The position numbers were made by a program, and so were the translations under genes. Of a stretch of DNA of 64,000 bases, positions 1-64,000 are shown piece after piece. This DNA comes from Alcanivorax sp. GTDB taxonomy: Bacteria > Pseudomonadota > Gammaproteobacteria > Pseudomonadales > Alcanivoracaceae. The notes under the pieces were generated by a model. The model did not search any database, was not told where the DNA came from, and saw only the letters and a program-made list of their open reading frames with translations. Location: NCBI RefSeq assembly GCF_002733835.1, contig NZ_NVWY01000006.1:62001-126000 (forward strand), in the 5' to 3' direction. Each line of letters opens with the position of its first letter. Position 1 is the first letter of the stretch.

Positions 1-2
1 GC

Positions 3-635
3 CTGGTGTATACCCGGGCGCGCCATCAGCGGTTGCCAAAAGATGTGCAAATTCGGCAAACCGGTGAAGCCAACCTGCCTGCCATGGCAGCGTTGCTGCA
101 ACGGGAAGGGGCCAGCAAGCAGTTCTTTCCCTACTGGGATGTTTGCCGGGTACGCGGTGACGCTTATTGCTACGGACTGAACCCGGAGAGCTTTCTTGGG
201 CTGTGGGTCAATGGGCAGCTGAAGGGGTTGCTGGGATTCTGGGATCAGCAGGGCATAAAGCAGACGCGCGTCTTGGGTTATGCACGGGGTCTGCGGGTTT
301 TGCGCCACCTCTACAATACCCATAGCGTTTTACGCGGTGGCATGAAGCTGCCTGCGCCCGGTGGCATCTTGTCCTATCTCACCTTGCACAGTGTGGTGGT
401 GGAAGATAACCAGCCCGAGTTGCTGCGTCTGTTGCTGGATCACGCCGTGGACCGTTTTCATGGTCGATATGATGCCCTGGTGTGTGGTTTCTTTGCCCAG
501 GATCCTCTGGCACGTGTGCCGGCACGCTACCGCCGCCGTCTGTTATTGAGTGATCACTTTCTGGTGAGCTACGACGGTGACCCCCGGGCGCAACTGGATG
601 ACCGCCTGCCCTATGTGGAAGTGGCGCGCCTGTGA
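3..635 (+). CDS. GNAT-like acyltransferase, 5' end cut off by the window
   Basis: The reading frame is open to the left edge, so the true start is probably outside the window; about 210 residues are visible. The segment VQIRQTGEANLPAMAALLQ followed by alternating strands and helices looks like a GNAT (N-acetyltransferase fold) domain, but I see no diagnostic acetyl-CoA loop, so the family call is soft. The stop codon TGA (633-635) overlaps the GTG start of the next gene, which implies translational coupling with the acyltransferase-like protein and, through it, with the RND exporter genes. The substrate is not recognisable. It could instead be an uncharacterised protein that only shares the fold. 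Confidence 0.5.
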   Translation: MVYTRARHQRLPKDVQIRQTGEANLPAMAALLQREGASKQFFPYWDVCRVRGDAYCYGLNPESFLGLWVNGQLKGLLGFWDQQGIKQTRVLGYARGLRVLRHLYNTHSVLRGGMKLPAPGGILSYLTLHSVVVEDNQPELLRLLLDHAVDRFHGRYDALVCGFFAQDPLARVPARYRRRLLLSDHFLVSYDGDPRAQLDDRLPYVEVARL

Positions 636-1636
636 ATACCTTGCCAGCCAGAGCATTGTCGTCCCGGCCGCCGGTGGATTATATCGGCATGTGGTACCGC
701 GCCCGAGCCGGGCTGGGTATTGATGATCGCATAGAATTTATCTTCATCGATCCGTACAGCGGTGAACGCGACACCGTCGCCTTGCGCCATCGGGACCATG
801 ATGGGGTGGGCGGCATTACCCAGGCCTTGAAACAACGCGGGGTGACCCCGCCGGCCATGCCACTGAGCCGCCAGAAGCAGGCACCGCGCTGGTGGCAGCG
901 TTGGCAACGGTTGCCGGACGACCTGCCTGCGGTGGAACCGGTGTGGCGCCGCTGGCGGGACTTGGCTGGGCAAGCAGAACCTGAAGCGATCGAAGCCAGC
1001 CCGGTCTGCGTGCAATGGTTGAATCCGGCGCAGACCCGCGCGCTGTATCAGCGAGCCCACCAGCACAAGGTATCCGTGAACAGCCTGCTGTTGCTGGCAT
1101 TGCACCGGGCGGTCTGTGACACCCTGATGTTGCACGGCATTGCCGGTAGCTGGTGCTTTCCGGTGAACATGCGCGGTGTGGTGCCCATGTTGCGTGAGGA
1201 CATGAACCTGTCCAGCGCGTTCTATCTCACTGTGGACCATGAGGACAAGGCCGCCAGGCTGGACCGCTCCGTGCGCGGCTACCTCAAGGCCAATGTGCAC
1301 TGGCGGTATTGGCACCTGGCACGTATTGGCCGCTTGATTGGCCAGCGGGGGGTGAACTGGTTGTGTGGGCGTTTGCAGAAAGGCACCCGGCACTGCGGGT
1401 CTTTTTCCAGCCTGGGTGAGTGGGAAATGGACTTTGCCTCCGCCGGGATGCCCAAAGATACCGTGTTTGCCTGCTGTGGCCCGGGCAGCCCGAGCCATCC
1501 GGTCGCGAATGGTGTGATTGTGGTAAATGGCTGTATGAGCCTGTCCCTGAAAGTGCACTCTTCCCTGGGCGTGCCGCAAGCCACGGTACGCCAGTGCTTG
1601 CAGCGCTGGGTTAATTGGCTGGGAGTGGTTGAATGA
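632..1636 (+). CDS. Condensation/CAT-superfamily acyltransferase-like protein
   Basis: The protein has 334 residues. It carries an HRDHDG hexamer near residue 53, which fits the HxxxDG catalytic motif of the chloramphenicol-acetyltransferase/condensation/WS-DGAT superfamily, where the second His acts as general base. A later block, FPVNMRGVV, resembles the region where this superfamily carries a conserved N-x-R or D-F-G-x-G type element. At about 330 residues it is shorter than NRPS condensation domains (about 450) and closer to stand-alone acyltransferases. The start is GTG at 632, overlapping the upstream stop; the stop overlaps the ATG of the membrane-fusion protein. The operon suggests that it makes or modifies the compound the RND pump exports; this is inference. 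Confidence 0.55.
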   Translation: MNTLPARALSSRPPVDYIGMWYRARAGLGIDDRIEFIFIDPYSGERDTVALRHRDHDGVGGITQALKQRGVTPPAMPLSRQKQAPRWWQRWQRLPDDLPAVEPVWRRWRDLAGQAEPEAIEASPVCVQWLNPAQTRALYQRAHQHKVSVNSLLLLALHRAVCDTLMLHGIAGSWCFPVNMRGVVPMLREDMNLSSAFYLTVDHEDKAARLDRSVRGYLKANVHWRYWHLARIGRLIGQRGVNWLCGRLQKGTRHCGSFSSLGEWEMDFASAGMPKDTVFACCGPGSPSHPVANGVIVVNGCMSLSLKVHSSLGVPQATVRQCLQRWVNWLGVVE

Positions 1637-2817
1637 AATTGCCTGCCGGTTTGCGTTCCCTCAGCTTGCGGACACTGGTGGCGTTGCTGGCCACCCTGGC
1701 CATGGTGATGGCCGTTTTCTCACTTTATCTGGTGCCGCCGGCCCCCCCGCCGGCCAAGGCCAAGGATAGCGTGTTGGCCCTCAATACCATCACCGTGGAT
1801 TGGCGGGATGTGGTGATTCCGGTGTTCAGTCAGGGCCAGGCCACGGCGCGCCACGACCTGCCGTTGAGTCTTGAGGTCTCCGGGCGAATTCAGGAGGTAG
1901 CGCCGGCGTTTGCCGATGGTGGGCGAGTGGCTGCAGGCGATGTGTTGCTCAAGCTGGATCCGGAGCCTTTTGCTCTGGAGGTCACCTCGCGTCAGAACAG
2001 TGTCCATGCGGCGCGTCTGCACCTGGCCCAGACCCGGGCCAAGGCGCGGGTGTCCGGGGCTTCCGGGCGCTCATCGGCGCTGGGGCGGTTCGAGCCGCAA
2101 CTGGACGAAGCCTTAAGCCGGCTGAGTGCCGCCCGTGCCAGCCTGCGTCAGGCGGAGCGTAACCAGGAACAGACCGAATTGCTGGCGCCGATCAGCGGGC
2201 GCCTGAAAGCTGTACAGGTGATGGCAGGGCAACATGTGCAGGCGGGCAGCAAGCTGGCCCAGCTGTACCAGGAAGATCAGGTGGAAATTCGCCTGCCGGT
2301 CCGTGATGAGTGGCTGGGCTTGCTGGGTATCGTGCCTGGTGATGACAGCACTCTGGAGGCGGTCAGTGTGATCCTTACCGGCCGTTTCGCGGGGCGGGAG
2401 GGGCACTGGGAGGGCAAGGTGGTGCGCCGTGAAGGGGGGCTGAACCGCAACCAGATGATGTACCTGATCGTGCAGGTCGCCAACGACGGTCAGTCATTGC
2501 CGCTGGAACCCGGTGTGCTGGTGCAGGCGGAACTGCGCGGTGCCGCGACGCCGGCGGTGGCGGTGCTGCCCCGTTCTGCCCAGGCCGGTGACCAGTCCGT
2601 TTGGGTGCTGGACGACGACCAGCGCTTGCGCCGTCAGCAGGTGGCGATACTGCATCAGGACAGTGACAACCTCTACCTCCACGATGGGGTTAACAGCGCG
2701 ACGTCGGTGGTGTTGGCCGGTGACCTGCAATTGCTGGAAGGCATGCGGATCGATCCGCGTCCGGCCCAGACTGGTCTGGCCCATAACAGCGAAAACCGTG
2801 GTGAGGGACATCCATGA
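1633..2817 (+). CDS. RND efflux periplasmic adaptor (membrane fusion protein)
   Basis: This 394-residue protein of the HlyD/AcrA type links an inner-membrane RND pump to an outer-membrane channel. One N-terminal membrane anchor (about residues 14-35) has no lipobox. It is followed by the first half of a biotinyl-lipoyl domain (SLEVSGRIQEVAPAF, about 76-90), a helical hairpin (about 115-175), the second lipoyl half (TELLAPISGRLKAVQVMAGQ, about 183-202) and beta-barrel and membrane-proximal domains. Both flanking overlaps are ATGA, so it is coupled to the acyltransferase-like gene and to the pump. No outer-membrane factor gene is nearby, so a TolC-like partner must be encoded elsewhere. Confidence 0.93.
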   Translation: MKLPAGLRSLSLRTLVALLATLAMVMAVFSLYLVPPAPPPAKAKDSVLALNTITVDWRDVVIPVFSQGQATARHDLPLSLEVSGRIQEVAPAFADGGRVAAGDVLLKLDPEPFALEVTSRQNSVHAARLHLAQTRAKARVSGASGRSSALGRFEPQLDEALSRLSAARASLRQAERNQEQTELLAPISGRLKAVQVMAGQHVQAGSKLAQLYQEDQVEIRLPVRDEWLGLLGIVPGDDSTLEAVSVILTGRFAGREGHWEGKVVRREGGLNRNQMMYLIVQVANDGQSLPLEPGVLVQAELRGAATPAVAVLPRSAQAGDQSVWVLDDDQRLRRQQVAILHQDSDNLYLHDGVNSATSVVLAGDLQLLEGMRIDPRPAQTGLAHNSENRGEGHP

Positions 2818-5800
2818 ATCGTTCCATTGCCTGGTTCGCCAGAAATGGGGCGGTTGCCAACCTGTTGATGATGACCCTGCTGCTGGCAGGGCTGCTGGCC
2901 ATTCCCCATACCCGTCAGGAAACCCTGCCCAATGTGCCGCTGGACCGCATCGGCATTTATGTGGCGTACCCCCAGGCCACCCCGGAAACCGTGGAATCGC
3001 TGGTCTGTACGCCGGTGGAAACGGCGGTGGACGATGTGGAGGGCGGTACCGAGCTGATCAGCGAATCCCGTGAGGGGTTATGCAGCGTGCAGCTGGATGT
3101 GCTGGAAGGGCATGACACGGGCGATGTGCTGGAGCAGATCCGCACGCGCCTGGATGCTCTGGATAACCTGCCCAAGGGAGCCGCCCGCCCGCGAGTGCAG
3201 GAGCTGATTGTGCGTAACCGGGTGGTGCGGTTGTTGCTTAGTGGCTCCTTGTCACGCACGGACTTGTACCAGCTGGGCAACCGGGTTCGCCGGCAACTTC
3301 TCAACCGTGATGCTATTTCCAGCGTGGATATTGAAAACCTGCCGGAACGGGAAATGGCGCTGCTGGTTTCCCGGGATGACCTGTATCGCTACGAGCTGAC
3401 GCTGGATGGCATTGCGGCTGCAGCCAGCCAGAGCGTGCAGCGCATCGCCGGTGGTGTGTTGCGCAGCGACAAGGGCGACTGGCTGCTGCAGACCGGCGAA
3501 CAGCCCGGTGATGCCCGTGCTTATGAGCAGCTGGTGATCCGCCAGTCGGACCAGGGCGACTTGTTGAAACTGGGCGATGTGGCCCAGGTGCAGGACGGCT
3601 TTTCCCGGGACACCCAGGCCGCCTGGCTGGATGGCAAACCGGCGGTGGCGCTGGATGTGTATCGGGTAGGCGATCAGAACGTGCTGGATGTGGCCGGAGC
3701 GGTGCGTAACTACCTGGCTGAGGCGGACTTGCCCCCCGGTGTCGGGTTGCAGGTGTGGAGTGATGATGCCCGCCAATTCAGTGAGCGCTCCAACCTGCTT
3801 TGGCGTAACGCCTTGCAAGGCCTGGTACTGCTGACGCTCATGCTGGCCATCTTCCTGACCCTGCGGCTGGCGGGCTGGGTGGCGCTGGGGATTCCCGTGT
3901 GCATGCTCGGCGCCTGCGCCATGCTGCCGTTGCTGGGTGAGTCCTTCAACACCATCTCCCTGTTCGCCTTTATTCTGGTGCTGGGGATTGTGGTGGATGA
4001 TGCGGTGATCGTGGGCGAAAGCATTGATCACCAACGCCGCCAGGGGCTGACCGGTGGGCAAGCCGCTATCAGTGGGGCGCAACGGGTGGCGAAGCCGATT
4101 TTGTTTGCGGTGATGACCACGCTTTTTGCCTTTGCCCCCTTGTTGTTTCTGCCGGGGCCGGAAGGGGCATTGATGCGGGTTATCCCCATCGTCTCGATCA
4201 CCATCTTGCTGCTGTCGTTGGTGGAGTCCCTGTGGATTTTGCCGGCCCACTTGAGCCACGATCGCCCGGCGCGGGGGCTGTGGCTGAAATCCGAACAACT
4301 GGCCACACGGCTTAACGATGGTCTGGAGCATTGGCTGGACCGGCGCGCCCGGCCCATTCTGCGGCGCTGCCTGCATTGGCGCTATGTGCTGGTGGTGGTG
4401 TTCGTGGGCCTGTTTATTTTCTGCTGTGCGCTGGTCAACAGCGGCTGGCTGACCATGGTGCTGTTCTCACGGGTAGAAGGGGATCGGGTGATGGCGGAAG
4501 TGGTGTTCCCGCAGGGGACCGGCGACCTGCGCCTGGCCCGGGAAGTGCGCGAGCTGGAAGACTCCGCCCATACCCTGGCACGTCAGCTGGCAGAGGGCGT
4601 TGATGATGATCAAGCCGAGGCACCGATCCACATCGATGCGGTGTTTGCCGAACAGGGCGTGCGCCAGAAAACCTCCAACGCCCGTGATCCCGGTGCGCGA
4701 TATCGGGTTCGGGTGACCCTGGCGATCAGCGGTGATACCAGCGCCATGCCGCCGCGGGAAATCGCACGGCGTTGGCGTGACCAGCACGGGGTGATCGCCG
4801 ATGCGTTATCGGTGAAGTTCCATGCCAGCCTGATGCAGGTGAAGCCGGACATTCATATCAATTTGTTCCACCCGGATCTGGCTACGTTGCAGCGTATGAG
4901 TGAACAGGTGGCGTTGGCGTTGACGCGCATGGAGGGGGTTCATGAGGTGGCCAATAATCTGCATGCCCAGCGAACTATTGTGGATATCAACCTGCGTGAA
5001 GAAGGGGAGCGAGCCGGCTTGCGCGCCGAGCAAGTGGGGGCGCAGGTGCGCAATGCGTTCCATGGCATCGAACTGGACCGCTGGTTCGAGCAGGACCAGG
5101 AGGTGCCGGTGATGCTGCGGCTGGCCCAGGCCGACAGCCGCCAGATTACCGATCTGGAACGGATGCCGGTGCAACTGGCCGACGGTGAAATGACCGTGCT
5201 CGCCGCCGTGGCCTCGCTATCGCGTCGCCAGGCGCCAGCCATGATCAGCCATTACGATGGGCGCCGCAGCGCCACGGTGAGTGCCTTTGTGGATGAGCAT
5301 GCCACGTCCCCGGCTCTGGCGATGGCGGAGCTGCGCAAGGCGCTGCTGGATCCGATGATGGCCGCTGACGATAAAGCCGGCTGGACGGTGGCGGGCAAGC
5401 AGGCGGCGATCAAGGACTTCCTGTCACACCTGTCGATAAGCTATCTGATTGCATTGGCCGCAATCTTCTTCCTGCTCACCATTCTGTTCGGCGGTTATGG
5501 TCAGCCCTTGCTGGTGATGGCGGCGATTCCGTTTGGCCTGGTGGGGGCCTTTATGGGGCATTTTCTGCTGGGTTACAGCGTGACACTGTGGTCGCTGGTG
5601 GGAATCATCGCGGTGAGCGGCGTGGTGGTGAATGACAACCTGGTATTGCTCGATGCCATCAACGACCTGCGGGAAAAAGGCGCGTCGTTGCGCGATGCGG
5701 TGATTCGTGGTGTGAGCGGGCGGTTGCGGCCAGTGATGTTGACGTCCATCACCACCTTTGCCGGTGTCGCACCGCTGATGCTGGAAACCAGCGTGCAAGC

Positions 5801-6104
5801 CCGCTTCCTGATACCCATGGCTGTCTCGCTGGCCTTCGGGGTGCTGTTTGCCACCCTGGTGAGCTTGCTGTTAGTGCCCAGCCTGTTGGTGATATCCAAT
5901 GATGTGAAGGGGCTGGTCACCCGCTGGCTGGCCCGCTGGCGAGCACCGGAAGCATCGGAACAGGATACCGTGGAGATGGCCTATGAACGCGGCCGCTTGT
6001 ATGCAGGATGGGCAGGGGACAACCCGTATCACGATGCCGTGCTGGGCTCCGCCTGGGAGGCAGGCCGGCAGGATTACCTGCAAGGCCAGGCAGGCGCGCA
6101 GTGA
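2814..6104 (+). CDS. RND-family efflux pump, inner-membrane permease
   Basis: The 1096-residue protein has the usual RND plan: a first transmembrane helix (about 11-30), a large periplasmic loop, six helices, a second loop and six helices. The motif GIVVDDAVIVGESI contains the adjacent Asp pair of TM4 used for proton relay, as in HAE1-type pumps, so it is probably a proton-driven exporter. It overlaps the adaptor gene by 4 nt. About 60 residues follow the last membrane helix; the end (about 1059-1092) reads AYERGRLYAGWAGDNPYHDA, then a W-x-x-G element, which resembles the short Rmf/CrpP motif (see findings). The coupling with two acyltransferase-like genes suggests export of an acylated product rather than general multidrug efflux. 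Confidence 0.93.
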   Translation: MNRSIAWFARNGAVANLLMMTLLLAGLLAIPHTRQETLPNVPLDRIGIYVAYPQATPETVESLVCTPVETAVDDVEGGTELISESREGLCSVQLDVLEGHDTGDVLEQIRTRLDALDNLPKGAARPRVQELIVRNRVVRLLLSGSLSRTDLYQLGNRVRRQLLNRDAISSVDIENLPEREMALLVSRDDLYRYELTLDGIAAAASQSVQRIAGGVLRSDKGDWLLQTGEQPGDARAYEQLVIRQSDQGDLLKLGDVAQVQDGFSRDTQAAWLDGKPAVALDVYRVGDQNVLDVAGAVRNYLAEADLPPGVGLQVWSDDARQFSERSNLLWRNALQGLVLLTLMLAIFLTLRLAGWVALGIPVCMLGACAMLPLLGESFNTISLFAFILVLGIVVDDAVIVGESIDHQRRQGLTGGQAAISGAQRVAKPILFAVMTTLFAFAPLLFLPGPEGALMRVIPIVSITILLLSLVESLWILPAHLSHDRPARGLWLKSEQLATRLNDGLEHWLDRRARPILRRCLHWRYVLVVVFVGLFIFCCALVNSGWLTMVLFSRVEGDRVMAEVVFPQGTGDLRLAREVRELEDSAHTLARQLAEGVDDDQAEAPIHIDAVFAEQGVRQKTSNARDPGARYRVRVTLAISGDTSAMPPREIARRWRDQHGVIADALSVKFHASLMQVKPDIHINLFHPDLATLQRMSEQVALALTRMEGVHEVANNLHAQRTIVDINLREEGERAGLRAEQVGAQVRNAFHGIELDRWFEQDQEVPVMLRLAQADSRQITDLERMPVQLADGEMTVLAAVASLSRRQAPAMISHYDGRRSATVSAFVDEHATSPALAMAELRKALLDPMMAADDKAGWTVAGKQAAIKDFLSHLSISYLIALAAIFFLLTILFGGYGQPLLVMAAIPFGLVGAFMGHFLLGYSVTLWSLVGIIAVSGVVVNDNLVLLDAINDLREKGASLRDAVIRGVSGRLRPVMLTSITTFAGVAPLMLETSVQARFLIPMAVSLAFGVLFATLVSLLLVPSLLVISNDVKGLVTRWLARWRAPEASEQDTVEMAYERGRLYAGWAGDNPYHDAVLGSAWEAGRQDYLQGQAGAQ

Positions 6105-6173
6105 TGCAGGTTTCTGGCGGGGCTTGGTGCGTCAGGTTTTTGGCGTCAGCCGCCAAGCAAATCCCATGAACGC

Positions 6174-6208
6174 AAGAGGCCGCACCCCAAGCAGGGGCGC
6201 GGCCTCTT
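6174..6208. terminator. Bidirectional hairpin between the RND operon and gpmA
   Basis: A perfect 10-bp stem, AAGAGGCCGC (6174-6183) with GCGGCCTCTT (6199-6208), has an inner CCCC/GGGG pairing in the loop. It lies between two convergent genes, where a shared terminator is expected. The flanking A/T runs are short, so termination strength is uncertain. Confidence 0.75.
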
Positions 6209-6274
6209 CGTTAACAGCAAGCGTTGCGGTTGTACGCGTTGTGGCGTGCCGCGTGGAGCCTGTTGCGTCTCTTT

Positions 6275-7021
6275 TTACGCCTTACCTTGATTGGCCACCG
6301 CTTCCGCTGCTTTTGCAGCCGCTTCTGCGTCGCCCAGGTAGTAGTTCTTGATGGGCTTCAGGTCGTCGTCCAGCTCGTAGACCATCGGCACGCCGGTGGG
6401 GATGTTGAGCTTGACGATTTCCTCGTCGGAAATGTCACCCAGGTATTTCACCAGCGCGCGCAGGCTGTTGCCGTGGGCGCAGATCAGTACCTGTTTGCCG
6501 GCTTCGATTTGCGGTTTGATGTCGCTTTCGAAGTAAGGCACGAAGCGGTCGACTGTGTCTTTCAGGCTTTCTGACAGGGGGATCTGCGCTTCGCTCAGGT
6601 CCTTGTACACCCGGAAGTTGCCGGCATAACGCTCGTCATCGCGCTCCATTTTCGGCGGTGGCGTATCGTAGCTGCGACGCCAGATATGTACCTGGTCATC
6701 CCCGTACTTGGCGGCAGTTTCCGCCTTGTTCAGGCCCTGCAGGGCACCGTAGTGGCGTTCATTGAGGCGGTAGTCACGGATCACCGGAATCCACATCTGG
6801 TCCATGTTGTCCAGAATGCTCCACAGGGTGCGGATCGCACGCTTGAGCACTGAAGTGTAAGCCACATCAAACTCAAAGCCGGCTTCCTTCAGCAGCTCGC
6901 CTGCGGTGCGGGCTTCCTCGCGGCCTTGATCGGTCAGATCCACGTCTTTCCAGCCGGTGAAGCGATTTTCCTTGTTCCATACGCTCTGGCCGTGGCGGAC
7001 CAGTACCAGTTTCGTGCTCAT
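6275..7021 (-). CDS. gpmA: 2,3-bisphosphoglycerate-dependent phosphoglycerate mutase
   Basis: This cytosolic enzyme of 248 residues interconverts 3- and 2-phosphoglycerate in glycolysis and gluconeogenesis. The phosphohistidine motif [10 protein letters not shown] stands at residues 7-16, followed by [13 protein letters not shown] and [16 protein letters not shown], which are hallmarks of the cofactor-dependent family. The length equals that of the E. coli enzyme (250). It is transcribed alone, divergent from rnd and convergent with the RND operon. Confidence 0.97.
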
Positions 7022-7098
7022 TAGCGTTATTCCTGTGCGATTTCAATGCGGCGCAAAGAGTAGCAGAAATGCGCCGGGAAATTGAGCGCCACAGCCCG

Positions 7099-7104
7099 TA
7101 TAAT
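7099..7104 (+). promoter_or_regulatory. Possible -10 element for the rnd operon
   Basis: A perfect TATAAT lies in the 220-bp gpmA-rnd divergent region, 137 nt before the rnd start. The hexamer 17-18 nt upstream is a poor match to TTGACA, so the assignment rests on the -10 box and location alone. Confidence 0.3.
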
Positions 7105-7241
7105 CGTCGCAAATTCTGTTGCCGCTGCCGGCAAGGCCTGTCCTGTGTGTTTTTTTGCAGACCATTTTGCCCTTTTCATGCGCAGCGATGACCTGTGAAA
7201 GCCGTTTCAAGGGCTTTTTCATTCCCGGATAAGGCGAAAAC

Positions 7242-8318
7242 ATGGCGTATCTTTGGTGCGAGGACAATCAGGCAATCAGTGAATGGCAAGCTGGGCTGAC
7301 GGCGGGGACCCCGCTGTATCTGGACACGGAATTCATGCGCGAGCGCACCTTCTGGCCGCAATTGGCGCTGGTGCAGGTACACGACGGTGAACAAATTCGC
7401 CTGATTGATACCACCCGGGTGGACGGCCCCACACTGTCTCCGGTATTTCAGCAGCACACCCTGGTCATGCATGCCTGCTCGGAAGATCTGGAAGCCATTG
7501 CCACCTTTACCGGCCAATACCCGGCTGCCATCGAAGATACCCAGATTGCTGCGGCGCTGAGCGGCGAAGATATGCAGTGGGGGTACCAGAAAGTGGTCCA
7601 GATGCTGCTGGGTGTTGACCTGCCCAAAGGCGCAACGCGCACCAACTGGCTGAAGCGGCCATTGAGCGATGAGCAGCTTCACTACGCTGAAGATGATGTT
7701 AAGTATCTACCTGAGGTGGCCGGGATCCTCGCCGAGCGGCTCGATGGGCTGGGTCGACGGGGCTGGTGGGAAGAAGAGTGCGCACGCTTGCTGAACCAGG
7801 CCCGTAGCGAAATCCGGCCGCAGGACGCCTGGCGTAATGTGAAAGGCGCCGGTCTGTTACAGGGGCAAAGCCTGGCGGTGCTGGCGGCTCTGGCGCCCTG
7901 GCGAGACCAGATGGCGCGCGAACGGAACCTGCCGAAGAGTTTTGTGCTCAAAGATGCCCAATTACTGGATCTGGCCCGTGCCAGCCGCAGTGATCGTGGG
8001 TTGTTGGCGGATCTGGGTTTCCATCCCAAACAGATTCGCCGCGATGGCGATGCGTTACTGACACTGATGGAAGAGGGCCGTCGGCAGACTCCGCCGGAGC
8101 CGCTGCCTGGGCCGCCGGATGCGGCCCAGAAGAAACTGGCCAAGACCCTGCGCAGCCGGGTAGGCGTGATTGCAGAAAAAATGGACATGAAACCGGATGT
8201 ACTGATGCGTCGGCGTTGGCTGGAAGCCCTTATCCGCAACCCGGAGCAGGTGCCGGAGCCGTTGACCGGGTGGCGTTACGACATCGTCACTCAACCTCTG
8301 CTGGAGTTGCTGAAGTGA
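7242..8318 (+). CDS. rnd: Ribonuclease D
   Basis: This 3'-5' exoribonuclease acts in tRNA 3'-end maturation and has 358 residues. The DEDD exonuclease domain is at the N terminus: Asp28 and Glu30 in [10 protein letters not shown], Asp in [10 protein letters not shown], and Tyr and Asp in [10 protein letters not shown]. An HRDC domain follows in the second half (about 205-285). It heads an operon: its TGA stop overlaps the GTG start of ycgL, an order shared with Pseudomonas genomes. Confidence 0.96.
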
Positions 8319-8632
8319 GTGAGGGAGTGCTGAAAGGTAAACTGTTTTGTTCGATCTACAAGAGCCGTCGTAAAAGCGGCATGTATTTGTATGTGGATCG
8401 CCAGAAAGGCCTGAAAGACGTGCCGGAAGTGTTGATGGGGCAATTTGGCCACGCTGTACATGTGACCGACATGATCCTGAGCCCGGCGCGGCCTCTGGCT
8501 CGGGCGGATGTGGAGCAGGTTATCGGTAAAATCCGCGAGCAGGGCTTTTATCTGCAGATGCCGCCGCCGCCGGATGAAGACCTGTTCATGGCCGATGGCC
8601 ATCCGGATAAACCGGCCGGGCGTGATGCCTGA
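8315..8632 (+). CDS. ycgL: YcgL-domain protein
   Basis: This is a 105-residue cytosolic protein of the small YcgL family (about 100 residues, function unknown). The family-typical stretches are [18 protein letters not shown] near the start and [15 protein letters not shown] near the end. I chose the GTG at 8315 because it overlaps the rnd stop and gives the family length. It overlaps ycgN by 8 nt. The constant rnd-ycgL-ycgN neighbourhood hints at a link with RNA metabolism, but nothing in the sequence shows it. Confidence 0.9.
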
Positions 8633-9083
8633 CGTGACCCGGCCACTGCGTGCGCAGTTCTGGACCCTGCCGCTGAGCGAGCTCAATGCCCGCGAGTGGG
8701 AGGCGTTGTGCGATGGGTGTGGCCGCTGTTGTCTGGTCAAACTGGAAGATGAAGACAGTGGCGAGCTGGCGTTTACCAATTTGGCCTGCCGCTTTCTGGA
8801 TAGCAAAAAATGTCAGTGTCGTGTGTATCCGGAGCGTTTTCAGCGGGTCCCTGACTGTATTCAAGTGACTGAAGCCATTGCCCGGGATACCGACTGGTTG
8901 CCGTCCACTTGTGCGTATCGTTTGCGCGCCCATGGCCAGCCGTTACCCGGCTGGCACCCGCTGCTTAGCGAAAATGCGGGCAGCGTGAAGCAGGCGGGTA
9001 TCAGCGTGGCCGGGCGCGTGGTGTCCGAGCAGCTTGTGCCGGAAGACGATTGGGAAGAGCATATTGTTCACTGGATCGACTGA
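8625..9083 (+). CDS. ycgN: YcgN/UPF0260 family cysteine-cluster protein
   Basis: This 152-residue protein has a cysteine-rich core: CDGCGRCC (about residues 29-36), [15 protein letters not shown] and CAYRLR. The pattern matches the YkgJ/YcgN zinc- or iron-binding family of unknown function; E. coli YcgN has 153 residues. Start ATG 8625 gives this length; an in-frame GTG at 8622 is an alternative. It is the third gene of the rnd operon. Confidence 0.92.
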
Positions 9084-9133
9084 ATCCAGGCAAGGGCCTG
9101 GCAGTGGGTTCCATTACACGTGTAGGAGAAGTT

Positions 9134-9481
9134 GTGACAACACAAGCATATCTATGGGGCTGGTTCGTCTACCTGATCGGCAGCATCGGCGTATTGTTTG
9201 TCTGGTGGTGGCTGACACGTCCGCTGTCACGATGGGGCAAGGTACCGTTGCGAACCCTGTTGACGGCCCTGTTGCTGACCCCCTGGTCCGTTTCCCCGCA
9301 GCATGACGAATGGGCGCCGGCCTGGGTGGTCAGTCTGTTCGATGGCCTGGCCCAGGAGGATGTGAGCCTGTGGCGTGCTGGTGGGCCGCTGTTGGCCATG
9401 CTGGTAGTGGCATTGGTGGTGGCGGTGTTTGAACTGTGGCGGCAGCGGCGCAAACAAGCGGCCCTGTCGGTTCAGCAATGA
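9134..9481 (+). CDS. Small inner-membrane protein of unknown function
   Basis: The protein has 115 residues. I place the start at GTG 9134 because TAGGAG lies at 9123-9128, a good ribosome-binding distance; the frame is open further upstream but without such a site. Two or three hydrophobic helices are visible (about 9-27, 36-50 and 75-92), followed by a basic C-terminal tail (WRQRRKQ). No family is recognised. Its end overlaps the HIT gene by 4 nt. Confidence 0.75.
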   Translation: MTTQAYLWGWFVYLIGSIGVLFVWWWLTRPLSRWGKVPLRTLLTALLLTPWSVSPQHDEWAPAWVVSLFDGLAQEDVSLWRAGGPLLAMLVVALVVAVFELWRQRRKQAALSVQQ

Positions 9482-9930
9482 GCCAGTGTATTTTCTGCCA
9501 GATCCAGGCGGGTACGCTGCCCGCCAGTGTGGTTTACGAAGATGAGCAGGCCATGGTGATTCTGGATCTGTTTCCGATCCGTGAAGCCCATTGCCTGGTG
9601 ATCCCGCGTGAGCACGCGCCCTTGCTGGAAGGCCTGGATTCTGCCGTGACACACCATTTGATGGATCTGGCACGGCGGACCATAGTGGCGCAGAAGCGCG
9701 CTGGCCTTGCCGTCAAGGCACATAACGTGGTGGTCAACGATGGTCGTGAGGCTAATCAGCATGTGCCCCATGTGCACGTGCATGTGATTCCCCGACGCGG
9801 TGGCGATACGTTGGTAACGGCGCTGACCTGGGCAACCCGGCTACTCAACGTCTTCGGTATGGCGAAACGACGCAGACGTCTGGATCGCATGGCGGGTCTG
9901 TTGTCTGAGCATTTCCCGGATACACCCTGA
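9478..9930 (+). CDS. HIT-family nucleotide hydrolase
   Basis: This histidine-triad protein has 150 residues. The triad HVHVHVI follows an NVVVNDGREANQHV segment, and the N terminus has the CIFC pair typical of zinc-binding HIT proteins. Members hydrolyse nucleotide-phosphate bonds such as AMP-lysine or dinucleoside polyphosphates. About 35 residues follow the triad, with a basic stretch (AKRRRRLDR). It ends the rnd operon and is convergent with the methyltransferase gene. Confidence 0.92.
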   Translation: MSQCIFCQIQAGTLPASVVYEDEQAMVILDLFPIREAHCLVIPREHAPLLEGLDSAVTHHLMDLARRTIVAQKRAGLAVKAHNVVVNDGREANQHVPHVHVHVIPRRGGDTLVTALTWATRLLNVFGMAKRRRRLDRMAGLLSEHFPDTP

Positions 9931-9963
9931 TTCCCGCTTTGCCTTATTGCTGCTGTGGCCTTG

Positions 9964-10695
9964 TTACCGGGCAGGCTTTCGCCAGGCGCGCACCCGAAGT
10001 GGCCAGTTCACGGTGCGTGTGTAAGGCCCCCACTGTTTTCGCAGCGCGTCACTGAATGGGGCGAGCGGGCTCTTCCCTGCCTTGGCGGCCTGCGTCAGGG
10101 CGGACCAGGTATCCAGATAACCAATGAACGCCTCCACGGACCATTCCCGTTTTATGGTGGTTTCGGCAAACCGCAGGCTTGGCCAATCCATCTGCGCGTC
10201 GGGATAGCCCGCCACCACGTCGGCCCGTTCCGCCGGCCACCATGGGCCCAGTGGGCCGTCATGGAATGCCCTGACCATACCCTCCAGTCCTTCCACATCG
10301 CACAGGCCATAGCTGATCAGGGCCAGCACGCCGCCGGGTTTCAGAACTCGCTCGACCTCGGTAAAGAACGCGGCTTTGTCGAACCAGTGAAAGGCCTGGG
10401 CGACGATGATCAGATCCACACAGGTATCCGGGAGAGGAAGTTGATGGGCCTGGGCTGCCAGAAATGCGGAGGCTGAAGCTGGCGCTGCCTGAAGTTGCGG
10501 GAGACTGATATCGGTGCCGATCACGTGCTGGAAGTGAGGTTCCAGGCCGCGGCTGGCCTGGCCGCTGCCGCAGCCCACATCTACAGCAATATGGGGGGCG
10601 GGGCTTTGGGCGCTGAGCCATTCAAACAGGGTGTCGGGGTAGGTGGGGCGAAACTGCTGGTAGTGCTGGCCACGTTGAAACAGGCTGTCAGTCAC
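9964..10695 (-). CDS. SAM-dependent class I methyltransferase
   Basis: The protein has 243 residues from GTG 10695. Motif I is VDVGCGSGQASRGLEPHF, the acidic residue of motif II is in GTDISLPQL, and LPLPDTCVDLIIVAQAFHWF plus RVLKPGGVLALISYG are the later motifs of the Methyltransf_11/UbiE-like group. The FHWF element is common in trans-aconitate and small-molecule methyltransferases. The start overlaps the end of the PilZ gene by 8 nt, so I reject a longer frame that would lie inside the PilZ gene. The substrate is unknown. Confidence 0.88.
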   Translation of the reverse strand: MTDSLFQRGQHYQQFRPTYPDTLFEWLSAQSPAPHIAVDVGCGSGQASRGLEPHFQHVIGTDISLPQLQAAPASASAFLAAQAHQLPLPDTCVDLIIVAQAFHWFDKAAFFTEVERVLKPGGVLALISYGLCDVEGLEGMVRAFHDGPLGPWWPAERADVVAGYPDAQMDWPSLRFAETTIKREWSVEAFIGYLDTWSALTQAAKAGKSPLAPFSDALRKQWGPYTRTVNWPLRVRAWRKPAR

Positions 10696-11050
10696 TGAAA
10701 TAGCCGCTGGTATCGAAATGCGCAGCCCACAGTCGCCCATCGGCTCGCTCCAGGTCCAGGGCGACCCCTGCCAGCAGGTGGCCTTCCGGGGCCGCACACC
10801 AGGCGATGGTGCCGTAAAGGTGGTAAGTGCCGTGGTTTTCCAGCAGGGCAACCCACAGCTCCACATCCGTATTGGGCTTGATTGGCGCGGGCAGCTCTAC
10901 GCTGATGCCGGCCAGTGAAATGTCGTGGGTGGTCAGATACAGGCGATCTTCCGGGGCCACGGAGTTCGAGCCGGCGGGCAGCAAGGTAAGTGACAGGCTC
11001 TCTTCCCGGCTTATCCGGGGGTGGCGTCGGTTGTCCATTGCTGTGGCCAT
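10688..11050 (-). CDS. PilZ-domain protein
   Basis: This is a 120-residue stand-alone PilZ domain, predicted to bind cyclic di-GMP. Both binding signatures are visible: the arginine motif RRHPR (about residues 8-12) and D-x-S-x-x-G in HDISLAGISVEL. It probably acts as a cytosolic c-di-GMP receptor. It sits between a small membrane peptide (5 nt upstream) and the methyltransferase (8-nt overlap). This may form a three-gene unit whose output target is not evident. Confidence 0.88.
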   Translation of the reverse strand: MATAMDNRRHPRISREESLSLTLLPAGSNSVAPEDRLYLTTHDISLAGISVELPAPIKPNTDVELWVALLENHGTYHLYGTIAWCAAPEGHLLAGVALDLERADGRLWAAHFDTSGYFSD

Positions 11051-11055
11051 ATGAC

Positions 11056-11208
11056 TTATCCGTAAATCATTCTGTCAACAACGTAAGCGGCTGTGGCCAT
11101 GGAGGCAACCACCCCGAACAGGAACAGCAAGAATAGCAGGGCGGGTTTCACCGTCTTGGGAAGCGCTTCGGTTTCGCGTGAAGCGCGGGGTTCTTGCGTT
11201 TTACTCAT
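11056..11208 (-). CDS. 50-residue single-span membrane peptide
   Basis: This short ORF begins at ATG 11208 after a clear GGGAGATAA ribosome-binding sequence (complement of 11212-11220). The peptide starts MSKTQEPRASRETEALPKT, then has one hydrophobic helix (about 22-43, PALLFLLFLFGVVASMATAA) and a short tail. It ends 5 nt before the PilZ start, so it probably leads that transcript. No homologue is recognised. A small membrane partner for the c-di-GMP protein is one reading. Confidence 0.6.
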   Translation of the reverse strand: MSKTQEPRASRETEALPKTVKPALLFLLFLFGVVASMATAAYVVDRMIYG

Positions 11209-11276
11209 CCGTTATCTCCCTGACATATCCGCATACTTTACAGTATCAGTTATTCCGGGACGATAGGAAACAGGGG

Positions 11277-11316
11277 CCTTGCAGGGCGGGTAACGCGAGC
11301 CCTGCAAGGGTTTTTG
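11277..11316. terminator. Hairpin downstream of the first TRAP permease
   Basis: An 11-bp perfect stem, CCTTGCAGGGC (11277-11287) with GCCCTGCAAGG (11299-11309), is followed on the + strand by a T run (11311-11315). It lies just beyond the end of the minus-strand permease gene. On the minus strand the U tract is weak, so it may act by transcript stabilisation as well as termination. Confidence 0.6.
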
Positions 11317-11333
11317 GCAGTTTGCGACCCTGA

Positions 11334-13661
11334 TCACCCTGTGACGTCTATTTTCTGGAATAGCCAGTGATGCAGGTTGTCAGAGAGCAGCGGCACAAAG
11401 GCGACCAGCAACAGGGCCGTAAGCATGACGGCAATGGGTAGCAGGTATTTTTCGTAGCGCCGGTAGAAGGAACCGTTGATGACTTTGGCGCTTTCCACTT
11501 CGTCATCACCGACGACCTGACGGGTTAGCAGGTGATTCAATGCGACCGGGGGGGACAGATAGCCCAGCTCGAAGGCGACGAGGCTGATCATCCAGAAATG
11601 CAGTGGGGCGATGCCGTTATCAAAGGCGACCTGGGCGATGGTCGCGTTCACCAGAATCACTGCACCAAAGGGGTCCATGATCATGCCGATGATGACCATG
11701 GTCACCACCAACAACGTCATGGCGACCCAAATCGAAGGGAAGGTTTCCGGCAAGGCTTCCATGATGCCGGAGCGTTCCAATAGTCCCCCCATGCTGACGG
11801 TCAGTGCCATCAGCATGAGCAGGGCACCAATATGTCCGGTGGTTTCGTTAGTAGAAAAGCGCAGAGAGCTTTCCAGGGTGGTTCCAACGCCTTCTTCCTC
11901 AGCGGGCAGCTCTGATACCTCGCCGCTGGGTTTGAACAAATAATGGATAAGCAAACTGATGCCGAGAATCAGGTTTCGCCAGAACAGCCCGGTTAACGTA
12001 TCGGAAAGCTGGTTGGCGGAGGTGCCAGATGGAATATTGCCGGCATCCAGTGCGTTGCTGACCAACCAGACGTCATAGCTTGAATGGATCAGCAGGAGAG
12101 CCAGTACGGCGGCGCAAAGGTGCAGGAAATGGCGGCTGAATTTTTCATAGATCAGCACAGCCAGCATGATCACCGGCAAGATGATGGGCGCATAGTTCTC
12201 GTTAAGCTGCGCATCCAGGACATCCCTGAAAACCACCACCACGGTGCCAATGACAATGACGTAAGGCAGCAGGGGGACAAGCCGTTTCAGGCTTGCGGGA
12301 ACTGCCTGTGAGAACGGCGCGATGCGAGCTGGCTCGGTGCGCGCAAACTGACTGTAAATGAAGAACAGTAGTAGCGATAAACCGAAGACCTTGATGCCGG
12401 AAGTGAACAGTTCGTCTGTGGTTACGCTGTTATTCAAGGCGGCGATAATCACCACCAGCAAGCAGGGGCGAAGCACCACGCCCATGGAGCCAGACATGGC
12501 TGCCCCGGCCAGAGCCAGCTGTTTTCTCGCGCCAGCGCGGACCAGCTCATGGTATACGGTTGCACCAGCCGCGATGATAAAAATACCGGATGCGCCGGTA
12601 TAGGCGGTAGGTATGGCGGTAACAGCAAGGATCACAAAACACATCAGCTCGGGTGACATGCGCCAGGGGCGCAGCACATCGAAGACCAGGTGCACCATTC
12701 TGGTCTGTCGCAGCATCATCCCTACCCAGATATAAAGCCCCAGGCTGAGAAACATGGTGGAAAATTCCATCATCATGCCCAGGTAGACACTGGTGCCGTG
12801 CAGATACCCCTGAGACATGAACTGGATGCTGGCACTGAGGCACATATAGGAGTACAGCGGAATCGTCAGGAATGCCTTGCCCCAGCCGCCGCCTTCTTCC
12901 AGATCTTTAGGGGGTGACAACAACTGCCAGAGAGAAGCGGCACTGAGAATGGCGAAGCCGCCTATCCAGAATTGATGCAAATAAAAGTGGTTCACCTGGA
13001 CGCCATCAGCTATCGCTCTGATTTCCTCGCTGCGATAGATCAAGGCAGAAACCAGAAGCAGCACATTGGCAGTGAGCTGGCCAAGGGTGGAAACCAGATG
13101 GTCCTTGCGGGTGCGTGCCGGGCGCAAAGCGATATGGTGCCGGGTCAGTGTGGCCGTCGCTGCGCAAATGAGCAGCAGCAAGCAAAGAATCAGCCGTTTG
13201 TAGTCGCCCAGAATGCTGACCACCTGTGCCACGCCTCCCTCCAGGGTACGAAAGGCAACGACGCCGGGGGTGACCTTTTCCTGGACCATTTGGTAATTCG
13301 CCCACTTTTCACGGCACAGCGTTTGTGCGGATTCCAGCGACTGGCGCAACGCCTTTTCATCGATTTCGGTGCCAAAAAAACCGGCGAGGGGGTCGTCGGC
13401 CATTTTCTGTTTCTTTTCGGCAATGGCGCGTTCCAGCTCCCTGTCCAAGTCAGCATCCGCGTTGCAGGTGGGTTCGTTCAGTGCTCCTGCGCTACGTAAC
13501 TGGAAGTAGTTGTCCCAGGTGTTTTCACCGATCGAGAGAAGTTGGGAGTGAATAACCTGCCCGGAAGCCAGGAAAATGGTCAGCAATAGCAGCAGCAGGG
13601 CAGGCAGGGAGGAAAACCACTCGCGGGCGGTACGCTGTTCCATGCGTAGGGGGGTGGCCAT
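11334..13661 (-). CDS. TRAP transporter permease, fused small and large subunits (copy 1)
   Basis: This 775-residue inner-membrane protein drives sodium-coupled uptake with a periplasmic binding protein. The N-terminal part (about 1-330) holds a few helices plus a periplasmic loop with Cys residues (EPTCNADADL and LCREKW) and plays the place of DctQ. The rest is DctM-like: AYTGASGIFIIAAGATVYHE, GMIMDPFGAVILVNA and FELGYLSPPVALNHLLTRQ are the conserved cores of TRAP large subunits. It follows its paralogue (13867-16197) on the same strand with a terminator between them. It closely resembles that copy along its whole length, so a recent tandem duplication is likely. Confidence 0.85.
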   Translation of the reverse strand: MATPLRMEQRTAREWFSSLPALLLLLLTIFLASGQVIHSQLLSIGENTWDNYFQLRSAGALNEPTCNADADLDRELERAIAEKKQKMADDPLAGFFGTEIDEKALRQSLESAQTLCREKWANYQMVQEKVTPGVVAFRTLEGGVAQVVSILGDYKRLILCLLLLICAATATLTRHHIALRPARTRKDHLVSTLGQLTANVLLLVSALIYRSEEIRAIADGVQVNHFYLHQFWIGGFAILSAASLWQLLSPPKDLEEGGGWGKAFLTIPLYSYMCLSASIQFMSQGYLHGTSVYLGMMMEFSTMFLSLGLYIWVGMMLRQTRMVHLVFDVLRPWRMSPELMCFVILAVTAIPTAYTGASGIFIIAAGATVYHELVRAGARKQLALAGAAMSGSMGVVLRPCLLVVIIAALNNSVTTDELFTSGIKVFGLSLLLFFIYSQFARTEPARIAPFSQAVPASLKRLVPLLPYVIVIGTVVVVFRDVLDAQLNENYAPIILPVIMLAVLIYEKFSRHFLHLCAAVLALLLIHSSYDVWLVSNALDAGNIPSGTSANQLSDTLTGLFWRNLILGISLLIHYLFKPSGEVSELPAEEEGVGTTLESSLRFSTNETTGHIGALLMLMALTVSMGGLLERSGIMEALPETFPSIWVAMTLLVVTMVIIGMIMDPFGAVILVNATIAQVAFDNGIAPLHFWMISLVAFELGYLSPPVALNHLLTRQVVGDDEVESAKVINGSFYRRYEKYLLPIAVMLTALLLVAFVPLLSDNLHHWLFQKIDVTG

Positions 13662-13825
13662 TTTTTGTCCTTGTTATTTTCCTGAGAGCAAAGATTTTGC
13701 AAATTAGCATACTGCTACCAGCAGGGAAAGGCGGGACCAATGACGTAACGAGGCAGGTGTAGTGCGTCTGGCTAGGTGCTGAGAGAAGAGGCCTGCTTGA
13801 GTGCTAGGCGGGTGTCCAGAAACGC

Positions 13826-13850
13826 AAAAAGGGCCCAGAGGGCCCTTTTT
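13826..13850. terminator. Rho-independent terminator after TRAP permease copy 2
   Basis: A symmetric hairpin, AAAAAGGGCCC (13826-13836), loop AGA, GGGCCCTTTTT (13840-13850), has U tracts usable in both directions. It sits 17 nt past the stop of the minus-strand permease and separates it from copy 1. Confidence 0.9.
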
Positions 13851-13866
13851 GGTGTTGCGGTTGACG

Positions 13867-16197
13867 TTAGTGAACGCCGGCCTGGATCTTCTGGAACAGG
13901 AACTCGTGGAGCGAGTCCGACATCAGCGGTACGTAAGAAACCAGCAGCAGCGCAGTCAGCATCACCGCGATCGGCAGCAGGAACTTTTCGTAGCGGCGAT
14001 AGAAGCTGCCACCCGGTACCTTGGCGGATTCCACTTCCTCGTCCCCGACCACTTGCCTTGTCAGCAGATGGTTCAATGCGACTGGGGGCGATAGGTAGCC
14101 GAGCTCGAAAGCCACCAGGGTAATCATCCAGAAATGCAGTGGCGCAATACCATTGTCAAAGGCAATTTGCGCAATAGTTGCGTTGACCAGAATCACCGCC
14201 CCATAGGGGTCCATGATCATGCCAATGATCACCATGGTAACGACCAGCAGGGTCATGGCCAGCCAGATGCTCGGGAAGGTCTCAGGCAGCATTTCCATGA
14301 CGCCTGAACGCTCGATAATACCGCCGACGCTTACCGACAGCGCCATTAGCATCAGCAGGGCGCCAATGTGGCCGGTGGTTTCGTTGGTGGCGAACCGCAA
14401 TGAGCTTTCCATTTTGTCGCCGACACCGGGCTCTGGTTGATAATGCGGATCCATATCCGGTGTTTTCACCAGATAGTGGATTACCAGGCAGGCACCAAGG
14501 ATGACGTTGCGCCAGAACAGCCCCCAGAACAGGCCTTCCAGTTGCTCTGCAGAGGTACCGGTGGGAATGGCGCCAGCGTTCAGAGCATCATTAATGATCC
14601 ACAGGTTGTAGCAAGAATAGATCAGCAGTGGTACCAGGATCACGGTGAAGACATGCAGCGATTTCTGGCTCAGCTTTTCGTAGGCAAGAATCGCCAGCAA
14701 CATCACCGGCAGAATGATCGGTGCGTAGTTCTCGTTCAGCTCCGTATCCAGCAGATCCCGGAAGAGCACCACAACCGTCCCCATGATGATCACATAGGGC
14801 AGCAGAGGGATCAGGCGTTTCAGGCTCTGGGGAACCGCTTCAGAGAACGGTGCAATACGTGCGGGGGCAGTACGGGCGAACTGGCTGTAAATGAAGAACA
14901 AGAGTAACGACAGGCCAAAGATTTTCAGGCCGGAAGTGAACAGTTCATCCGTGGTTACACTGTTGTTTAGCGCAGCGATGATAACCACCAGCAGGCAAGG
15001 ACGTAGCACCACACCCATGGAGCCGGACATGGCGGTGGCAGCCAGAGCCAGCTGTTTGCGGGCGCCAGCACGAACCAGCTCGTTATAGATTGTAGCACCG
15101 GCGGCGATGACGAAGATGCCCGATGCCCCAGTATAGGCGGTAGGTACAGCGGCAACTGCGAGGACAACGAAACACATGAGCTCCGGTGACATTTTCCAGG
15201 GACGCAGCACGTCGAAGACCAGATGGGCCATCTTGGTTTGGCGCAGCAGCATACCGATCCAGATATACAGTGCCAGGCTCAGGAACAGAGTGGACAGCTC
15301 CATCATCATGCCGAGATAGACGCTGATGCCGTGATAGTAACCCTGGCTGATGAATTGCGCCCCGGCGGTAAGACACATGAAGCTGTACAGCGGAATGGTC
15401 AGCATTGCCTTGCCCCAGGTGCCGCCTTCTTCAAGGTCCTTGGGCGGACGAATCAGCTGGTACAGAGCAGCGAGTGACAGCAGCAGGAAGCCGGCGATCC
15501 AGAACTGGTGCAGATAGAAATGGTTTACCTGAACGCCGTCGGCAATGGCGCTAATTTCTTCGCCGCGGTACAACCAGGCAGACATGAGCAGCATCACGTT
15601 GGCGGCAAGTTGCCCGACGCTGGAAACAAAGTGATCTTTGCGGGTGTGTGCCGGGCGCAGGGAAATATGATGGCGGGTCAATGTGGCGGTCGCGGCACAG
15701 ATCATCACCAGCAGGCAAAGCAGCAAGCGTTTGTAGTTCCCGAGGGTGGTCACCACTTTGGCAACGCCGCCTTCCAGTGTCCGGAAAGCAATCACGCCTG
15801 GGGTCGCTTTTTCCTGAATGAGTTCGTAGCGTTCCCATTTGCCTCGGCAGTTCGCTCTGGAAGACTCCAGGGACTTGCGCAGGGCATCTTCATCGACGTC
15901 CGTGCCGAAGATACCGGCTAGCGGGTCGTCAGCCATTTGCTGTTTTTTCTGCTTGATGGCTTTTTCCAGCTCCTGATTCAGGTCTGGATCACGGTTACAA
16001 GTGGGTTGTTCCACCATCCCCGCGCCACGCAAAAGGAAATAGCCTTCCCAGGTGTTTTCGCCGATTTTCAGTAGCTGAGAGTGAATGACTTCGCCAGAAG
16101 CCAGAAAAATGGTCAGCAGAAGAAGAATCAGGGTGGGAAGGGAGGATAACCATTCCGCCACGGAACGGTTTGCAACAGTCAGAGAAGGTTTATCCAT
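13867..16197 (-). CDS. TRAP transporter permease, fused small and large subunits (copy 2)
   Basis: This is a 776-residue paralogue of the protein at 11334-13661, with the same plan: an N-terminal membrane segment, a periplasmic loop with EQPTCNRDPDL and NCRGKW, a DctQ-like helical part, then DctM cores (AYTGASGIFVIAAGATIYNE, GMIMDPYGAVILVNA, FELGYLSPPVALNHLLTRQ). Length and helix count fit the fused TRAP permeases of the DctM superfamily. Genes upstream on the same strand encode a binding protein and a TatT-like lipoprotein, giving a full TRAP set. The two permeases may have different partners among the four binding proteins. Confidence 0.85.
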   Translation of the reverse strand: MDKPSLTVANRSVAEWLSSLPTLILLLLTIFLASGEVIHSQLLKIGENTWEGYFLLRGAGMVEQPTCNRDPDLNQELEKAIKQKKQQMADDPLAGIFGTDVDEDALRKSLESSRANCRGKWERYELIQEKATPGVIAFRTLEGGVAKVVTTLGNYKRLLLCLLVMICAATATLTRHHISLRPAHTRKDHFVSSVGQLAANVMLLMSAWLYRGEEISAIADGVQVNHFYLHQFWIAGFLLLSLAALYQLIRPPKDLEEGGTWGKAMLTIPLYSFMCLTAGAQFISQGYYHGISVYLGMMMELSTLFLSLALYIWIGMLLRQTKMAHLVFDVLRPWKMSPELMCFVVLAVAAVPTAYTGASGIFVIAAGATIYNELVRAGARKQLALAATAMSGSMGVVLRPCLLVVIIAALNNSVTTDELFTSGLKIFGLSLLLFFIYSQFARTAPARIAPFSEAVPQSLKRLIPLLPYVIIMGTVVVLFRDLLDTELNENYAPIILPVMLLAILAYEKLSQKSLHVFTVILVPLLIYSCYNLWIINDALNAGAIPTGTSAEQLEGLFWGLFWRNVILGACLVIHYLVKTPDMDPHYQPEPGVGDKMESSLRFATNETTGHIGALLMLMALSVSVGGIIERSGVMEMLPETFPSIWLAMTLLVVTMVIIGMIMDPYGAVILVNATIAQIAFDNGIAPLHFWMITLVAFELGYLSPPVALNHLLTRQVVGDEEVESAKVPGGSFYRRYEKFLLPIAVMLTALLLVSYVPLMSDSLHEFLFQKIQAGVH

Positions 16198-16345
16198 TGT
16201 GCACCCGGTTATTGTTATACCGCCGTAAAAGCGAAAGAAAGAAAACGCTTGGGGTTTCAGCGCTTTATTCTCTGCATTCTAGGCCAGTGTAAACAGCTTG
16301 ACTACCTGGCACCCGTGGAGGGGGTGACAGAATCTGAGTGGTTAG

Positions 16346-16371
16346 GGAAAAACGGGGCCAATTGGCCCCGT
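16346..16371 (-). terminator. Terminator after binding protein A
   Basis: A perfect palindrome, ACGGGGCCAATTGGCCCCGT (16352-16371), is followed on the minus strand by TTTTTCCC. It lies 18 nt past the stop of the 16389-17405 gene and would separate its transcript from the permease gene. Confidence 0.88.
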
Positions 16372-16388
16372 CCAGTTACCTGAAGCGT

Positions 16389-17405
16389 TTATTCAACAGG
16401 GTTTACGCATTCCGCGCGGGATGGCTCGTGCTTGCAGCGAATTTTGCGCAGCAGGCTCATCATGTCCTTGTTGTAGGTGCCCTCCTTGGTGAGGGCGATA
16501 CGGGCATCACGCATCATTTCGTCGTAACGCAGTTTGTCTGCCTCAGGTATGCGCACCCACCACTTCTTGTTGACTTCGTTGTTGGCGTTCTCAATCACAC
16601 GCATGGCGCGGTCAAACTGACCGAGCATGTATTTGCGCGATTGTGCTGCGAAGTCTGCGGGGAACTTGTCTTTTTTCAGAATCACTTGAGCCGTCAGCTG
16701 ACCAAGTACGTAATCGATGATGCCGCCGTCAGGCTGCATGCCTTTATACAATTCCAGAGCAGAATAAGCTGCAATGGGGGCAAAACAGATATCCACGGAG
16801 CCGTTGTTGAAGCGACCGGAGAAGTTTGTGATGTCGGACATCACGGGGGACATGCCCACGCGGGACGCCATATTGGCCTGTGCCGTATCGTACTCAAGTA
16901 CCGCGATGGATTTGCCGGACAGTTCGCCGACGGTATCGATGGTGCGGTCTTTTACGAACAGGTAGGCCGCGCCCATTGGCGCAACGCCGCCCACTTCATA
17001 GGGCCCGGAAACCAGTTTTTCATTGATGGAGGGGTTGCCGCTGGCGAGTACGGTGATCACGGTGCGCATGGCGTCGTAGCTGGGGATGGCGCCAATGGAA
17101 TCCATGCTGCCGGTGTAGCTGTTGAACTGACGGCCACGGATGCCGGTAAGGACGGCGGCATCACACTGCCCGGCCTTCAGGTCTTCGGAGGCAATTTTTT
17201 CATCGGTGTAGGGCTTGAGTTCAAGATCGATGCCCCAGCCCAGGGCGGCGGTCTTGTAGTCCTTCATGATGTTATAGATATCGCCGTTGGCGCCGATAAT
17301 GTCGAATACGCACATAGTGCGTTTCTCGGCGGCTTGGGCGGTGGGGGTAAGCGTCAATGCCAGAGCGGCAGTGGCGGCTGCAGTCAACGCTTTAACGTAG
17401 CGCAT
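16389..17405 (-). CDS. Periplasmic solute-binding protein of a TRAP-type system (paralogue A)
   Basis: The protein has 338 residues with a clear signal peptide (cleavage after PTAQA, about residue 25). It shares long blocks with three other proteins in this window: CVFDIIGANGDIYN, DLKAGQCDAAVLTGIRGRQF, LELYKGMQPDGGIIDY and a C-terminal IRCKHEPSRAECVNPVE with a Cys pair. These correspond to a putative solute-binding family often listed as DUF6091, distantly like the TRAP DctP fold. Copy A is the shortest: it lacks the roughly 50-residue N-terminal extension of B and D (C has a shorter one). Lying between the TatT-like gene and the permease, it is the best candidate for the main ligand receptor. 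Confidence 0.8.
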   Translation of the reverse strand: MRYVKALTAAATAALALTLTPTAQAAEKRTMCVFDIIGANGDIYNIMKDYKTAALGWGIDLELKPYTDEKIASEDLKAGQCDAAVLTGIRGRQFNSYTGSMDSIGAIPSYDAMRTVITVLASGNPSINEKLVSGPYEVGGVAPMGAAYLFVKDRTIDTVGELSGKSIAVLEYDTAQANMASRVGMSPVMSDITNFSGRFNNGSVDICFAPIAAYSALELYKGMQPDGGIIDYVLGQLTAQVILKKDKFPADFAAQSRKYMLGQFDRAMRVIENANNEVNKKWWVRIPEADKLRYDEMMRDARIALTKEGTYNKDMMSLLRKIRCKHEPSRAECVNPVE

Positions 17406-17438
17406 AATTGTCTCCTGGTTACTTCTTACAACTTATTC

Positions 17439-17458
17439 AAAAGCGGCCCGAAGGCCGC
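17439..17458 (-). terminator. Hairpin with U tract between the TatT-like gene and binding protein A
   Basis: On the minus strand GCGGCC-TTCG-GGCCGC is followed by TTTTG (complement of 17439-17458), just past the TatT-like stop. It is probably a terminator or attenuator within the cluster; it would let binding protein A be expressed at a level different from the lipoprotein. Confidence 0.8.
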
Positions 17459-17465
17459 AACAGGC

Positions 17466-18494
17466 TTATAGCAAATCGTCAATATTTACGGCGGGGCCGG
17501 ATTGGGCTTTGTCATCCCAGAATGTGCCGATGCCACCAATGGGGGTACGCTTGCCGGTGTTTTCAGTCCATTCACGGTCTGAAATGCCCTGCACGATGAA
17601 GCCGGCAATGGCGTCCAGCATGGCGTAGTCCGGGTCCAGATTCTGGTCGTTTGCCGCGTAATCACGGATAGCTTTGCGCAGGCGTTCGTCATTGCCTTTG
17701 CTGAAAGCGCTCATGGCATACAGGGCGCTGCCCAGGCGGATACCGCTGTCGAAGCCGGCCTTGGCAGAGGTTTCCAGCTCAGCCCACGCATCCGCGTTTG
17801 GTGGAGCCAGCATCGGCAGCAGGTTCCAGACCGCCGCACGGGTGCCACGTGGTACGCCCCACCATTTGTCGTTATCGAGACACTTCATGTTGCGCTCGAC
17901 CTTGGCGGCGATATCGCGGGGTACGCCGACTGCGCCGTCGGAAGCGCCGTCGTTAAGCAGGGATTGCACGCCGGAAATATTACCGACCATCCATACCATT
18001 TCATCGAAGTCGGTTTTCAGTTTCGGACACTCGCCTTCCTTGACCTCACCGAAGGCTTCAACCGTGTAGTTGTATGCCTTGAACTGGCGTTGGGCTGCGA
18101 CAGCTGACCAACGTTTCTGCTCGATACGTGCATCCTGGGCTTCGCTGACACGCCCGTCTTTCACAGAGCGCATGTAGCGCAGCTCTGCCTCAAGGGCGAT
18201 TTGTTCCGCACAGGTGGCTGCAACGGTGAAGACCATGGTGCCGAGTTTGCTGGGATCAGAACCTACTCGCTCGAAGGACATCAGCAGGGGGGTTTGTGCC
18301 TCACCGGTGACGCAGGCCATGCGTACGTCGTCGTAGGTCATCATGTAGGGCAGCATTTCGGATCGACCGAAGCTGATGAGAACGTCACCGGTAGTCTTGT
18401 AGATGACGCCACAGCCTTGCAGAGCCAGGATGGCGCCCCCTACCAAGGCCAGACCGGAATGTCGTAGCATTTTTTTCATGGAAAGAGAACCCAT
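17466..18494 (-). CDS. Lipoprotein resembling the TatT component of TPR-associated TRAP transporters
   Basis: The protein has 342 residues. The start at 18494 is supported by an AAGGAGC site 6 nt upstream. The signal peptide ends in LALQGCG, a lipobox with Cys28 as the likely acylation site. The mature part is helical; a block with LMSFERVGSDPSKLGTMVFT, AATCAEQIALEAELRYM and ARIEQKRWSAVAAQRQFKAY recalls the start of TatT proteins (Treponema Tp0956), which are trimeric lipoproteins that partner TRAP binding proteins proposed to carry hydrophobic ligands. I base this on recollection of the family pattern, so the name is tentative. Its position directly upstream of a binding protein and permease fits. 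Confidence 0.5.
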   Translation of the reverse strand: MGSLSMKKMLRHSGLALVGGAILALQGCGVIYKTTGDVLISFGRSEMLPYMMTYDDVRMACVTGEAQTPLLMSFERVGSDPSKLGTMVFTVAATCAEQIALEAELRYMRSVKDGRVSEAQDARIEQKRWSAVAAQRQFKAYNYTVEAFGEVKEGECPKLKTDFDEMVWMVGNISGVQSLLNDGASDGAVGVPRDIAAKVERNMKCLDNDKWWGVPRGTRAAVWNLLPMLAPPNADAWAELETSAKAGFDSGIRLGSALYAMSAFSKGNDERLRKAIRDYAANDQNLDPDYAMLDAIAGFIVQGISDREWTENTGKRTPIGGIGTFWDDKAQSGPAVNIDDLL

Positions 18495-18668
18495 TCGTAA
18501 GCTCCTTGTTATTGTTCTCGATTAGCGCGGTCAAAGGTACGAAAGTCAGCCAATTGGCACAAGCGGCAATTACAAAAAAGCCTGCAAGCAATTACAAACA
18601 ATAAATTTGCTATATCATGGTTTCTGTTCGATAACCTATGGAATCCACAGGGAAAATACGACTTTATC

Positions 18669-20030
18669 ATGAGCGATCACAGTGGCGTTAAAGACATGCG
18701 GGCCTGGCTTGCGGGCGAACGGAGTGGCCTTTCACTGGCGTTGAATACCGCCCGGGGAGGGCTGCGAATTCTCGAAACACTGGGTGTGGTCGGTCGTCAG
18801 GGGCTGGGCTGGGCATTGGGCGATCGCCCGCCAGTACCGGCTTTGCTGCGTACTACCTTCGAATCTCTGGGCACGACATACATTAAGCTGGGTCAGTTTA
18901 TCGCCAGTTCACCGTCGATTTTCCCGGAGGAGTATGTCGAGGAATTCCAGCGGTGTCTGGACCGGACACCACCCCTACCTTTTCATTACATCCGGGAAAC
19001 GATCGAGTCCGAGCTGGGGGACAGCCTGGAGACGCTCTATCAATTTGTAGACCCCAAACCATTGGCCAGTGCGTCAATTGCTCAAGTTCATGCGGCTAAA
19101 CTGAAGAATGGTCAGGATGTGGTGATCAAGGTTCAGCGCCCGGGAGTGAAGAATGTTTTACTCACGGATTTCAATTTTTTGTACTTCGCCGCCAGAATCA
19201 CCGAACGGTTGGCTCCGGGATTGTCCCGTTCTGCCATTTCGGGGGTGATTGAAGAGCTGCAGGCGGGGATGCTGGAAGAGTGTGACTTCATCAAGGAGGC
19301 GGGTAATCTCAAGGCGTTTAACGTCTTCTTGCGTGATACCGGCAATTCCCAGGCCATCGCGCCAGAGCCCGTAATGTCCCATACCACTGGTAAAGTCCTG
19401 ACAATGGAGCGCTTCTTTGGGGTGCCTCTGACGGACATGAATGTGCTGAAAAAGTATACCGATGACCCGGCGGGCACTCTGATTTCTGCGCTTAACACCT
19501 GGTTCTCGAGCCTGATGCTGTGCGACTTCTTCCATGCGGATGTGCATGCTGGCAATTTGATGTTATTGGAGGATGGTCGGGTAGGGTTCATCGATTTCGG
19601 TATCGTCGGGCGGATTCGGCGCGAAGCCTGGGACGGCATGGCAACCTTCTTTGATGCTATAGGCCGAGGCGATGTCCGGCAGATGGCGGAAGCCATGGCA
19701 GTGATTGGCATGACCCGTGAGGAGGTGGATGTGGCGGCGCTGGCCCGGGACATCGAAGGCTTGCAGGGCGCGCTGGGTCAGGTTGATCCGTCCTCACTGG
19801 TGCAGGCGGATCGCAATGACAAGGAAGTGAATCGGTTGTTAATGGATATCGTGAAGATTGGTGAAAGCCACGGCATTCGTTTCCCGCGGGAATTTGCCCT
19901 GTTGCTCAAGCAGTTCCTGTATTTCGACCGCTATGTGCAGGTGCTGGCACCAGAAATGGATATGTTCAGTGATAACCGCGTAGACATGTTTGGTGCCATT
20001 GATGAAATGCCGGGTGGCTTTCTGCACTAA
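18669..20030 (+). CDS. ABC1/UbiB-family atypical kinase
   Basis: The 453-residue protein has the signatures of ABC1/ADCK/UbiB proteins: the KxGQ motif in TYIKLGQFIASSPSIFPEEY, the Ala-rich loop in LASASIAQVHAAKL, the VVIKVQRPGV lysine and the catalytic segments FFHADVHAGNLMLLEDG and GFIDFGIVG. It is shorter than E. coli UbiB (546) and I see no C-terminal membrane hairpin. It lies apart from ubiE-ubiJ, so it is probably a paralogue rather than the ubiquinone-pathway UbiB. Members have ATPase activity and affect isoprenoid lipids. It is divergent from the TatT-like gene and convergent with binding protein B, embedded in the TRAP locus, which suggests a functional link. Confidence 0.82.
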   Translation: MSDHSGVKDMRAWLAGERSGLSLALNTARGGLRILETLGVVGRQGLGWALGDRPPVPALLRTTFESLGTTYIKLGQFIASSPSIFPEEYVEEFQRCLDRTPPLPFHYIRETIESELGDSLETLYQFVDPKPLASASIAQVHAAKLKNGQDVVIKVQRPGVKNVLLTDFNFLYFAARITERLAPGLSRSAISGVIEELQAGMLEECDFIKEAGNLKAFNVFLRDTGNSQAIAPEPVMSHTTGKVLTMERFFGVPLTDMNVLKKYTDDPAGTLISALNTWFSSLMLCDFFHADVHAGNLMLLEDGRVGFIDFGIVGRIRREAWDGMATFFDAIGRGDVRQMAEAMAVIGMTREEVDVAALARDIEGLQGALGQVDPSSLVQADRNDKEVNRLLMDIVKIGESHGIRFPREFALLLKQFLYFDRYVQVLAPEMDMFSDNRVDMFGAIDEMPGGFLH

Positions 20031-20032
20031 TA

Positions 20033-20060
20033 GCAGCAAGCTACAACCTATGAGCCACAA
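20033..20060. repeat. Degenerate heptamer array, left arm
   Basis: There are four 7-nt units directly after the kinase stop: GCAGCAA, GCTACAA, CCTATGA, GCCACAA. The array precedes the terminator; the related array at 20109-20143 lies on its other side in inverted sense. Confidence 0.6.
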
Positions 20061-20092
20061 AAAAACCGTACCTGCGAAGGTACGGTTTTTTT
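20059..20092. terminator. Bidirectional terminator between the kinase and binding protein B
   Basis: The stem AAAACCGTACC pairs with GGTACGGTTTT around a TGCGAA loop, with seven-base A and T runs on the two sides (20059-20065 and 20086-20092). It serves the convergent genes ending at 20030 and 20144. Confidence 0.93.
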
Positions 20093-20108
20093 GTTTGGGC
20101 CTTGATGC

Positions 20109-20143
20109 GAGTGACGAGTAACGAGTTTCGAAACTCGTAGCTG
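20109..20143. repeat. Degenerate heptamer array, right arm with palindrome
   Basis: The units are GAGTGAC, GAGTAAC, GAGTTTC, GAAACTC, GTAGCTG. The middle forms a perfect 18-bp palindrome ACGAGTTTCGAAACTCGT (20121-20138). In reverse complement the array reads AGCTACG at its start, matching AGCTACA in the arm at 20033-20060. Confidence 0.65.
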
Positions 20144-21319
20144 TCATTCCACCGGATTGCTGCATTCCGCCCGGCTGGCGTCCAGCTTGCAGCGGATCTT
20201 GCGTTGCAGGGTCAGCATGGTGGCGTCGTAGTAGTCTTTCTTGCGTAGTTGCAGGCGGGCTTCCTGCATCATGATTTCATATTCCTTTTTGTCTTCCTGC
20301 GGAATCTGGATCATCCAGTGTTCCGGTACTTTTTCCGCTTCGATTTCCAGGCGTTCCATGATCAGGTGGTAACTGTTGTAGAACTCTTCGCGTACCAGTT
20401 GTGCCACTTCGTTGGGGAATTTGTCCTTGCGGCCGATTAGCTGCATGGTGATTTGCGCCAGCGGGTAATCAATGATGCCGCCGTCCGGTTCCATGCCTTT
20501 GTAGAGTTCCAGGACTTCGTAGGCAACCAGAGGGGCGGCCAGAACATCCACCACGCCGTTGTTGAATTTATTGGGTGCAGACACGATGTCTGACGCTACC
20601 GGTGTTGCCCCGATTTGCGAGACCATTTCAGCTTGTGTGGGGTCGTAATCAAGCACAGCCACACGCTTTCCTGCTGCATTGGCAAGAGTGTTGATGCTTC
20701 TGTCGTTCACGAAGACATAAGCGCCACCCGCTGGAGCCAGGCCCAGAATCACATATTCACCGCTCACCATTTTGTCGGCGCTCTTTGGGCTGGCCAGGAC
20801 TTGCAGCAAAATCTTCATGTGCTCTTTGGTAGGGAGCGCGCCGATAGCATCAATGGTACCGGTGTATTTGTTGAACTGACGGCCCCGCAATCCGGTAATC
20901 AGAGCGGCATCACAAATGCCGGCCTTGAGATCTTCGGCAACCACGCTTTCGCTGGTGTAGGGCTGTACATCCAGGTCAACACCATATTGCAGCAGGCGCG
21001 TACGCTGGTCTTCGGCAGCCTTGAAAATTGGCCCGGCACGGCCAGCAATATCCCAGATACAAATGCGCCGTTTGAGCGGTTCACCCTGGCTGAAGCCCGC
21101 GGCTTTCTGCATGGCCTTGATGCGATCATCCAGGCTGCGGTTCTGGTCGAAGGCAATGGCGCGTAATTTGTCTGCCAGCGCGGGGGTGAGTTCCACGCCG
21201 GGTGCAAAGCGCTCCAGTTCGGCCTGTTGGGCGGGGGTCAGATCAAGGGTGTCATCGGCGTTGAGAGCCGTGCTGCCGATCAGCAGGGAAAAAAGGATGA
21301 AGTGACGAAGAAATCGCAC
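20144..21319 (-). CDS. Periplasmic solute-binding protein (paralogue B, extended)
   Basis: The protein has 391 residues with a signal peptide (cleavage after STALNA, about residue 21). A helical extension of about 50 residues starting LTPAQQAELERFAPGVEL precedes the binding core. The core shares ICIWDIAGRAGPIF, DLKAGICDAALITGLRGRQF, FVNDRSINTLANAAGKRVAV, LELYKGMEPDGGIIDYPLAQ and the C-terminal CKLDASRAECSNPVE with paralogues A, C and D. It is most like D (22728-23897). Its stop lies just beyond the shared terminator, and the next gene on the strand is more than 200 nt away, so it looks monocistronic. It probably delivers a ligand to the neighbouring TRAP permeases. Confidence 0.78.
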   Translation of the reverse strand: MRFLRHFILFSLLIGSTALNADDTLDLTPAQQAELERFAPGVELTPALADKLRAIAFDQNRSLDDRIKAMQKAAGFSQGEPLKRRICIWDIAGRAGPIFKAAEDQRTRLLQYGVDLDVQPYTSESVVAEDLKAGICDAALITGLRGRQFNKYTGTIDAIGALPTKEHMKILLQVLASPKSADKMVSGEYVILGLAPAGGAYVFVNDRSINTLANAAGKRVAVLDYDPTQAEMVSQIGATPVASDIVSAPNKFNNGVVDVLAAPLVAYEVLELYKGMEPDGGIIDYPLAQITMQLIGRKDKFPNEVAQLVREEFYNSYHLIMERLEIEAEKVPEHWMIQIPQEDKKEYEIMMQEARLQLRKKDYYDATMLTLQRKIRCKLDASRAECSNPVE

Positions 21320-21523
21320 GATAGCCTCCGTGGCTATTATTGTTTGTTGTTGGCATTCAGCGTTGGCCGGTTACGGCATGACTGTTCGGCATTGTGGGCA
21401 GGTAATGGTCGGCGCGTCGCTGGCTTGCCAGCCGGTACCGGTGGCGGTGCCGCCAATCGGGCGGCTTGGTCGGTGCGGAGAGTGGGGCGCGGGGAGTGGA
21501 GTGAACAAAAAGCGGGTTATTAT

Positions 21524-22594
21524 TTATTCGGTGGACTGGCTGCATTCAGGACGGCCGGCATCCAGGTTGCAACGGATACGTTTCATGATGCTCAGCATGG
21601 CAGGGTCATAATAGCCGCTATCCCGCAGTTTTATGCGCGCGTCGCGCATCATGCTGTTGTAATCCCGTTTTTCGTCATCAGGAAGGGGGGTCCACCAATG
21701 GGAGGGAATGCGTTTGGCTTCTCTTTCCAGGGCAACTTGTACAGATTGAAAGCTGTCCGCGGCGATTTCGCGAATCAGTGCGGAAAACGCTGGCGGAAAA
21801 CGATCGGAGTGGGCAATAAGCTGTGCGGTGAGTTGCACGATGGGATAGTCCACGATGCCGCCAGCCGGTTCCATGCCTTTGTAGAGTTCCAGGGCCTGGT
21901 AGGCGATCAGCGGAGCGGGTAAAACATCGACGCTGCCGTTGTTGAACTGACTGGGCGCGGTGGCCAGGGTGCTGGCCACGGGCGTGGCGCCGATATGCGT
22001 TACCATCTTTGACTGGCCGGGGTCGAAGTCGAGTACGGCCACTTTTTTTCCGGCAACCTTGCCTAGAGAGTTCAGGGCGCGGTCGTTCACGAACAGGTAG
22101 GCGGCGCCTGCAGGGGTGATGGCCAGCGTCTGGTATTTATTGCTGACCATTTTATCAGCCAGCTGCGGGTGCGCCAGGGTGCGTAGTAGCAGGTTTACAT
22201 GTTCCAGGGTGGGCAGGGCGCCCAGTGCATCGATGCTTCCTGTGAAGCGGTTGAATTGGCGAGCACGGAAACCACTCATCAGGGCGGCATCGCAATGGCC
22301 GTTTTTCAGCGAGGCGACCAACACGCCTTCGTTGGTGAACGCTTCCAGGCTGATATCAATATTGTAGCGCAGCAAATCCACGCGCAGATTGGTGGCGCCG
22401 CTGTAGACGGGGCCGGATCGGCCGGAAAGGTCCCACAGGCAGATGTGCCGTTTGAGTTTTTCCCCTTCTGCCAGCCCCATGGACTGCCGTGCCTGCTTCA
22501 ACTGTTGTTGTTGCTTGTCGGTAAGCGTCAGTGCTGAGCCATTGGCTGCAGCAACAAGAAGCACTGCCGTACATAGATATCGAAACGTCCCCAT
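21524..22594 (-). CDS. Periplasmic solute-binding protein (paralogue C)
   Basis: The protein has 356 residues with a signal peptide (to about NGSA, residue 21) and a short N-terminal helix (LTDKQQQQLKQARQSMGLAE), which looks like a reduced version of the extension in B and D. The core repeats the family blocks: ICLWDLSGRSGPVYSGA, SLKNGHCDAALMSGFRARQF, FVNDRALNSLGKVAGKKVAV, LELYKGMEPAGGIVDYPIVQ and a C-terminal CNLDAGRPECSQSTE with two Cys. The 204-bp space downstream of B suggests its own promoter. Confidence 0.77.
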   Translation of the reverse strand: MGTFRYLCTAVLLVAAANGSALTLTDKQQQQLKQARQSMGLAEGEKLKRHICLWDLSGRSGPVYSGATNLRVDLLRYNIDISLEAFTNEGVLVASLKNGHCDAALMSGFRARQFNRFTGSIDALGALPTLEHVNLLLRTLAHPQLADKMVSNKYQTLAITPAGAAYLFVNDRALNSLGKVAGKKVAVLDFDPGQSKMVTHIGATPVASTLATAPSQFNNGSVDVLPAPLIAYQALELYKGMEPAGGIVDYPIVQLTAQLIAHSDRFPPAFSALIREIAADSFQSVQVALEREAKRIPSHWWTPLPDDEKRDYNSMMRDARIKLRDSGYYDPAMLSIMKRIRCNLDAGRPECSQSTE

Positions 22595-22674
22595 GACCGA
22601 TCCTTTGTCATTTGATGAAACGCTTATAGCACGTTGCTGTGCGGCGAAGTTTTACCGCCTGTATGACAATTGTA

Positions 22675-22698
22675 CGAAGCGCCCGGGAGGGCGCTTCG
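22675..22698 (-). terminator. Hairpin between binding proteins D and C
   Basis: A perfect 10-bp stem, CGAAGCGCCC (22675-22684) with GGGCGCTTCG (22689-22698), has a 4-nt loop, 30 nt past the stop of gene D. Only a weak U run follows on the minus strand. Confidence 0.7.
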
Positions 22699-22727
22699 TT
22701 GCAGGCGTTGCGACTTGCCGAAGGGGG

Positions 22728-23897
22728 TTACTGGGTGATGCTGCACTCAGAGCGGGCCGGGTTGAACTTGCAGCGAATTTTTCGCTGCAATGTCAGCATG
22801 TCGCCACTGTAATATCCCTGGCCGCGAAGCGCGTCACGGGCGTCCTGCATCATCACTTCGTATTCCTGTTTGTCTTTTTCCGGGATGTTAATCATCCAGC
22901 GGTCAGGTACCCGTTTGGTTTCCTGTTCAATACGGCTCATTACCATGGGGTAGGCTTCAAACGAGGCTTCACGAATCAGTTGCGCTACTTCATTGGGGAA
23001 CTTGTCCAGCCTGCCGATTAGCTGCATGGACAGTTGCGTTAGTGGGTAATCGACAATGCCGCCATCCGGGCTCATGCCTTTGTACAGTTCCAGAATTTCG
23101 TAGGCAACGAGGGGGGCCGGGAGGATATCAATCTGGCCGTTGTTGAATTTGTTCGGAGCGGAAACAATGTCGGTGGTGACCGGGGTGGCACCGATGGCGG
23201 CCACCATTTCTGCCTGGGTCTGGTCGTAATCGAGCACGGCCACACGGTGGCCGGCGGCCTTGGCCAGCGAGCTGATGCTGCGGTCGTTAACAAAAATGTG
23301 GGCCGCGCCGGCTGGGTAAATGCCCATTACCACGTAATCGCCTTGCACCATGTGTCCGGCTTGTTTCGGATGAGAGAGCACCTGCAACAGGGTTTGCATA
23401 TGCTGGTTGTCGGGTACGGCACCAATGGCGTCCACGCTGCCGCTGTAAAGATTGAACTGACGTGCCCGCAGGCCGCTCATTAATGCTGCGTCACAGCGGC
23501 CAGCCTTGAATTCTTCCACCATCACCGTTTCGTTGGTGTAGGGCACCATATCCAGGTTGATGCCGTACTCCACTGCCAGCGCCCTCTGCTCCATGGCGGC
23601 ATTGAAGACGGGGCCATTACGCCCGCCAATATCCCAGATACAGATAGTGCGCTTCAGGGTGCTGCCAGCGGGCATCTGATCAAGGCCAACCATCTGGCTG
23701 ATGGCCTTGAGTCGGCTGCGCACAGGCATGTCGCGGGTATAAAAGACGTCTTCGAGTTTCTCCAGGGTGCTGTCGCTCAGGGTCACGCCAGGTAGCAATG
23801 CCTTGAGTTGAGTTTTCTGGGCGTCCGTCAATGTGGCCGCGCTGAGTGAGGAGCACAGCAGGCTGACGAGAAAGAAAAGTGTGGTGGTGGTGCGCAT
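22728..23897 (-). CDS. Periplasmic solute-binding protein (paralogue D, extended)
   Basis: The protein has 389 residues with a signal peptide (to about LSAA, residue 21) and the helical extension LTDAQKTQLKALLPGVTL also seen in B. Family blocks are ICIWDIGGRNGPVFNAAMEQ, EFKAGRCDAALMSGLRARQF, FVNDRSISSLAKAAGHRVAV, LELYKGMSPDGGIVDYPLTQ and a C-terminal CKFNPARSECSITQ. It is the outermost of the four paralogues. An uptake system with two permeases and four receptors is unusual; D and B are probably the latest duplicates. Confidence 0.78.
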   Translation of the reverse strand: MRTTTTLFFLVSLLCSSLSAATLTDAQKTQLKALLPGVTLSDSTLEKLEDVFYTRDMPVRSRLKAISQMVGLDQMPAGSTLKRTICIWDIGGRNGPVFNAAMEQRALAVEYGINLDMVPYTNETVMVEEFKAGRCDAALMSGLRARQFNLYSGSVDAIGAVPDNQHMQTLLQVLSHPKQAGHMVQGDYVVMGIYPAGAAHIFVNDRSISSLAKAAGHRVAVLDYDQTQAEMVAAIGATPVTTDIVSAPNKFNNGQIDILPAPLVAYEILELYKGMSPDGGIVDYPLTQLSMQLIGRLDKFPNEVAQLIREASFEAYPMVMSRIEQETKRVPDRWMINIPEKDKQEYEVMMQDARDALRGQGYYSGDMLTLQRKIRCKFNPARSECSITQ

Positions 23898-24030
23898 GGT
23901 GGTCTCCCTGACGCGGCATTCTTGTTATGAGCGTTACAATTAGCATGCTGTTGCCGGATAGGGGAGGGCTTTTGCGCAGAGGGTGACCGCGTTACGGCAA
24001 GCAGCGGCGAAAGGGTCAATGGTGGGCGAT

Positions 24031-24178
24031 TTGAAAGCTCAAAGTTGAAACGGGGGCAGAGCCGGGGGGGCATTTCAGTCCAGTGGCCGCGCTGCATTTG
24101 GCCTCAGGCTCTGGACCGGACAGTGAGGTTCCAAACCTGATCGCGCCTTTTCAACTTTGAACTTTTCACTTTCAACTC
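24031..24178. repeat. Inverted pair of heptamer arrays before yciK's 3' end
   Basis: The left arm (24031-24051) reads TTGAAAG, CTCAAAG, TTGAAAC. The right arm (24147-24174) reads CTTTTCA, ACTTTGA, ACTTTTC, ACTTTCA. Inside the arms, TCAAAGTTGAAA (24039-24050) and TTTCAACTTTGA (24149-24160) are perfect reverse complements. About 95 nt of non-repetitive, hairpin-rich sequence lies between. This fills most of the 288-bp gap between gene D and yciK. Confidence 0.7.
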
Positions 24179-24185
24179 ATGGTTT

Positions 24186-24953
24186 TTACTTAGGCTGTGC
24201 GTCGATGGACGCCCCGTTGACGTCGCGGCTGTCTGGCCCCAGCAAAAACAGATAGGGCGCCATGATGTCAGCCGGGGTTTTCAGTGTCTGCGGGTCTTCG
24301 CCTGGATAGGCAAGGGCACGCATATCTGTGCGGGTGCCGCCGGGGTTGAGAGTGTTGACGCGAATATTGCTGGTGTTTTCCAGTTCTTCCGCCAGCACCT
24401 GGGCCAGGTTTTCGGTGGCCGCTTTGGAAACCGCATAGGCGCCCCAGAATGCACGGCCCTTGCGGCCCACACTGGAGGACGTGAACAGCAAGCGGGCATC
24501 GTCGCTGGCGCGCAGCAGAGGCAGCATGGCCTGGGTCAGGTAGAAAGCGCTGTTCACATTGGTCTGCATGACAGACTCCCAGGTGCCGGCACCATAGCGG
24601 TCCATGGGGGTGATATCACCGAGCATGGAGGCATTGTGGAGAATGCCGTCCAGGCGGCCGAATTCCTTGTCGAACAGGCCGGCCAGTTCCTGGAAATCTT
24701 CCGGGCGGGCGACCGTCAGGTTGACCGGCGCCAGGGCGGGTTCCGGCCCGCCAGCGGCTTTGATTTCATCGTAAACCGCTTCCAGTTTTTCCTGGGTGCG
24801 CCCCAGCAGGATCACCGTGGCGCCATGGGCCGCCAGTGTGAGTGCGGCGGTGCGGCCGATGCCGGCGCCGGCGCCAGTGACAAGAATAATGCGGTCTTTG
24901 AACGTATCTTGAGCGCATTGATAGTTGAGGGCGAGTTGCTGGATATCGGTCAT
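24186..24953 (-). CDS. yciK: YciK-type short-chain dehydrogenase
   Basis: This 255-residue cytosolic SDR has the cofactor motif VTGAGAGIGRTAAL (about 26-39), the NAS motif in GILHNASML, the catalytic Ser in LLFTSSSVG, YAVSK with Tyr and Lys, and NPGGTRTDMR. The N terminus with YQCAQDTFKDRIILVTGAG fits E. coli YciK (252 residues), an uncharacterised oxidoreductase. It lies downstream of mupP, as in Pseudomonas, separated here by repeat elements. Confidence 0.92.
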   Translation of the reverse strand: MTDIQQLALNYQCAQDTFKDRIILVTGAGAGIGRTAALTLAAHGATVILLGRTQEKLEAVYDEIKAAGGPEPALAPVNLTVARPEDFQELAGLFDKEFGRLDGILHNASMLGDITPMDRYGAGTWESVMQTNVNSAFYLTQAMLPLLRASDDARLLFTSSSVGRKGRAFWGAYAVSKAATENLAQVLAEELENTSNIRVNTLNPGGTRTDMRALAYPGEDPQTLKTPADIMAPYLFLLGPDSRDVNGASIDAQPK

Positions 24954-24977
24954 GGTGGTTCCTGTGTTTCTTGTGCT

Positions 24978-25005
24978 GCAGGCGTGATGCCTGACGCCGT
25001 ATGCG
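24978..25005. repeat. Single heptamer array upstream of yciK
   Basis: The units are GCAGGCG, TGATGCC, TGACGCC, GTATGCG. The TGA(T/C)GCC word is close to that of the array pair inside ubiG about 800 bp away. No clear inverted partner is seen. Confidence 0.5.
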
Positions 25006-25011
25006 TTTAAT

Positions 25012-25115
25012 CGTAGGGCGGAAATCCGCGCGAGTCACATGTGTGGCACATAAGCCTGGCCGTTGTGACGCTGGCTGATGGCGGGGGTGAATAATTGGCC
25101 CACTTCCGCCCTACG
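25012..25115. repeat. REP-like inverted repeat between yciK and mupP
   Basis: CGTAGGGCGGAA (25012-25023) and TTCCGCCCTACG (25104-25115) are perfect reverse complements 80 nt apart. This resembles the GTAGGGCGGA-type intergenic repeats common in gammaproteobacteria. The right arm ends just before the mupP stop codon, so it may also act on the mupP transcript end. Confidence 0.65.
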
Positions 25116-25116
25116 G

Positions 25117-25800
25117 TTAGTGTGTGGTTTTCTCGTAGAGTTTCTGCAAAAGCGGCAGCAGGTCGCAGCCTTGTTCCAGATAATAATCGGCCTGCCAGCC
25201 ACGGGGATCGTCGTCCGCGTCGATATAGCCGAAGGCGGCCACGGCGGTTTCCATGCCCGCGTTCTGGCCGGCCTGAATATCCCTCAGGTGATCGCCCACA
25301 TACAAGCAGTTGGCCGGGTTGACGTTGTCATCGTGGGCCGCGATCAGCAGGCCTTCCGGATCCGGTTTGCGCTGTTTGACGTGGTCCGGACAGATGACGG
25401 GTCCCACCCGTTGGTGGAGGTTGAGCCCTTCCAGGACCGGGCCGGTAAAGCGGGCAGGTTTGTTGGTGACGATACCCCAGGGCAGCTGTTGGGCGTCGAG
25501 CCAGGCGAGCACCTCGGCCAGGCCGGCAAACAGCACGGTATCCACGGCCAGGTGCTGTTCGTAGGCATTGAGTAGTTCGTCCAGCAAGAGCGCGAAGCTG
25601 GCATCGTCCGGCCCGACACCAAAACCCAGCTCGGTGAGTGCGCGGGCGCCATTGGAGACGTTGGCGCGCACGGCAGAGTAAGAGACTTCCGGGCGGCCGT
25701 GTTTTTTCAGCAGGGCATTCAGCACCGTGTAAAAGTCCGGTGCGGTATCAATCAGGGTGCCGTCGAGATCGAAGTAAACGGCTTCAAGGCGTTCCATCAT
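25117..25800 (-). CDS. mupP: N-acetylmuramic acid 6-phosphate phosphatase (HAD family)
   Basis: The 227-residue HAD-superfamily phosphatase has motif [14 protein letters not shown] at the N terminus, motif II in [11 protein letters not shown], the motif III Lys in KPDPEGLL and motif [12 protein letters not shown]. In Pseudomonas the gene between ubiG and yciK is MupP, which dephosphorylates MurNAc-6-phosphate in peptidoglycan recycling. The name rests on that gene order plus family similarity; it was earlier annotated as phosphoglycolate phosphatase (gph). The start codons ATGATG overlap the ubiG stop. Confidence 0.85.
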
Positions 25801-26597
25801 TGGCTTGACGCCTGATGCTTGACGCCAGACGGCGAGGTGGATTCGTCAGGCGTCAGGCGTTCGGCGTTTGGCGTTTTTACCGCGTGCATCAGATAGTTCA
25901 CGGATACATCCCGGTTCAGCTTGTACACCTGCGTTAGCGGGTTGTAGACCATGCCGGCAGTGTCTTTGACTTCCAGCCCGGCATCGCGGGCCCAGCCGGC
26001 CAGCTCGGATGGCTTGATCAGTTTGGCGTATTCGTGGGTGCCACGGGGTAGCAGGCGCAGCACATATTCCGCCCCGACAATGGCAAACATGAACGCCTTG
26101 GGGTTGCGGTTGATGGTGCTGAAGAACACCTGCCCGCCAGGTTTGACCAGGGCCGCGCAAGCGCGGATGACCGAGGATGGGTCTGGCACGTGTTCCAGCA
26201 TTTCCAGACAGGTCACCACGTCATATTGACCGGCGCGCTGTTCGGCGATCTGTTCTGCCGGGGTTTGCAGGTATTCCACCGCCACGCCGGCCTGTTCCGC
26301 ATGAATGCGTGCCACAGCCAGTGGCGCTTCGCCCATGTCGATGCCGGTCACGTCAGCACCACGGCGGGCCATGCCTTCGGAAAGCAGGCCGCCGCCGCAA
26401 CCGATGTCGATGACTTTTTTGCCCGGCAGGCTGACGCGCTCGTCGATATAGTTCAGGCGCAGGGGGTTGATGTCATGCAGTGGGCGGAACTGGGAATTCG
26501 GGTCCCACCACTGCTCGGCCAGGGCATTGAACTTGGCGATTTCACCCGCGTCTACGTTCTGTTTGGAGGAGTGAGTCTGGGCTTGTTGTTCAGTCAC
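25797..26597 (-). CDS. ubiG: Ubiquinone biosynthesis O-methyltransferase
   Basis: This 266-residue enzyme performs both O-methylations of ubiquinone synthesis. SAM motifs are [29 protein letters not shown] and [15 protein letters not shown], then [13 protein letters not shown] and [13 protein letters not shown], all typical of UbiG. I choose GTG 26597, which has GGAG 6 nt upstream and overlaps mtaD by 8 nt, over an ATG at 26636 without such a site. The usual end (VNYLMHA) is followed by about 27 extra residues, encoded by an inverted pair of 7-nt arrays (25805-25878). Its stop overlaps mupP, so translation is coupled. Confidence 0.95.
25805..25878. repeat. Inverted pair of heptamer arrays inside the 3' end of ubiG
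   Basis: The left arm is TTGACGC, CTGATGC, TTGACGC, CAGACGG (25805-25832). The right arm is CGTCAGG, CGTCAGG, CGTTCGG, CGTTTGG, CGTTTTT (25844-25878). The arms are inverted copies of a GACGCC-type word. The array is translated as part of UbiG. Confidence 0.75.
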
Positions 26598-27921
26598 GGT
26601 CGGCTCCGGCAATTTTTTCCTGCCACTGCTGGGCATTGTTGAGAATCAGGGCTTCATTGAGGGTGGTCAGCTTGCGGTCGTCCATCAGGCAGCGGCCTCC
26701 CACCCAGGTATGGGTGATCTGGTCGCGGGTGGCGGCATAAATCAACTGGGCCACCGGGTCATAGACCGGTTGGGTTTCCAGTCGGTTCAGATCCACGGCC
26801 ACCATGTCGGCCTGCTTGCCAATTTCCAGGGAACCGATATCGTCGTCACGGCCCAGTGCCTTGGCGCCATTCAGCGTGGCCATTCTCAGTGTTTCCATGG
26901 CGGGCAGGGCATCGGCCTGCAGACTCACGCCCTTGGTCAGAAACGCGGCGGTGCGGGCCTCACCGAGCATATCCAGATCGTTGTTACTGGCGGCGCCGTC
27001 GGTGCCCAGTGCCACGTTGATGTTGGCCTTGCGCAGTTTTTCCACGGGGGCAAAGCCGCTGGCCAGCTTCAGGTTGGATTCCGGGCAGTGCACCACGTGA
27101 GTGCCGGTCTGGGCGACCAGGGCGATTTCTTCATCGGTGAGCTGGGTCATGTGCACGGCCAGCAGGCGCGGAGACAGCAGCCCCAGATTATGCAGGCGGG
27201 TGAGCGGGCGCTCGCCAGTGTTGCCCACGGCCATCTGGATCTCCCCGGCGGTTTCATGCACGTGCATCATCACGGGCACATCCAGTTCTTCGGCCAGGGT
27301 GAGTACCTTTTGCAGCGGTGCATCGGACACGGTGTAGGGGGCGTGCGGGCCAAACCCGATCTGAATGCGTGGTTCATGCTGCCATTCGTCCATGGCGTCC
27401 GTGGCCAGGCGCAGGTAGTCCTCCGGGCCGGACCCCATGGGGGTGGGGAAATCCAGCAAAGGACAGAACAGGCTGGCGCGCAGGCCGGCTTCCACGGTGG
27501 CGCGGGCTGCATGGGCGGGGAAGAAGTACATGTCGGCAAAGCAGGTGGTGCCGGAGCGGATCATCTCCGCCGCTGCCAACCGGGTGCCGTCGTACACAAA
27601 GCTCTCGCTGATAAAACGCCCTTCGGCGGGCCAGATATGCTTTTCCAGCCAGGTCATCAGGGGCAGATCATCCGCGATACCGCGCAGCAGGTTCATGGCG
27701 GCATGGGTATGGGCATTGACCAGGCCGGGGATCAGCAGGTGATCACCCAGATGCTGTTGCTCGTCGCTGCGCCACTTTTCGTTGGCCAGGGCGCTGGGCA
27801 GCAAGTCGGCAATGCGGCCGTCCTTGACCACCAGGGCATGGTTTTCCAGTACTGTGCCCTGCGGGTCGACGGGGGCGATCCAGCGGGCGTGGACGATCAG
27901 GTCGGCCTGATTGTCGCTCAT
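26590..27921 (-). CDS. mtaD: Methylthioadenosine/S-adenosylhomocysteine deaminase (TRZ/ATZ family)
   Basis: This 443-residue metal-dependent amidohydrolase has [19 protein letters not shown] with the HxH metal ligands, [18 protein letters not shown] and the metal-binding Asp in [16 protein letters not shown]. The Pseudomonas homologue next to ubiG is MtaD, which deaminates methylthioadenosine in the salvage route. I start at ATG 27921 because AAGGAG lies just upstream; the frame is open far beyond, but that part overlaps the gyrA leader and has no family match. It heads the mtaD-ubiG-mupP operon. Confidence 0.9.
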
Positions 27922-28301
27922 GCATAACTCCTTGATCGAACAGGGGCCTGTGGCCCTGAATAGTGCGACGCAGTATAGCGTGTCAATGCAGATCTTGCCC
28001 TGACTGCGTGACGATAAACGTCTCGCGGACCGGAGTCGAAAAGCCATCTTGTGAGGATCGACGCGGATATGGCGCCGATACCGTCCAGCTGTGCTATCAT
28101 CCGGGGCTTTTCCGGGCTTTGTTAACCGGAATTCGCGACGGCAGTGGGGCCGGGCAGGGTGTCTGCCCCCTGAAAATCCACTGCCTATAAGAACAGACTG
28201 CACGGGCGGCCATGGGCATCCCGTGAAATCGGCCCTCAGACGGGCCGGCTTGGGGAAGCCGCAGGGGCTTTCCCAACACCTTGTGGATAGTAAGGATCGC
28301 T
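27922..28301. other. mtaD-gyrA divergent region with structured gyrA leader
   Basis: This 380-bp region has no gene. A possible extended -10 (TGC TATCAT, hexamer 28095-28100) would give gyrA a leader of roughly 190 nt; I see no good -35. The leader holds a long hairpin: GGCAGTGG (28140-28147) with CCACTGCC (28178-28185), and inside it GGGCAG (28152-28157) with CTGCCC (28163-28168). A second hairpin, about 28252-28275, joins GGGAAGCC and GGCTTTCCC shortly before the gyrA ribosome-binding site. gyrA is supercoiling-regulated in other bacteria; whether these hairpins take part is unknown. Confidence 0.4.
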
Positions 28302-31058
28302 ATGACGGATCTCGCCAGAGAAGTTACCCCGGTCAACATCGAAGACGAACTCAAGCAGTCATACCTGGATTACGCCATGAGCGTGATCGTCGGGCGGGCG
28401 TTGCCGGACGTGCGCGATGGCCTCAAGCCGGTGCACCGCCGTGTGCTGTTTGCCATGCACGAGCTGAACAACGACTGGAACAAGCCCTACAAGAAGTCCG
28501 CCCGTGTGGTCGGTGATGTGATTGGTAAATACCACCCCCACGGTGATTCCGCGGTGTATGACACCATCGTGCGGATGGCGCAGCCTTTTTCCCTGCGCTA
28601 TATGCTGGTGGATGGCCAGGGTAACTTTGGTTCCATCGACGGTGACTCCGCCGCTGCCATGCGTTATACCGAAGTGCGCATGGCCAAGATTGCCCACGAG
28701 CTGCTGGCCGATCTGGACAAGGAAACCGTGGATTTCGTCGACAACTACGACGGCACGGAAAAAATTCCCGATGTGATGCCCACCCGGGTGCCCAACCTGC
28801 TGGTGAACGGCTCTTCCGGTATTGCCGTGGGCATGGCCACCAATATCCCGCCTCATAATCTGGGTGAAGTGGTGGATGGCTGTCTGGCGCTGATTGATGA
28901 CGATAGCCTGACCCCGGACGACCTGATGGAATACATCAAGGGCCCGGATTTCCCCACCGCAGGCATCATCAATGGCCGCGCCGGTATCGTGCAGGCTTAC
29001 CGCACTGGCCGTGGCCGGGTGTATATGCGTGCCCGCGCCGAGATCGAGGCCACCGACAAGAGCGGCAAAGAAGCCATCATCGTCACCGAGATTCCCTATC
29101 AGGTGAACAAGGCACGCTTGATCGAGAAGATCGCCGAGCTGGTGAAAGACAAGAAAATTGAAGGCATCACTGAACTGCGCGACGAGTCCGACAAGGAAGG
29201 TATGCGCATCGTGATCGAGCTGCGCCGTGGCGAGAATGCCGAGGTGGTGCTCAACAACCTCTACCAGCAGACCCAGATGGAATCGGTATTCGGTATCAAT
29301 ACCGTGGCACTGGTAGACGGTCAGCCCAAGATTCTTAACCTGCGCGAGCTGCTGGATGCCTTTATCCGCCACCGCCGGGAAGTGGTGACACGTCGCACCG
29401 TATTCGAGCTGCGCAAGGCCCGTGAAAAGGCCCATCTGCTGGAAGGTCTGGCGGTTGCCCTGAGCAACATCGATCCGGTGATCGAGCTGATCAAGGCTTC
29501 CCCCAGCGGCGCCGAGGCGAAAGCCAAGCTGCTGGACAAGGGCTGGAAGCCCGGTGATGTACTGCAGATGCTGGAGCGTGCCGGCGGCGAAAACGCGGCT
29601 CGCCCGGACGGACTGGAAGAGCAGTACGGTCTGCGTGAAGACCTCTATTACCTGAGCCCGGAACAGGCCCAGGCGATTCTCGATCTGCGTTTGCAGAAGC
29701 TCACCGGGCTGGAGCGGGAAAAACTGATCAGCGACTACCAGGAGCTACTGGAGCAGATCGCTGAATTGCTGAAGATCCTCGGTAACCCCGAGCGTCTGAT
29801 GGAAGTGATCCGCGAAGAACTGCAGGCGGTGCGTGAGGAGTATGCCGACGAGCGTCGTTCCGAAATCGTGGCCTCCCGTCAGGACTTCAGCATGGAAGAC
29901 CTGATCGCCGAAGAAACTGTGGTGGTGACCCTGTCCAACGGCGGTTACGCCAAGATGCAGCCCATCGACACCTATCGCGCCCAGAAGCGTGGTGGTCGCG
30001 GCAAGTCCACCGGGCAGCTGAAAGACGAAGATTATGTGGAGCACCTGCTGGTAGCGGGCACCCACGACACCCTGTTGCTGTTTACCGATGCAGGCAAGGT
30101 GTTCTGGCTGCGTACCTTTGAGCTGCCCCAGGGCGGCCGGGCATCGCGCGGCAAACCGATTGTGAATTTGTTGCCGGCACTGGGTAATGAAGAGCGCATT
30201 ACGGCCATTCTGCGTCTGGACGCGGAAATGGTGCGCCAGCAGAAAGCGGGTGGTGAAGAAGACGTTGCCGATGCAGATGATGTGGCGGACGTTATTGAAG
30301 ACGAAGTGGATAGTGAGGTCGAAGGTGAAGCCGAGGCGGTAACCGATACCGTTCCCGGACCCTTTATCTTCATGGCCACCTCCAGCGGTATCGTCAAGCG
30401 GACTGCGCTGGCCAACTTCGCCCGTCCGCGCAGCTCCGGTCTGATCGCGGTGAAATTGCAGGAAGGCGAGCATCTGGTGAACGTGGCCATCACCCAGGGC
30501 CACGAAGACATCATGCTGGTTGCCCGCAACGGCAAGGCGGTGCGTTTCCATCAGTCCAAGGTGCGAGTCATGAGCCGTCTGGCCCGTGGTGTGCGTGGCA
30601 TCAAGCTGGCCGAAGGGGTGGACGTTATTTCCCTGATCGTGCCGGAAGAAGATGGCCAGATCCTCACTGCCTCCGAGCACGGTTACGGCAAGCGTACTCC
30701 GCTCACCGATTACCCCACCAAGGGGCGTGGTGGCCAGGGCGTGATTGCCATGGTGATCAACGAGCGAAATGGTGAGCTGGTCGGTGCCACCCAGGTGTTC
30801 GGCGAAGAAGACATCATGCTGATTTCCAACCAGGGCACCCTGGTGCGTACCGGTGTCAATCAGGTGAGTACGTCGGGCCGTAACACCCAGGGTGTTCGCC
30901 TGATCCGCCTGGCTGATGGCGAGGCCCTGTGTGGTCTGGCCACCATCCCCGAGCTGGAAGGTGTCGAGGACGACATCGAAGAGGGTGAGGTGCTGGAAGA
31001 AGGGGATGTTACCTCTGAAGCACCGGAGTCTGACGCCTCCGACGACGCCGAGGAATAA
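28302..31058 (+). CDS. gyrA: DNA gyrase subunit A
   Basis: This 918-residue type II topoisomerase subunit cuts and rejoins DNA. The N-terminal 120 residues align without gaps to E. coli: the quinolone region has Ser83 and Asp87 ([14 protein letters not shown]), the unmutated form, and the catalytic Tyr is Tyr122 in [11 protein letters not shown]. The C-terminal DNA-wrapping domain has a GyrA-box-like KRGGRGKS. Two acidic additions stand out: an insertion of about 40 residues (about 646-686) between wrapping-domain blades and an acidic tail of about 35 residues. The start ATG 28302 follows TAAGGAT. The protein is about 40 residues longer than E. coli GyrA (875). Confidence 0.98.
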
Positions 31059-31070
31059 ACCGGTTTTAAC

Positions 31071-31102
31071 GCGTCGGACGTCAGACGTCGGACGTCCGAC
31101 GC
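31071..31102. repeat. Self-palindromic heptamer array after gyrA
   Basis: The units are GCGTCGG, ACGTCAG, ACGTCGG, ACGTCCG, ACGC. GCGTCGGACGT (31071-31081) and ACGTCCGACGC (31092-31102) pair perfectly, and GGTTTT/AAAACC flank them, so the array is also a strong hairpin. Its word GTCNGAC is shared with the pair after pheA. Confidence 0.7.
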
Positions 31103-31119
31103 AAAACCAGCCAACCCCG

Positions 31120-31143
31120 AGCCCGGTTTCGCCGGGCTTCTTT
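31120..31143 (+). terminator. gyrA terminator
   Basis: AGCCCGG (31120-31126), loop TTTCG and CCGGGCT (31132-31138) are followed by TCTTT. It lies 60 nt past the gyrA stop and directly before the serC ribosome-binding site. Confidence 0.8.
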
Positions 31144-31162
31144 GATTAGACGGAGAACATGC

Positions 31163-32245
31163 ATGTCCCGCGCCTATAACTTCTGCGCAGGTCCGGCGGC
31201 GTTGCCGCAGGCGGTACTCGAACAGGCCCAACAGGAAATGCTCGATTATCGGGGCCTGGGCCTTTCCATCATGGAAATGAGCCACCGCGATAACGTCTTT
31301 GTGGAGATTGCCGAGCAGGCCGAGAAAGACCTGCGTGACCTCATGGGCATCAGCGATGATTATGCGGTGTTGTTCCTGCAGGGCGGGGCGTCCAGCCAGT
31401 TCGCCATGGTCCCCATGAATCTGTTGGGTGAAGGGCAAACGGCGGATTACATCAACACCGGGCAGTGGTCCAAAAAAGCTATCAAGGAAGCCGGCCGCTA
31501 CGGCAATATCAACGTGGCGGCCAGCAGTGAAGACACCAACTTCAGTACCGTGCCGCCGCAGGACAGTTGGGCCCTGTCTGATAACCCGGCCTATGTGCAT
31601 TACTGCCCCAATGAAACCATTGGCGGCCTGGAATACAGCTTTGTGCCGGCGGTGGGTGACACCCCGCTGGTGGCGGACATGAGTTCCACCATCCTGTCCC
31701 GGCCAGTGGATGTGAACCAGTACGGGCTGATTTATGCCGGTGCCCAGAAGAATATTGGCCCGGCTGGCCTGACTCTGGTCATCGTTCGCAAGGACCTGCT
31801 TGGCAAGGCCGGCGCCAATGTGCCCGCCATGCTCAATTACCAGATCCATGCCGACAACGGCAGCATGTACAACACCCCACCCACCTATGCCTGGTACCTG
31901 TCAGGCCTGGTGTTCTCCTGGCTGAAAAAGCAGGGCGGCGTGGGCAACATGGGCGAAATTAACCAGCGCAAGGCCGAAAAGCTGTATGGTTTTATTGATA
32001 ACAGTGGCCTGTACAGCAATCCGGTAGAGGTCATCAGTCGCAGCCGCATGAATGTCCCTTTTGTGCTGGCAGACGATCGGCTTGATAAACCCTTTCTGGA
32101 TCAGGCGCAGGCAGCTGGCCTGCTGAATCTCAAAGGCCACCGCAGCGTGGGTGGCATGCGCGCCAGCATCTATAACGCGGTGCCGGAAGCGGCGGTGGAT
32201 GCGCTTATTGCCTTTATGGCAGAGTTTGAGAAAAAGAACGCCTAG
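31163..32245 (+). CDS. serC: Phosphoserine aminotransferase
   Basis: This PLP enzyme of 360 residues makes 3-phosphoserine (serine pathway) and phosphohydroxythreonine (pyridoxal phosphate pathway). Family marks are YNFCAGPAALPQAVLEQAQ at the start, SIMEMSHR, LLLQGG-type FLQGGASSQF, and the PLP lysine in GAQKNIGPAG. I start at ATG 31163, after CGGAGAAC; the upstream in-frame ATG would lie in the terminator tail. It is first of the serC-pheA-hisC-tyrA/aroA-cmk-rpsA series known from Pseudomonas. Confidence 0.97.
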   Translation: MSRAYNFCAGPAALPQAVLEQAQQEMLDYRGLGLSIMEMSHRDNVFVEIAEQAEKDLRDLMGISDDYAVLFLQGGASSQFAMVPMNLLGEGQTADYINTGQWSKKAIKEAGRYGNINVAASSEDTNFSTVPPQDSWALSDNPAYVHYCPNETIGGLEYSFVPAVGDTPLVADMSSTILSRPVDVNQYGLIYAGAQKNIGPAGLTLVIVRKDLLGKAGANVPAMLNYQIHADNGSMYNTPPTYAWYLSGLVFSWLKKQGGVGNMGEINQRKAEKLYGFIDNSGLYSNPVEVISRSRMNVPFVLADDRLDKPFLDQAQAAGLLNLKGHRSVGGMRASIYNAVPEAAVDALIAFMAEFEKKNA

Positions 32246-32413
32246 ACGCCTCACGCACCATGCACCACGCCATGCCTGGCAGGGTTGCAGTAACGGGAAG
32301 CGCAGTGAATTGTTTGAAAAGGTGGGTAGGACAATGAATTTGAACGGTTGGCGCCAGATCGTAACCAACGCCCCCACGCCTGTTCGCGTGTTGCGTGAAG
32401 CGTGCAGCGTGCT
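32245..32413. repeat. Inverted pair of heptamer arrays between serC and pheA
   Basis: The left arm (32245-32272) is GACGCCT, CACGCAC, CATGCAC, CACGCCA; it begins on the last base of serC. The right arm (32386-32413) is GCGTGTT, GCGTGAA, GCGTGCA, GCGTGCT. The right word GCGTGNN is the reverse complement of the left type. The 113-nt spacer has no gene. The right arm ends 12 nt before the pheA start and abuts its ribosome-binding sequence. Confidence 0.75.
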
Positions 32414-32425
32414 TGCGAGGGCAAT

Positions 32426-33508
32426 ATGACCGATTCCCTGGACAACTTGCGTAACCAGATCGATGAGCTGGATCAAAAACTTCAGGACCTGCTCAACGAG
32501 CGCGCCACCCTGGCCCATAAAGTGGCCGAGGTGAAAACGGCCACCGATCCCAACCCGGTTTTCTACCGGCCTGAGCGTGAAGCCCAGGTGCTGCGTCGGG
32601 TGAAAGAGCGTAACCAGGGGCCGCTGGATGGCGAAACCATGGCACGCTTTTTCCGGGAAGTGATGAGTGCCTGCCTGGCACTGGAACAGCGCATGAAGGT
32701 GGCGTTTCTGGGACCGGAAGGCACCTTTACCCAGCAGGCCGCGCTTAAGCATTTTGGTCATGCAGTGGAGAGTCTGCCGCTGGGTGCCATCGACGAAGTG
32801 TTTCGTGAAGTGGAGTCTGGTGCCGCCAACTACGGCGTGGTGCCAGTAGAAAACTCCACTGAAGGGGTGGTGAACCACACCCTGGACACCTTCATGACCT
32901 CCAGTCTTAAAATCTGTGGGGAAGTGGAGCTGCGCATTCACCATCACCTGCTGGCCGGTGAGCATACTCGCCAGGACAAGGTGACCCGTGTGTACTCCCA
33001 TCAGCAAACGCTGGCCCAGTGTCGTCAGTGGCTGGACGCCCACATGCCCGGCGTGGAGCGGATCGCGGTCAGCTCCAATGCCGAAGCGGCCCGCCGCTTG
33101 AAAGACGAGTGGAATGCCCTGGCCATTGCCGGGGAAATGGCGGAAGAGTTGTATGGCCTCACTGCCGTACAACGCAACATTGAAGACCGCCCGGACAACA
33201 CCACCCGTTTCATTATCATCGGTCGCCAGGACACGCCGGCCTCCGGCTGCGACAAGACCAGCCTGATGATCAGTGGCAAAAATCGCCCGGGGTTGTTGTA
33301 CGAAGTGCTGTCCCCCTTCCGGGACGAAGGCATCAACCTGACCCGCCTGGAATCCCGCCCCTCGCGGACCGCCAACTGGAGCTATGTATTCTTCGTGGAC
33401 TGCGAAGGCCACAAGGAAGACGCCACCCTGCAGGCGGTGCTGGACAAACTGGAAGCCGCGGGAAATACCATCAAGCTGTTGGGTTCATACCCCAAGGCCG
33501 TTCTATAA
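32426..33508 (+). CDS. pheA: Bifunctional chorismate mutase/prephenate dehydratase (P-protein)
   Basis: The 360-residue protein makes phenylpyruvate from chorismate. Residues 1-90 are an AroQ chorismate mutase (LRNQIDELDQKLQDLLNER, with VFYRPEREAQVL). The dehydratase follows (VAFLGPEGTFTQQAALKHFG, VPVENSTEGVVNHTLDTF, and NTTRFIIIG with its Thr-Arg-Phe motif), then a C-terminal ACT domain (SGKNRPGLLYEVLSPF, ESRPSR) for feedback control by phenylalanine. Start ATG 32426 follows GAGGGCAAT at the edge of the repeat array. Confidence 0.97.
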   Translation: MTDSLDNLRNQIDELDQKLQDLLNERATLAHKVAEVKTATDPNPVFYRPEREAQVLRRVKERNQGPLDGETMARFFREVMSACLALEQRMKVAFLGPEGTFTQQAALKHFGHAVESLPLGAIDEVFREVESGAANYGVVPVENSTEGVVNHTLDTFMTSSLKICGEVELRIHHHLLAGEHTRQDKVTRVYSHQQTLAQCRQWLDAHMPGVERIAVSSNAEAARRLKDEWNALAIAGEMAEELYGLTAVQRNIEDRPDNTTRFIIIGRQDTPASGCDKTSLMISGKNRPGLLYEVLSPFRDEGINLTRLESRPSRTANWSYVFFVDCEGHKEDATLQAVLDKLEAAGNTIKLLGSYPKAVL

Positions 33509-33515
33509 AATCCGG

Positions 33516-33587
33516 GTCTGACGTCGGAGGTCTGACGTCAGACGTTTTGCGGTTTTTGCGTCGGACGTCCGACTTCAGACGTCTGAT
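33516..33587. repeat. Inverted pair of heptamer arrays after pheA
   Basis: The left arm (33516-33543) is GTCTGAC, GTCGGAG, GTCTGAC, GTCAGAC. The right arm (33560-33587) is GTCGGAC, GTCCGAC, TTCAGAC, GTCTGAT. The 16-nt spacer is GTTTTGCGGTTTTTGC. The word GTCNGAC is nearly self-complementary, so the arms can fold as one long hairpin and could terminate pheA transcripts. Confidence 0.75.
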
Positions 33588-33649
33588 CCCGATCAGATAA
33601 CCCCGGTGGCCAGGGCTGGCAACCAGGGTGTAAAGGGAGTCCCCACATC

Positions 33650-34762
33650 ATGACCTGCGACTACATCAAACTCGCCAACAACGGTATCCAGCAGCTCAAG
33701 CCCTACGAACCGGGCAAGCCCATCGAGGAACTGGAGCGTGAGCTGGGCGTCACTGATATCGTCAAACTGGCCAGTAACGAGAATCCTCTGGGCGCGAGCC
33801 ACAAGGCGTTGCACGCCCTCAAGCATCTGCACGAGCTGCATCTGTATCCGGATGGTGCCACGTTTTCTCTGAAAGCTGCGCTGTCGGCGAAGCTGGGTGT
33901 GGACAGCGCGCAGCTGACACTGGGCAACGGCTCCAACGATGTGCTGGATCTGGTTGCCAGGGCGTACCTGCAGGAAGGTGACGAAGCAGTTTTCTCCGAA
34001 TACGCTTTTGCGGTGTACCCGATTGTGACCCTGGCTTGTAATGCCAAACCGGTCCAGGTGCCGTCCAATTTGTTTGGCCATGACCTGGCGGCCATGGCGG
34101 AGGCGGTGACCGAGCGCACCCGGGTCATCTTCGTGGCGAACCCCAACAACCCCACCGGTACCTGGTTCAATGCCCATGCGCTGGACGAGTTCCTGTCACG
34201 AATTCCCGAGCGGGTGATCGTGGTGCTGGATGAGGCCTACGTGGAGTACGTGGAAGAAAGCCACTATCCGAATGGTATTGAGCGACTGGCCAAGTACCCG
34301 AACCTGGTTGTTACCCGCACCTTCTCCAAGATCTACGGCCTGGCTGGACTGCGGGTGGGTTATGGCATTTCCAGCCCGCAGATTGCCGATGTGCTGAATC
34401 GCGTGCGCCAGCCGTTCAATGTGAATACGCCGGCCCAGGTGGCGGCGGAAGCGGCCCTGCAGGATGACGATCACATCGAGAACTCCCGCAGTGAAAACAC
34501 CGCTGGCCTGGTGCAGATCGCCGAAGGGCTGCAGAAACTGCATCTTGAGCAGATTCCCTCCGTGGCCAACTTCATTGCTTTTGATTGTGGCTGTGACGCC
34601 ATGCCGGTCTATGAAGGCTTGTTGAAGCAAGGGGTGATCGTGCGTCCGCTGGGTGGCTACGGCATGCCCAACCATTTGCGCGTTACCGTGGGCACCAGCC
34701 GCGAAAATGAACGCTTTCTGGATGCGCTCAAGCATGTGCTGCAGGATTTGGCGAATGGGTAA
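33650..34762 (+). CDS. hisC: Histidinol-phosphate aminotransferase
   Basis: This class II PLP aminotransferase has 370 residues. Marks are LASNENPLGAS, LGNGSNDVLDLVARAYL, FVANPNNPTGTWF, VLDEAYVEY and the PLP lysine in TRTFSKIYGLAGLRVGYG. In this gene order the Pseudomonas homologue (hisC2, between pheA and tyrA/aroA) may act mainly on aromatic substrates, so a role in phenylalanine or tyrosine transamination is as likely as histidine synthesis. Downstream lies a REP-like palindrome. Confidence 0.94.
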   Translation: MTCDYIKLANNGIQQLKPYEPGKPIEELERELGVTDIVKLASNENPLGASHKALHALKHLHELHLYPDGATFSLKAALSAKLGVDSAQLTLGNGSNDVLDLVARAYLQEGDEAVFSEYAFAVYPIVTLACNAKPVQVPSNLFGHDLAAMAEAVTERTRVIFVANPNNPTGTWFNAHALDEFLSRIPERVIVVLDEAYVEYVEESHYPNGIERLAKYPNLVVTRTFSKIYGLAGLRVGYGISSPQIADVLNRVRQPFNVNTPAQVAAEAALQDDDHIENSRSENTAGLVQIAEGLQKLHLEQIPSVANFIAFDCGCDAMPVYEGLLKQGVIVRPLGGYGMPNHLRVTVGTSRENERFLDALKHVLQDLANG

Positions 34763-34786
34763 CGTCAAGCCGTTGGTGTCTCCCCC

Positions 34787-34868
34787 TGTAGGAGCGCCGT
34801 TCAGGGCGCGAACCGTACTTGGCACGGCCTATCGCAAGCAGGTTCGCGCCCTGAACGGCGCTCCTACA
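34787..34868. repeat. REP-like element, perfect 28-bp inverted arms
   Basis: The left arm (34787-34814) begins TGTAGGAGCGCCG and ends GGGCGCGAACC. The right arm (34841-34868) is its exact reverse complement, ending GGCGCTCCTACA. The spacer is 26 nt and can form its own small stem (CCGT/ACGG). It lies between hisC and tyrA/aroA. Two related elements are at 41607-41757 and 48274-48400. Confidence 0.9.
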
Positions 34869-34887
34869 GAGGAAGGTGGGCGCTCGA

Positions 34888-37146
34888 ATGTCTGAACCAC
34901 TCTTCAATCGCATCGCCATCATCGGCCTGGGCTTGATCGGCGGCTCCTTTGCCGCTGCCGCCCGGGAAAATGGTCTGGCCGGCTCCATTGTGGCCGGCTC
35001 CCGCTCGGCGCGTACCCTGGAGCAGGGCATTGCCCTGGGGGTGGTCGACGACGGCAGTCAGGATCTGGCGGAAGCGGTAAAAGGCGCGGACCTGGTGTTC
35101 GTGTCCACTCCGGTGTCCGCCATGGGCAAGGTGCTGGCGGCGCTCAAGCCGGGGTTGTCGCGCACTGCCATCGTCACCGACGGCGGCAGTGTAAAAGGCA
35201 ATGTGATCACCGCCGCTCGTGAGGCCCTGGGGGAGCATTATTCCCGCTTCGTGCCCGGCCATCCCATTGCCGGCAAGGAAAAGAGCGGGGTGACCGCCGC
35301 CGACGCCACCCTGTATCAGGATCACCGCGTGATTCTGACGCCCACGGACGACACCGACCCGGCGGCCACAGCCAAAGTGCGCGCCACCTGGACGGCCATG
35401 GGCGCCGAAGTGCTGCAGATGTCGCCGGATTACCACGACCAGGTCCTGGCAGAAACCAGCCATTTGCCACATCTGTTGGCGTTCTCGCTGGTGGATACGC
35501 TGGCCAGGCAGGGAGATTCCACCGAGATCTTCCGTTATGCTGCCGGCGGTTTTCGCGACTTCACCCGCATTGCCAGCTCCGATCCGGTGATGTGGCACGA
35601 CATCTTTCGTGAAAACAAGGCGGCCTTGCTGCAGGCGCTGGACCAGTTCAGCGATGGCATCGGCCGCTTCCGCCAGGCAGTGGAAAATGAAGATTCCGAT
35701 GCCCTGATGGGCATCATGACTCGGGCGAACACCGCCCGGGCCCACTTTTTGGCTATGAACGGGCGCACCTCCTATACGCGCGCCCACCATGTTCAGTGTG
35801 CAGGTGACGACGTAACCATGACAGACAGTAATGACGCCGGCCGGAATCCCACTTTTGTGGTCACACCGGGTGGTCAGCTACAGGGCCGCCTGCGCGTGCC
35901 CGGCGACAAATCCATGTCCCATCGCTCCATCATGCTTGGTTCGCTGGCAGAAGGGGTGACCCAGGTAGAAGGCTTTCTGGAAGGGGAAGATGCCCTGGCG
36001 ACCCTGCAGGCGTTCCGCGACATGGGGGTGGTGATTGAAGGCCCCCATAACGGCCAGGTGACGATTCACGGGGTGGGGCTGCATGGCCTCAAGGCACCGG
36101 GAAAAGCGTTGTACATGGGCAACTCGGGCACCTCCATGCGCCTGCTGACCGGCTTGCTGGCCGGCCAGGCCTTCGATGTGGAGCTGACCGGGGATGCCTC
36201 CCTGTCCAAACGCCCCATGGAGCGCGTCGCCAAACCGCTGCGGGAAATGGGCGCCCAGATCACCACAGGCGAGCAGGGGCGTCCCCCGGTGCGCATTCGC
36301 GGTGGTCAGCCCCTCAAGGGCTTCCATTACGACCTGCCAATGGCCTCCGCCCAGGTAAAATCGGCAGTTCTGCTGGGTGGCTTGTATGCCGAAGGAGAAA
36401 CGTCGGTGACCGAACCGGCGCCCACCCGGGACCATACCGAGCGGATGCTGGGCGGTTTTGGCTATGAGGTGCGCCGTGACGGCCCCACCAGCGCGCTGAC
36501 TGGCGGTGGCACACTGTCCGCCGGCAGCCTGGAAGTGCCGGCGGACATCTCGTCGGCCGCCTTCTTCCTGGTCGGCGCGTCCATCGCGGCAGACAGCGAA
36601 GTGACCTTGCCGCACGTGGGCATCAACCCCACTCGCACCGGTGTGATCGATATTCTCAAACTGATGGGGGCGGATATTCGCCTGGAAAATCAGCGAGATG
36701 CCGGCGGCGAGCCGGTGGCAGACCTGGTCGTCAAGGCGGCGCCGCTCAAGGGAATCGAGATCCCCGAAGCGCTGGTGCCGCTGGCCATTGACGAATTTCC
36801 GGCGATTTTCATCGCAGCGGCCTGCGCCGAAGGCGAGACGATATTACGCGGGGCGGAAGAGCTGCGGGTGAAGGAATCCGACCGCATCCAGGTGATGGCC
36901 GATGGCCTGGCGGCGCTGGGTGTGAGCCACGAAGTCTTCGAAGACGGCATTCGTATCACCGGGGGCGAGTTCGGTGGTGGGGAGGTCCAGTCCCACGGTG
37001 ATCACCGCATCGCCATGAGTTTTGCCATGGCGGCCCTGCGCGCGACAGGCCCGATTACCATTCATGATTGTGCCAACGTGGCCACCAGCTTCCCCGGGTT
37101 CGCCCAGTTGGCGACCCATGCAGGCCTGAAGCTGGAGGTGAAATGA
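34888..37146 (+). CDS. tyrA-aroA: Fused prephenate dehydrogenase and EPSP synthase
   Basis: This 752-residue protein of two enzymes of aromatic amino-acid synthesis is a fusion known in Pseudomonas and relatives. The first about 310 residues are TyrA: Rossmann motif IAIIGLGLIGGSFAAAAR, PGHPIAGKEKSGVTAA and HLPHLLAFSL. The rest is AroA: VPGDKSMSHRSIMLGSLAEG, NSGTSMRLLTGLLAG, LSKRPMERV and ELRVKESDRI. I start at ATG 34888, 11 nt after GAGGAAGG; a GTG at 34876 lies inside that site and is rejected. The stop overlaps cmk by 4 nt. Confidence 0.96.
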   Translation: MSEPLFNRIAIIGLGLIGGSFAAAARENGLAGSIVAGSRSARTLEQGIALGVVDDGSQDLAEAVKGADLVFVSTPVSAMGKVLAALKPGLSRTAIVTDGGSVKGNVITAAREALGEHYSRFVPGHPIAGKEKSGVTAADATLYQDHRVILTPTDDTDPAATAKVRATWTAMGAEVLQMSPDYHDQVLAETSHLPHLLAFSLVDTLARQGDSTEIFRYAAGGFRDFTRIASSDPVMWHDIFRENKAALLQALDQFSDGIGRFRQAVENEDSDALMGIMTRANTARAHFLAMNGRTSYTRAHHVQCAGDDVTMTDSNDAGRNPTFVVTPGGQLQGRLRVPGDKSMSHRSIMLGSLAEGVTQVEGFLEGEDALATLQAFRDMGVVIEGPHNGQVTIHGVGLHGLKAPGKALYMGNSGTSMRLLTGLLAGQAFDVELTGDASLSKRPMERVAKPLREMGAQITTGEQGRPPVRIRGGQPLKGFHYDLPMASAQVKSAVLLGGLYAEGETSVTEPAPTRDHTERMLGGFGYEVRRDGPTSALTGGGTLSAGSLEVPADISSAAFFLVGASIAADSEVTLPHVGINPTRTGVIDILKLMGADIRLENQRDAGGEPVADLVVKAAPLKGIEIPEALVPLAIDEFPAIFIAAACAEGETILRGAEELRVKESDRIQVMADGLAALGVSHEVFEDGIRITGGEFGGGEVQSHGDHRIAMSFAMAALRATGPITIHDCANVATSFPGFAQLATHAGLKLEVK

Positions 37147-37814
37147 CCCCTGTTTTGACGATTGACGGGCCGGTTTCCTCCGGCAAGGGCACCGTGGCCC
37201 GGTTAGTGGCGATTCGCCTGGGGTGGCATCTTCTGGACTCGGGTGCGCTCTACCGGGTGCTGGGATATTATGCGAGGAATCAAGGGGTTGCCCTGGATGA
37301 CGAGCCCGCATTGATTGCACTGGCGAAGGCCTTGCCGGTGCGATTTGTAGAGCAGCAAGGCCACACTGCGGTGATCCTCGATGGTGAGGACGTCTCCAAT
37401 ATTATCCGCCAGGAAAGTGTTGGTGAGCTGGCCAGCCAGGTGGCTGTGCTGCAGCCCGTGCGCGACGCCTTGTTGGCCCGTCAGCGGGTTTTTGCCGAAT
37501 CTCCCGGGCTAGTGGCCGATGGCCGTGATATGGGCACCGTGGTGTTTACCTCTGCGCCCCTCAAGATTTACCTCACCGCCAGCGCTGAAGAGCGCGCCAG
37601 ACGGCGCTTTGAGCAGTTGAAGCAGAAGGGCTTTGGTGCTACCCTCGCGACCCTCGTCGAGGACATCCGCACCCGGGATGACCGTGACATGAACCGTGAG
37701 GTGGCGCCATTGCGCCCGGCAGACGATGCCGTGGTGATCGATTCCACCACCATGACGGTTGATGAAGTGGTAGACCGGATTCTTGATGAGGCTGCCGCAC
37801 GCCAGTTGGCGTAA
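37143..37814 (+). CDS. cmk: Cytidylate kinase
   Basis: This 223-residue enzyme phosphorylates CMP and dCMP. The P-loop is TIDGPVSSGKGTVARLVA at the start; LLDSGALYRVLGYYA and the GRDMGTVVF segment are family hallmarks, as is ASAEERARRRFEQL. The ATG overlaps the tyrA-aroA stop, so translation is coupled. It precedes rpsA, as in E. coli. Confidence 0.97.
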   Translation: MTPVLTIDGPVSSGKGTVARLVAIRLGWHLLDSGALYRVLGYYARNQGVALDDEPALIALAKALPVRFVEQQGHTAVILDGEDVSNIIRQESVGELASQVAVLQPVRDALLARQRVFAESPGLVADGRDMGTVVFTSAPLKIYLTASAEERARRRFEQLKQKGFGATLATLVEDIRTRDDRDMNREVAPLRPADDAVVIDSTTMTVDEVVDRILDEAAARQLA

Positions 37815-37989
37815 CGGTAGCGCACACTTCGTTAGCGCCCTTCGGTGGACCACCATCGTGGGGCAACTCTGTGTTAAGCGGCCGATCTGCTCAACCCTGA
37901 AAAAGTAAGCCAGCTGGAGAAGGGCGGATCTCATCTATTGACTAACCCATGTCTGCTGGTTGGCATGTGCGAAAACTTGAGTGAATTTC

Positions 37990-39672
37990 ATGACTGAATC
38001 TTTTGCTGATCTCTTTGAAGAAAGCCTAAAGGACCTGGACGTTGCCCGTGGCTCCATTATCAAGGGTACCGTTGTATCCATCGATAGCGACTGGGTAACC
38101 GTTAACGCAGGCCTGAAATCCGAAGGCATTATTGCCCGTGAAGAATTCCTCAGCGAGGCAGGCGAGCTGGAAATCGTTGAAGGCGACGAAGTCGATGTTG
38201 CTGTAGACGCCATCGATGATGGTATGGGCTTCACCCGTCTGTCCCGTGAAAAAGCCAAGCGCGCCGAAGTTTGGGGCGAGCTGGAAAAAGCTTTCGACGA
38301 AGACGAGATCGTAAAAGGTATGATTTCCGGCAAGGTGAAGGGTGGCTTCACTGTCGACATCGGCCCGATCCGCGCCTTCCTGCCCGGTTCTCTGGTAGAT
38401 ATCCGTCCGGTTCGCGATGTTGCGCACCTGGAAGGCAAAGAGCTGGACTTCAAGGTCATCAAACTTGATCCCAAGCGTAACAACGTCGTGGTTTCCCGTC
38501 GTGCAGTGATGGAAGCAGAGCACAGCGCAGAGCGCGAGCAGCTGCTGGAATCCCTGCAGGAAGGCATGGAAGTCAAGGGTATCGTGAAGAACCTGACCGA
38601 CTACGGTGCGTTCGTGGACCTGGGCGGTATCGACGGCCTGCTGCACATCACCGATATGGCCTGGAAGCGTATCAAGCATCCGAGCGAGATCGTGGAAGTT
38701 GGCCAGGAAATCGACGTCAAGGTACTCAAGTTTGACCGCGAGAAGATGCGTGTTTCCCTGGGTCTGAAGCAGCTGGGCGAAGATCCGTGGCACGACATTG
38801 TGGGCAAGTACCCGGAAGGTACCCGCGTGAAAGCCAAGGTAACCAACCTGACCGATTACGGCTGCTTTGCCGAAATCGAAGAAGGTGTGGAAGGCCTGGT
38901 TCACGTTTCCGAAATGGATTGGACCAACAAGAACATCCACCCGTCCAAGGTTGTAGAGATCGGCGACGAAGTGGAAGTGATGATCCTGGACATCGACGAA
39001 GATCGTCGTCGTATCTCCCTGGGTATCAAGCAGTGTCAGTCCAACCCGTGGGATGCCTTCGAACAGAAGTACCAGAAAGGCGAGCGCATCAGCGGCAAAA
39101 TCAAGTCCATCACTGACTTCGGCATCTTCATCGGCCTGGAAGGCGGCATCGATGGTCTGGTGCACCTGTCAGACATTTCCTGGGAAGAGCAGGGCGAAGA
39201 TGCCGTGCGTAACTTCAACAAGGGCGATGAGCTGGAAACCGTGGTACTTTCTATCGACGCAGAGCGCGAAAGAATTTCCTTGGGTATCAAGCAGTTGACA
39301 GATGATCCGTTTGCTCAGTATGTTGCTGCAAACGACAAGGGAACTATCGTTAAGGGTGTTGTGAAGGCAGTAGACGCGAAAGCGGCTATTGTTGAGCTGG
39401 CTGAGAACGTTGAAGCCACCCTGCGCGCGAGCGAAATCAGCCGTGATCGCGTTAACGATGCGACCGAGGTGCTCAAGGTCGGTGACGAGGTGGAAGCCAA
39501 AATCACCAACGTTGACCGCAAGAACCGTGTTCTCAGCTTGTCCATCAAGGCGAAGGATCAAGCTGATGAGCGTGAAGCCATCGAAGGTCATCAGGAGCAG
39601 CAAGACGCCAACGCTCCGAAGACCATTGGTGACTTGATCAAGAAACAAATGGAAAGCAGCAACGAGTCATAA
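37990..39672 (+). CDS. rpsA: 30S ribosomal protein S1
   Basis: The 560-residue protein has six S1 RNA-binding domains; typical ends of repeats are [40 protein letters not shown] and [20 protein letters not shown]. It binds mRNA leaders and is needed to start translation of most messages. Start ATG 37990 matches E. coli (MTESFA); an in-frame GTG at 37981 is less likely. I see no clear Shine-Dalgarno sequence, as is also true for E. coli rpsA, where S1 represses its own translation. Confidence 0.98.
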
Positions 39673-39685
39673 ACGGCTCCTCCCG

Positions 39686-39708
39686 GGGGCCGGCATCGCG
39701 CCGGCCCC
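39686..39708 (+). terminator. Hairpin between rpsA and ihfB
   Basis: A perfect 9-bp GC stem, GGGGCCGGC (39686-39694) with GCCGGCCCC (39700-39708), has loop ATCGC. No U run follows, so it may attenuate or stabilise rather than fully terminate; ihfB may be partly expressed by readthrough. Confidence 0.5.
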
Positions 39709-39739
39709 ACTGGGCTGGGAGCCCAGGGAGTAAGCTGTA

Positions 39740-40093
39740 ATGGCATTAACCAAGTCAGAACTGATTGAGCGCATTGCCGACCGGCAAGCGCAGCTGTCCC
39801 CCAAGGATGTGGAGCTGGCAGTAAAGACCTTGATCGAGCAAATGGCCGATTCCCTGGCCGGCGGTGGTCGCATTGAAATTCGCGGCTTCGGCAGTTTTTC
39901 CCTCCATTTCCGCGCCCCCCGTGTGGGTCGCAATCCCAAAACCGGTGCCAGCGTCGAGCTGCACGGTAAATACGTTCCTCACTTCAAACCTGGCAAAGAG
40001 CTGCGTGAGCGGGTCAATGAATCGCTGAGTGCAGACTCCGGCGAAGATGTTGATAATAACGGCAGTGACGGCAATCAAGCTGCCGCCAGTTAG
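39740..40093 (+). CDS. ihfB: Integration host factor subunit beta
   Basis: This 117-residue DNA-bending protein forms a heterodimer with IhfA. Typical stretches are [40 protein letters not shown] and [20 protein letters not shown]. Compared with E. coli IhfB (94 residues) it carries about 20 extra polar, acidic residues at the C terminus, which lie outside the DNA-binding fold. It is preceded by rpsA and followed by lapA, the usual order. Confidence 0.97.
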
Positions 40094-40135
40094 TGTTGCC
40101 TGGCTTTCGAGCCTGGCCAGAAAAGGACGTTCCCG

Positions 40136-40366
40136 ATGCGAAACCTTTACCGGATCCTCGTAATTCTGGCCGTTGTGGCCATTTTTCTTGTCGCCTTCCT
40201 GTTTGTGACCAGTAACCGTGATCTGGTGATGATCGATCTCCTGGTGGATGCCTGGCAGTGGCAGGTCTCACTGGGTGTGCTGGTGGTCTCTGTGCTGGCC
40301 ATCGGCTTGCTGGTGGGCTTGCTGGCCGGGGTTGGCCTGCGTGGCATCAAGGGCCTGTTTTCATGA
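40136..40366 (+). CDS. lapA: Lipopolysaccharide assembly protein A
   Basis: This 76-residue inner-membrane protein of the DUF1049 family has two membrane helices (about 5-25 and 42-65) and a short loop with TSNRDLVMIDLLV. With LapB it controls LpxC turnover and lipopolysaccharide synthesis. Its stop overlaps the lapB start by 4 nt. Confidence 0.9.
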   Translation: MRNLYRILVILAVVAIFLVAFLFVTSNRDLVMIDLLVDAWQWQVSLGVLVVSVLAIGLLVGLLAGVGLRGIKGLFS

Positions 40367-41532
40367 GCGAATCGTTGTGGCTCATTCCCCTGTTCTTTGT
40401 GGCCATTTCTGCCGGTTTTTTCATGGGGCGACGCGAAAGCAAGCGCCGCCAGCGCCGCCGCATGGCGTCCCTGTCCAAGGATTATGTGGCGGGCATTAAC
40501 TTCTTTCTCAATGAAGAGCCAGACAAGGGCATCGAGGCTTTGCTCAACAGCCTGGATGTAAGTGAAGAAGGGCTGGAAACTCACCTGGCTCTGGGCAAGC
40601 TGTTCCGCAAACGCGGCGAATTTGACCGTGCCGCGCAGTTGCATACTCATCTGCTTGAACATGGCGACTATGGTCGGCCGGTACAGGAAGAAATTCAGCT
40701 GGAGCTGGCCCAGGATTATCTGGCCAGTGGCATCTTTGATCTGGCCGAACAGGTACTGCTGGAAATGCTGGACCAGGATTGCCAGGCCAAGGATGAAGTG
40801 TGTGAACAGTTGATGGGCCTGTACGAGCAGGAGCGTGACTGGGTGAACGCCATCAGCATGGGCGAGCGCCTGCTCAAGAACCGTGCGAACCTGGCGCCGG
40901 TACTAGCCCAGTTTTGCTGTGAGCAAGCGGAAACCCTGCGTCGGGACGGCGACATTAATCCAGCCCGCCGTATGCTGCGCCGGGCGTTGTCATTCGATAA
41001 CCAGTGCGTGCGTGCCAGCCTGGCGGAAGGCGATCTGGAAATGGCGGAATCCAACTGGGGCGCCGCGATTGATGCCTTTCAGCGGGTCTGGAACCAGGAC
41101 AGTGACTTTTTTGATGAAACACTGGATCGTCTGCGGCAGTGTTTTCAGCATCAGGAAAAGGAAGAAGACTTCATCCAGATGCTGGCCGATTACAGTGCAG
41201 AGAAACCCAGCACCACGCGTATTCTGTTGCTCTCGGAAACGCTTAAAGAGCGTTATGGCGACAAGGAAGCGGCGGACTTTATCCGTGAATACATGAAGGC
41301 CAACCCGTCCGTGCGGGGGCTCAACCGCATCATCGACATGAGCCTGGCCAGCACCGCCGAGGGCGAGGCCCGTGAGCATCTGGACATGCTCAAGCAGGTT
41401 TCGGAAAAGCTGCTGAGCGACAAGAGCCTGTACAAGTGCCGCCGCTGTGGCTTTGAAACCCCATTGATGCAATGGCGCTGCCCAAGCTGCAAACGCTGGG
41501 GCACCATCAAGCCGGTGGTGAAGGAAGTTTAA
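40363..41532 (+). CDS. lapB: Lipopolysaccharide assembly protein B (YciM)
   Basis: This protein of 389 residues, the same length as in E. coli, has an N-terminal membrane anchor (LWLIPLFFVAISAGFFMGRR), a long array of TPR helices and a C-terminal rubredoxin-like metal site with two CxxC pairs (YKCRRCGFE and WRCPSCKRWG). It targets LpxC for degradation by FtsH. The ATG at 40363 overlaps the lapA stop; the frame upstream lies within lapA and is not coding. Confidence 0.96.
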   Translation: MSESLWLIPLFFVAISAGFFMGRRESKRRQRRRMASLSKDYVAGINFFLNEEPDKGIEALLNSLDVSEEGLETHLALGKLFRKRGEFDRAAQLHTHLLEHGDYGRPVQEEIQLELAQDYLASGIFDLAEQVLLEMLDQDCQAKDEVCEQLMGLYEQERDWVNAISMGERLLKNRANLAPVLAQFCCEQAETLRRDGDINPARRMLRRALSFDNQCVRASLAEGDLEMAESNWGAAIDAFQRVWNQDSDFFDETLDRLRQCFQHQEKEEDFIQMLADYSAEKPSTTRILLLSETLKERYGDKEAADFIREYMKANPSVRGLNRIIDMSLASTAEGEAREHLDMLKQVSEKLLSDKSLYKCRRCGFETPLMQWRCPSCKRWGTIKPVVKEV

Positions 41533-41606
41533 AGCCGCTACCAGCTGCCGCTGATTGGCTTAAGAACCAGGGCGCTCCCTGGATTCCGGGGTTTCTACGG
41601 AGCTGC

Positions 41607-41757
41607 TGTAGGAGTCCCGCTTGAGGGACGAACCGTGCGAAGCACGGAATCGACCGCAGGGCGATCAGGCATTTCCGGGCGCTACGGGCCTCTAAATAAT
41701 GGCTTCCCTTTGGTGGCCTCGCTACGTTCGGTTCGCACCTCAAGTGGTGCTCCTACA
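41607..41757. repeat. REP-like element filling the lapB-pyrF gap
   Basis: The left arm (41607-41634) begins TGTAGGAGTCCCGC and ends GACGAACC; the right arm (41730-41757) is GGTTCGCACC to GGTGCTCCTACA. Ends match the 34787 element, centres differ but still pair partly within each arm. The spacer is about 95 nt. The element lies in the 327-bp gap 41533-41859, which otherwise shows only the pyrF upstream region. Confidence 0.8.
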
Positions 41758-41859
41758 AAACCGCCCGCAGGACGATTAACGCTTGCTAATGGCAATTCTT
41801 GAACCCGGTTATCCCTGCGCCTACTATAGCCCCGCCTACTCACCACTCAGGAAGCTTCT

Positions 41860-42555
41860 ATGCCCATTTCCAGCCCCGTTATTGTCGCTCTGGACTATCC
41901 CGATGCCGCCCAGGCTCTGGTCATGGCAAAGCAACTGGATCCGGCCAAGGTGCGGGTAAAGGTGGGCAAGGAAATTTTTACCCGCAGTGGCCCGGCGGTG
42001 GTGGAATCGTTGCACAAGCTGGGCTTTGAGGTATTTCTGGACCTGAAATTCCACGACATTCCCAACACCGTGGCGGGGGCTGTCGCTGCGGCGGCGGACA
42101 TGGGCGTGTGGATGGTGAACGTGCATGCCAGTGGTGGCCAGCGGATGATGGAAGGCGCGGCCAATGCCATTGCCAATCACGCCCGGCGTCCACACCTGAT
42201 CGCCGTGACGGTGCTGACCAGCATGGATGACAGCGACCTGCAGCAGGTGGGCGTGGTGGATGTGCCCAAGGTACAGGTGCAGCGCCTGGCAGAGCTGGCC
42301 AGAGCGTCAGGCATGGATGGCGTGGTCTGTTCAGCCCAAGAAGCGGTAATGCTGAAACAGGCCTGCGGATCGGCCTTTGAACTGGTGACCCCGGGGATTC
42401 GACCACAAGGGTTCGAGGCAGGAGACCAGCGTCGGGTACTGACGCCGGTACAGGCTCGTGATGCGGGTGTGGACTATATGGTAATCGGCCGGCCCATCAC
42501 CCAGTCCGCCACACCTACGGATGTAGTCGACGCTATATTACAAAGTCTGGGCTAA
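41860..42555 (+). CDS. pyrF: Orotidine 5'-phosphate decarboxylase
   Basis: This 231-residue TIM-barrel enzyme makes [15 protein letters not shown] and [12 protein letters not shown] at the start, the catalytic block [16 protein letters not shown] and the phosphate-binding end TPGIRPQG with YMVIGRPIT are all in place. It follows lapB, as in E. coli and Pseudomonas, though here a REP-like element separates the two. Confidence 0.97.
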
Positions 42556-42653
42556 TCTGCTTACAGCACCGTTTGTGGCTGGCGGATAACAGCAGTATTT
42601 ATACCTCCTTAAAGTGAGATTTCCATTCAGAATAAAGAATACGGAGATCTCAT

Positions 42654-42995
42654 ATGAAATCCTGTTACATTGCGATTCTGCCTCTGCTGATGGCCTTGGT
42701 GATGCCCGCCGCTGCCGTCGAACTGCAGCCTGCTGGCACAGACGCTGTCAAAACCGCCGCCGCAGAACCCGCCAAAGCGGCTGGGGTGACAGCAGAGAGC
42801 GGTGCCGTCAATTTAAATACTGCCGATATGGCCGAACTGGAAAAACTGCACGGGGTTGGCCCCAAGACGGCCCAGGCGATAATTGATTTCCGTGACAGCC
42901 AGGGGGAATTTACCAGCCCGGATCAGCTGCTGGCCATCAAAGGCATTGGCGAGAAAACGCTGGCAAAAATGCGCGACCAAATTGTGCTGCAATAA
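42654..42995 (+). CDS. ComEA-type helix-hairpin-helix protein
   Basis: The 113-residue protein has a signal peptide (to about MPAAAV, residue 22), a short Ala-rich linker and two helix-hairpin-helix motifs: VNLNTADMAELEKLHGVGPK and LLAIKGIGEKTLAKM. Such periplasmic ComEA proteins bind DNA and can pull it in during natural transformation. No pilus gene is near, so a role in competence is inference from the family. Confidence 0.9.
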   Translation: MKSCYIAILPLLMALVMPAAAVELQPAGTDAVKTAAAEPAKAAGVTAESGAVNLNTADMAELEKLHGVGPKTAQAIIDFRDSQGEFTSPDQLLAIKGIGEKTLAKMRDQIVLQ

Positions 42996-43067
42996 CCAAT
43001 AGCACACGCGCTGAGAGTGGACGGACTGCGCGGGAAATACATCTCGCGCAGCCATTCAGCCAGTGAA

Positions 43068-44453
43068 TCAGGGGTGGGGTTCGTTGTTGCCTTCGCCATC
43101 CTGATGTTCGACGGCGCTGAGGTCGTCGGCACGATCCACGTCCCGTTCAGGTCGTGGCGCCTTGGGAGGTGCGGGTTCGCCGTTTTCCTCCGGCTTTTCC
43201 ACTTTTCCGCCTTTCTCCCCTTTGCTTTCTTTTTCCTTGCTGGCTTTCTCTGCCTGGGCTTCCACTTCCTCGGTGCTCTTCTCTTCACCGATACGGAAGG
43301 CCGCAAAGCCGGCGTGGACCACCTGGTTAACCGCCATGCCCAGCACGCGCCCGTTGTAGGGGGCGATAATGGCGCTGCCCGTATTGCTGATCGGGTCGGT
43401 GACGGTGCCGAGAATCTGGCCCTTTTTCACCTTGTCGTTGAGTTTTACCTCGGAGAGCAAAATCCCGCCCTGGCTGGCACGAATCCATTCTGATTCGAAG
43501 AACACCGGCTGCGGGGCGCTCCAGAAACGGCTGGCCTTACGCATTTCCAGGTTTTCCAGCAGGGTTTCGATGGCCTGTACGCCATAATTCACTGCCTGGG
43601 TTTCCAGCCGGTTGGGGCCACCGGCTTCCATGGTCACGGCAACAATGCCGTCTTTCACCGCGGCATCGCGGAGCATGCCGGTGACGCCGGGGCTGTGCAG
43701 CACTGTCATGCCGCCAAAGTGCTTGGCAAAGGCGACCACATCCTGGTTATCCAGATCCGCACGTAGCTGAGGCAGGTTGACCCGCTTCTGGGAGCCGGTG
43801 TGCAAGTCCACCAGGTAGTCGCAGTGGCTGACGATATTGCCGAACAATGAATGAGCCACGCGACTGGCCGCGCTGCCATTCTTGTTGCCGGGAAAGTAAC
43901 GGTTCAGGTCGCGGCGGTCGCTCAGGTAGCGGGTACCACTGCGAAAACCGTCCAGGTTGACGATGGGGACACCAACCACGGTGCCGGCCAGTTGATCCGG
44001 TTCCAGTTCGTACATCAGGCGGCGGACCATCTCGATGCCGTTCAGCTCATCGCCATGGATGGCGGCGGTGAGGCAGAGTTTGGGGCCGGGTTTGTCACCG
44101 TGGGCGACCAGTACCGGTACCGGCGTGGCAATGGACGCGAAGGACTGATCCGGTGTCCAGTGCAGGGTGGCGAAAGTGCCGGGTTCCACTGTCTGGCCCA
44201 GCAGTGGCAGGGCGGAGGGTTTTTTCTGCTCTGCCTCGGCGTTGCCAGCCTCTTCGTCTGCATCACTCTGGCTGCTGTCCGCCCGGTGAGGGGGCTTGTT
44301 GGGGGTGTCGGCGTCGGTTTCCTGTTGTCGCTCCAGCGCCCGCTCTTCGTCTTCCACTTCGGTGGCCCACACGGGCTGAGCCAGGGCGGTGAGCAATGAC
44401 AGGGCGAGTAATGAGAGAGTGCCCAGGGTTATCCATGACAGGCGTTTGTGCAC
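43068..44453 (-). CDS. Exported succinylglutamate desuccinylase/aspartoacylase-family protein
   Basis: The protein has 461 residues with a signal peptide (to about QPVWA, residue 30). An acidic linker precedes a zinc hydrolase domain: TAAIHGDELNGIEMVRRL with His and Glu ligands, GVPIVNLDGFRSGTRYLSDR, RDLNRYFPGN and YLVDLHTGSQKRVNLPQLR with the third zinc His. This is the AstE/aspartoacylase branch of the M14 fold. The last about 75 residues are rich in Lys, Glu and Pro and look disordered. The signal peptide argues against the cytosolic arginine-degradation role of AstE; the substrate is unknown. Confidence 0.85.
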   Translation of the reverse strand: MHKRLSWITLGTLSLLALSLLTALAQPVWATEVEDEERALERQQETDADTPNKPPHRADSSQSDADEEAGNAEAEQKKPSALPLLGQTVEPGTFATLHWTPDQSFASIATPVPVLVAHGDKPGPKLCLTAAIHGDELNGIEMVRRLMYELEPDQLAGTVVGVPIVNLDGFRSGTRYLSDRRDLNRYFPGNKNGSAASRVAHSLFGNIVSHCDYLVDLHTGSQKRVNLPQLRADLDNQDVVAFAKHFGGMTVLHSPGVTGMLRDAAVKDGIVAVTMEAGGPNRLETQAVNYGVQAIETLLENLEMRKASRFWSAPQPVFFESEWIRASQGGILLSEVKLNDKVKKGQILGTVTDPISNTGSAIIAPYNGRVLGMAVNQVVHAGFAAFRIGEEKSTEEVEAQAEKASKEKESKGEKGGKVEKPEENGEPAPPKAPRPERDVDRADDLSAVEHQDGEGNNEPHP

Positions 44454-44509
44454 AAACGGCTCCTTGCGTGTCGTTTTCCGTACGGCCGGCGCGGCGCACC
44501 GCGCCTGCG

Positions 44510-46390
44510 CTAGCCCTGTTGGTCCAGCTCATCCCAGCGGGAAAAAGCCACTTCCAGTTGCTGCTCCAGCTCACTTTGCCGGGCTTGTGCGGCACTGATA
44601 TCAGCCGGCTCACCCTTGTAAAAATCCGGGTCGGACATGCGTGTCTGTACCGCGTCCAGATCCGCTTCCAGCTGTTCAATGCGAGCGGGTAATTGTTCCA
44701 GCTCCCGTTGATCCTTGTATGACAGCTTCTTGCGGGCGGGAGCAGGCTTTTCCGCTACTGCTGCCGGCTTGGCGGCTTTGACGGTTTTTTCCCGCTTGGG
44801 TTCCGGGCGCTGGCGTAACCAATCCTGGTAACCGCCCACATAGCTGTTCAATTCACCGTGCTCGAAGACCAGCGTGGAGGTCACCACATTGTCGATGAAC
44901 TCACGGTCGTGGCTGACCAGCAGCAGGGTGCCCTGGTAGTTGATCAGCTGTTCCTCCAGGAGTTCCAGGGTTTCTGCATCCAGATCGTTGGTGGGCTCAT
45001 CGAGTACCAGCAGGTTGAAGGGCTTGGTGAACAGCTTGGCCAGCAGCAAACGGTTGCGCTCGCCGCCGGACAGGGATTTCACCGGCTGGCGAACCCGGGC
45101 GGGGTCGAACAGGAAATCCTGCAGATAGCCGATCACATGCTTGTTCTGGCCATTCAGATTGATCACATCGGAGCCTTCCGCCACGTTGTCGATCACGCTT
45201 TTTTCTTCGTCCAGGGTGTCGCGCAGCTGGTCGAAGTAGGCCACCTGCAGCTGGGTACCCTGTTTCACCGTGCCGCTGTCCGGAGCCAGGCGATCGAGCA
45301 GCAGGCGAATCAGGGTGGATTTACCGCACCCGTTCGGGCCCAGAATGCCCACCCGGTCGCCGCGCATCAGGGCCACGGAAAAATCGCGGACAATCTGTTT
45401 GCCGCCCACGGCGTAGCTGATCTTGTCGGCTTCCACCACGATCTTGCCGGAGTTGTCGCTGCTCTGGATGGTCAGGCTGGCGGTGCCGGTGCGGCTGCGG
45501 CGCTGGGAGAATTCGTCGCGCATGGCTTTCAGGGCACGCACCCGGCCTTCATTGCGGGTACGTCGGGCCTTGATGCCCTGGCGAATCCACTTTTCTTCCT
45601 GGCTGAGCTTCTTGTCGAATTCGGCATTGGCTTTTTCTTCCGCATCCAGCGCCGCTTGTTTACCGCTCAGGTACTTTTCATAACTGCCGGGCCAGCTGGT
45701 CAGCTTGCCGCGATCCAGTTCGATGATGCGGGTGGCCAGTGAACGAATGAAGGCCCGGTCGTGGGAGATAAAGACCAGGGTGGTGCCAAAGTTTTTCAGG
45801 AATTCTTCCAGCCACTGGATGGATTCCATGTCCAGATGGTTGGTGGGTTCGTCCAGCAGCAGAATGTCTGGATCCTGTACCAGAGCGCGGGCCAGCAGTA
45901 CGCGCCGCTTCATGCCGCCGGAAAGGCCAGCGAAAGACATATCGCCGTCCAGATTGAGCTTGGACAGCACCGTGTCCACCCGCTGGGACAGCTGCCAGGC
46001 ACCGCGGGCCTCGATCTCGGTGCTCAGCTCTTCGAAGCGGGCCAGTATCTTGTCGTCCCCGTCACCCAGGTGATGCACCAGTTCGGCGTGCTCGCTAAGC
46101 AGGGCGCCTTGCTCCCCCAGCCCTTCGGCCACCATGAAGTGCACGCTGTGCTCCTGGTCATCGGGCACTTCCTGTTCCAGCCGGGCCACACTCAGCCCCT
46201 GGGTCTTCTCGATCTGACCGTCATCGGCTTGAATTTCTTCGGCGATGACCTTCATCAGGGTGGACTTGCCCGCCCCGTTACGGCCGATCAGACACAGGCG
46301 CTCACCCACGTCGATGGACAGGTTGACGTGGTCCAGCAGCGGTTGTTGGCCATAGCTGAGTTGAATGTCGCGAAGGGTAATCAGTGGCAT
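44510..46390 (-). CDS. uup: ABC-F ATPase Uup
   Basis: This 626-residue cytosolic protein has two ABC modules and no membrane part. Walker A motifs are GRNGAGKSTLMK and GPNGCGKSTLIR, signatures LSGGMKRRVLLARAL and LSGGERNRLLLAKLF, Walker B DILLLDEPTNHLDM and LLVLDEPTNDLDA. The linker and the C-terminal coiled coil (about 560-620) fit Uup (635 residues in E. coli), which binds ribosomes and nucleic acids and affects transposon excision. Confidence 0.92.
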   Translation of the reverse strand: MPLITLRDIQLSYGQQPLLDHVNLSIDVGERLCLIGRNGAGKSTLMKVIAEEIQADDGQIEKTQGLSVARLEQEVPDDQEHSVHFMVAEGLGEQGALLSEHAELVHHLGDGDDKILARFEELSTEIEARGAWQLSQRVDTVLSKLNLDGDMSFAGLSGGMKRRVLLARALVQDPDILLLDEPTNHLDMESIQWLEEFLKNFGTTLVFISHDRAFIRSLATRIIELDRGKLTSWPGSYEKYLSGKQAALDAEEKANAEFDKKLSQEEKWIRQGIKARRTRNEGRVRALKAMRDEFSQRRSRTGTASLTIQSSDNSGKIVVEADKISYAVGGKQIVRDFSVALMRGDRVGILGPNGCGKSTLIRLLLDRLAPDSGTVKQGTQLQVAYFDQLRDTLDEEKSVIDNVAEGSDVINLNGQNKHVIGYLQDFLFDPARVRQPVKSLSGGERNRLLLAKLFTKPFNLLVLDEPTNDLDAETLELLEEQLINYQGTLLLVSHDREFIDNVVTSTLVFEHGELNSYVGGYQDWLRQRPEPKREKTVKAAKPAAVAEKPAPARKKLSYKDQRELEQLPARIEQLEADLDAVQTRMSDPDFYKGEPADISAAQARQSELEQQLEVAFSRWDELDQQG

Positions 46391-46403
46391 ACTTTATAAG
46401 TCC

Positions 46404-46545
46404 AGGCATCAGGCAACACGCAGCGTGCAACACGGTCTAAACAGGGCAATGGCAAGGCATGAGAATCAGTGCCTCGCGCCTGGGCCTTTAGGCGAGGAGA
46501 ATAGAGGCCGGAAAAGCGTGGTTTGTCACGTGCTGCGTGCAGCGT
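46404..46545. repeat. Inverted pair of heptamer arrays upstream of uup
   Basis: The left arm (46404-46438) is AGGCATC, AGGCAAC, ACGCAGC, GTGCAAC, ACGGTCT. The right arm (46525-46545) is GTCACGT, GCTGCGT, GCAGCGT. GCTGCGT is the exact reverse complement of ACGCAGC. The 86-nt spacer contains a smaller hairpin (CCTCG with CGAGG). The pair lies between divergently transcribed uup and the desaturase gene. Confidence 0.65.
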
Positions 46546-46687
46546 CTATCTAATTGAACGCGCAGTGTAGCAGCTTGTTACGGGCGTGTACTGGTACTTG
46601 GCGCCAGGCCGCTGCAGCATGGTCTGGCAAAGAAAGGCTGGCCGCAGGGCCACCACAGGACAAGAAAGAGCAAGGACGGGAGGGGTA

Positions 46688-47806
46688 ATGTCGGAATTTC
46701 TGCGCGAACGCTACGAAGAGGTGGATCTGACGCCGGGGCAGGGCAAGATCACGGCGACGATCTCCATCGGGCTGGGTTGTTTGGCGCTGCTGGGAAGTTT
46801 CTGTTTTCTTTATCCGGAACTGTTTACCACGCCCGAATTCAGGGCGTTTTATAATGCCGAGATCTTGCGGCTGCTGCTGTTTATTGGCATTGGTATCGGG
46901 TTTACCTGCGGGTTTTTCAGCGTGTTTCGTCACCAGGAACGGCGTTACGGCATTATCGGCATGGTGCTGGCCTGCATGGCTGCGCTTATCGGTTCCGGGC
47001 GCCTGGATGTGCCGCCGGTGGATGGACGCAGCCTCTATGCCGGCCTGGATTATTTCATCCTCACACTGCTGGTGCTGGGGCTGGTCTTTATTCCGCTGGA
47101 GCGCGCCTACCCGAAGAACCGGGAACAGAAGACCCTGCGCGGTGGCTGGGTGACGGACATGAAGTACTTCCTGTTCAGCCACGTGGCCCTGCAGCTGATC
47201 AGCTTTTTCACCATTATCCCTATTCAGGTGTTGCTGCACGACAAGGTGGACATCGGCTTCCAGCAGGCCATCGCCAGCCAACCCCTGTGGCTGCAGTTTA
47301 TTGAAATTCTGATTGTGATCGATCTGGGCAGCTACTGGATTCACCGGGCCTTCCACGAAGTGCCCTGGCTATGGAAATTCCACGCCGTGCACCATTCCAC
47401 TACCCAGATGGACTGGTTGGCCTCATCACGGCTGCATGTGGTGGAAATCATTGCCAACCGTTTTATTGGCTATCTGCCGATCTTTATCCTCGGCTTCTCG
47501 CCCTCGGCGGTGTATGCCTATCTGGTGTTCGTGTCTTTCCATGCCATCTTTATCCACGCCAATGTCCGCTTCCGGTTCCCGGGCGTGCGCTGGCTGATCG
47601 CCACCCCGGAATTTCATCACTGGCACCATTCTTCGGAAGACGAAGCGGTAGATAAAAACTACGCCGCCTTCCTGCCCATCTACGATAAACTGTTCGGCAC
47701 CCTGATCATGCCGGATCGCCTGGCCGCCGAGTACGGCACGCGGGCCAGCACCCAGGTACCGGAAGGGGTGGTCAAACAGTTCCTGTTCCCGTTCCGCCGG
47801 GGCTGA
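46688..47806 (+). CDS. Sterol desaturase/fatty acid hydroxylase-family membrane enzyme
   Basis: The protein has 372 residues. Start ATG 46688 follows GGGAGGGG. Several membrane helices (about 20-40, 55-78, 86-100, 117-135 and 160-185) precede the di-iron histidine boxes HRAFH, HAVHH and HHWHH, the pattern of the fatty acid hydroxylase superfamily (ERG3, C4-methylsterol oxidase, alkylglycerol monooxygenase). It oxidises a lipid in the inner membrane, but the substrate is not evident. Confidence 0.9.
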   Translation: MSEFLRERYEEVDLTPGQGKITATISIGLGCLALLGSFCFLYPELFTTPEFRAFYNAEILRLLLFIGIGIGFTCGFFSVFRHQERRYGIIGMVLACMAALIGSGRLDVPPVDGRSLYAGLDYFILTLLVLGLVFIPLERAYPKNREQKTLRGGWVTDMKYFLFSHVALQLISFFTIIPIQVLLHDKVDIGFQQAIASQPLWLQFIEILIVIDLGSYWIHRAFHEVPWLWKFHAVHHSTTQMDWLASSRLHVVEIIANRFIGYLPIFILGFSPSAVYAYLVFVSFHAIFIHANVRFRFPGVRWLIATPEFHHWHHSSEDEAVDKNYAAFLPIYDKLFGTLIMPDRLAAEYGTRASTQVPEGVVKQFLFPFRRG

Positions 47807-47842
47807 ATATGCATTCCCATCGCAACCCTCAAAGATGAATTT

Positions 47843-48250
47843 ATGGATGACGTGATAGACATGCTGCGCGAACGGCATGATGGCGGTCTGGTGGCCCTGG
47901 AACTGCCAGACGAAGACCGGTTGGTGGAAATTGAAGAGCAGCTGCTGATTTCACTGCCGGGGGACTACAAGGAGTTTCTGCTTAACGCCAGCGACATCGT
48001 CTGTGGCAGCCTGGAACCAGCCACGGTGATGGACGACTACGCCCACAATTTCCTCCCGGAAATGGCCGCCAACGCCTGGGATCAGGGCCTGCCTCGCTAC
48101 CTGATCCCCATCTGCGAAACCGCCAACGGCACCTACGCCATGTCCCAGGAAGGGGAGGTAGTGCTGTGGGAGCCGGGTAGCGGCATCAACGAAGACGAGG
48201 TATGGGGCAGCATCTGGCAATGGGCCAGAGAAGTCTGGCTGGAAAGCTAA
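47843..48250 (+). CDS. SMI1/KNR4-family protein
   Basis: The 135-residue protein has the pattern of the SMI1/KNR4 (SUKH) superfamily: IEEQLLISLPGDYKEFLLN near residue 31, a central PRYLIPICETANGTYAM and an acidic WEPGSGINEDEVWGSI end. Many members are immunity proteins to contact-dependent toxins, but no toxin gene is beside it, so it may be a lone housekeeping member. The gene begins 37 nt after the desaturase gene. Confidence 0.82.
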   Translation: MDDVIDMLRERHDGGLVALELPDEDRLVEIEEQLLISLPGDYKEFLLNASDIVCGSLEPATVMDDYAHNFLPEMAANAWDQGLPRYLIPICETANGTYAMSQEGEVVLWEPGSGINEDEVWGSIWQWAREVWLES

Positions 48251-48273
48251 CCCAAAGCCATCAACATGTCCCC

Positions 48274-48400
48274 TGTAGGAGTTCCCTTCCAGGGGACGAA
48301 CCCGAGCCCAAGCGAGGTGATTTCATTGTAGGAGCGGTGGTTCCACCGCAATGAAGAGCCTTGCTTCGCAAGGGTTCGCACCTCGAGAGGAGCTCCTACA
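48274..48400. repeat. REP-like element with an extra internal copy
   Basis: The left arm (48274-48302) begins TGTAGGAGTTCCC and ends GACGAACC; the right arm (48373-48400) runs GGTTCGCACC to AGCTCCTACA. A third copy of the arm start, TTGTAGGAGCGGTGGTTCC (from 48326), lies within the spacer, so the element seems composite. It sits between the SMI1-like gene and the end of the TrmY-like gene. Confidence 0.75.
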
Positions 48401-48418
48401 GCGCGTCGGCCAGGCGTT

Positions 48419-49021
48419 TCAGAATCCGGCAAGATCCAGTTCATTATTAATCAGCACCACACACTGCGACGCAAACAGCATGGTCGGCCCCAGGCTGATC
48501 TTTTCGGTGCCCAGTCGCTTCAGGCTGTTAAAACTCTTCTTCGGCATGGGAATGTGATCGGTAAGCAGGAAGCAGGGCTTATCGGCAAATTCCAGCTCGC
48601 GAATGCTCTCGCCTTTCGGGTCCATCATGTACAGCTGATGCCCATCCTCAGCCAGCTCCTTTACCAGCTTTTCAAAGCTCTGCGTGCGCACGGTAATCCC
48701 GCTCTCCACCGCCTTCATCTGTTCCTTGCCCATGCCGGCAGAAGCATCCAATGCCCGCACCACCTTGGTCAGCAGCGCCTGCTCATGAAACCCGCCAATA
48801 TCCCGCATCTCCGCCGCCACAAAGGTGATGGTGCGGGAATAGTCCTGGGTGCTTTCCAGCACCAGATGCACCACCACATCATCACGGTGTGACTGAGCCA
48901 CAAAGATCGCATTCATCAACGTATGCGCCAGAATCTCGCTATGGGCATCGCCGCCCACATTGGCAAGCAGTGTCTGGCTGTTGGTGGAGGCCGCGCGGGC
49001 ACGGAGGACGAAGGTGCGCAT
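48419..49021 (-). CDS. trmY: TrmY-like tRNA (pseudouridine-N1)-methyltransferase
   Basis: This 200-residue SPOUT-class methyltransferase has FVLRARAASTNSQTLLANVG, then GGDAHSEILAHTLMNAIFVA, VVVHLVLESTQDYSRTITF, and a late CFLLTDHIPMPKKSFNSLKR before an ISLGPTMLFASQC block for SAM binding. This matches the TrmY/DUF358 family that in archaea makes N1-methylpseudouridine at tRNA position 54. Bacterial members are known, but their substrate is not established. It stands alone between repeat elements. Confidence 0.85.
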   Translation of the reverse strand: MRTFVLRARAASTNSQTLLANVGGDAHSEILAHTLMNAIFVAQSHRDDVVVHLVLESTQDYSRTITFVAAEMRDIGGFHEQALLTKVVRALDASAGMGKEQMKAVESGITVRTQSFEKLVKELAEDGHQLYMMDPKGESIRELEFADKPCFLLTDHIPMPKKSFNSLKRLGTEKISLGPTMLFASQCVVLINNELDLAGF

Positions 49022-49207
49022 GGAATTGGGCTCTGGAGAATGTGGGCGTGATTGTACATCAGTGGCTGTGTGATCGTGGATGTTCGCGCAATGAACCTGG
49101 CTGGTCGGCCGTTTTCAGCGGAACGTTCCGCATAACTCGGGGGGGGCAAAATTTCAACACACTGATTTCAATCGATATTCCAGTGCCGGGGATCGGGATA
49201 GCAGGGC

Positions 49208-49239
49208 CGGAGTTCAAAGGAAGGTTCCTTTGAACTCCG
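49208..49239. repeat. Perfect 15-bp hairpin
   Basis: CGGAGTTCAAAGGAA (49208-49222) and TTCCTTTGAACTCCG (49225-49239) are separated only by GG. There is no U tract, so it is probably not a standard terminator; it may be part of a mobile-element remnant. Confidence 0.8.
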
Positions 49240-49270
49240 TGTAGGAGATTGGCTATTTCAGTGTAGTGAT

Positions 49271-49308
49271 TGTAGTTCCCCCGTTTTAGTGGACACCTTC
49301 TCCTAAAC
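49271..49308. mobile_element. IS-end-like sequence, copy 1
   Basis: The sequence begins TGTAGTTCCCCCGTTTTAGT and continues GGACACCTTCTCC. A TG start followed by a GTGGACAC-type block is typical of IS3-family ends. The same sequence recurs in the same orientation at 50425-50466, so the two copies bracket the hydrolase gene. No transposase gene is present. Confidence 0.6.
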
Positions 49309-49491
49309 AAAGGGCCTGGCCTGTTTTGGGGGCTGTTGGTGGCAGCGCAATTGATTTGACCAAGGCAAGACCGGAAATTCAGTAACGGTTTCTATGCACG
49401 GAACCGGTAGCAGAAACCGGGGTCTGTTCTTTTCAAGTGTCTTGAATAAAACAATATGGCCTGACTCCAGGGCTCCTCCAGGAAATAACTC

Positions 49492-50421
49492 ATGTATAGA
49501 AAAATCGTGATTGGAATTTATTTGATTCTGCTTGTCAGTCAGTACGGGTATGCAGAAGAGGGGGTGTCTTTAAAGCGGCCGGATGGCTCTGCAATCACTT
49601 TCTATCTGGACAAGAAAGGAGGCCGACATCTGCTGGTGCTGATGCAGGGCTCAGACTGCAATAGTGTGGCCCATAGCAAGGTGATTAATGATCGCTTTGC
49701 CACGGCGCTGGATGATGCGGATGTTCTGACGGTAGAGAAATATGGCCTTACCCGGTCGGTTTCCTGGAACGGTTTGGGTGATAGCTCGGAGTGTCCGGCG
49801 TCGTATTATGAGCATGATTCTCCGCAACAGCGGGCTGACGACTATTTGCGGGTGATGTCCTGGCTGGATGACCAATTTCACTATGACCACATCACGCTAC
49901 TCGGGGGGAGCGAGGGGGCGTTGGTCGCGGCGATGGTGGCGTCCCGTAGTGATGCGGTGAGTGCAGTTATCTCGCTTAATGGCGGAGGCCGGTTTTTCGT
50001 TGATGATGTGCTGCACAGTATGGAAATTGAGCTTCCTCCAGCAGCATTCGAAGAGGCGAAACAGGGTTTTCTCGCGTTTGCCGCCTCTGTCGAAGCCGCC
50101 GAAAACATGGACCTTGCGATGAGCGGCCATGGATTTCGTTGGTGGAAAAGCATGCTGGCAGCCGATCAGACTGAATTGCTGCTGAGCATCCGAGCCCCTT
50201 TGCTGATTATTCAGTCCGAACTGGATAAGAGTGTTTCGCCAAAGCTGGCTTATGATCAAGCGAGAATGCTGATGCAAAACAGGAATAACGTCGAATTTCT
50301 CACGGTTAAGGGAGTTGATCACAAGTTTCATGACCCTTCTGGGAAGGATCGTACAAGCGCAATCGTCTCTTCCGTTAAGGAATGGTTAGGAAACAACCAG
50401 ATAACAAGCGAAATCCGGTGA
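49492..50421 (+). CDS. Exported alpha/beta-hydrolase
   Basis: The protein has 309 residues with a signal peptide (to about QYGYA, residue 21). The fold's nucleophile elbow is LLGGSEGALVA with Ser, the acid is Asp in SELDKSVSP and the His is in GVDHKFHD, a complete triad. It probably works in the periplasm as an esterase or peptidase-like enzyme. Base use is more A+T rich than that of neighbouring genes, and direct repeats of an IS-like end flank the gene (49271 and 50425), which suggests arrival with a mobile element. Confidence 0.8.
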   Translation: MYRKIVIGIYLILLVSQYGYAEEGVSLKRPDGSAITFYLDKKGGRHLLVLMQGSDCNSVAHSKVINDRFATALDDADVLTVEKYGLTRSVSWNGLGDSSECPASYYEHDSPQQRADDYLRVMSWLDDQFHYDHITLLGGSEGALVAAMVASRSDAVSAVISLNGGGRFFVDDVLHSMEIELPPAAFEEAKQGFLAFAASVEAAENMDLAMSGHGFRWWKSMLAADQTELLLSIRAPLLIIQSELDKSVSPKLAYDQARMLMQNRNNVEFLTVKGVDHKFHDPSGKDRTSAIVSSVKEWLGNNQITSEIR

Positions 50422-50424
50422 TGA

Positions 50425-50466
50425 TGTAGTTCCCCCGCTTTAGTTTAGTGAACACCTTCTCATAAC
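50425..50466. mobile_element. IS-end-like sequence, copy 2
   Basis: Starting 4 nt after the hydrolase stop, TGTAGTTCCCCCGCTTTAGT is followed by TTAGTGAACACCTTCTCATA. It matches copy 1 at 49271 except for a 4-nt duplication and a few changes, in the same orientation. Confidence 0.6.
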
Positions 50467-50572
50467 CGTGTAGCGTATCTGCAGTCAGACTTCTTTTTCC
50501 CGTTCCTTGCCTTCAGCAGGGAAATGGGAAGATTGGCCTTGTCCTCGATAGGCTGAGTTCAGGAGAAATTCA

Positions 50573-51010
50573 ATGCACACCAGTGAACTACCACCGGGCA
50601 TGAATCAAGCGGATCGTGTGATTCTGTTTGATGGTGTTTGCGTACTGTGCAGCTACTGGGCGCGGTTTCTGGTGCGTTTTGATTCTCGCCGTCGATATAA
50701 GCTGGCGACTGTGCAGTCTGATGAAGGGCGTGCGATTCTGGCCTGGTGCGGTTTGCCGCTTGAGGAATTTGATACGTTGGTGCTGGTGGAGCAAGGCGCG
50801 TTTTATGTGCGTTCTACCGCCATTATTCGGGTGCTTAGGGGGCTTCCTTTCCCGTGGCCATTGGCGGCGGTGGCGCTGATATGCCCGCGTGGCATACGTG
50901 ACTGCCTGTACGACCGTATGGCGCGCAATCGCTACCGTATTTTTGGCAAATATGATGCCTGCGTGCTGCCTTCGCCGGACCATGCAGACCGTTTTCTGGG
51001 GGCGAAATAG
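50573..51010 (+). CDS. DCC-family (DUF393) thiol-disulfide oxidoreductase-like protein
   Basis: The 145-residue protein begins VILFDGVCVLCSYWARFLVR, the DxxCxxC mark of the DUF393/DCC family, whose members are predicted thiol oxidoreductases. It ends with DRMARNRYRIFGKYDACVLP, also typical. An AGGAG site precedes ATG 50573. A DoxX-like gene follows after 3 nt; DCC and DoxX genes are often neighbours. Confidence 0.9.
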   Translation: MHTSELPPGMNQADRVILFDGVCVLCSYWARFLVRFDSRRRYKLATVQSDEGRAILAWCGLPLEEFDTLVLVEQGAFYVRSTAIIRVLRGLPFPWPLAAVALICPRGIRDCLYDRMARNRYRIFGKYDACVLPSPDHADRFLGAK

Positions 51011-51013
51011 GCG

Positions 51014-51391
51014 ATGACTCTCCAGGTCTGCCGTTTTTCCATCGCCTTTATCTGGCTTTACCAGGGTATTGTGCCGAAGTGGCTGGGGCCCCATGCGGAT
51101 GAGCTGCGCATGAATATGGCGCTTGGTCTGAACGAGGCACAGGCGCACCTGCTTTCTTATGTGGGGGGTGGGCTGGAAGTGGTGCTCGGGTTGCTGGTGC
51201 TGGTCTTTTACCGCCAGCGCTGGCCCTATGTCATCACCATTGCGGCTCTGTTCGGGCTGTTCGCTTTCACTCTTTTGGTGGTGCCTGCGTTTACCGTATC
51301 TGCATTTAATTCAACCACAGTTAATCTTGCGGTCTGCTCACTGGCGGTCATTGCGCTTGCCGAGCTGCGTGTGATGGAATCCAGAGGCTGA
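51014..51391 (+). CDS. DoxX-like membrane protein
   Basis: The 125-residue protein has four membrane helices (about 4-20, 44-63, 71-90 and 96-118). The start IAFIWLYQGIVPKWLGPHAD and the helical layout match the DoxX/DoxX-like (DUF4345/4281-like) group. Such proteins accompany thiol and redox enzymes; here the partner is the DCC protein just upstream. Confidence 0.8.
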   Translation: MTLQVCRFSIAFIWLYQGIVPKWLGPHADELRMNMALGLNEAQAHLLSYVGGGLEVVLGLLVLVFYRQRWPYVITIAALFGLFAFTLLVVPAFTVSAFNSTTVNLAVCSLAVIALAELRVMESRG

Positions 51392-51462
51392 CGTGCACAC
51401 TGGCGCTTGGGCGCGCAGACAGTGCGACAACCGATTACACCTGGAATGACTCCGAGACCACT

Positions 51463-51765
51463 ATGTTTATTGCAATGAACCGCTTCAAGATCAAACCCGG
51501 CTGCGAGCAGGACTTTATCGCTATTTGGGAAGGCCGGGATACTTTTCTGCAAGAGGTGCCCGGCTTCAAGAGTTTCAATCTGCTGCAGGGGGCGAGCACC
51601 GAGGAGTACACGCTGTTCTCGTCCCACGCCACCTGGGAATCCCGTGAAGCATTTGAAGGCTGGACCAGATCGGATGCGTTCCGTAAGGCCCACGCCAATG
51701 CTGGCGCCCGCAAGGATATTTACCTGGGGCCGCCGCAGCTGGAGTGTTTTGAGGTGGTGCTGTAA
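51463..51765 (+). CDS. Antibiotic biosynthesis monooxygenase-fold protein
   Basis: The 100-residue dimeric alpha-beta barrel type has MNRFKIKPGCEQDFIAIWEG, HATWESREAFEGWTRSDAFR and KAHANAG. The pattern, especially W-x-S-x-x-A-F-x-x-W, is that of the ABM family including IsdG/HmoA heme-degrading enzymes. The conserved His of IsdG-type enzymes may be the one in FRKAHANAG, so heme breakdown is possible but unproven. Confidence 0.85.
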   Translation: MFIAMNRFKIKPGCEQDFIAIWEGRDTFLQEVPGFKSFNLLQGASTEEYTLFSSHATWESREAFEGWTRSDAFRKAHANAGARKDIYLGPPQLECFEVVL

Positions 51766-51776
51766 GCCCAGCTCCC

Positions 51777-51931
51777 CCGCAGGAGCGTCGCGGTTACCCC
51801 ATCGCGTTGCGAGAAACGATAAGCGAGAAGCGAAAACCTGACTTTCCCAACGTCCAGATGTTGATTTTCGAAACTCGCTGCTCGCGACTCGTCACGGTTG
51901 CTCTATCGCGCCGCCAGCGACGCTCCTGCGG
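51777..51931. repeat. Nested element: inverted 15-bp ends around an inverted heptamer pair
   Basis: The outer ends CCGCAGGAGCGTCGC (51777-51791) and GCGACGCTCCTGCGG (51917-51931) are perfect reverse complements and recall the GGAGCG start of the REP-like arms. Inside, the left array is TCGCGTT, GCGAGAA, ACGATAA, GCGAGAA, GCGAAAA (51802-51836, with one base between the first two). The right array is GATTTTC, GAAACTC, GCTGCTC, GCGACTC, GTCACGG (51863-51897), in inverted sense. It lies between two convergent genes. Confidence 0.75.
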
Positions 51932-51934
51932 TGG

Positions 51935-54900
51935 TTAGCGCGGATCGCTGCTTTCATTGGATTGTCCGTCGTTGGCTTCCGGTGGCGGGGTGTTGTCGTC
52001 CCCATTACCTTCCTTTTCTGCCGAATGTGTTTCCAAATTCAGCTGGTCGCCGTTGCCATTGCGGATATGGATATCCAGCTGGCTGAAGGCGATTTCCACG
52101 CCGTGCTCATGGCAGAGGGCATCGATGTGGCGGTTTAACTCGTCGGTGGCGGCCAGGCGGTCGTTGATGTCATCCACGTGGACGCGCAGTTCATGGTCCA
52201 GGGTGCTGGCGCCAAAGCCCATGAACAGTACAACAGGTTCCGGGTCGCGCAGTACGCGCCGGTTTTCTTTAGCGGCCTGGAGCAGGATGTCGCGGCATTT
52301 CTGCAAATCGGAGCCGTAGGCAAAGCCGACTTTGAGGATGATCCGGGTCACCGTATCGGACAGGGACCAGTTGATCAGCCGTTCGGTGACGAACACCTTG
52401 TTGGGCACCAGGATTTCCTTGCGGTCGAAATCGATCAAGGTGGTGGCGCGGATGCGAATGCGGCTGACGGTGCCATCCAGGTTGTTGATGGTAATCACGT
52501 CACCGATGCGAATCGGGCGCTCGAACAGCAGGATGATGCCGGAGATAAAGTTGGCAAAGATTTCCTGCAGGCCAAAACCCAGCCCCACGCCCAGTGCCGC
52601 CACCAGCCATTGCATCTTGTCCCAGCTCAGGCCCAGAGCACCCAGGGTGAGAATGATGCCGCTGGCGACAATCACGTAGGAGAGCAGGGTGGTAGTGGCG
52701 TAGCTGGTGCCCTGGCGCAGATCCATGCGCGATAGCACCAACACCTCGAGCAAGCCGGGCAGGTTGCTGGCGAGCAGGAAGGTCACGGCACCAATGACCA
52801 GCGAGGCAATCACGTCGCCCAGGCTGATTGGGGAGGTGGTGGCGGCCTGGCCGGCCCCTTCGGCGGTTTCCCACAGGACGATGTTGTCGGTATAGGCGAA
52901 GGCGTGCAAAACGTCTGCCCAAACCCAATACACCAGCAGGCCGACCACGGCCACCAGTGCCAGGCGTATCAGGCGCAGGGATTGCTGGTTCACTTGTTTC
53001 AGGTCCAGTTGCGGCTCTTCCACTTCCACGGCTTCAGCGCTGCTGGTGTCTTTTTGTTCGGCATCGCGTTGTGCCACGGCACGCTTGTAGGAAAGCCGCT
53101 GAGCAGCCACGGCGAGGCCGCGCACGGCGGTGGCATCCAGGACAATCCACAGCGCAATCAGGTAGAGGCTGTAGATCATGTGCCCGGTGAGGCGTACCGA
53201 GGTGTAATAGTAGCCCACGCCAGTCAGCACGATCAGGGTGAGTGGGGCAAGAATGCACAGGGCGGTGGCCAGGGTTTTCATGGTGCGGCTGTAATGGCGC
53301 CCGGGGTAGGACTGCGCCACCCAGGGCAGGCTCACCATGATGGTGATCATGGAGGCCATCATGATCACCAGGCCGAGCCGGTCATTACTGAGCTGCGCGG
53401 GCCACTGGTCACCGAAAGCCACCAGGAAGGTGAGCGGGATTAATGCCAGCCCGGTCACCAGCAGGCGGCGGCGCATCTGATGGTTGTATTCCATGTTCCA
53501 GCGGAAATGGCGCTGTGCAATACCGTTGGTTTTCAGCAACCGGTAGAGCACCTCAAACACCAGCCATAGCAAGGCGATCTGGGCCACCGCGGCGCCCATG
53601 ACGCTGCTGAACGTACCGGGCTGCACCCATAGCCCGGCGGCCAGCAGGCCAAGGAAAAGCGGGACAGGTGCTGCAATCAGAAAGGTGTACAGCAGGCTCA
53701 GTGGGGTGTGGGCCTGGCTGTCACGGCGCAGGAAGCCCACGTCCTTGTTCATTTCGTCGATGCGCGTTTTGAGTTTGCTGCGCACCACTACCAGCAGCGC
53801 GGCAGGAATGAGCAGCCCGATCAGCCAGACCCACTTGCGGCTCAACAGGCTGCTGGTGCCTTGCCACAGGTCGCCCCAGGGCATGGTTTTAACCTGTTCC
53901 ATCAATTCTTTTGGCAGCTTGCCGAGCCATTCAAAACTCAACGGCTGGTTGCTGGGCATCCAGAAGGTTTGTTCGGAAATGGTGTTGTGCAGGCTGCGGG
54001 TAATCTTGCGCAGCTGTTCATGGCTCAGCTGGGTGCGAGTGAGGATGGCCAGCTGGCGGCTCAGCTCCTGGTCCAGCTGGTCGTAGATGGCGAGGCGCTC
54101 TTCGCGGAGGATGGAAAAGGCCTGTTCCAGTTCCGGGCTCAGGGGTTTGTCGGCCTGGGCCTGTGAGGGCAGGGGCGCATCATCCAGATCCTGCATGGCT
54201 CGCTCGATATCGAACTGGCTGAGGCGAGCGTTGGAAATGTCCTTATCAAGATCCAGTTCCCCCTGGTCCTGGGGAAGACTCTTCTGCTGTTCGTAAAGAA
54301 TGCGAGAGAGCAGCAGGCTGCCATCAAGCATGCGAATCTGGTCGTTGACGGTGGAAGACAGAGAGCGCGCCTTGTCCAGTTCGGTCTTGGTGTTGACCGC
54401 TTCACGCAGCAGGCTGTTGACGCTTTCGCTGGCACCGGCCAGTTGTTCACGCAGGGCCCGGTTCTTTTCCATGGCTTTCTGGACCTGGGGGTGCTCCAGC
54501 ACGCTTTGTGGAAGATCGGTTTCCGGGGAGTTGGCGGTTTCCTCCAGCTGATTCAGGCGGCGCTCATTGATGAGTGGCTGCAGGGCGTCCAGTTTTGCTT
54601 CGATGATGAGCTGGTGCTGTTTGTCGCTCTGTTGCCTCAGGCGGGCGATGTCCTGTTGCTTGTCGACGATAGCGAGCTCCTGGTTATAACGCTCAATGCG
54701 TGATTCCAGAGCTTGCATCTCCGTGTTCAGCGCCCGTGTCTGCAAATCGGACAAGGCTTCACCTTCTTCATCGACCCCCTGATTGAGGCGGGTGCGAATG
54801 GTGTCCAGCCGGTCCATGGCTTTGCTGATCTCGTTCTGGGCCTGTTCCGGCAGAGTCTGGGCGCGGGTCAGGTCGCTGTTGGCGTCAGCCAGGTCTTCCT

Positions 54901-55291
54901 GGTTGGCTTCCAGGGCATCCAGCTCGCTGATCAGCGCTTTCACCAGGTCGTCCAGGGTTTTGCTGGCATAGTGTTTTTTCCAGTCGGTTTGCCGCTCCTG
55001 GCGCAGGCGCATGAGTTCGCCGTTGAGGCGTGTGCGTTGGCTGGGGGCTTGCCGGGCAAAGGTTTTCAGGTCCTTGATCTTTTCCTGGTTGCTATCGATC
55101 TCCTGCCGGAATTTCAGGGTTTGCTTGAGTTGTTCCTTATCCGGATTGTCCGTGCCGTCGGATTTTTTTTCGCTGGTTTCGGTGAGCTGCTTTTGCAGGT
55201 CGCCGACACCGGGCAGGGAAAAACTGCCGGGCTGCGCAATGGCGAGAACGGGTAGCAATATCAGCAGTGCGACAGGCAGTCGTCGATCCAT
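51935..55291 (-). CDS. MscK-like mechanosensitive channel
   Basis: The 1118-residue protein has a signal peptide (to about LAIAQ, residue 20). It has a long periplasmic coiled-coil part to about residue 490, a set of about eight to ten membrane helices, then the MscS pore domain: GLGFGLQEIFANFISGIILL, RPIRIGDVITINNLDGTVSR and LVPNKVFVTERLINWSLSDT. Size and plan match E. coli MscK (1120) and MscM (1107). It releases solutes under osmotic downshock. I start at ATG 55291, since the upstream frame overlaps the next gene and lacks a signal sequence. Confidence 0.92.
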   Translation of the reverse strand: MDRRLPVALLILLPVLAIAQPGSFSLPGVGDLQKQLTETSEKKSDGTDNPDKEQLKQTLKFRQEIDSNQEKIKDLKTFARQAPSQRTRLNGELMRLRQERQTDWKKHYASKTLDDLVKALISELDALEANQEDLADANSDLTRAQTLPEQAQNEISKAMDRLDTIRTRLNQGVDEEGEALSDLQTRALNTEMQALESRIERYNQELAIVDKQQDIARLRQQSDKQHQLIIEAKLDALQPLINERRLNQLEETANSPETDLPQSVLEHPQVQKAMEKNRALREQLAGASESVNSLLREAVNTKTELDKARSLSSTVNDQIRMLDGSLLLSRILYEQQKSLPQDQGELDLDKDISNARLSQFDIERAMQDLDDAPLPSQAQADKPLSPELEQAFSILREERLAIYDQLDQELSRQLAILTRTQLSHEQLRKITRSLHNTISEQTFWMPSNQPLSFEWLGKLPKELMEQVKTMPWGDLWQGTSSLLSRKWVWLIGLLIPAALLVVVRSKLKTRIDEMNKDVGFLRRDSQAHTPLSLLYTFLIAAPVPLFLGLLAAGLWVQPGTFSSVMGAAVAQIALLWLVFEVLYRLLKTNGIAQRHFRWNMEYNHQMRRRLLVTGLALIPLTFLVAFGDQWPAQLSNDRLGLVIMMASMITIMVSLPWVAQSYPGRHYSRTMKTLATALCILAPLTLIVLTGVGYYYTSVRLTGHMIYSLYLIALWIVLDATAVRGLAVAAQRLSYKRAVAQRDAEQKDTSSAEAVEVEEPQLDLKQVNQQSLRLIRLALVAVVGLLVYWVWADVLHAFAYTDNIVLWETAEGAGQAATTSPISLGDVIASLVIGAVTFLLASNLPGLLEVLVLSRMDLRQGTSYATTTLLSYVIVASGIILTLGALGLSWDKMQWLVAALGVGLGFGLQEIFANFISGIILLFERPIRIGDVITINNLDGTVSRIRIRATTLIDFDRKEILVPNKVFVTERLINWSLSDTVTRIILKVGFAYGSDLQKCRDILLQAAKENRRVLRDPEPVVLFMGFGASTLDHELRVHVDDINDRLAATDELNRHIDALCHEHGVEIAFSQLDIHIRNGNGDQLNLETHSAEKEGNGDDNTPPPEANDGQSNESSDPR

Positions 55292-55407
55292 AACAACGAG
55301 GCTCCAGGAAAGTGTTGATGTCTTTGTATCACAGGGTTGAGCGCATTGCCTTCCCGGTGGTTTGTGCGGCCTTTGCAGAACGTCTTGCTGAGCGTACAAG
55401 GGGCGCG

Positions 55408-56070
55408 TTATCGATGGCTGATTCGCCGCAGCAGTTGGCGAACCAGGCCGAGTTCCCGGTCGCTGGCCAGGGGCAGTAATTCGTCCACCCATTGGTGAAG
55501 ATTTTCGTTTGGCTGTATGCGCAGGGCTGCCAGAAGCTGGTGCAGCGCCTGGCGGGTGTGGCCGAAGGTGATCGGGTCCGCTTCGGGCTGCACTGTCGCC
55601 GGCCGTTTGCGCAATTCCCATGCATAGACCATCACGGCCTGGCCCAGGTTCAGTGACGGTTGTGCCTGCGCCAGTGGAATACTGCTGGCCAGATCGCAGC
55701 GGGCCACTTCATCACCGGTCAGGCCGCTGGCTTCCCGGCCGAAGACAATGGCGACACGTTGCACGCTGTTTCCCTTGCCAGCGACCAGTTCGGCGCAATG
55801 ATCCGCATCCACATAACGGTCTTTCTGCAGGCGGTGCCGGGCGGTACAGGCAATGCTCAGGTCCACATCGGCCAGCGCCTGATCCAGGGAGTCCACGACC
55901 ATGGCCTGCTCCAGCACGTCGTTGCTGTGGTGTGCGACCCACTGGGCGGCGCGCATATCCCCCGGGTTAACCAGTCGCAACTCTTTGAAACCCATGGTTT
56001 TTATGGCGCGGGCAGCGGCGCCGATGTTTTCTCCGCGAGCGGGTTCCACGAGAACAAAAACGATGTCCAT
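55408..56070 (-). CDS. yjtD: YjtD/LasT-type SPOUT RNA methyltransferase
   Basis: The 220-residue SPOUT-class protein has VLVEPARGENIGAAARAIKT at the start, LRLVNPGDMRAAQWVAHHS, CTARHRLQKDRY, VAIVFGREASGLTGDEVARC and PSLNLGQAVMVYAWEL, which form the SAM-binding knot. It is closer in memory to E. coli YjtD than to TrmJ, though both belong to one family; the RNA target of YjtD is not established. Confidence 0.82.
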   Translation of the reverse strand: MDIVFVLVEPARGENIGAAARAIKTMGFKELRLVNPGDMRAAQWVAHHSNDVLEQAMVVDSLDQALADVDLSIACTARHRLQKDRYVDADHCAELVAGKGNSVQRVAIVFGREASGLTGDEVARCDLASSIPLAQAQPSLNLGQAVMVYAWELRKRPATVQPEADPITFGHTRQALHQLLAALRIQPNENLHQWVDELLPLASDRELGLVRQLLRRISHR

Positions 56071-56301
56071 GTATTGTCACTTCTTCATGGCAGGGTGTGC
56101 AGGTGCCCATTCTATACGAGGGGCGGGCATGGAGAGGAGACGAAAAAGGAAGGCCGGCGCCGAGCGAATGGCAAGGTGTGGCCTGTCAGGAAATGTCCAC
56201 TTTTTGTCCGTCTGAGCCCTTGGGTTGGTATGCAGGGTTGTTTATTGTTTGATCAATAAACACAAAAAGTTACATAACCACAATAACGGGAGGGGACCCC
56301 C

Positions 56302-57333
56302 ATGAAGAAGCTTGCACTCACCGGCCTGCTGGCCGCCGCTGTTCTGTCATCGCCTGCCCAGGCGTTCCAGCAAATTACTCACAAGCGCATCGCCATCGAT
56401 GCAGTGAACTACATGAAGGCGCACCCGACGACCACGGAATACAACCGCCTCAAGAGTTGGGTCAACGCGGCCGGCTACAGCATGGACCAGTTCGCGGAAG
56501 TGATTGGGCAGGGCGCCTACGACGTGGACGATTTCCAGGATACCTACCTGTGCGGCGCGGTCACCGGGGATTGTGTGTATGCGCCGGTCTTCAATGCCGG
56601 GGCCTCACTGGTGAACTACACCTCCTACTGGCATTTCCAGAACCACACTCGCGGTTCCGACGTTCACGGCAATGACTTGGGCGGTTACAACTATGACCTG
56701 CTCACCGTCTGGGGTGATATCGACAACCTGGCCGCGACCTGGCTGGTGGGTGACTACATGGACGATGGTAACGGGGGCATGACCGGCTGGTGCTTCTGGA
56801 GCTGCGCCGATGACAGCGAGTACAACACCTACGGCGTGACCGAAGCCAACTATCGTCAGGGCAGTACTTCCAGCAAGTCCATGTACGATGACTTCGAGGA
56901 AATGCCGTTCCAGCCCATCGATAACCTGGGCCAGTACTGGTACAGCCAGTTCCTCGCCAACCCCACTGCCCAGACCCTGGGTTTCGTAATGCACACCACC
57001 GACCTGCTGCAGCCGCACCATGTGTGGACGACCTCGGCACTGAATCACAGTGGCTGGGAATCCTGGGTGGCGGATTACTACGACAGCGAGAACCTGAACA
57101 ACACCGCTTTGGTGGATCAGGCCCTGACGGATTTCACCCCGCTTGCTAGCGCCAGCAATGACATTCGCCCCTTGCTGACTCAAGGCGGTGCCATGGCTTA
57201 CAGCAACGGCGGGATCGTGCTGTCCAGCACCGACCACTCGGACCGGGTGCAGGTAGCACAGGTGGTGATTCCCCATGCCATCGCCATGGTGGTGCATGTG
57301 CTGAATCATGCCGCTGTGAAAGTTAATCCCTGA
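56302..57333 (+). CDS. Secreted zinc phospholipase C/P1-nuclease-type protein
   Basis: The protein has 343 residues with a signal peptide (cleavage after PAQA, about residue 21). The ligand spacing of the zinc PLC/P1-nuclease superfamily is visible: His in QQITHKRIAID, Asp in GAYDVDDFQD, His in SYWHFQNHT, H-x-x-D-x5-H in VMHTTDLLQPHHVW and H-x-x-x-E in LNHSGWESWV. Members cleave phospholipids or nucleic acids outside the cell. The short relative order is preserved, but I cannot tell lipase from nuclease. A parvulin gene follows 122 nt downstream and may aid folding. Confidence 0.7.
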   Translation: MKKLALTGLLAAAVLSSPAQAFQQITHKRIAIDAVNYMKAHPTTTEYNRLKSWVNAAGYSMDQFAEVIGQGAYDVDDFQDTYLCGAVTGDCVYAPVFNAGASLVNYTSYWHFQNHTRGSDVHGNDLGGYNYDLLTVWGDIDNLAATWLVGDYMDDGNGGMTGWCFWSCADDSEYNTYGVTEANYRQGSTSSKSMYDDFEEMPFQPIDNLGQYWYSQFLANPTAQTLGFVMHTTDLLQPHHVWTTSALNHSGWESWVADYYDSENLNNTALVDQALTDFTPLASASNDIRPLLTQGGAMAYSNGGIVLSSTDHSDRVQVAQVVIPHAIAMVVHVLNHAAVKVNP

Positions 57334-57410
57334 TAAGAAGACGCAACAAGCGGCATGCATCACGCTACACGTAAAAGCACGTGCAGGGAGATGCGTGTCC
57401 GCGTTTTATC

Positions 57411-57436
57411 AATAAGTACCAATAAGTACCAATAAT
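57411..57436 (+). repeat. Short tandem decamer
   Basis: AATAAGTACC occurs twice in tandem (57411-57430), followed by AATAAT, in the leader of the parvulin gene. It is an A+T-rich stretch, perhaps a slippage site or part of a promoter. Confidence 0.6.
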
Positions 57437-57455
57437 AAGATAGAGGAAAACGGCC

Positions 57456-58823
57456 ATGGGATTGCATCGATGGGTGTTGGCCATTGGGTTCGCGGCTGTT
57501 GCGCTGGCCGGTTATGCGAGCTGGCAGCGTTGGGGGCCGTTGCCCGATAACGTGGCAGCAAGCGTGGATGGCAGCGTGATTCCGGTGGATACCCTGAATG
57601 TGTTTGTGGCTGCGGCACAGCGCAGCGAACCGCAGGTCAGCCGTGAAACCGTGCTCAAGGGGCTGGTGGAAAACCGGTTGTTGGCGGCCCTGGCCCATGA
57701 CCATGACGACCTGGCCGCCCACGGACATGCCGACACCAGTCGGGTGGGCTACGATGCGCAGACTCGCCATGAACAACAACGCTTCAAACTGATTCGTACG
57801 GCTTTTGCCGATGACCTGCGGGTAGCGGTGGAAGAAAGCGGCATGGCCGACAGTCTGGATTATCTGACCGAGCCGTTGTTGCTGTCTGAGGACGCGTTGG
57901 CTCCGTTGCTATCACTGGAACAGGCGTTGTACGCCACCATGACCGAGGCCCAGCAGCAGGCGGCCAGCCAGCTGGCGATTGCCCGCTATCGTTTTGCGGA
58001 GGATCAGCCAGAGCAGACGCTGACGCTGTGGGATCTGTATCGTCGGCAGAACATCCAGCTGAAAGTACAGATGCACAACCTCAATACCGGCTTTATCCGT
58101 GAAGCGATCAAGCAGCAGCTCACCATGGAGTTTGTGTTCTACTGGTTTGATCAACACTCCGGTTTGTCGGCCCGCGCCATTGCGGCAGTGGATGATTGTA
58201 TTGATGACGCCATGAGCCGCGACGAGCTGCTCCATGACCTGGGGCTGATGCACGATATCCATGACGATAATCCGCAGTTACGGGCGCTGGCGGCTGAAGT
58301 GAGCAAGGACCAGATCGCCGCGTATTACCAACAGCACCAGGACGAATTTACCCGTGTGGAGCGCGTTCACGCTTACCACTTGCGGGTGAACAGCCAGGCC
58401 GAAGCCGACCGGATTTATTCCGAGCTGCGGGCCATTCAACAAGACGATAATGCCAATCCCGGCGAGGCATTTGTCGACGCGGTGGCGCGTTACTCCGTTG
58501 CCGGAGATCGCGAGCAGGGTGGGGCGCTGGGCTGGGTCGACCGTGATAGCCGTGAGGATCACTGGACCCGGGCGCTGGCGTTTGTACAACCCGTCCAGCG
58601 AGTGTCACCGCCGTTCCGTAGCCCGGCCACAGACAGTGCGCCGTACTGGGAGCTACTCTGGGTGGACCAGAAAGAAATGGGCTACCAGCGTGTGGACAGC
58701 GAATCGGTACGTTACCGGGCGGCCCAGGCCATTGCCCGGGAGCAGATGCAGCAGCGTTTTCAGATCTTGCTGGCGGATGCCACCGAGGCGGCGGCGTTGC
58801 GGGTCAACCACGAGGTGTTGTGA
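57456..58823 (+). CDS. Membrane-anchored parvulin-type peptidyl-prolyl isomerase
   Basis: The 455-residue protein has one N-terminal membrane helix (about 5-22), a helical SurA-N-like middle and a parvulin-like domain at about 305-400 (VHAYHLRVNSQAEADRIYSE, then YSVAGDREQGGALGWVDRDS). It probably acts as a periplasmic folding factor. The strict parvulin signature is somewhat divergent, so isomerase activity is not certain. Its stop overlaps the next start (TGATG). It may serve the secreted hydrolase encoded upstream. Confidence 0.8.
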   Translation: MGLHRWVLAIGFAAVALAGYASWQRWGPLPDNVAASVDGSVIPVDTLNVFVAAAQRSEPQVSRETVLKGLVENRLLAALAHDHDDLAAHGHADTSRVGYDAQTRHEQQRFKLIRTAFADDLRVAVEESGMADSLDYLTEPLLLSEDALAPLLSLEQALYATMTEAQQQAASQLAIARYRFAEDQPEQTLTLWDLYRRQNIQLKVQMHNLNTGFIREAIKQQLTMEFVFYWFDQHSGLSARAIAAVDDCIDDAMSRDELLHDLGLMHDIHDDNPQLRALAAEVSKDQIAAYYQQHQDEFTRVERVHAYHLRVNSQAEADRIYSELRAIQQDDNANPGEAFVDAVARYSVAGDREQGGALGWVDRDSREDHWTRALAFVQPVQRVSPPFRSPATDSAPYWELLWVDQKEMGYQRVDSESVRYRAAQAIAREQMQQRFQILLADATEAAALRVNHEVL

Positions 58824-59542
58824 TGGCGGTGGGTGAGTGCCGGCCAGGCCAGACGGGGAGCTATCAGCGCCAGCAGGGACGGTTGCGCCCCGGGTTGCTG
58901 GCCGGATTGCTGATAGCCGCGTGCGCCAGCGCCTATTGGCTGTTGCCCCTGGCGCCGGCGGCACCGGCAGGCAACACAGCGGCGGGTGTGACTGCGGGCA
59001 CGAGCCCTGATGCTGACACCAAAGTGGACGCCGCAGCGACGCCGGCAGCCCTGCCGATGATCGATACGGTGGCGGAACGTTCTCTGGCTATGCCGGAGAA
59101 GCGGGCGGATAACGCCCCGGCCGCGGTGCCGACACCTTCCCCCCAGGCCGTGGCGGCCCTGCGTCAAAGCATGCGAAACGGCGACCCACGCACGCCGCCG
59201 CTGGTTCGCAATACGGATTTACGCGAGCCGCCCAGCGCGGCCGAGCTGGCCGACCCGGCGCTGTATCAGCAGTACGAAGCGAGACAGAATCAGGCGGTTC
59301 GTGCCTCTTTCGTGGCGGCGGCGAATCGCAAAATGGCGGAGCTGGAAGGGCTGATCGCCAGGGGCAAGGAATTCGGCATTGCCCCTGAACAGCTGGAAGA
59401 AGGGATCGCCAAACTGGACAAGCTGCGTGAGCAGCGCGATCAGTTGGTGGCGCAGTACCCTGAGCTTGCAGCTGAAGAGGGGGCAGCAGAAGCAGAGGAC
59501 GCTGAGGGTGCAGAAGGAGCTGGCGATACGTCGCAGGACTGA
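58823..59542 (+). CDS. Membrane-anchored protein of unknown function
   Basis: The protein has 239 residues from ATG 58823, which overlaps the parvulin stop; a GTG at 58820 is also possible. One membrane helix (about 24-43) is followed by an Ala/Pro-rich linker, a helical region (about 130-220, with SFVAAANRKMAELEGLIARG and QLEEGIAKLDKLREQRDQLV, likely coiled coil) and an acidic Ala-Glu tail. The layout is reminiscent of lipase-specific chaperones, but the RxxFDY motif of that family is absent. The last about 100 nt overlap the oppositely transcribed PA2778-like gene. Confidence 0.6.
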   Translation: MAVGECRPGQTGSYQRQQGRLRPGLLAGLLIAACASAYWLLPLAPAAPAGNTAAGVTAGTSPDADTKVDAAATPAALPMIDTVAERSLAMPEKRADNAPAAVPTPSPQAVAALRQSMRNGDPRTPPLVRNTDLREPPSAAELADPALYQQYEARQNQAVRASFVAAANRKMAELEGLIARGKEFGIAPEQLEEGIAKLDKLREQRDQLVAQYPELAAEEGAAEAEDAEGAEGAGDTSQD

Positions 59543-60453
59543 GCGCCCAGTTCGCGGGCGCTGTCCTGAATCTCGCTATCGTCCGGCGCCACCGACAAGG
59601 CCTGGCAGATACTCTGCCGGGCTTTTTTGCTGTCACCCGCTGCCTTCTGGGCATAGGCCAGGTTGTTCCAGGCGGCGGCCAGTTCCGGCTCATGCTGCAC
59701 CGCATTTTCGAACGCCACCCGCGCGTCTTGCTGCTTGTCCTGCGCCCACAGGGCATTGCCATAGCCAAACCACAGCTGCCCGCTTTGCGGGAAGGCGTCC
59801 ACGGCAGCGGGCCAGAAGGCGGCATTATTGGGCAGCGGCGAGATAGCCCGGAACAGCGCATCAGGCTCGGCGCTGGCGGGCAACTGGCCGGCTTCCACCA
59901 GCGTGAATCCCCACTGATCGGCCCTGGCCCAGGTGCGAATAAAGCGGTTCCAGTGGCTGCTGTCACTTTGCGTTGTGCCGCTGTGCAGCACCACGGTATC
60001 ACCCTGATCCCGATAACCGGTGACCACGGCGAAGTGCCATTTCGGCCAGCGCGGTAGCGCCAGGTTCTGCATTACCAGCACCGGTCGGTTAGCCTGTAAT
60101 TCCTGAAACAGGGCGTCAGCGGATTCCACCGGATAGGCCATCAGGCCGCGGCTACGGGCTGCAGCCCGCAGCTCAATGCCCAGTGAACCTTGGCGCTCCG
60201 GCAGCCAGACTTCGTCCACCAGTGCGTCGGCGCTGACTTCCTTGCCCGCCCATTGCAGCATCATCGCCAGGGCGGCTGGGCCGCATTGATACGCGTCCTG
60301 GGGGACAAAAGGCACCACCACCTGTTGCTCAGTGTGGACGCTGGCGCTTTGCGGAGGGGGAAAACTCTGGCAACCGCCCAGCGTTAACAGAACGGTTGCC
60401 AGCAGGGCGGCAACCGGTTTTCCGGAAAGCATGCCGCGCAATACGGTCACCAT
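59440..60453 (-). CDS. PA2778-family cysteine peptidase-like lipoprotein with TPR
   Basis: The protein has 337 residues with a signal peptide and lipobox (LLTLGGCQS, Cys28 or so). It has a C39-like papain fold with Cys in DAYQCGPAALAMML and His in KWHFAVVTGYRD, followed by TPR helices (GYGNALWAQDKQQDARVAFE and AWNNLAYAQKAAGDSKKARQ). The Ser/Ala-rich end overlaps the + strand gene. Homologues pair with PA2779-type membrane proteins, as here; the start overlaps the stop of the PA2779-like gene by 1 nt. Confidence 0.88.
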   Translation of the reverse strand: MVTVLRGMLSGKPVAALLATVLLTLGGCQSFPPPQSASVHTEQQVVVPFVPQDAYQCGPAALAMMLQWAGKEVSADALVDEVWLPERQGSLGIELRAAARSRGLMAYPVESADALFQELQANRPVLVMQNLALPRWPKWHFAVVTGYRDQGDTVVLHSGTTQSDSSHWNRFIRTWARADQWGFTLVEAGQLPASAEPDALFRAISPLPNNAAFWPAAVDAFPQSGQLWFGYGNALWAQDKQQDARVAFENAVQHEPELAAAWNNLAYAQKAAGDSKKARQSICQALSVAPDDSEIQDSARELGAQSCDVSPAPSAPSASSASAAPSSAASSGYCATN

Positions 60454-60848
60454 TAATTGACCGGGTCAATCACCGGGAAGACGTCGGTAGCGCCGAGCAG
60501 ATCCAGAATCACCAGCACCAGGATGATAGCGAGTATCACGCCCAGTACACCCTGACCGGCGGGCAGCTCTTCGGATTTCTGAGCCAGCTGCTGCAGCTCG
60601 GAATCGGTGAGGCGGTCCAGTCGCTGGCTGACTTGCTCCTGGTTTACGCCGTATTCGCTCAGCGCCTGAGCGGCCACTTTATGATCCATCAGTTGCATGA
60701 CTTGTTGTTTCATGGCCGCGCGATCCTGTTGCTGAATCACGGTGTCATTACCAATCATGGCGGCTTGTGCGGCGGGGACCATGAGCACTTGCATGAACAA
60801 CAATACAAAGGCACTGAAAATACCGGTAACGCGTTTTGACGTGGTCAT
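60453..60848 (-). CDS. PA2779-family small membrane protein
   Basis: The 131-residue protein has an N-terminal membrane helix or signal sequence (about 9-30), a helical periplasmic part (QQVMQLMDHKVAAQALSEYG, then VNQEQVSQRLDRLTDSELQQ) and a second, strongly hydrophobic helix (VLGVILAIILVLVILDLLGA). This is the layout of the PA2779 family. Together with the peptidase-like lipoprotein it forms a conserved two-gene unit of unknown function. Confidence 0.85.
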   Translation of the reverse strand: MTTSKRVTGIFSAFVLLFMQVLMVPAAQAAMIGNDTVIQQQDRAAMKQQVMQLMDHKVAAQALSEYGVNQEQVSQRLDRLTDSELQQLAQKSEELPAGQGVLGVILAIILVLVILDLLGATDVFPVIDPVN

Positions 60849-60875
60849 GAAGCATTCTCCTGTGTTCTTGAAAGG

Positions 60876-63092
60876 TTATACGCTACCAGTGTGACCGCTA
60901 TTCAACAGGATCTCTGCGTGATCCGGGCGATCTTTTACAAGGACTTTACCGATATCGACCGCTTTAACCCCTTCACTATCAAGATGTTGCAGTGCCTGTT
61001 GTGCATAGCTGGCGGGCAGACAGAACAATAGCCCCCCGGCGGTTTGCGGGTCGCACAGGGCGGTAAGCAGGGCGTCGTCCACGGGCTGCGGTTGTTGGCA
61101 ATGCACCAGTATCTGCCGGTTGGCGTCGCTGAGGGTGCTGGCCACGCCTCGGCGAATCAGTGCAAGCGTGCCGGGCAGCAGCGGTACCTTGTGGCAATCC
61201 ACCGACAGGGTAACGTCGCTTTGCTGGCTGATTTCGTAGAGGTGGCCAAGTAACCCGAAGCCGGTGATATCGGTGCAGGCATTCACAGGTACATCCTGCA
61301 GGGCCCGTTGCGCAATATGGTTGCTGGTCAGCAGGTGGCGCAGTGTTGTGTCCAGCCAGGGGCCGTGGAATGCGGCACCATTGCTGTTGTTCGCCTGCAT
61401 CAAGGCCGCCAATTGCACGCCGCTGCCCAATGGCTTGGTGAGGATCAACCGGTCGCCGTCACGGGCGCCATGTTTATGCCAGAGCTGTGCCGGGTCGGCC
61501 TGGCCGTTGACGGTGAACCCCGCGGCCATCTGTGGGCCTTCGATGGTGTGGCCTCCGACCAGGGTGCAGCCGGCTGCATTCAGTTCCCGGACGGCCCCGG
61601 TCATCATCCGTTGCAGGTCCCGGCCCTGCAGGCGCGGGTGGTGCCAGGGCAGGGTGATGTTGGCCAGCGCCGAGTGGGGTCGGGCATTCATGGCGTACAG
61701 ATCACTGAGGCTGTGCAGGGCGGCGATGCGCCCGAACAGGTAGGGCTCATCGATAAAGGCGGGAAAGAAATCCAGGCTCTGGACCAGCCGCTGCCCGGCG
61801 GGCCAATTGATGATGGCGGCATCATCGGCGGCGTCTACGCCGGCTTCGATGCCCGGATTCATGACTGGCTGAAGTTCAGCCAGTGCTTCATGCAGGGCGT
61901 CGCTGCCGACCTTGGCGCCGCAGCCGGCGCAGTGCAGGGCGTCCGGGTCGGCGGGGGCGGTGGACATGGCGGGTAGCTGCCGATCGAACTTGGCCATGAA
62001 GGCCCGGTCGATATGGTCTTTCCAGCGCCATACCCAATGCCCGGCCAGGGACAGGTTGCCTCCCCGGCTGGCAATGGCGTCTTTGCCGCCGGCGGACAGC
62101 AGCGACAGGAATCGGGATTGCGGGCGATAGGCAGCCAGCGGTTGCCCTTGAATGGCCGCGCGCAGGTTGTCGGCCAGGGTGCGCGCCTGACGAACCGCAT
62201 AGACCCCGGCCTTGGGCAGGGATATGGGGAAGGCGGCGCAGTCACCGGCGGCAAAAATGCGTGTATCGGAGAGCGTTTGCAGGCTTTCCGTGACGCGTAC
62301 AAAACCCCGTTCGTCGCACTCCAGCCCGCTGTCTTCCAGTATCGCCAGGCCACGCACTCCCGTGCACCAGAGCACCCATTGGGCGGTTAGCGGCTGATCT
62401 CCCATCTGCAGTTGCTGTTGCGCATCACCGTGAACGCGACTGTGGGTATGCAGGGTGACGTTATGGGCTTGCAGCCGTTGGCGCATTTTCGCGCGCACGC
62501 TGGCGGGAAAGCCGGGCAGCAGTTCCCCGCCGGTGATCAGTTGAATCTCTGCCGCTTGCTGGCGGTTCTGGAAATGGTGGGCCATGGCCAGGGCCATTTC
62601 GGTACCGCCGGCCCCGGCACCGACCACCGCCAGTGAGGGCGTTTGCCCGCCGGCGTCGCGGCAGAGTTGTTGCCAGCGGGTATAAAAGCTGGCCACCGGT
62701 TTGACCGGCACAACGCTGTCGTGACCGTTGCCGATGGGCGAGAGATCCGGCGTGGCGCCCACGTCCAGGCTCAGCCAGTCGTAGGCCAGCTGGCTGCCAT
62801 CGCTGAGCTGTAATTGCCGTTTCTTTGGATCAAGCTGTGTGACGCTGGCCTGAACAAACCGGCAGCCGCTGGCCTGGCATAACCGGTACACATCCACATG
62901 GGTGTCATCCAGCGTGTAGTGTCCGGCGATCAGCCCCGGCAACATGCCGGAATAGGCGCTCAGGCTGTCCGGAGACACCATAGTCAGGCGTACGCCGGGA
63001 ATCGGTTTCATGGCCAGCATGCGCAGGGCCAGCGCGTGGCTGTGGCCGGCGCCGACAAAGACCAGATCGTATTGGGCGGAGGGGCTTATCAC
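60876..63092 (-). CDS. selD: Fused NADH-dehydrogenase-like flavoprotein and selenide, water dikinase
   Basis: The protein has 738 residues. The N-terminal 370 or so are an FAD-dependent oxidoreductase: LVFVGAGHSHALALRMLAMK, LAVVGAGAGGTEMALAMAHH and RIFAAGDCAAFPIS. From about 387 comes SelD: CAGCGAKVGSDALHEAL with active Cys and Lys, VDAADDAAIINWPAGQR, VQSLDFFPAFIDEPYLFGRI, GGHTIEGPQ and TGFGLLGHLYE. SelD makes selenophosphate for selenocysteine or for 2-selenouridine in tRNA. The active site uses Cys, not Sec. The fused flavoprotein may supply reduced selenium; this type of fusion is known in marine bacteria. Confidence 0.93.
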   Translation of the reverse strand: MISPSAQYDLVFVGAGHSHALALRMLAMKPIPGVRLTMVSPDSLSAYSGMLPGLIAGHYTLDDTHVDVYRLCQASGCRFVQASVTQLDPKKRQLQLSDGSQLAYDWLSLDVGATPDLSPIGNGHDSVVPVKPVASFYTRWQQLCRDAGGQTPSLAVVGAGAGGTEMALAMAHHFQNRQQAAEIQLITGGELLPGFPASVRAKMRQRLQAHNVTLHTHSRVHGDAQQQLQMGDQPLTAQWVLWCTGVRGLAILEDSGLECDERGFVRVTESLQTLSDTRIFAAGDCAAFPISLPKAGVYAVRQARTLADNLRAAIQGQPLAAYRPQSRFLSLLSAGGKDAIASRGGNLSLAGHWVWRWKDHIDRAFMAKFDRQLPAMSTAPADPDALHCAGCGAKVGSDALHEALAELQPVMNPGIEAGVDAADDAAIINWPAGQRLVQSLDFFPAFIDEPYLFGRIAALHSLSDLYAMNARPHSALANITLPWHHPRLQGRDLQRMMTGAVRELNAAGCTLVGGHTIEGPQMAAGFTVNGQADPAQLWHKHGARDGDRLILTKPLGSGVQLAALMQANNSNGAAFHGPWLDTTLRHLLTSNHIAQRALQDVPVNACTDITGFGLLGHLYEISQQSDVTLSVDCHKVPLLPGTLALIRRGVASTLSDANRQILVHCQQPQPVDDALLTALCDPQTAGGLLFCLPASYAQQALQHLDSEGVKAVDIGKVLVKDRPDHAEILLNSGHTGSV

Positions 63093-63102
63093 AGTGGCAT
63101 CA

Positions 63103-63876
63103 TCACAGTTGCAGGTCGCCTTGCAGGTAGCAGCGGGCGCTGCCGCTGAGGGTGACGCGGTCGCCTTTCAGCTGGCAGTGCAGCTCACCGCCACGGGCAG
63201 AGAGCTGGCGGGCATGGAGGGTGTTTTTGCCGAGTTTTTCTGCCCAGTAGGGCACCAGGGTGCAATGGGCCGAGCCGGTGACCGGGTCTTCCGGAACGCC
63301 TTTGGCCGGGGCAAAAAAACGGCTGACAAAATCACAGTCGTCGCCGGGAGCGGAAATCATTACCGCGAAGGTATCCAGCGCCGCGATGGCGGTGAAGTCG
63401 GGCTGGAAATTGCGTATCTGATCGGCGCTGTCCACGATGATCAGGGTGTCCCGGGCTTGCAGCACTTCGCGGATGGGCACATCCAGCGCCCGGGAAAACG
63501 GGGTGATGTCGGTGAGCGCGTGGGCCGGCCGTGACGGAAAATCCAGGCTTAACGTCTGCCCGCTGCGGGTCACGAACAAGGGGCCGGAGGCGGTAGAAAA
63601 GCGCACTCGTTCACCGGGAAAGTCCAGCGCATTGAACACCACCCAGGCGGCGGCCAGTGTCGCGTGACCACACAGGTCGACTTCCACCTGAGGGGTAAAC
63701 CAGCGCAACGCATAGCCTTGATCGTCGGGCACCAGAAAGGCGGTTTCCGAAAGATTGTTTTCCAGTGCGATATTTTGCAGCAGGGCGTCGTCCAGCCAGT
63801 GCGTCAGCGGCACCACGGCGGCCGGGTTGCCGGCAAACAGGGCATTGGTAAAAGCGTCCACTTGGTACAGTTTCAT
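63103..63876 (-). CDS. PhzF-family isomerase-like protein
   Basis: The 257-residue protein begins YQVDAFTNALFAGNPAAVVP and has the catalytic Glu in NNLSETAFLVP, then GYALRWFTPQVEVDLCGHAT and DPVTGSAHCTLVPYW. This is the two-lobed diaminopimelate-epimerase fold of the PhzF/YddE family. No phenazine genes are near, so its substrate is unknown. It lies 10 nt upstream of the selD fusion on the same strand. Confidence 0.93.
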   Translation of the reverse strand: MKLYQVDAFTNALFAGNPAAVVPLTHWLDDALLQNIALENNLSETAFLVPDDQGYALRWFTPQVEVDLCGHATLAAAWVVFNALDFPGERVRFSTASGPLFVTRSGQTLSLDFPSRPAHALTDITPFSRALDVPIREVLQARDTLIIVDSADQIRNFQPDFTAIAALDTFAVMISAPGDDCDFVSRFFAPAKGVPEDPVTGSAHCTLVPYWAEKLGKNTLHARQLSARGGELHCQLKGDRVTLSGSARCYLQGDLQL

Positions 63877-63912
63877 AGTGCGACTCGTGTCTGCGTGTTC
63901 CCGGTATGCCGG

Positions 63913-63999
63913 TCAGCTGCTGGCCGGGGCTTTGTGTGCGGGGGTACCTTTGCCGGGCTGCAATCTCAGATGCCGTCGTATCGTACGCGACAGGGCGTC
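63913..63999 (-). CDS. Possible C-terminal end of a gene running off the window
   Basis: On the minus strand, 28 codons end in TGA at 63913-63915 and read LSRTIRRHLRLQPGKGT, then PAHKAPASS. The basic, Pro-rich tail looks like a real protein end, but the piece is too short for any family call. It would lie 37 nt upstream of the PhzF-like gene. Confidence 0.3.
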   Translation of the reverse strand, partial: DALSRTIRRHLRLQPGKGTPAHKAPASS

Positions 64000-64000
64000 C

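What the first reader, a model, noticed from the sequence alone, without database searches (positions are those of the whole stretch)
20033..51931. A family of degenerate 7-nt tandem arrays, mostly as inverted pairs, in intergenic DNA
At nine loci (20033-20143, 24031-24178, 24978-25005, 25805-25878, 31071-31102, 32245-32413, 33516-33587, 46404-46545, 51802-51897) short arrays keep an exact 7-nt period for usually three to five units while the word drifts (for example GCGTGTT, GCGTGAA, GCGTGCA, GCGTGCT). Seven loci have two arms in inverted orientation, 16-113 nt apart; one more is self-palindromic. Words differ between loci, so the shared property is the period and the arm architecture rather than one sequence. 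That points to a generating mechanism (a small mobile element family, templated slippage or a structure-selected RNA/DNA hairpin) rather than simple descent. I know of no description that fits exactly, but cannot search.
Basis: seen in the sequence. Interest (0 to 1): 0.82.

Follow-up and report, generated by a model that had tools for sequence, protein, structure and literature searches.

The report
Self-rewriting 7-base hairpin repeats
Between the genes of a marine bacterium sit many hairpin-shaped DNA repeats whose arms are built from drifting 7-base words; in related species the same spot often carries a different word, yet the two arms still match, as if one arm were copied from the other.

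Summary
In detail: 8 of the 9 loci pass a period-7 test. In 708 kb of this Alcanivorax-like genome, 413 gaps hold 65 period-7 clusters; dinucleotide shuffles average 2.7, and periods 5, 6 and 8-13 give 1-9. Where two arrays share a gap, words match better inverted than direct in 20 of 24.

The words are not arbitrary: those I compared fit one loose frame, and a long class (about 150 nt) shares a central GCCCGCG...CGCGG hairpin, found by a covariance model at further loci. Five gaps followed in 16-17 genomes of the genus often carry different words in different species, with both arms matching. At two loci the spacer is inverted; at one the element has collapsed to its outer ends. G.T and A.C mismatches in oriented stems are equal (73 vs 75), which argues against selection on an RNA strand. 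Two spacers searched hit only their own locus, unlike freshly copied REPINs or MITEs.

Best reading: inherited hairpin/cruciform loci rewritten at DNA level (template switching plus 7-nt slippage). Inverted heptamer pairs were already reported in Xanthomonas (PMC4692102): a new variant of a known kind. Function, and why 7, stay open.

The parts
20106..20138 (.). Single CGAGTNN-type heptad array ending in the palindrome ACGAGTTTCGAAACTCGT; just downstream of an inverted repeat with T run (20057-20094) that looks like an ordinary terminator
   Evidence: period-7 cluster 20106-20131; inverted repeats
24028..24178 (.). Long-class element, AAAGTTN-type arms (about 24031-24053 and 24146-24178), ~98-nt spacer; downstream of yciK (minus strand)
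   Evidence: model R1 hit 24025-24171, 50.6 bits, E 4.7e-9 (A1 contains an orthologue of this element, W_L237)
24978..25005 (.).
25805..25878 (.). Short-loop inverted heptad pair, GACGCCN / GGCGTNN words, between ubiG and mupP
   Evidence: cluster 25840-25878; fold -39.3 kcal/mol; other elements in the same gap of relatives
31071..31102 (.). Self-palindromic GACGTCN array between gyrA and serC; the identical 32 nt are in A. hongdengensis (L025), while L022 and L024 carry REPIN-like pairs there
32245..32414 (.). Inverted heptad pair with CACGCNN / GCGTGNN words between serC and pheA, ~116-nt spacer between detected arrays; an element of similar length is present in 10 of 17 genus genomes
33510..33593 (.). 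Inverted pair of GACGTCN arrays, short loop, downstream of pheA; kept in several species
46402..46545 (.). Inverted heptad pair with CACGCNN / GCGTGNN words between divergent genes (ABC-F-like minus, fatty-acid-hydroxylase-like plus); locus Z, where other species carry other words
   Evidence: R1 hit 46408-46545, 31.4 bits, E 1.1e-4 (A1 contains elements of this gap from other species)
51802..51897 (.). Inverted pair of GCGAGNN arrays, inner ends GCGAAAACC and TTTTCG
51777..51931 (.). REPIN-like outer inverted pair (CCGCAGGAGCGTCGC / GCGACGCTCCTGCGG) that encloses the heptad pair

Best explanation
Each locus is a hairpin- or cruciform-forming DNA element that stays at one intergenic position. 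Its arms are 3-5 degenerate heptads in inverted orientation, sometimes around an older resident structure such as a terminator. SHOWN: the period, the inverted pairing, inheritance of the position across a genus, word differences between species that appear in both arms, length differences of whole 7-nt units, inverted spacers at two loci, one collapse to the outer ends. INFERRED: one cause. When a strand folds during replication, synthesis switches template between the arms; this copies one arm's word onto the other, flips the spacer or skips the stem, while slippage inside an arm adds, removes and homogenises units. Period and hairpin persist while the word wanders. SPECULATIVE: the recurring G in each heptad and the central hairpin of the long class point to an added constraint, such as a binding factor or use as a structure at gene 3' ends.
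For: Period excess. Inverted orientation without selection on complementarity, 20 of 24. Same gap, different word, both arms: A/B pairs, five genomes at Y with the terminator kept, X and Y in 16 and 17 genomes, Z, W, U. Arms agree more within than between genomes (X 0.57/0.18, Z 0.67/0.22, W 0.59/0.39, Y 0.52/0.09, U 0.46/0.28). Parsimony: at least 7, 7, 8 and 4 word changes at X, Y, Z, W. Spacer inversions: Z L207/L208 reverse z 85, forward 2.4; W L239/L247 62 and 1.1. Collapse at W in G016 against its sister G019. Length steps of 7, 14 and 42 nt. Abrupt change: element 67% against flanks 97% (G016/G019, Z), but 99% elsewhere (G013/G026, W). No wobble bias: G.T 73, A.C 75 in 64 distinct oriented stems. 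Two spacers without copies at other loci.
Against: No single event was caught with a known ancestor; template switching is inferred from outcomes. The pair finder prefers complementary arms, so overstate the match. Several word changes come with an unrelated or strongly diverged spacer (Z in G013 against G026, 45% identity), which fits replacement as well. G019's Z element is closer to G020 (77%) than to its sister G016 (71%), which fits import. An invariant G-C pair every 7 nt in A1 is not expected of free drift. Clear enrichment near gene 3' ends could mean selection. Why 7 is not explained.
Confidence: 0.5

Rival explanations
1. RNA-level selection: the pairs are structured RNA at gene 3' ends (terminators or stabilising stems), and compensatory substitutions keep the arms complementary while words drift.
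For: Arrays lie in 27 of 107 convergent, 46 of 395 tandem and 10 of 151 divergent gaps, median 15.5 nt from a gene 3' end. Terminator-like cores lie inside some pairs. RNAalifold finds 15 of 23 pairs with two-sided changes.
Against: G.T and A.C mismatches are equal in transcript-oriented stems (86/85; 73/75 without duplicates). At columns 18/157, C-G 11 and T-A 10 with no one-sided intermediate. Locus Z lies between divergent genes. No Rfam family reaches its threshold in the window. Spacer inversions are not explained.
Confidence: 0.2
2. A non-autonomous mobile family (REPIN- or MITE-like) whose ends are heptad arrays; word changes are replacements by other copies.
For: Many loci share the long-class model; presence and absence differ between species at the same gap; REPIN-like pairs occupy some of the same gaps; Y1 transposase genes occur (3 in G000).
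Against: Two spacers searched in 17 genus genomes hit only their own locus. Of 24 Y1 loci, 14 have GTAG-type tags nearby and 4 any period-7 cluster. Interiors of the long class differ between loci apart from the core. No target duplication was looked for.
Confidence: 0.15
3. Replacement by recombination: divergent alleles of the same locus are imported from other species, bringing both arms at once.
For: Sharp change at element borders; G019's element at Z is nearer to G020 than to sister G016; spacers are locus-specific; A and B have segments of differing identity.
Against: Borders coincide with the element while flanks stay 97% or more; inversions and collapse are not explained; the different words would still need a source.
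Confidence: 0.12
4. Plain heptameric microsatellites that expand by slippage; the inverted pairing is a by-product.
For: Long near-perfect arrays of the same word families, and length differences in steps of 7.
Against: Slippage does not give matched inverted arms (20 of 24) or a long class with fixed length and core.
Confidence: 0.03

Closest known systems
G-rich heptameric repeats of Xanthomonas (GGGAATC) and Nostoc (GGGGA(C/T)T), PMC4692102 (abstract, introduction, discussion and passages seen)
   Same: 7-nt unit, intergenic, few units, fewer between divergent genes, 70 and 75 inverted pairs in two Xanthomonas genomes, length and sequence variation between species
   Different: There one G-rich word per genome that can form quadruplexes; here many non-G-run words, a long class with a central hairpin, words that differ between species in both arms, inverted spacers
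TAACTGA direct repeats of Beggiatoaceae, cyanobacteria and Bacteroidetes, PMC4679880 (abstract, passages, one section seen)
   Different: One fixed word, mostly upstream of start codons, only one inverted case in that genome
REP / REPIN elements with GTAG tags, PMC3733652 (passages seen) and PMC3116915 (listing only)
   Same: Small intergenic inverted pairs; stem sequence differs between loci; present in the same gaps of Alcanivorax
   Different: GTAG-type tag and palindromic stem, transposase-flanking; heptad pairs lack the tag and are not the usual flank of Y1 genes here
Template switching at quasi-palindromes, PMC8794818 (abstract and outline seen)
   Same: A DNA-level process that creates stems and changes both arms at once
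   Different: Described there for RNA genes; here it would act on tandem heptads at many intergenic loci
Small hairpin-associated inversions of chloroplast spacers (for example PMC2903610, listing and start of abstract only)
   Same: Spacer between short inverted repeats is found flipped between relatives
   Different: Organelle DNA, no heptad arms
Short tandemly repeated heptanucleotides of Calothrix (known to me only through the introduction of PMC4692102)
   Same: Tandem heptanucleotides in a bacterium
   Different: Inverted pairing not known to me

Membership tests
Heptameric intergenic repeats (Xanthomonas/Nostoc type) | 7-nt tandem units, mainly intergenic | tested here: met
   65 clusters in gaps against 2.7 shuffled
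Heptameric intergenic repeats (Xanthomonas/Nostoc type) | G-run word able to form G-quadruplexes | tested here: not met
   Words listed carry no GGG tracts in each unit as a rule
Heptameric intergenic repeats (Xanthomonas/Nostoc type) | Some arrays in inverted pairs | tested here: met
   20 of 24 two-array gaps
REP/REPIN | GTAG-type tag next to a short palindrome | tested here: not met
   Heptad arms carry no such tag as part of the array; outer REP pairs enclose some (51777-51931; mupP-ubiG gap of L022)
REP/REPIN | Same repeat flanks the Y1 (RAYT) gene | tested here: not met
   4 of 24 Y1 loci have any period-7 cluster within about 1.5 kb, 14 of 24 have GTAG-type tags
MITE | Near-identical copies at several loci | tested here: not met
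   Two spacers, 17 genomes: hits only at the same locus; other spacers not searched
MITE | Target-site duplication | not tested
   No call made
Intrinsic terminator | GC-rich hairpin followed by a T run | tested here: inconclusive
   Some pairs enclose or adjoin a terminator-like repeat; arms themselves were not scanned with the terminator tool
Described RNA family (Rfam 15) | Match at the curated score | tested here: not met
   0 matches in the window
Structured RNA | Stem mismatches biased to G.U over A.C in the transcribed strand | tested here: not met
   73 against 75
Quasi-palindrome evolving by template switching | Both arms change together; loop flips | tested here: met
   Outcomes seen; the event itself was not observed
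Quasi-palindrome evolving by template switching | Depends on replication and hairpin nucleases | not testable with these tools
   Needs mutants

The most novel reading that the evidence does not exclude
A kind of DNA element that inherits shape and rhythm rather than sequence: many intergenic sites per genome keep a 7-nt beat, one G-C pair per beat, a fixed spacer length and a central hairpin, while an active process keeps rewriting the letters of both arms, and a dedicated cellular factor reads or makes the 7-nt beat.
Probability: 0.15. Interest if true: 0.85.

Novelty: new variant of a known kind. Interest (0 to 1): 0.62.

Why it matters
How long stems stay complementary without passing through broken intermediates is an old question. 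Here one bacterial genus offers natural replicates: the same site, several words, both arms matched, some spacers flipped. That makes DNA-level templated rewriting directly testable by sequencing strains, and it bears on the unexplained excess of 7-nt repeats in bacteria. It is also a caution: two-sided changes in intergenic hairpins need not mean a functional RNA.

Tried and rejected
Chance or composition: rejected. A serC-pheA insertion unique to this genome, suggested by four relatives, was wrong: an element is there in 10 of 17 genus genomes. A strict '5 fixed + 2 variable' unit: the two most variable columns were adjacent in 20 of 39 arrays (13 expected), only suggestive. Y1-transposase-linked ends: not supported. 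Recent copies of two spacers: none found. Uptake signals, CRISPR and integron attC sites were weighed from memory and set aside without a test. Literature: nine searches of the open-licence library listed no paper on heptad pairs in Alcanivorax that I recognised; subscription papers are not covered, and most listed papers were not opened.

Limits of the counts. Gene calls are my own (hexamer score; simple ORFs). One search kept only gaps whose best inverted repeat had a period score of 0.45 or more: X 14 of 16, Y 5 of 17, Z 14 of 17 (the window's own genome, its sister and G012 dropped), W 12 of 16, U 8 of 17; in most Y gaps the best repeat was the terminator. Words were assigned by eye (X 14 of 16, Y 12 of 17, Z 16 of 17, W 12 of 16); shuffled labels gave means of 8.1, 6.5, 8.3 and 3.8 changes, so words carry little phylogenetic signal. 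Permutation counts (X 0, Z 0, W 6, Y 39, U 58 of 5000) are flattered by the pair finder's preference for complementary arms. A1 was chosen by a core pattern and arm complementarity, so core and pairing there are partly by construction. One search's 115 stems include duplicates; one search repeats the count on 98 distinct stems, 64 oriented. In some searches the inverted-partner score beat all 20 nulls in only 16 of 62 clusters, coding ones included. In Thioalkalivibrio (200 kb) there were 15 intergenic period-7 clusters against 1-9 at periods 5-13 other than 7, and of 4 neighbouring pairs 2 are clearly inverted and 1 is direct; in G179 4 against 0-4, so no enrichment.
Full report
What is there. 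The window lies in a genome whose closest named relatives by SerC are Alcanivorax (86-88% identity for L022-L025). Eight of nine loci pass; 24978-25005 does not. Over 708 kb of the same genome, 413 gaps hold 65 clusters at period 7, 1-9 at periods 5, 6 and 8-13, and 2.7 after shuffling. Stretches of four relatives show the same excess (intergenic period-7 clusters: A 21, B 13, C 8, D 4). Besides short degenerate arrays there are long near-perfect ones of the same word families, such as GTTGCGA about 12 times and GGCGTCA about 13 times.

Architecture. Here arrays were found by period alone. In 24 gaps with two arrays the words are more alike inverted than direct in 20, tied in 3, direct in 1. 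Spacings are 82-127 nt in 14, 9-53 in 8, and 317 and 354 in 2. Arrays occur in 27 of 107 convergent, 46 of 395 tandem and 10 of 151 divergent gaps, at a median of 15.5 nt from a gene's 3' end. Arms often end inward in CGCG or GCGAAAACA whatever the word. Read from that end, the word families I compared fit a loose frame N-N-[AC]-G-[CT]-N-N; this is a reading by eye.

A long class. Twenty-one elements, from three gaps in several species and three loci of this genome, align over about 150 nt: heptads, CGCG, a central GCCCGCG...CGCGG hairpin, CGCG, heptads. The core was used to collect them, so its conservation there is partly built in. Fifteen of 23 predicted pairs have two-sided changes; at columns 18/157 C-G occurs in 11 and T-A in 10, with no one-sided change; G-C pairs recur every 7 nt. 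A covariance model R1 also scores gaps it was not built from: L007 88.2 bits, L019 56.3, L156 51.7, and contigs C6, C24 and C56 near 100 bits. It also matches the window at 24025-24171 (50.6 bits) and 46408-46545 (31.4), whose orthologous gaps are in A1. In a family-wide sample 12 of 12 genomes of the same genus have matches, 10 of 12 of genus g3, and 2 of 16 of the rest. In a class-wide sample 6 of 228 other genomes have any; 4 of 5 such loci inspected are inverted heptad pairs. Counts stop at a scoring cap and include both strands.

The same site, different words. Five gaps were followed in 16-17 genomes of the genus. At X, before alaS, species carry CTAGCT, AAAGTT, CAAGTT, CAAGCT or CGAGT words and two have none; at Z CACGC, CAAGCT, AAAGTT, CGAGCT, CTAGCT or CAAGTT, and one has none. 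With words assigned by eye, parsimony needs at least 7, 7, 8 and 4 changes at X, Y, Z and W, close to what shuffled labels need. At Y the arms flank a terminator-like repeat that stays while both arms differ. Arm 1 resembles the complement of arm 2 more within a genome than between genomes at the same gap. The pair finder favours complementary arms, so that test overstates the case; the two-array test does not. Not all loci change: serC-pheA keeps its CACGC words in 9 of the 10 genomes where the element is present, by inspection, and yciK's element is 99% identical between G013 and G026.

Signs of DNA-level rewriting. The spacer of L207 at Z is the reverse complement of L208's (reverse z 85, forward 2.4), and at W L239 against L247 (62 and 1.1). 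In sisters G016 and G019 the Z element is 67% identical with 97% identical flanks; at W G019 has the full pair and G016 only AGTTGAACTTTCAACT, the outer ends joined. At other loci sisters are nearly identical, so change looks abrupt rather than steady. Between A and B, arrays differ by 7, 14 and 42 nt. In 64 distinct stems oriented by transcription there are 1580 Watson-Crick pairs, 73 G.T, 75 A.C and 210 other (86 and 85 with duplicates). Selection on a transcribed strand should favour G.T.

Is it mobile? REPIN-like pairs occupy some of the same gaps in other species, and Y1 transposase genes exist (3 in G000). Of 24 such loci, 4 have any period-7 cluster within about 1.5 kb. Two spacers searched against 17 genomes hit only their own locus, in 5 and 2 genomes. 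Recent copying is therefore unsupported for these two; an old dispersal is not excluded. Against pure in-place change: G019's Z element is nearer to G020's (77%) than to its sister's (71%), and some word changes come with an unrelated spacer (G013 against G026 at Z, 45%). Import or replacement may add to the turnover.

Elsewhere. Thioalkalivibrio sulfidiphilus has inverted heptad pairs with its own words, a period-7 excess of 15 against 1-9 in 200 kb, and 28 R1 matches. Among the other relatives' 20-kb loci, few had any intergenic period-7 cluster. The pattern is patchy.

What is known. PMC4692102 (abstract, introduction, discussion, passages) reports G-rich heptamers in Xanthomonas and Nostoc, 70 and 75 inverted pairs in two Xanthomonas genomes, and cites an idea that 7 nt fits the DNA held by the polymerase. 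PMC4679880 reports TAACTGA repeats. PMC8794818 (abstract and outline) describes template switching that fixes both arms of a stem. The passages I saw do not describe arms that differ in word together at one site, or flipped spacers in heptad pairs. I conclude: a new variant of a known kind, with a likely but unproven mechanism and no shown function.

Noticed in passing
window 32334-32429 (+): Small open frame MNLNGWRQIVTNAPTPVRVLREACSVLARAI between serC and pheA, with a GGTGGGTAG upstream; its stop overlaps pheA's ATG (ATGA). A similar frame is open in 9 of 17 genus genomes. Its 3' part is encoded by the right heptad arm; possibly a leader peptide.
   Followed up: partly
window 34786-34869 and 41607-41757: REPIN-like inverted pairs with TGTAGGAG tags; similar pairs replace each other in the same gaps of relatives.
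   Followed up: partly
L019:10610-10714, L019:14183-14288, L007:17918-18011, L154:4157-4291: Long near-perfect heptad arrays; L154 switches from TAGCTTC to GGCGTCC in phase within one array.
   Followed up: no
L023:9770-10000: In A. profundi the gyrA-serC gap holds an inverted pair of CACAGAG-type repeats with a longer period and the same GAAAACA / TTTTC inner ends; L181 and L173 carry similar ones.
   Followed up: no
L058:1847-1927 and 13299-13394: Thioalkalivibrio sulfidiphilus has inverted heptad pairs with its own words.
   Followed up: partly
L283:13260-13551: Very long CCTAACT array in Thioalkalivibrio spanning an assembly gap of N.
   Followed up: no
window 20057-20094: Strong terminator-like inverted repeat with T run, unrelated to the heptad array beside it.
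   Followed up: no
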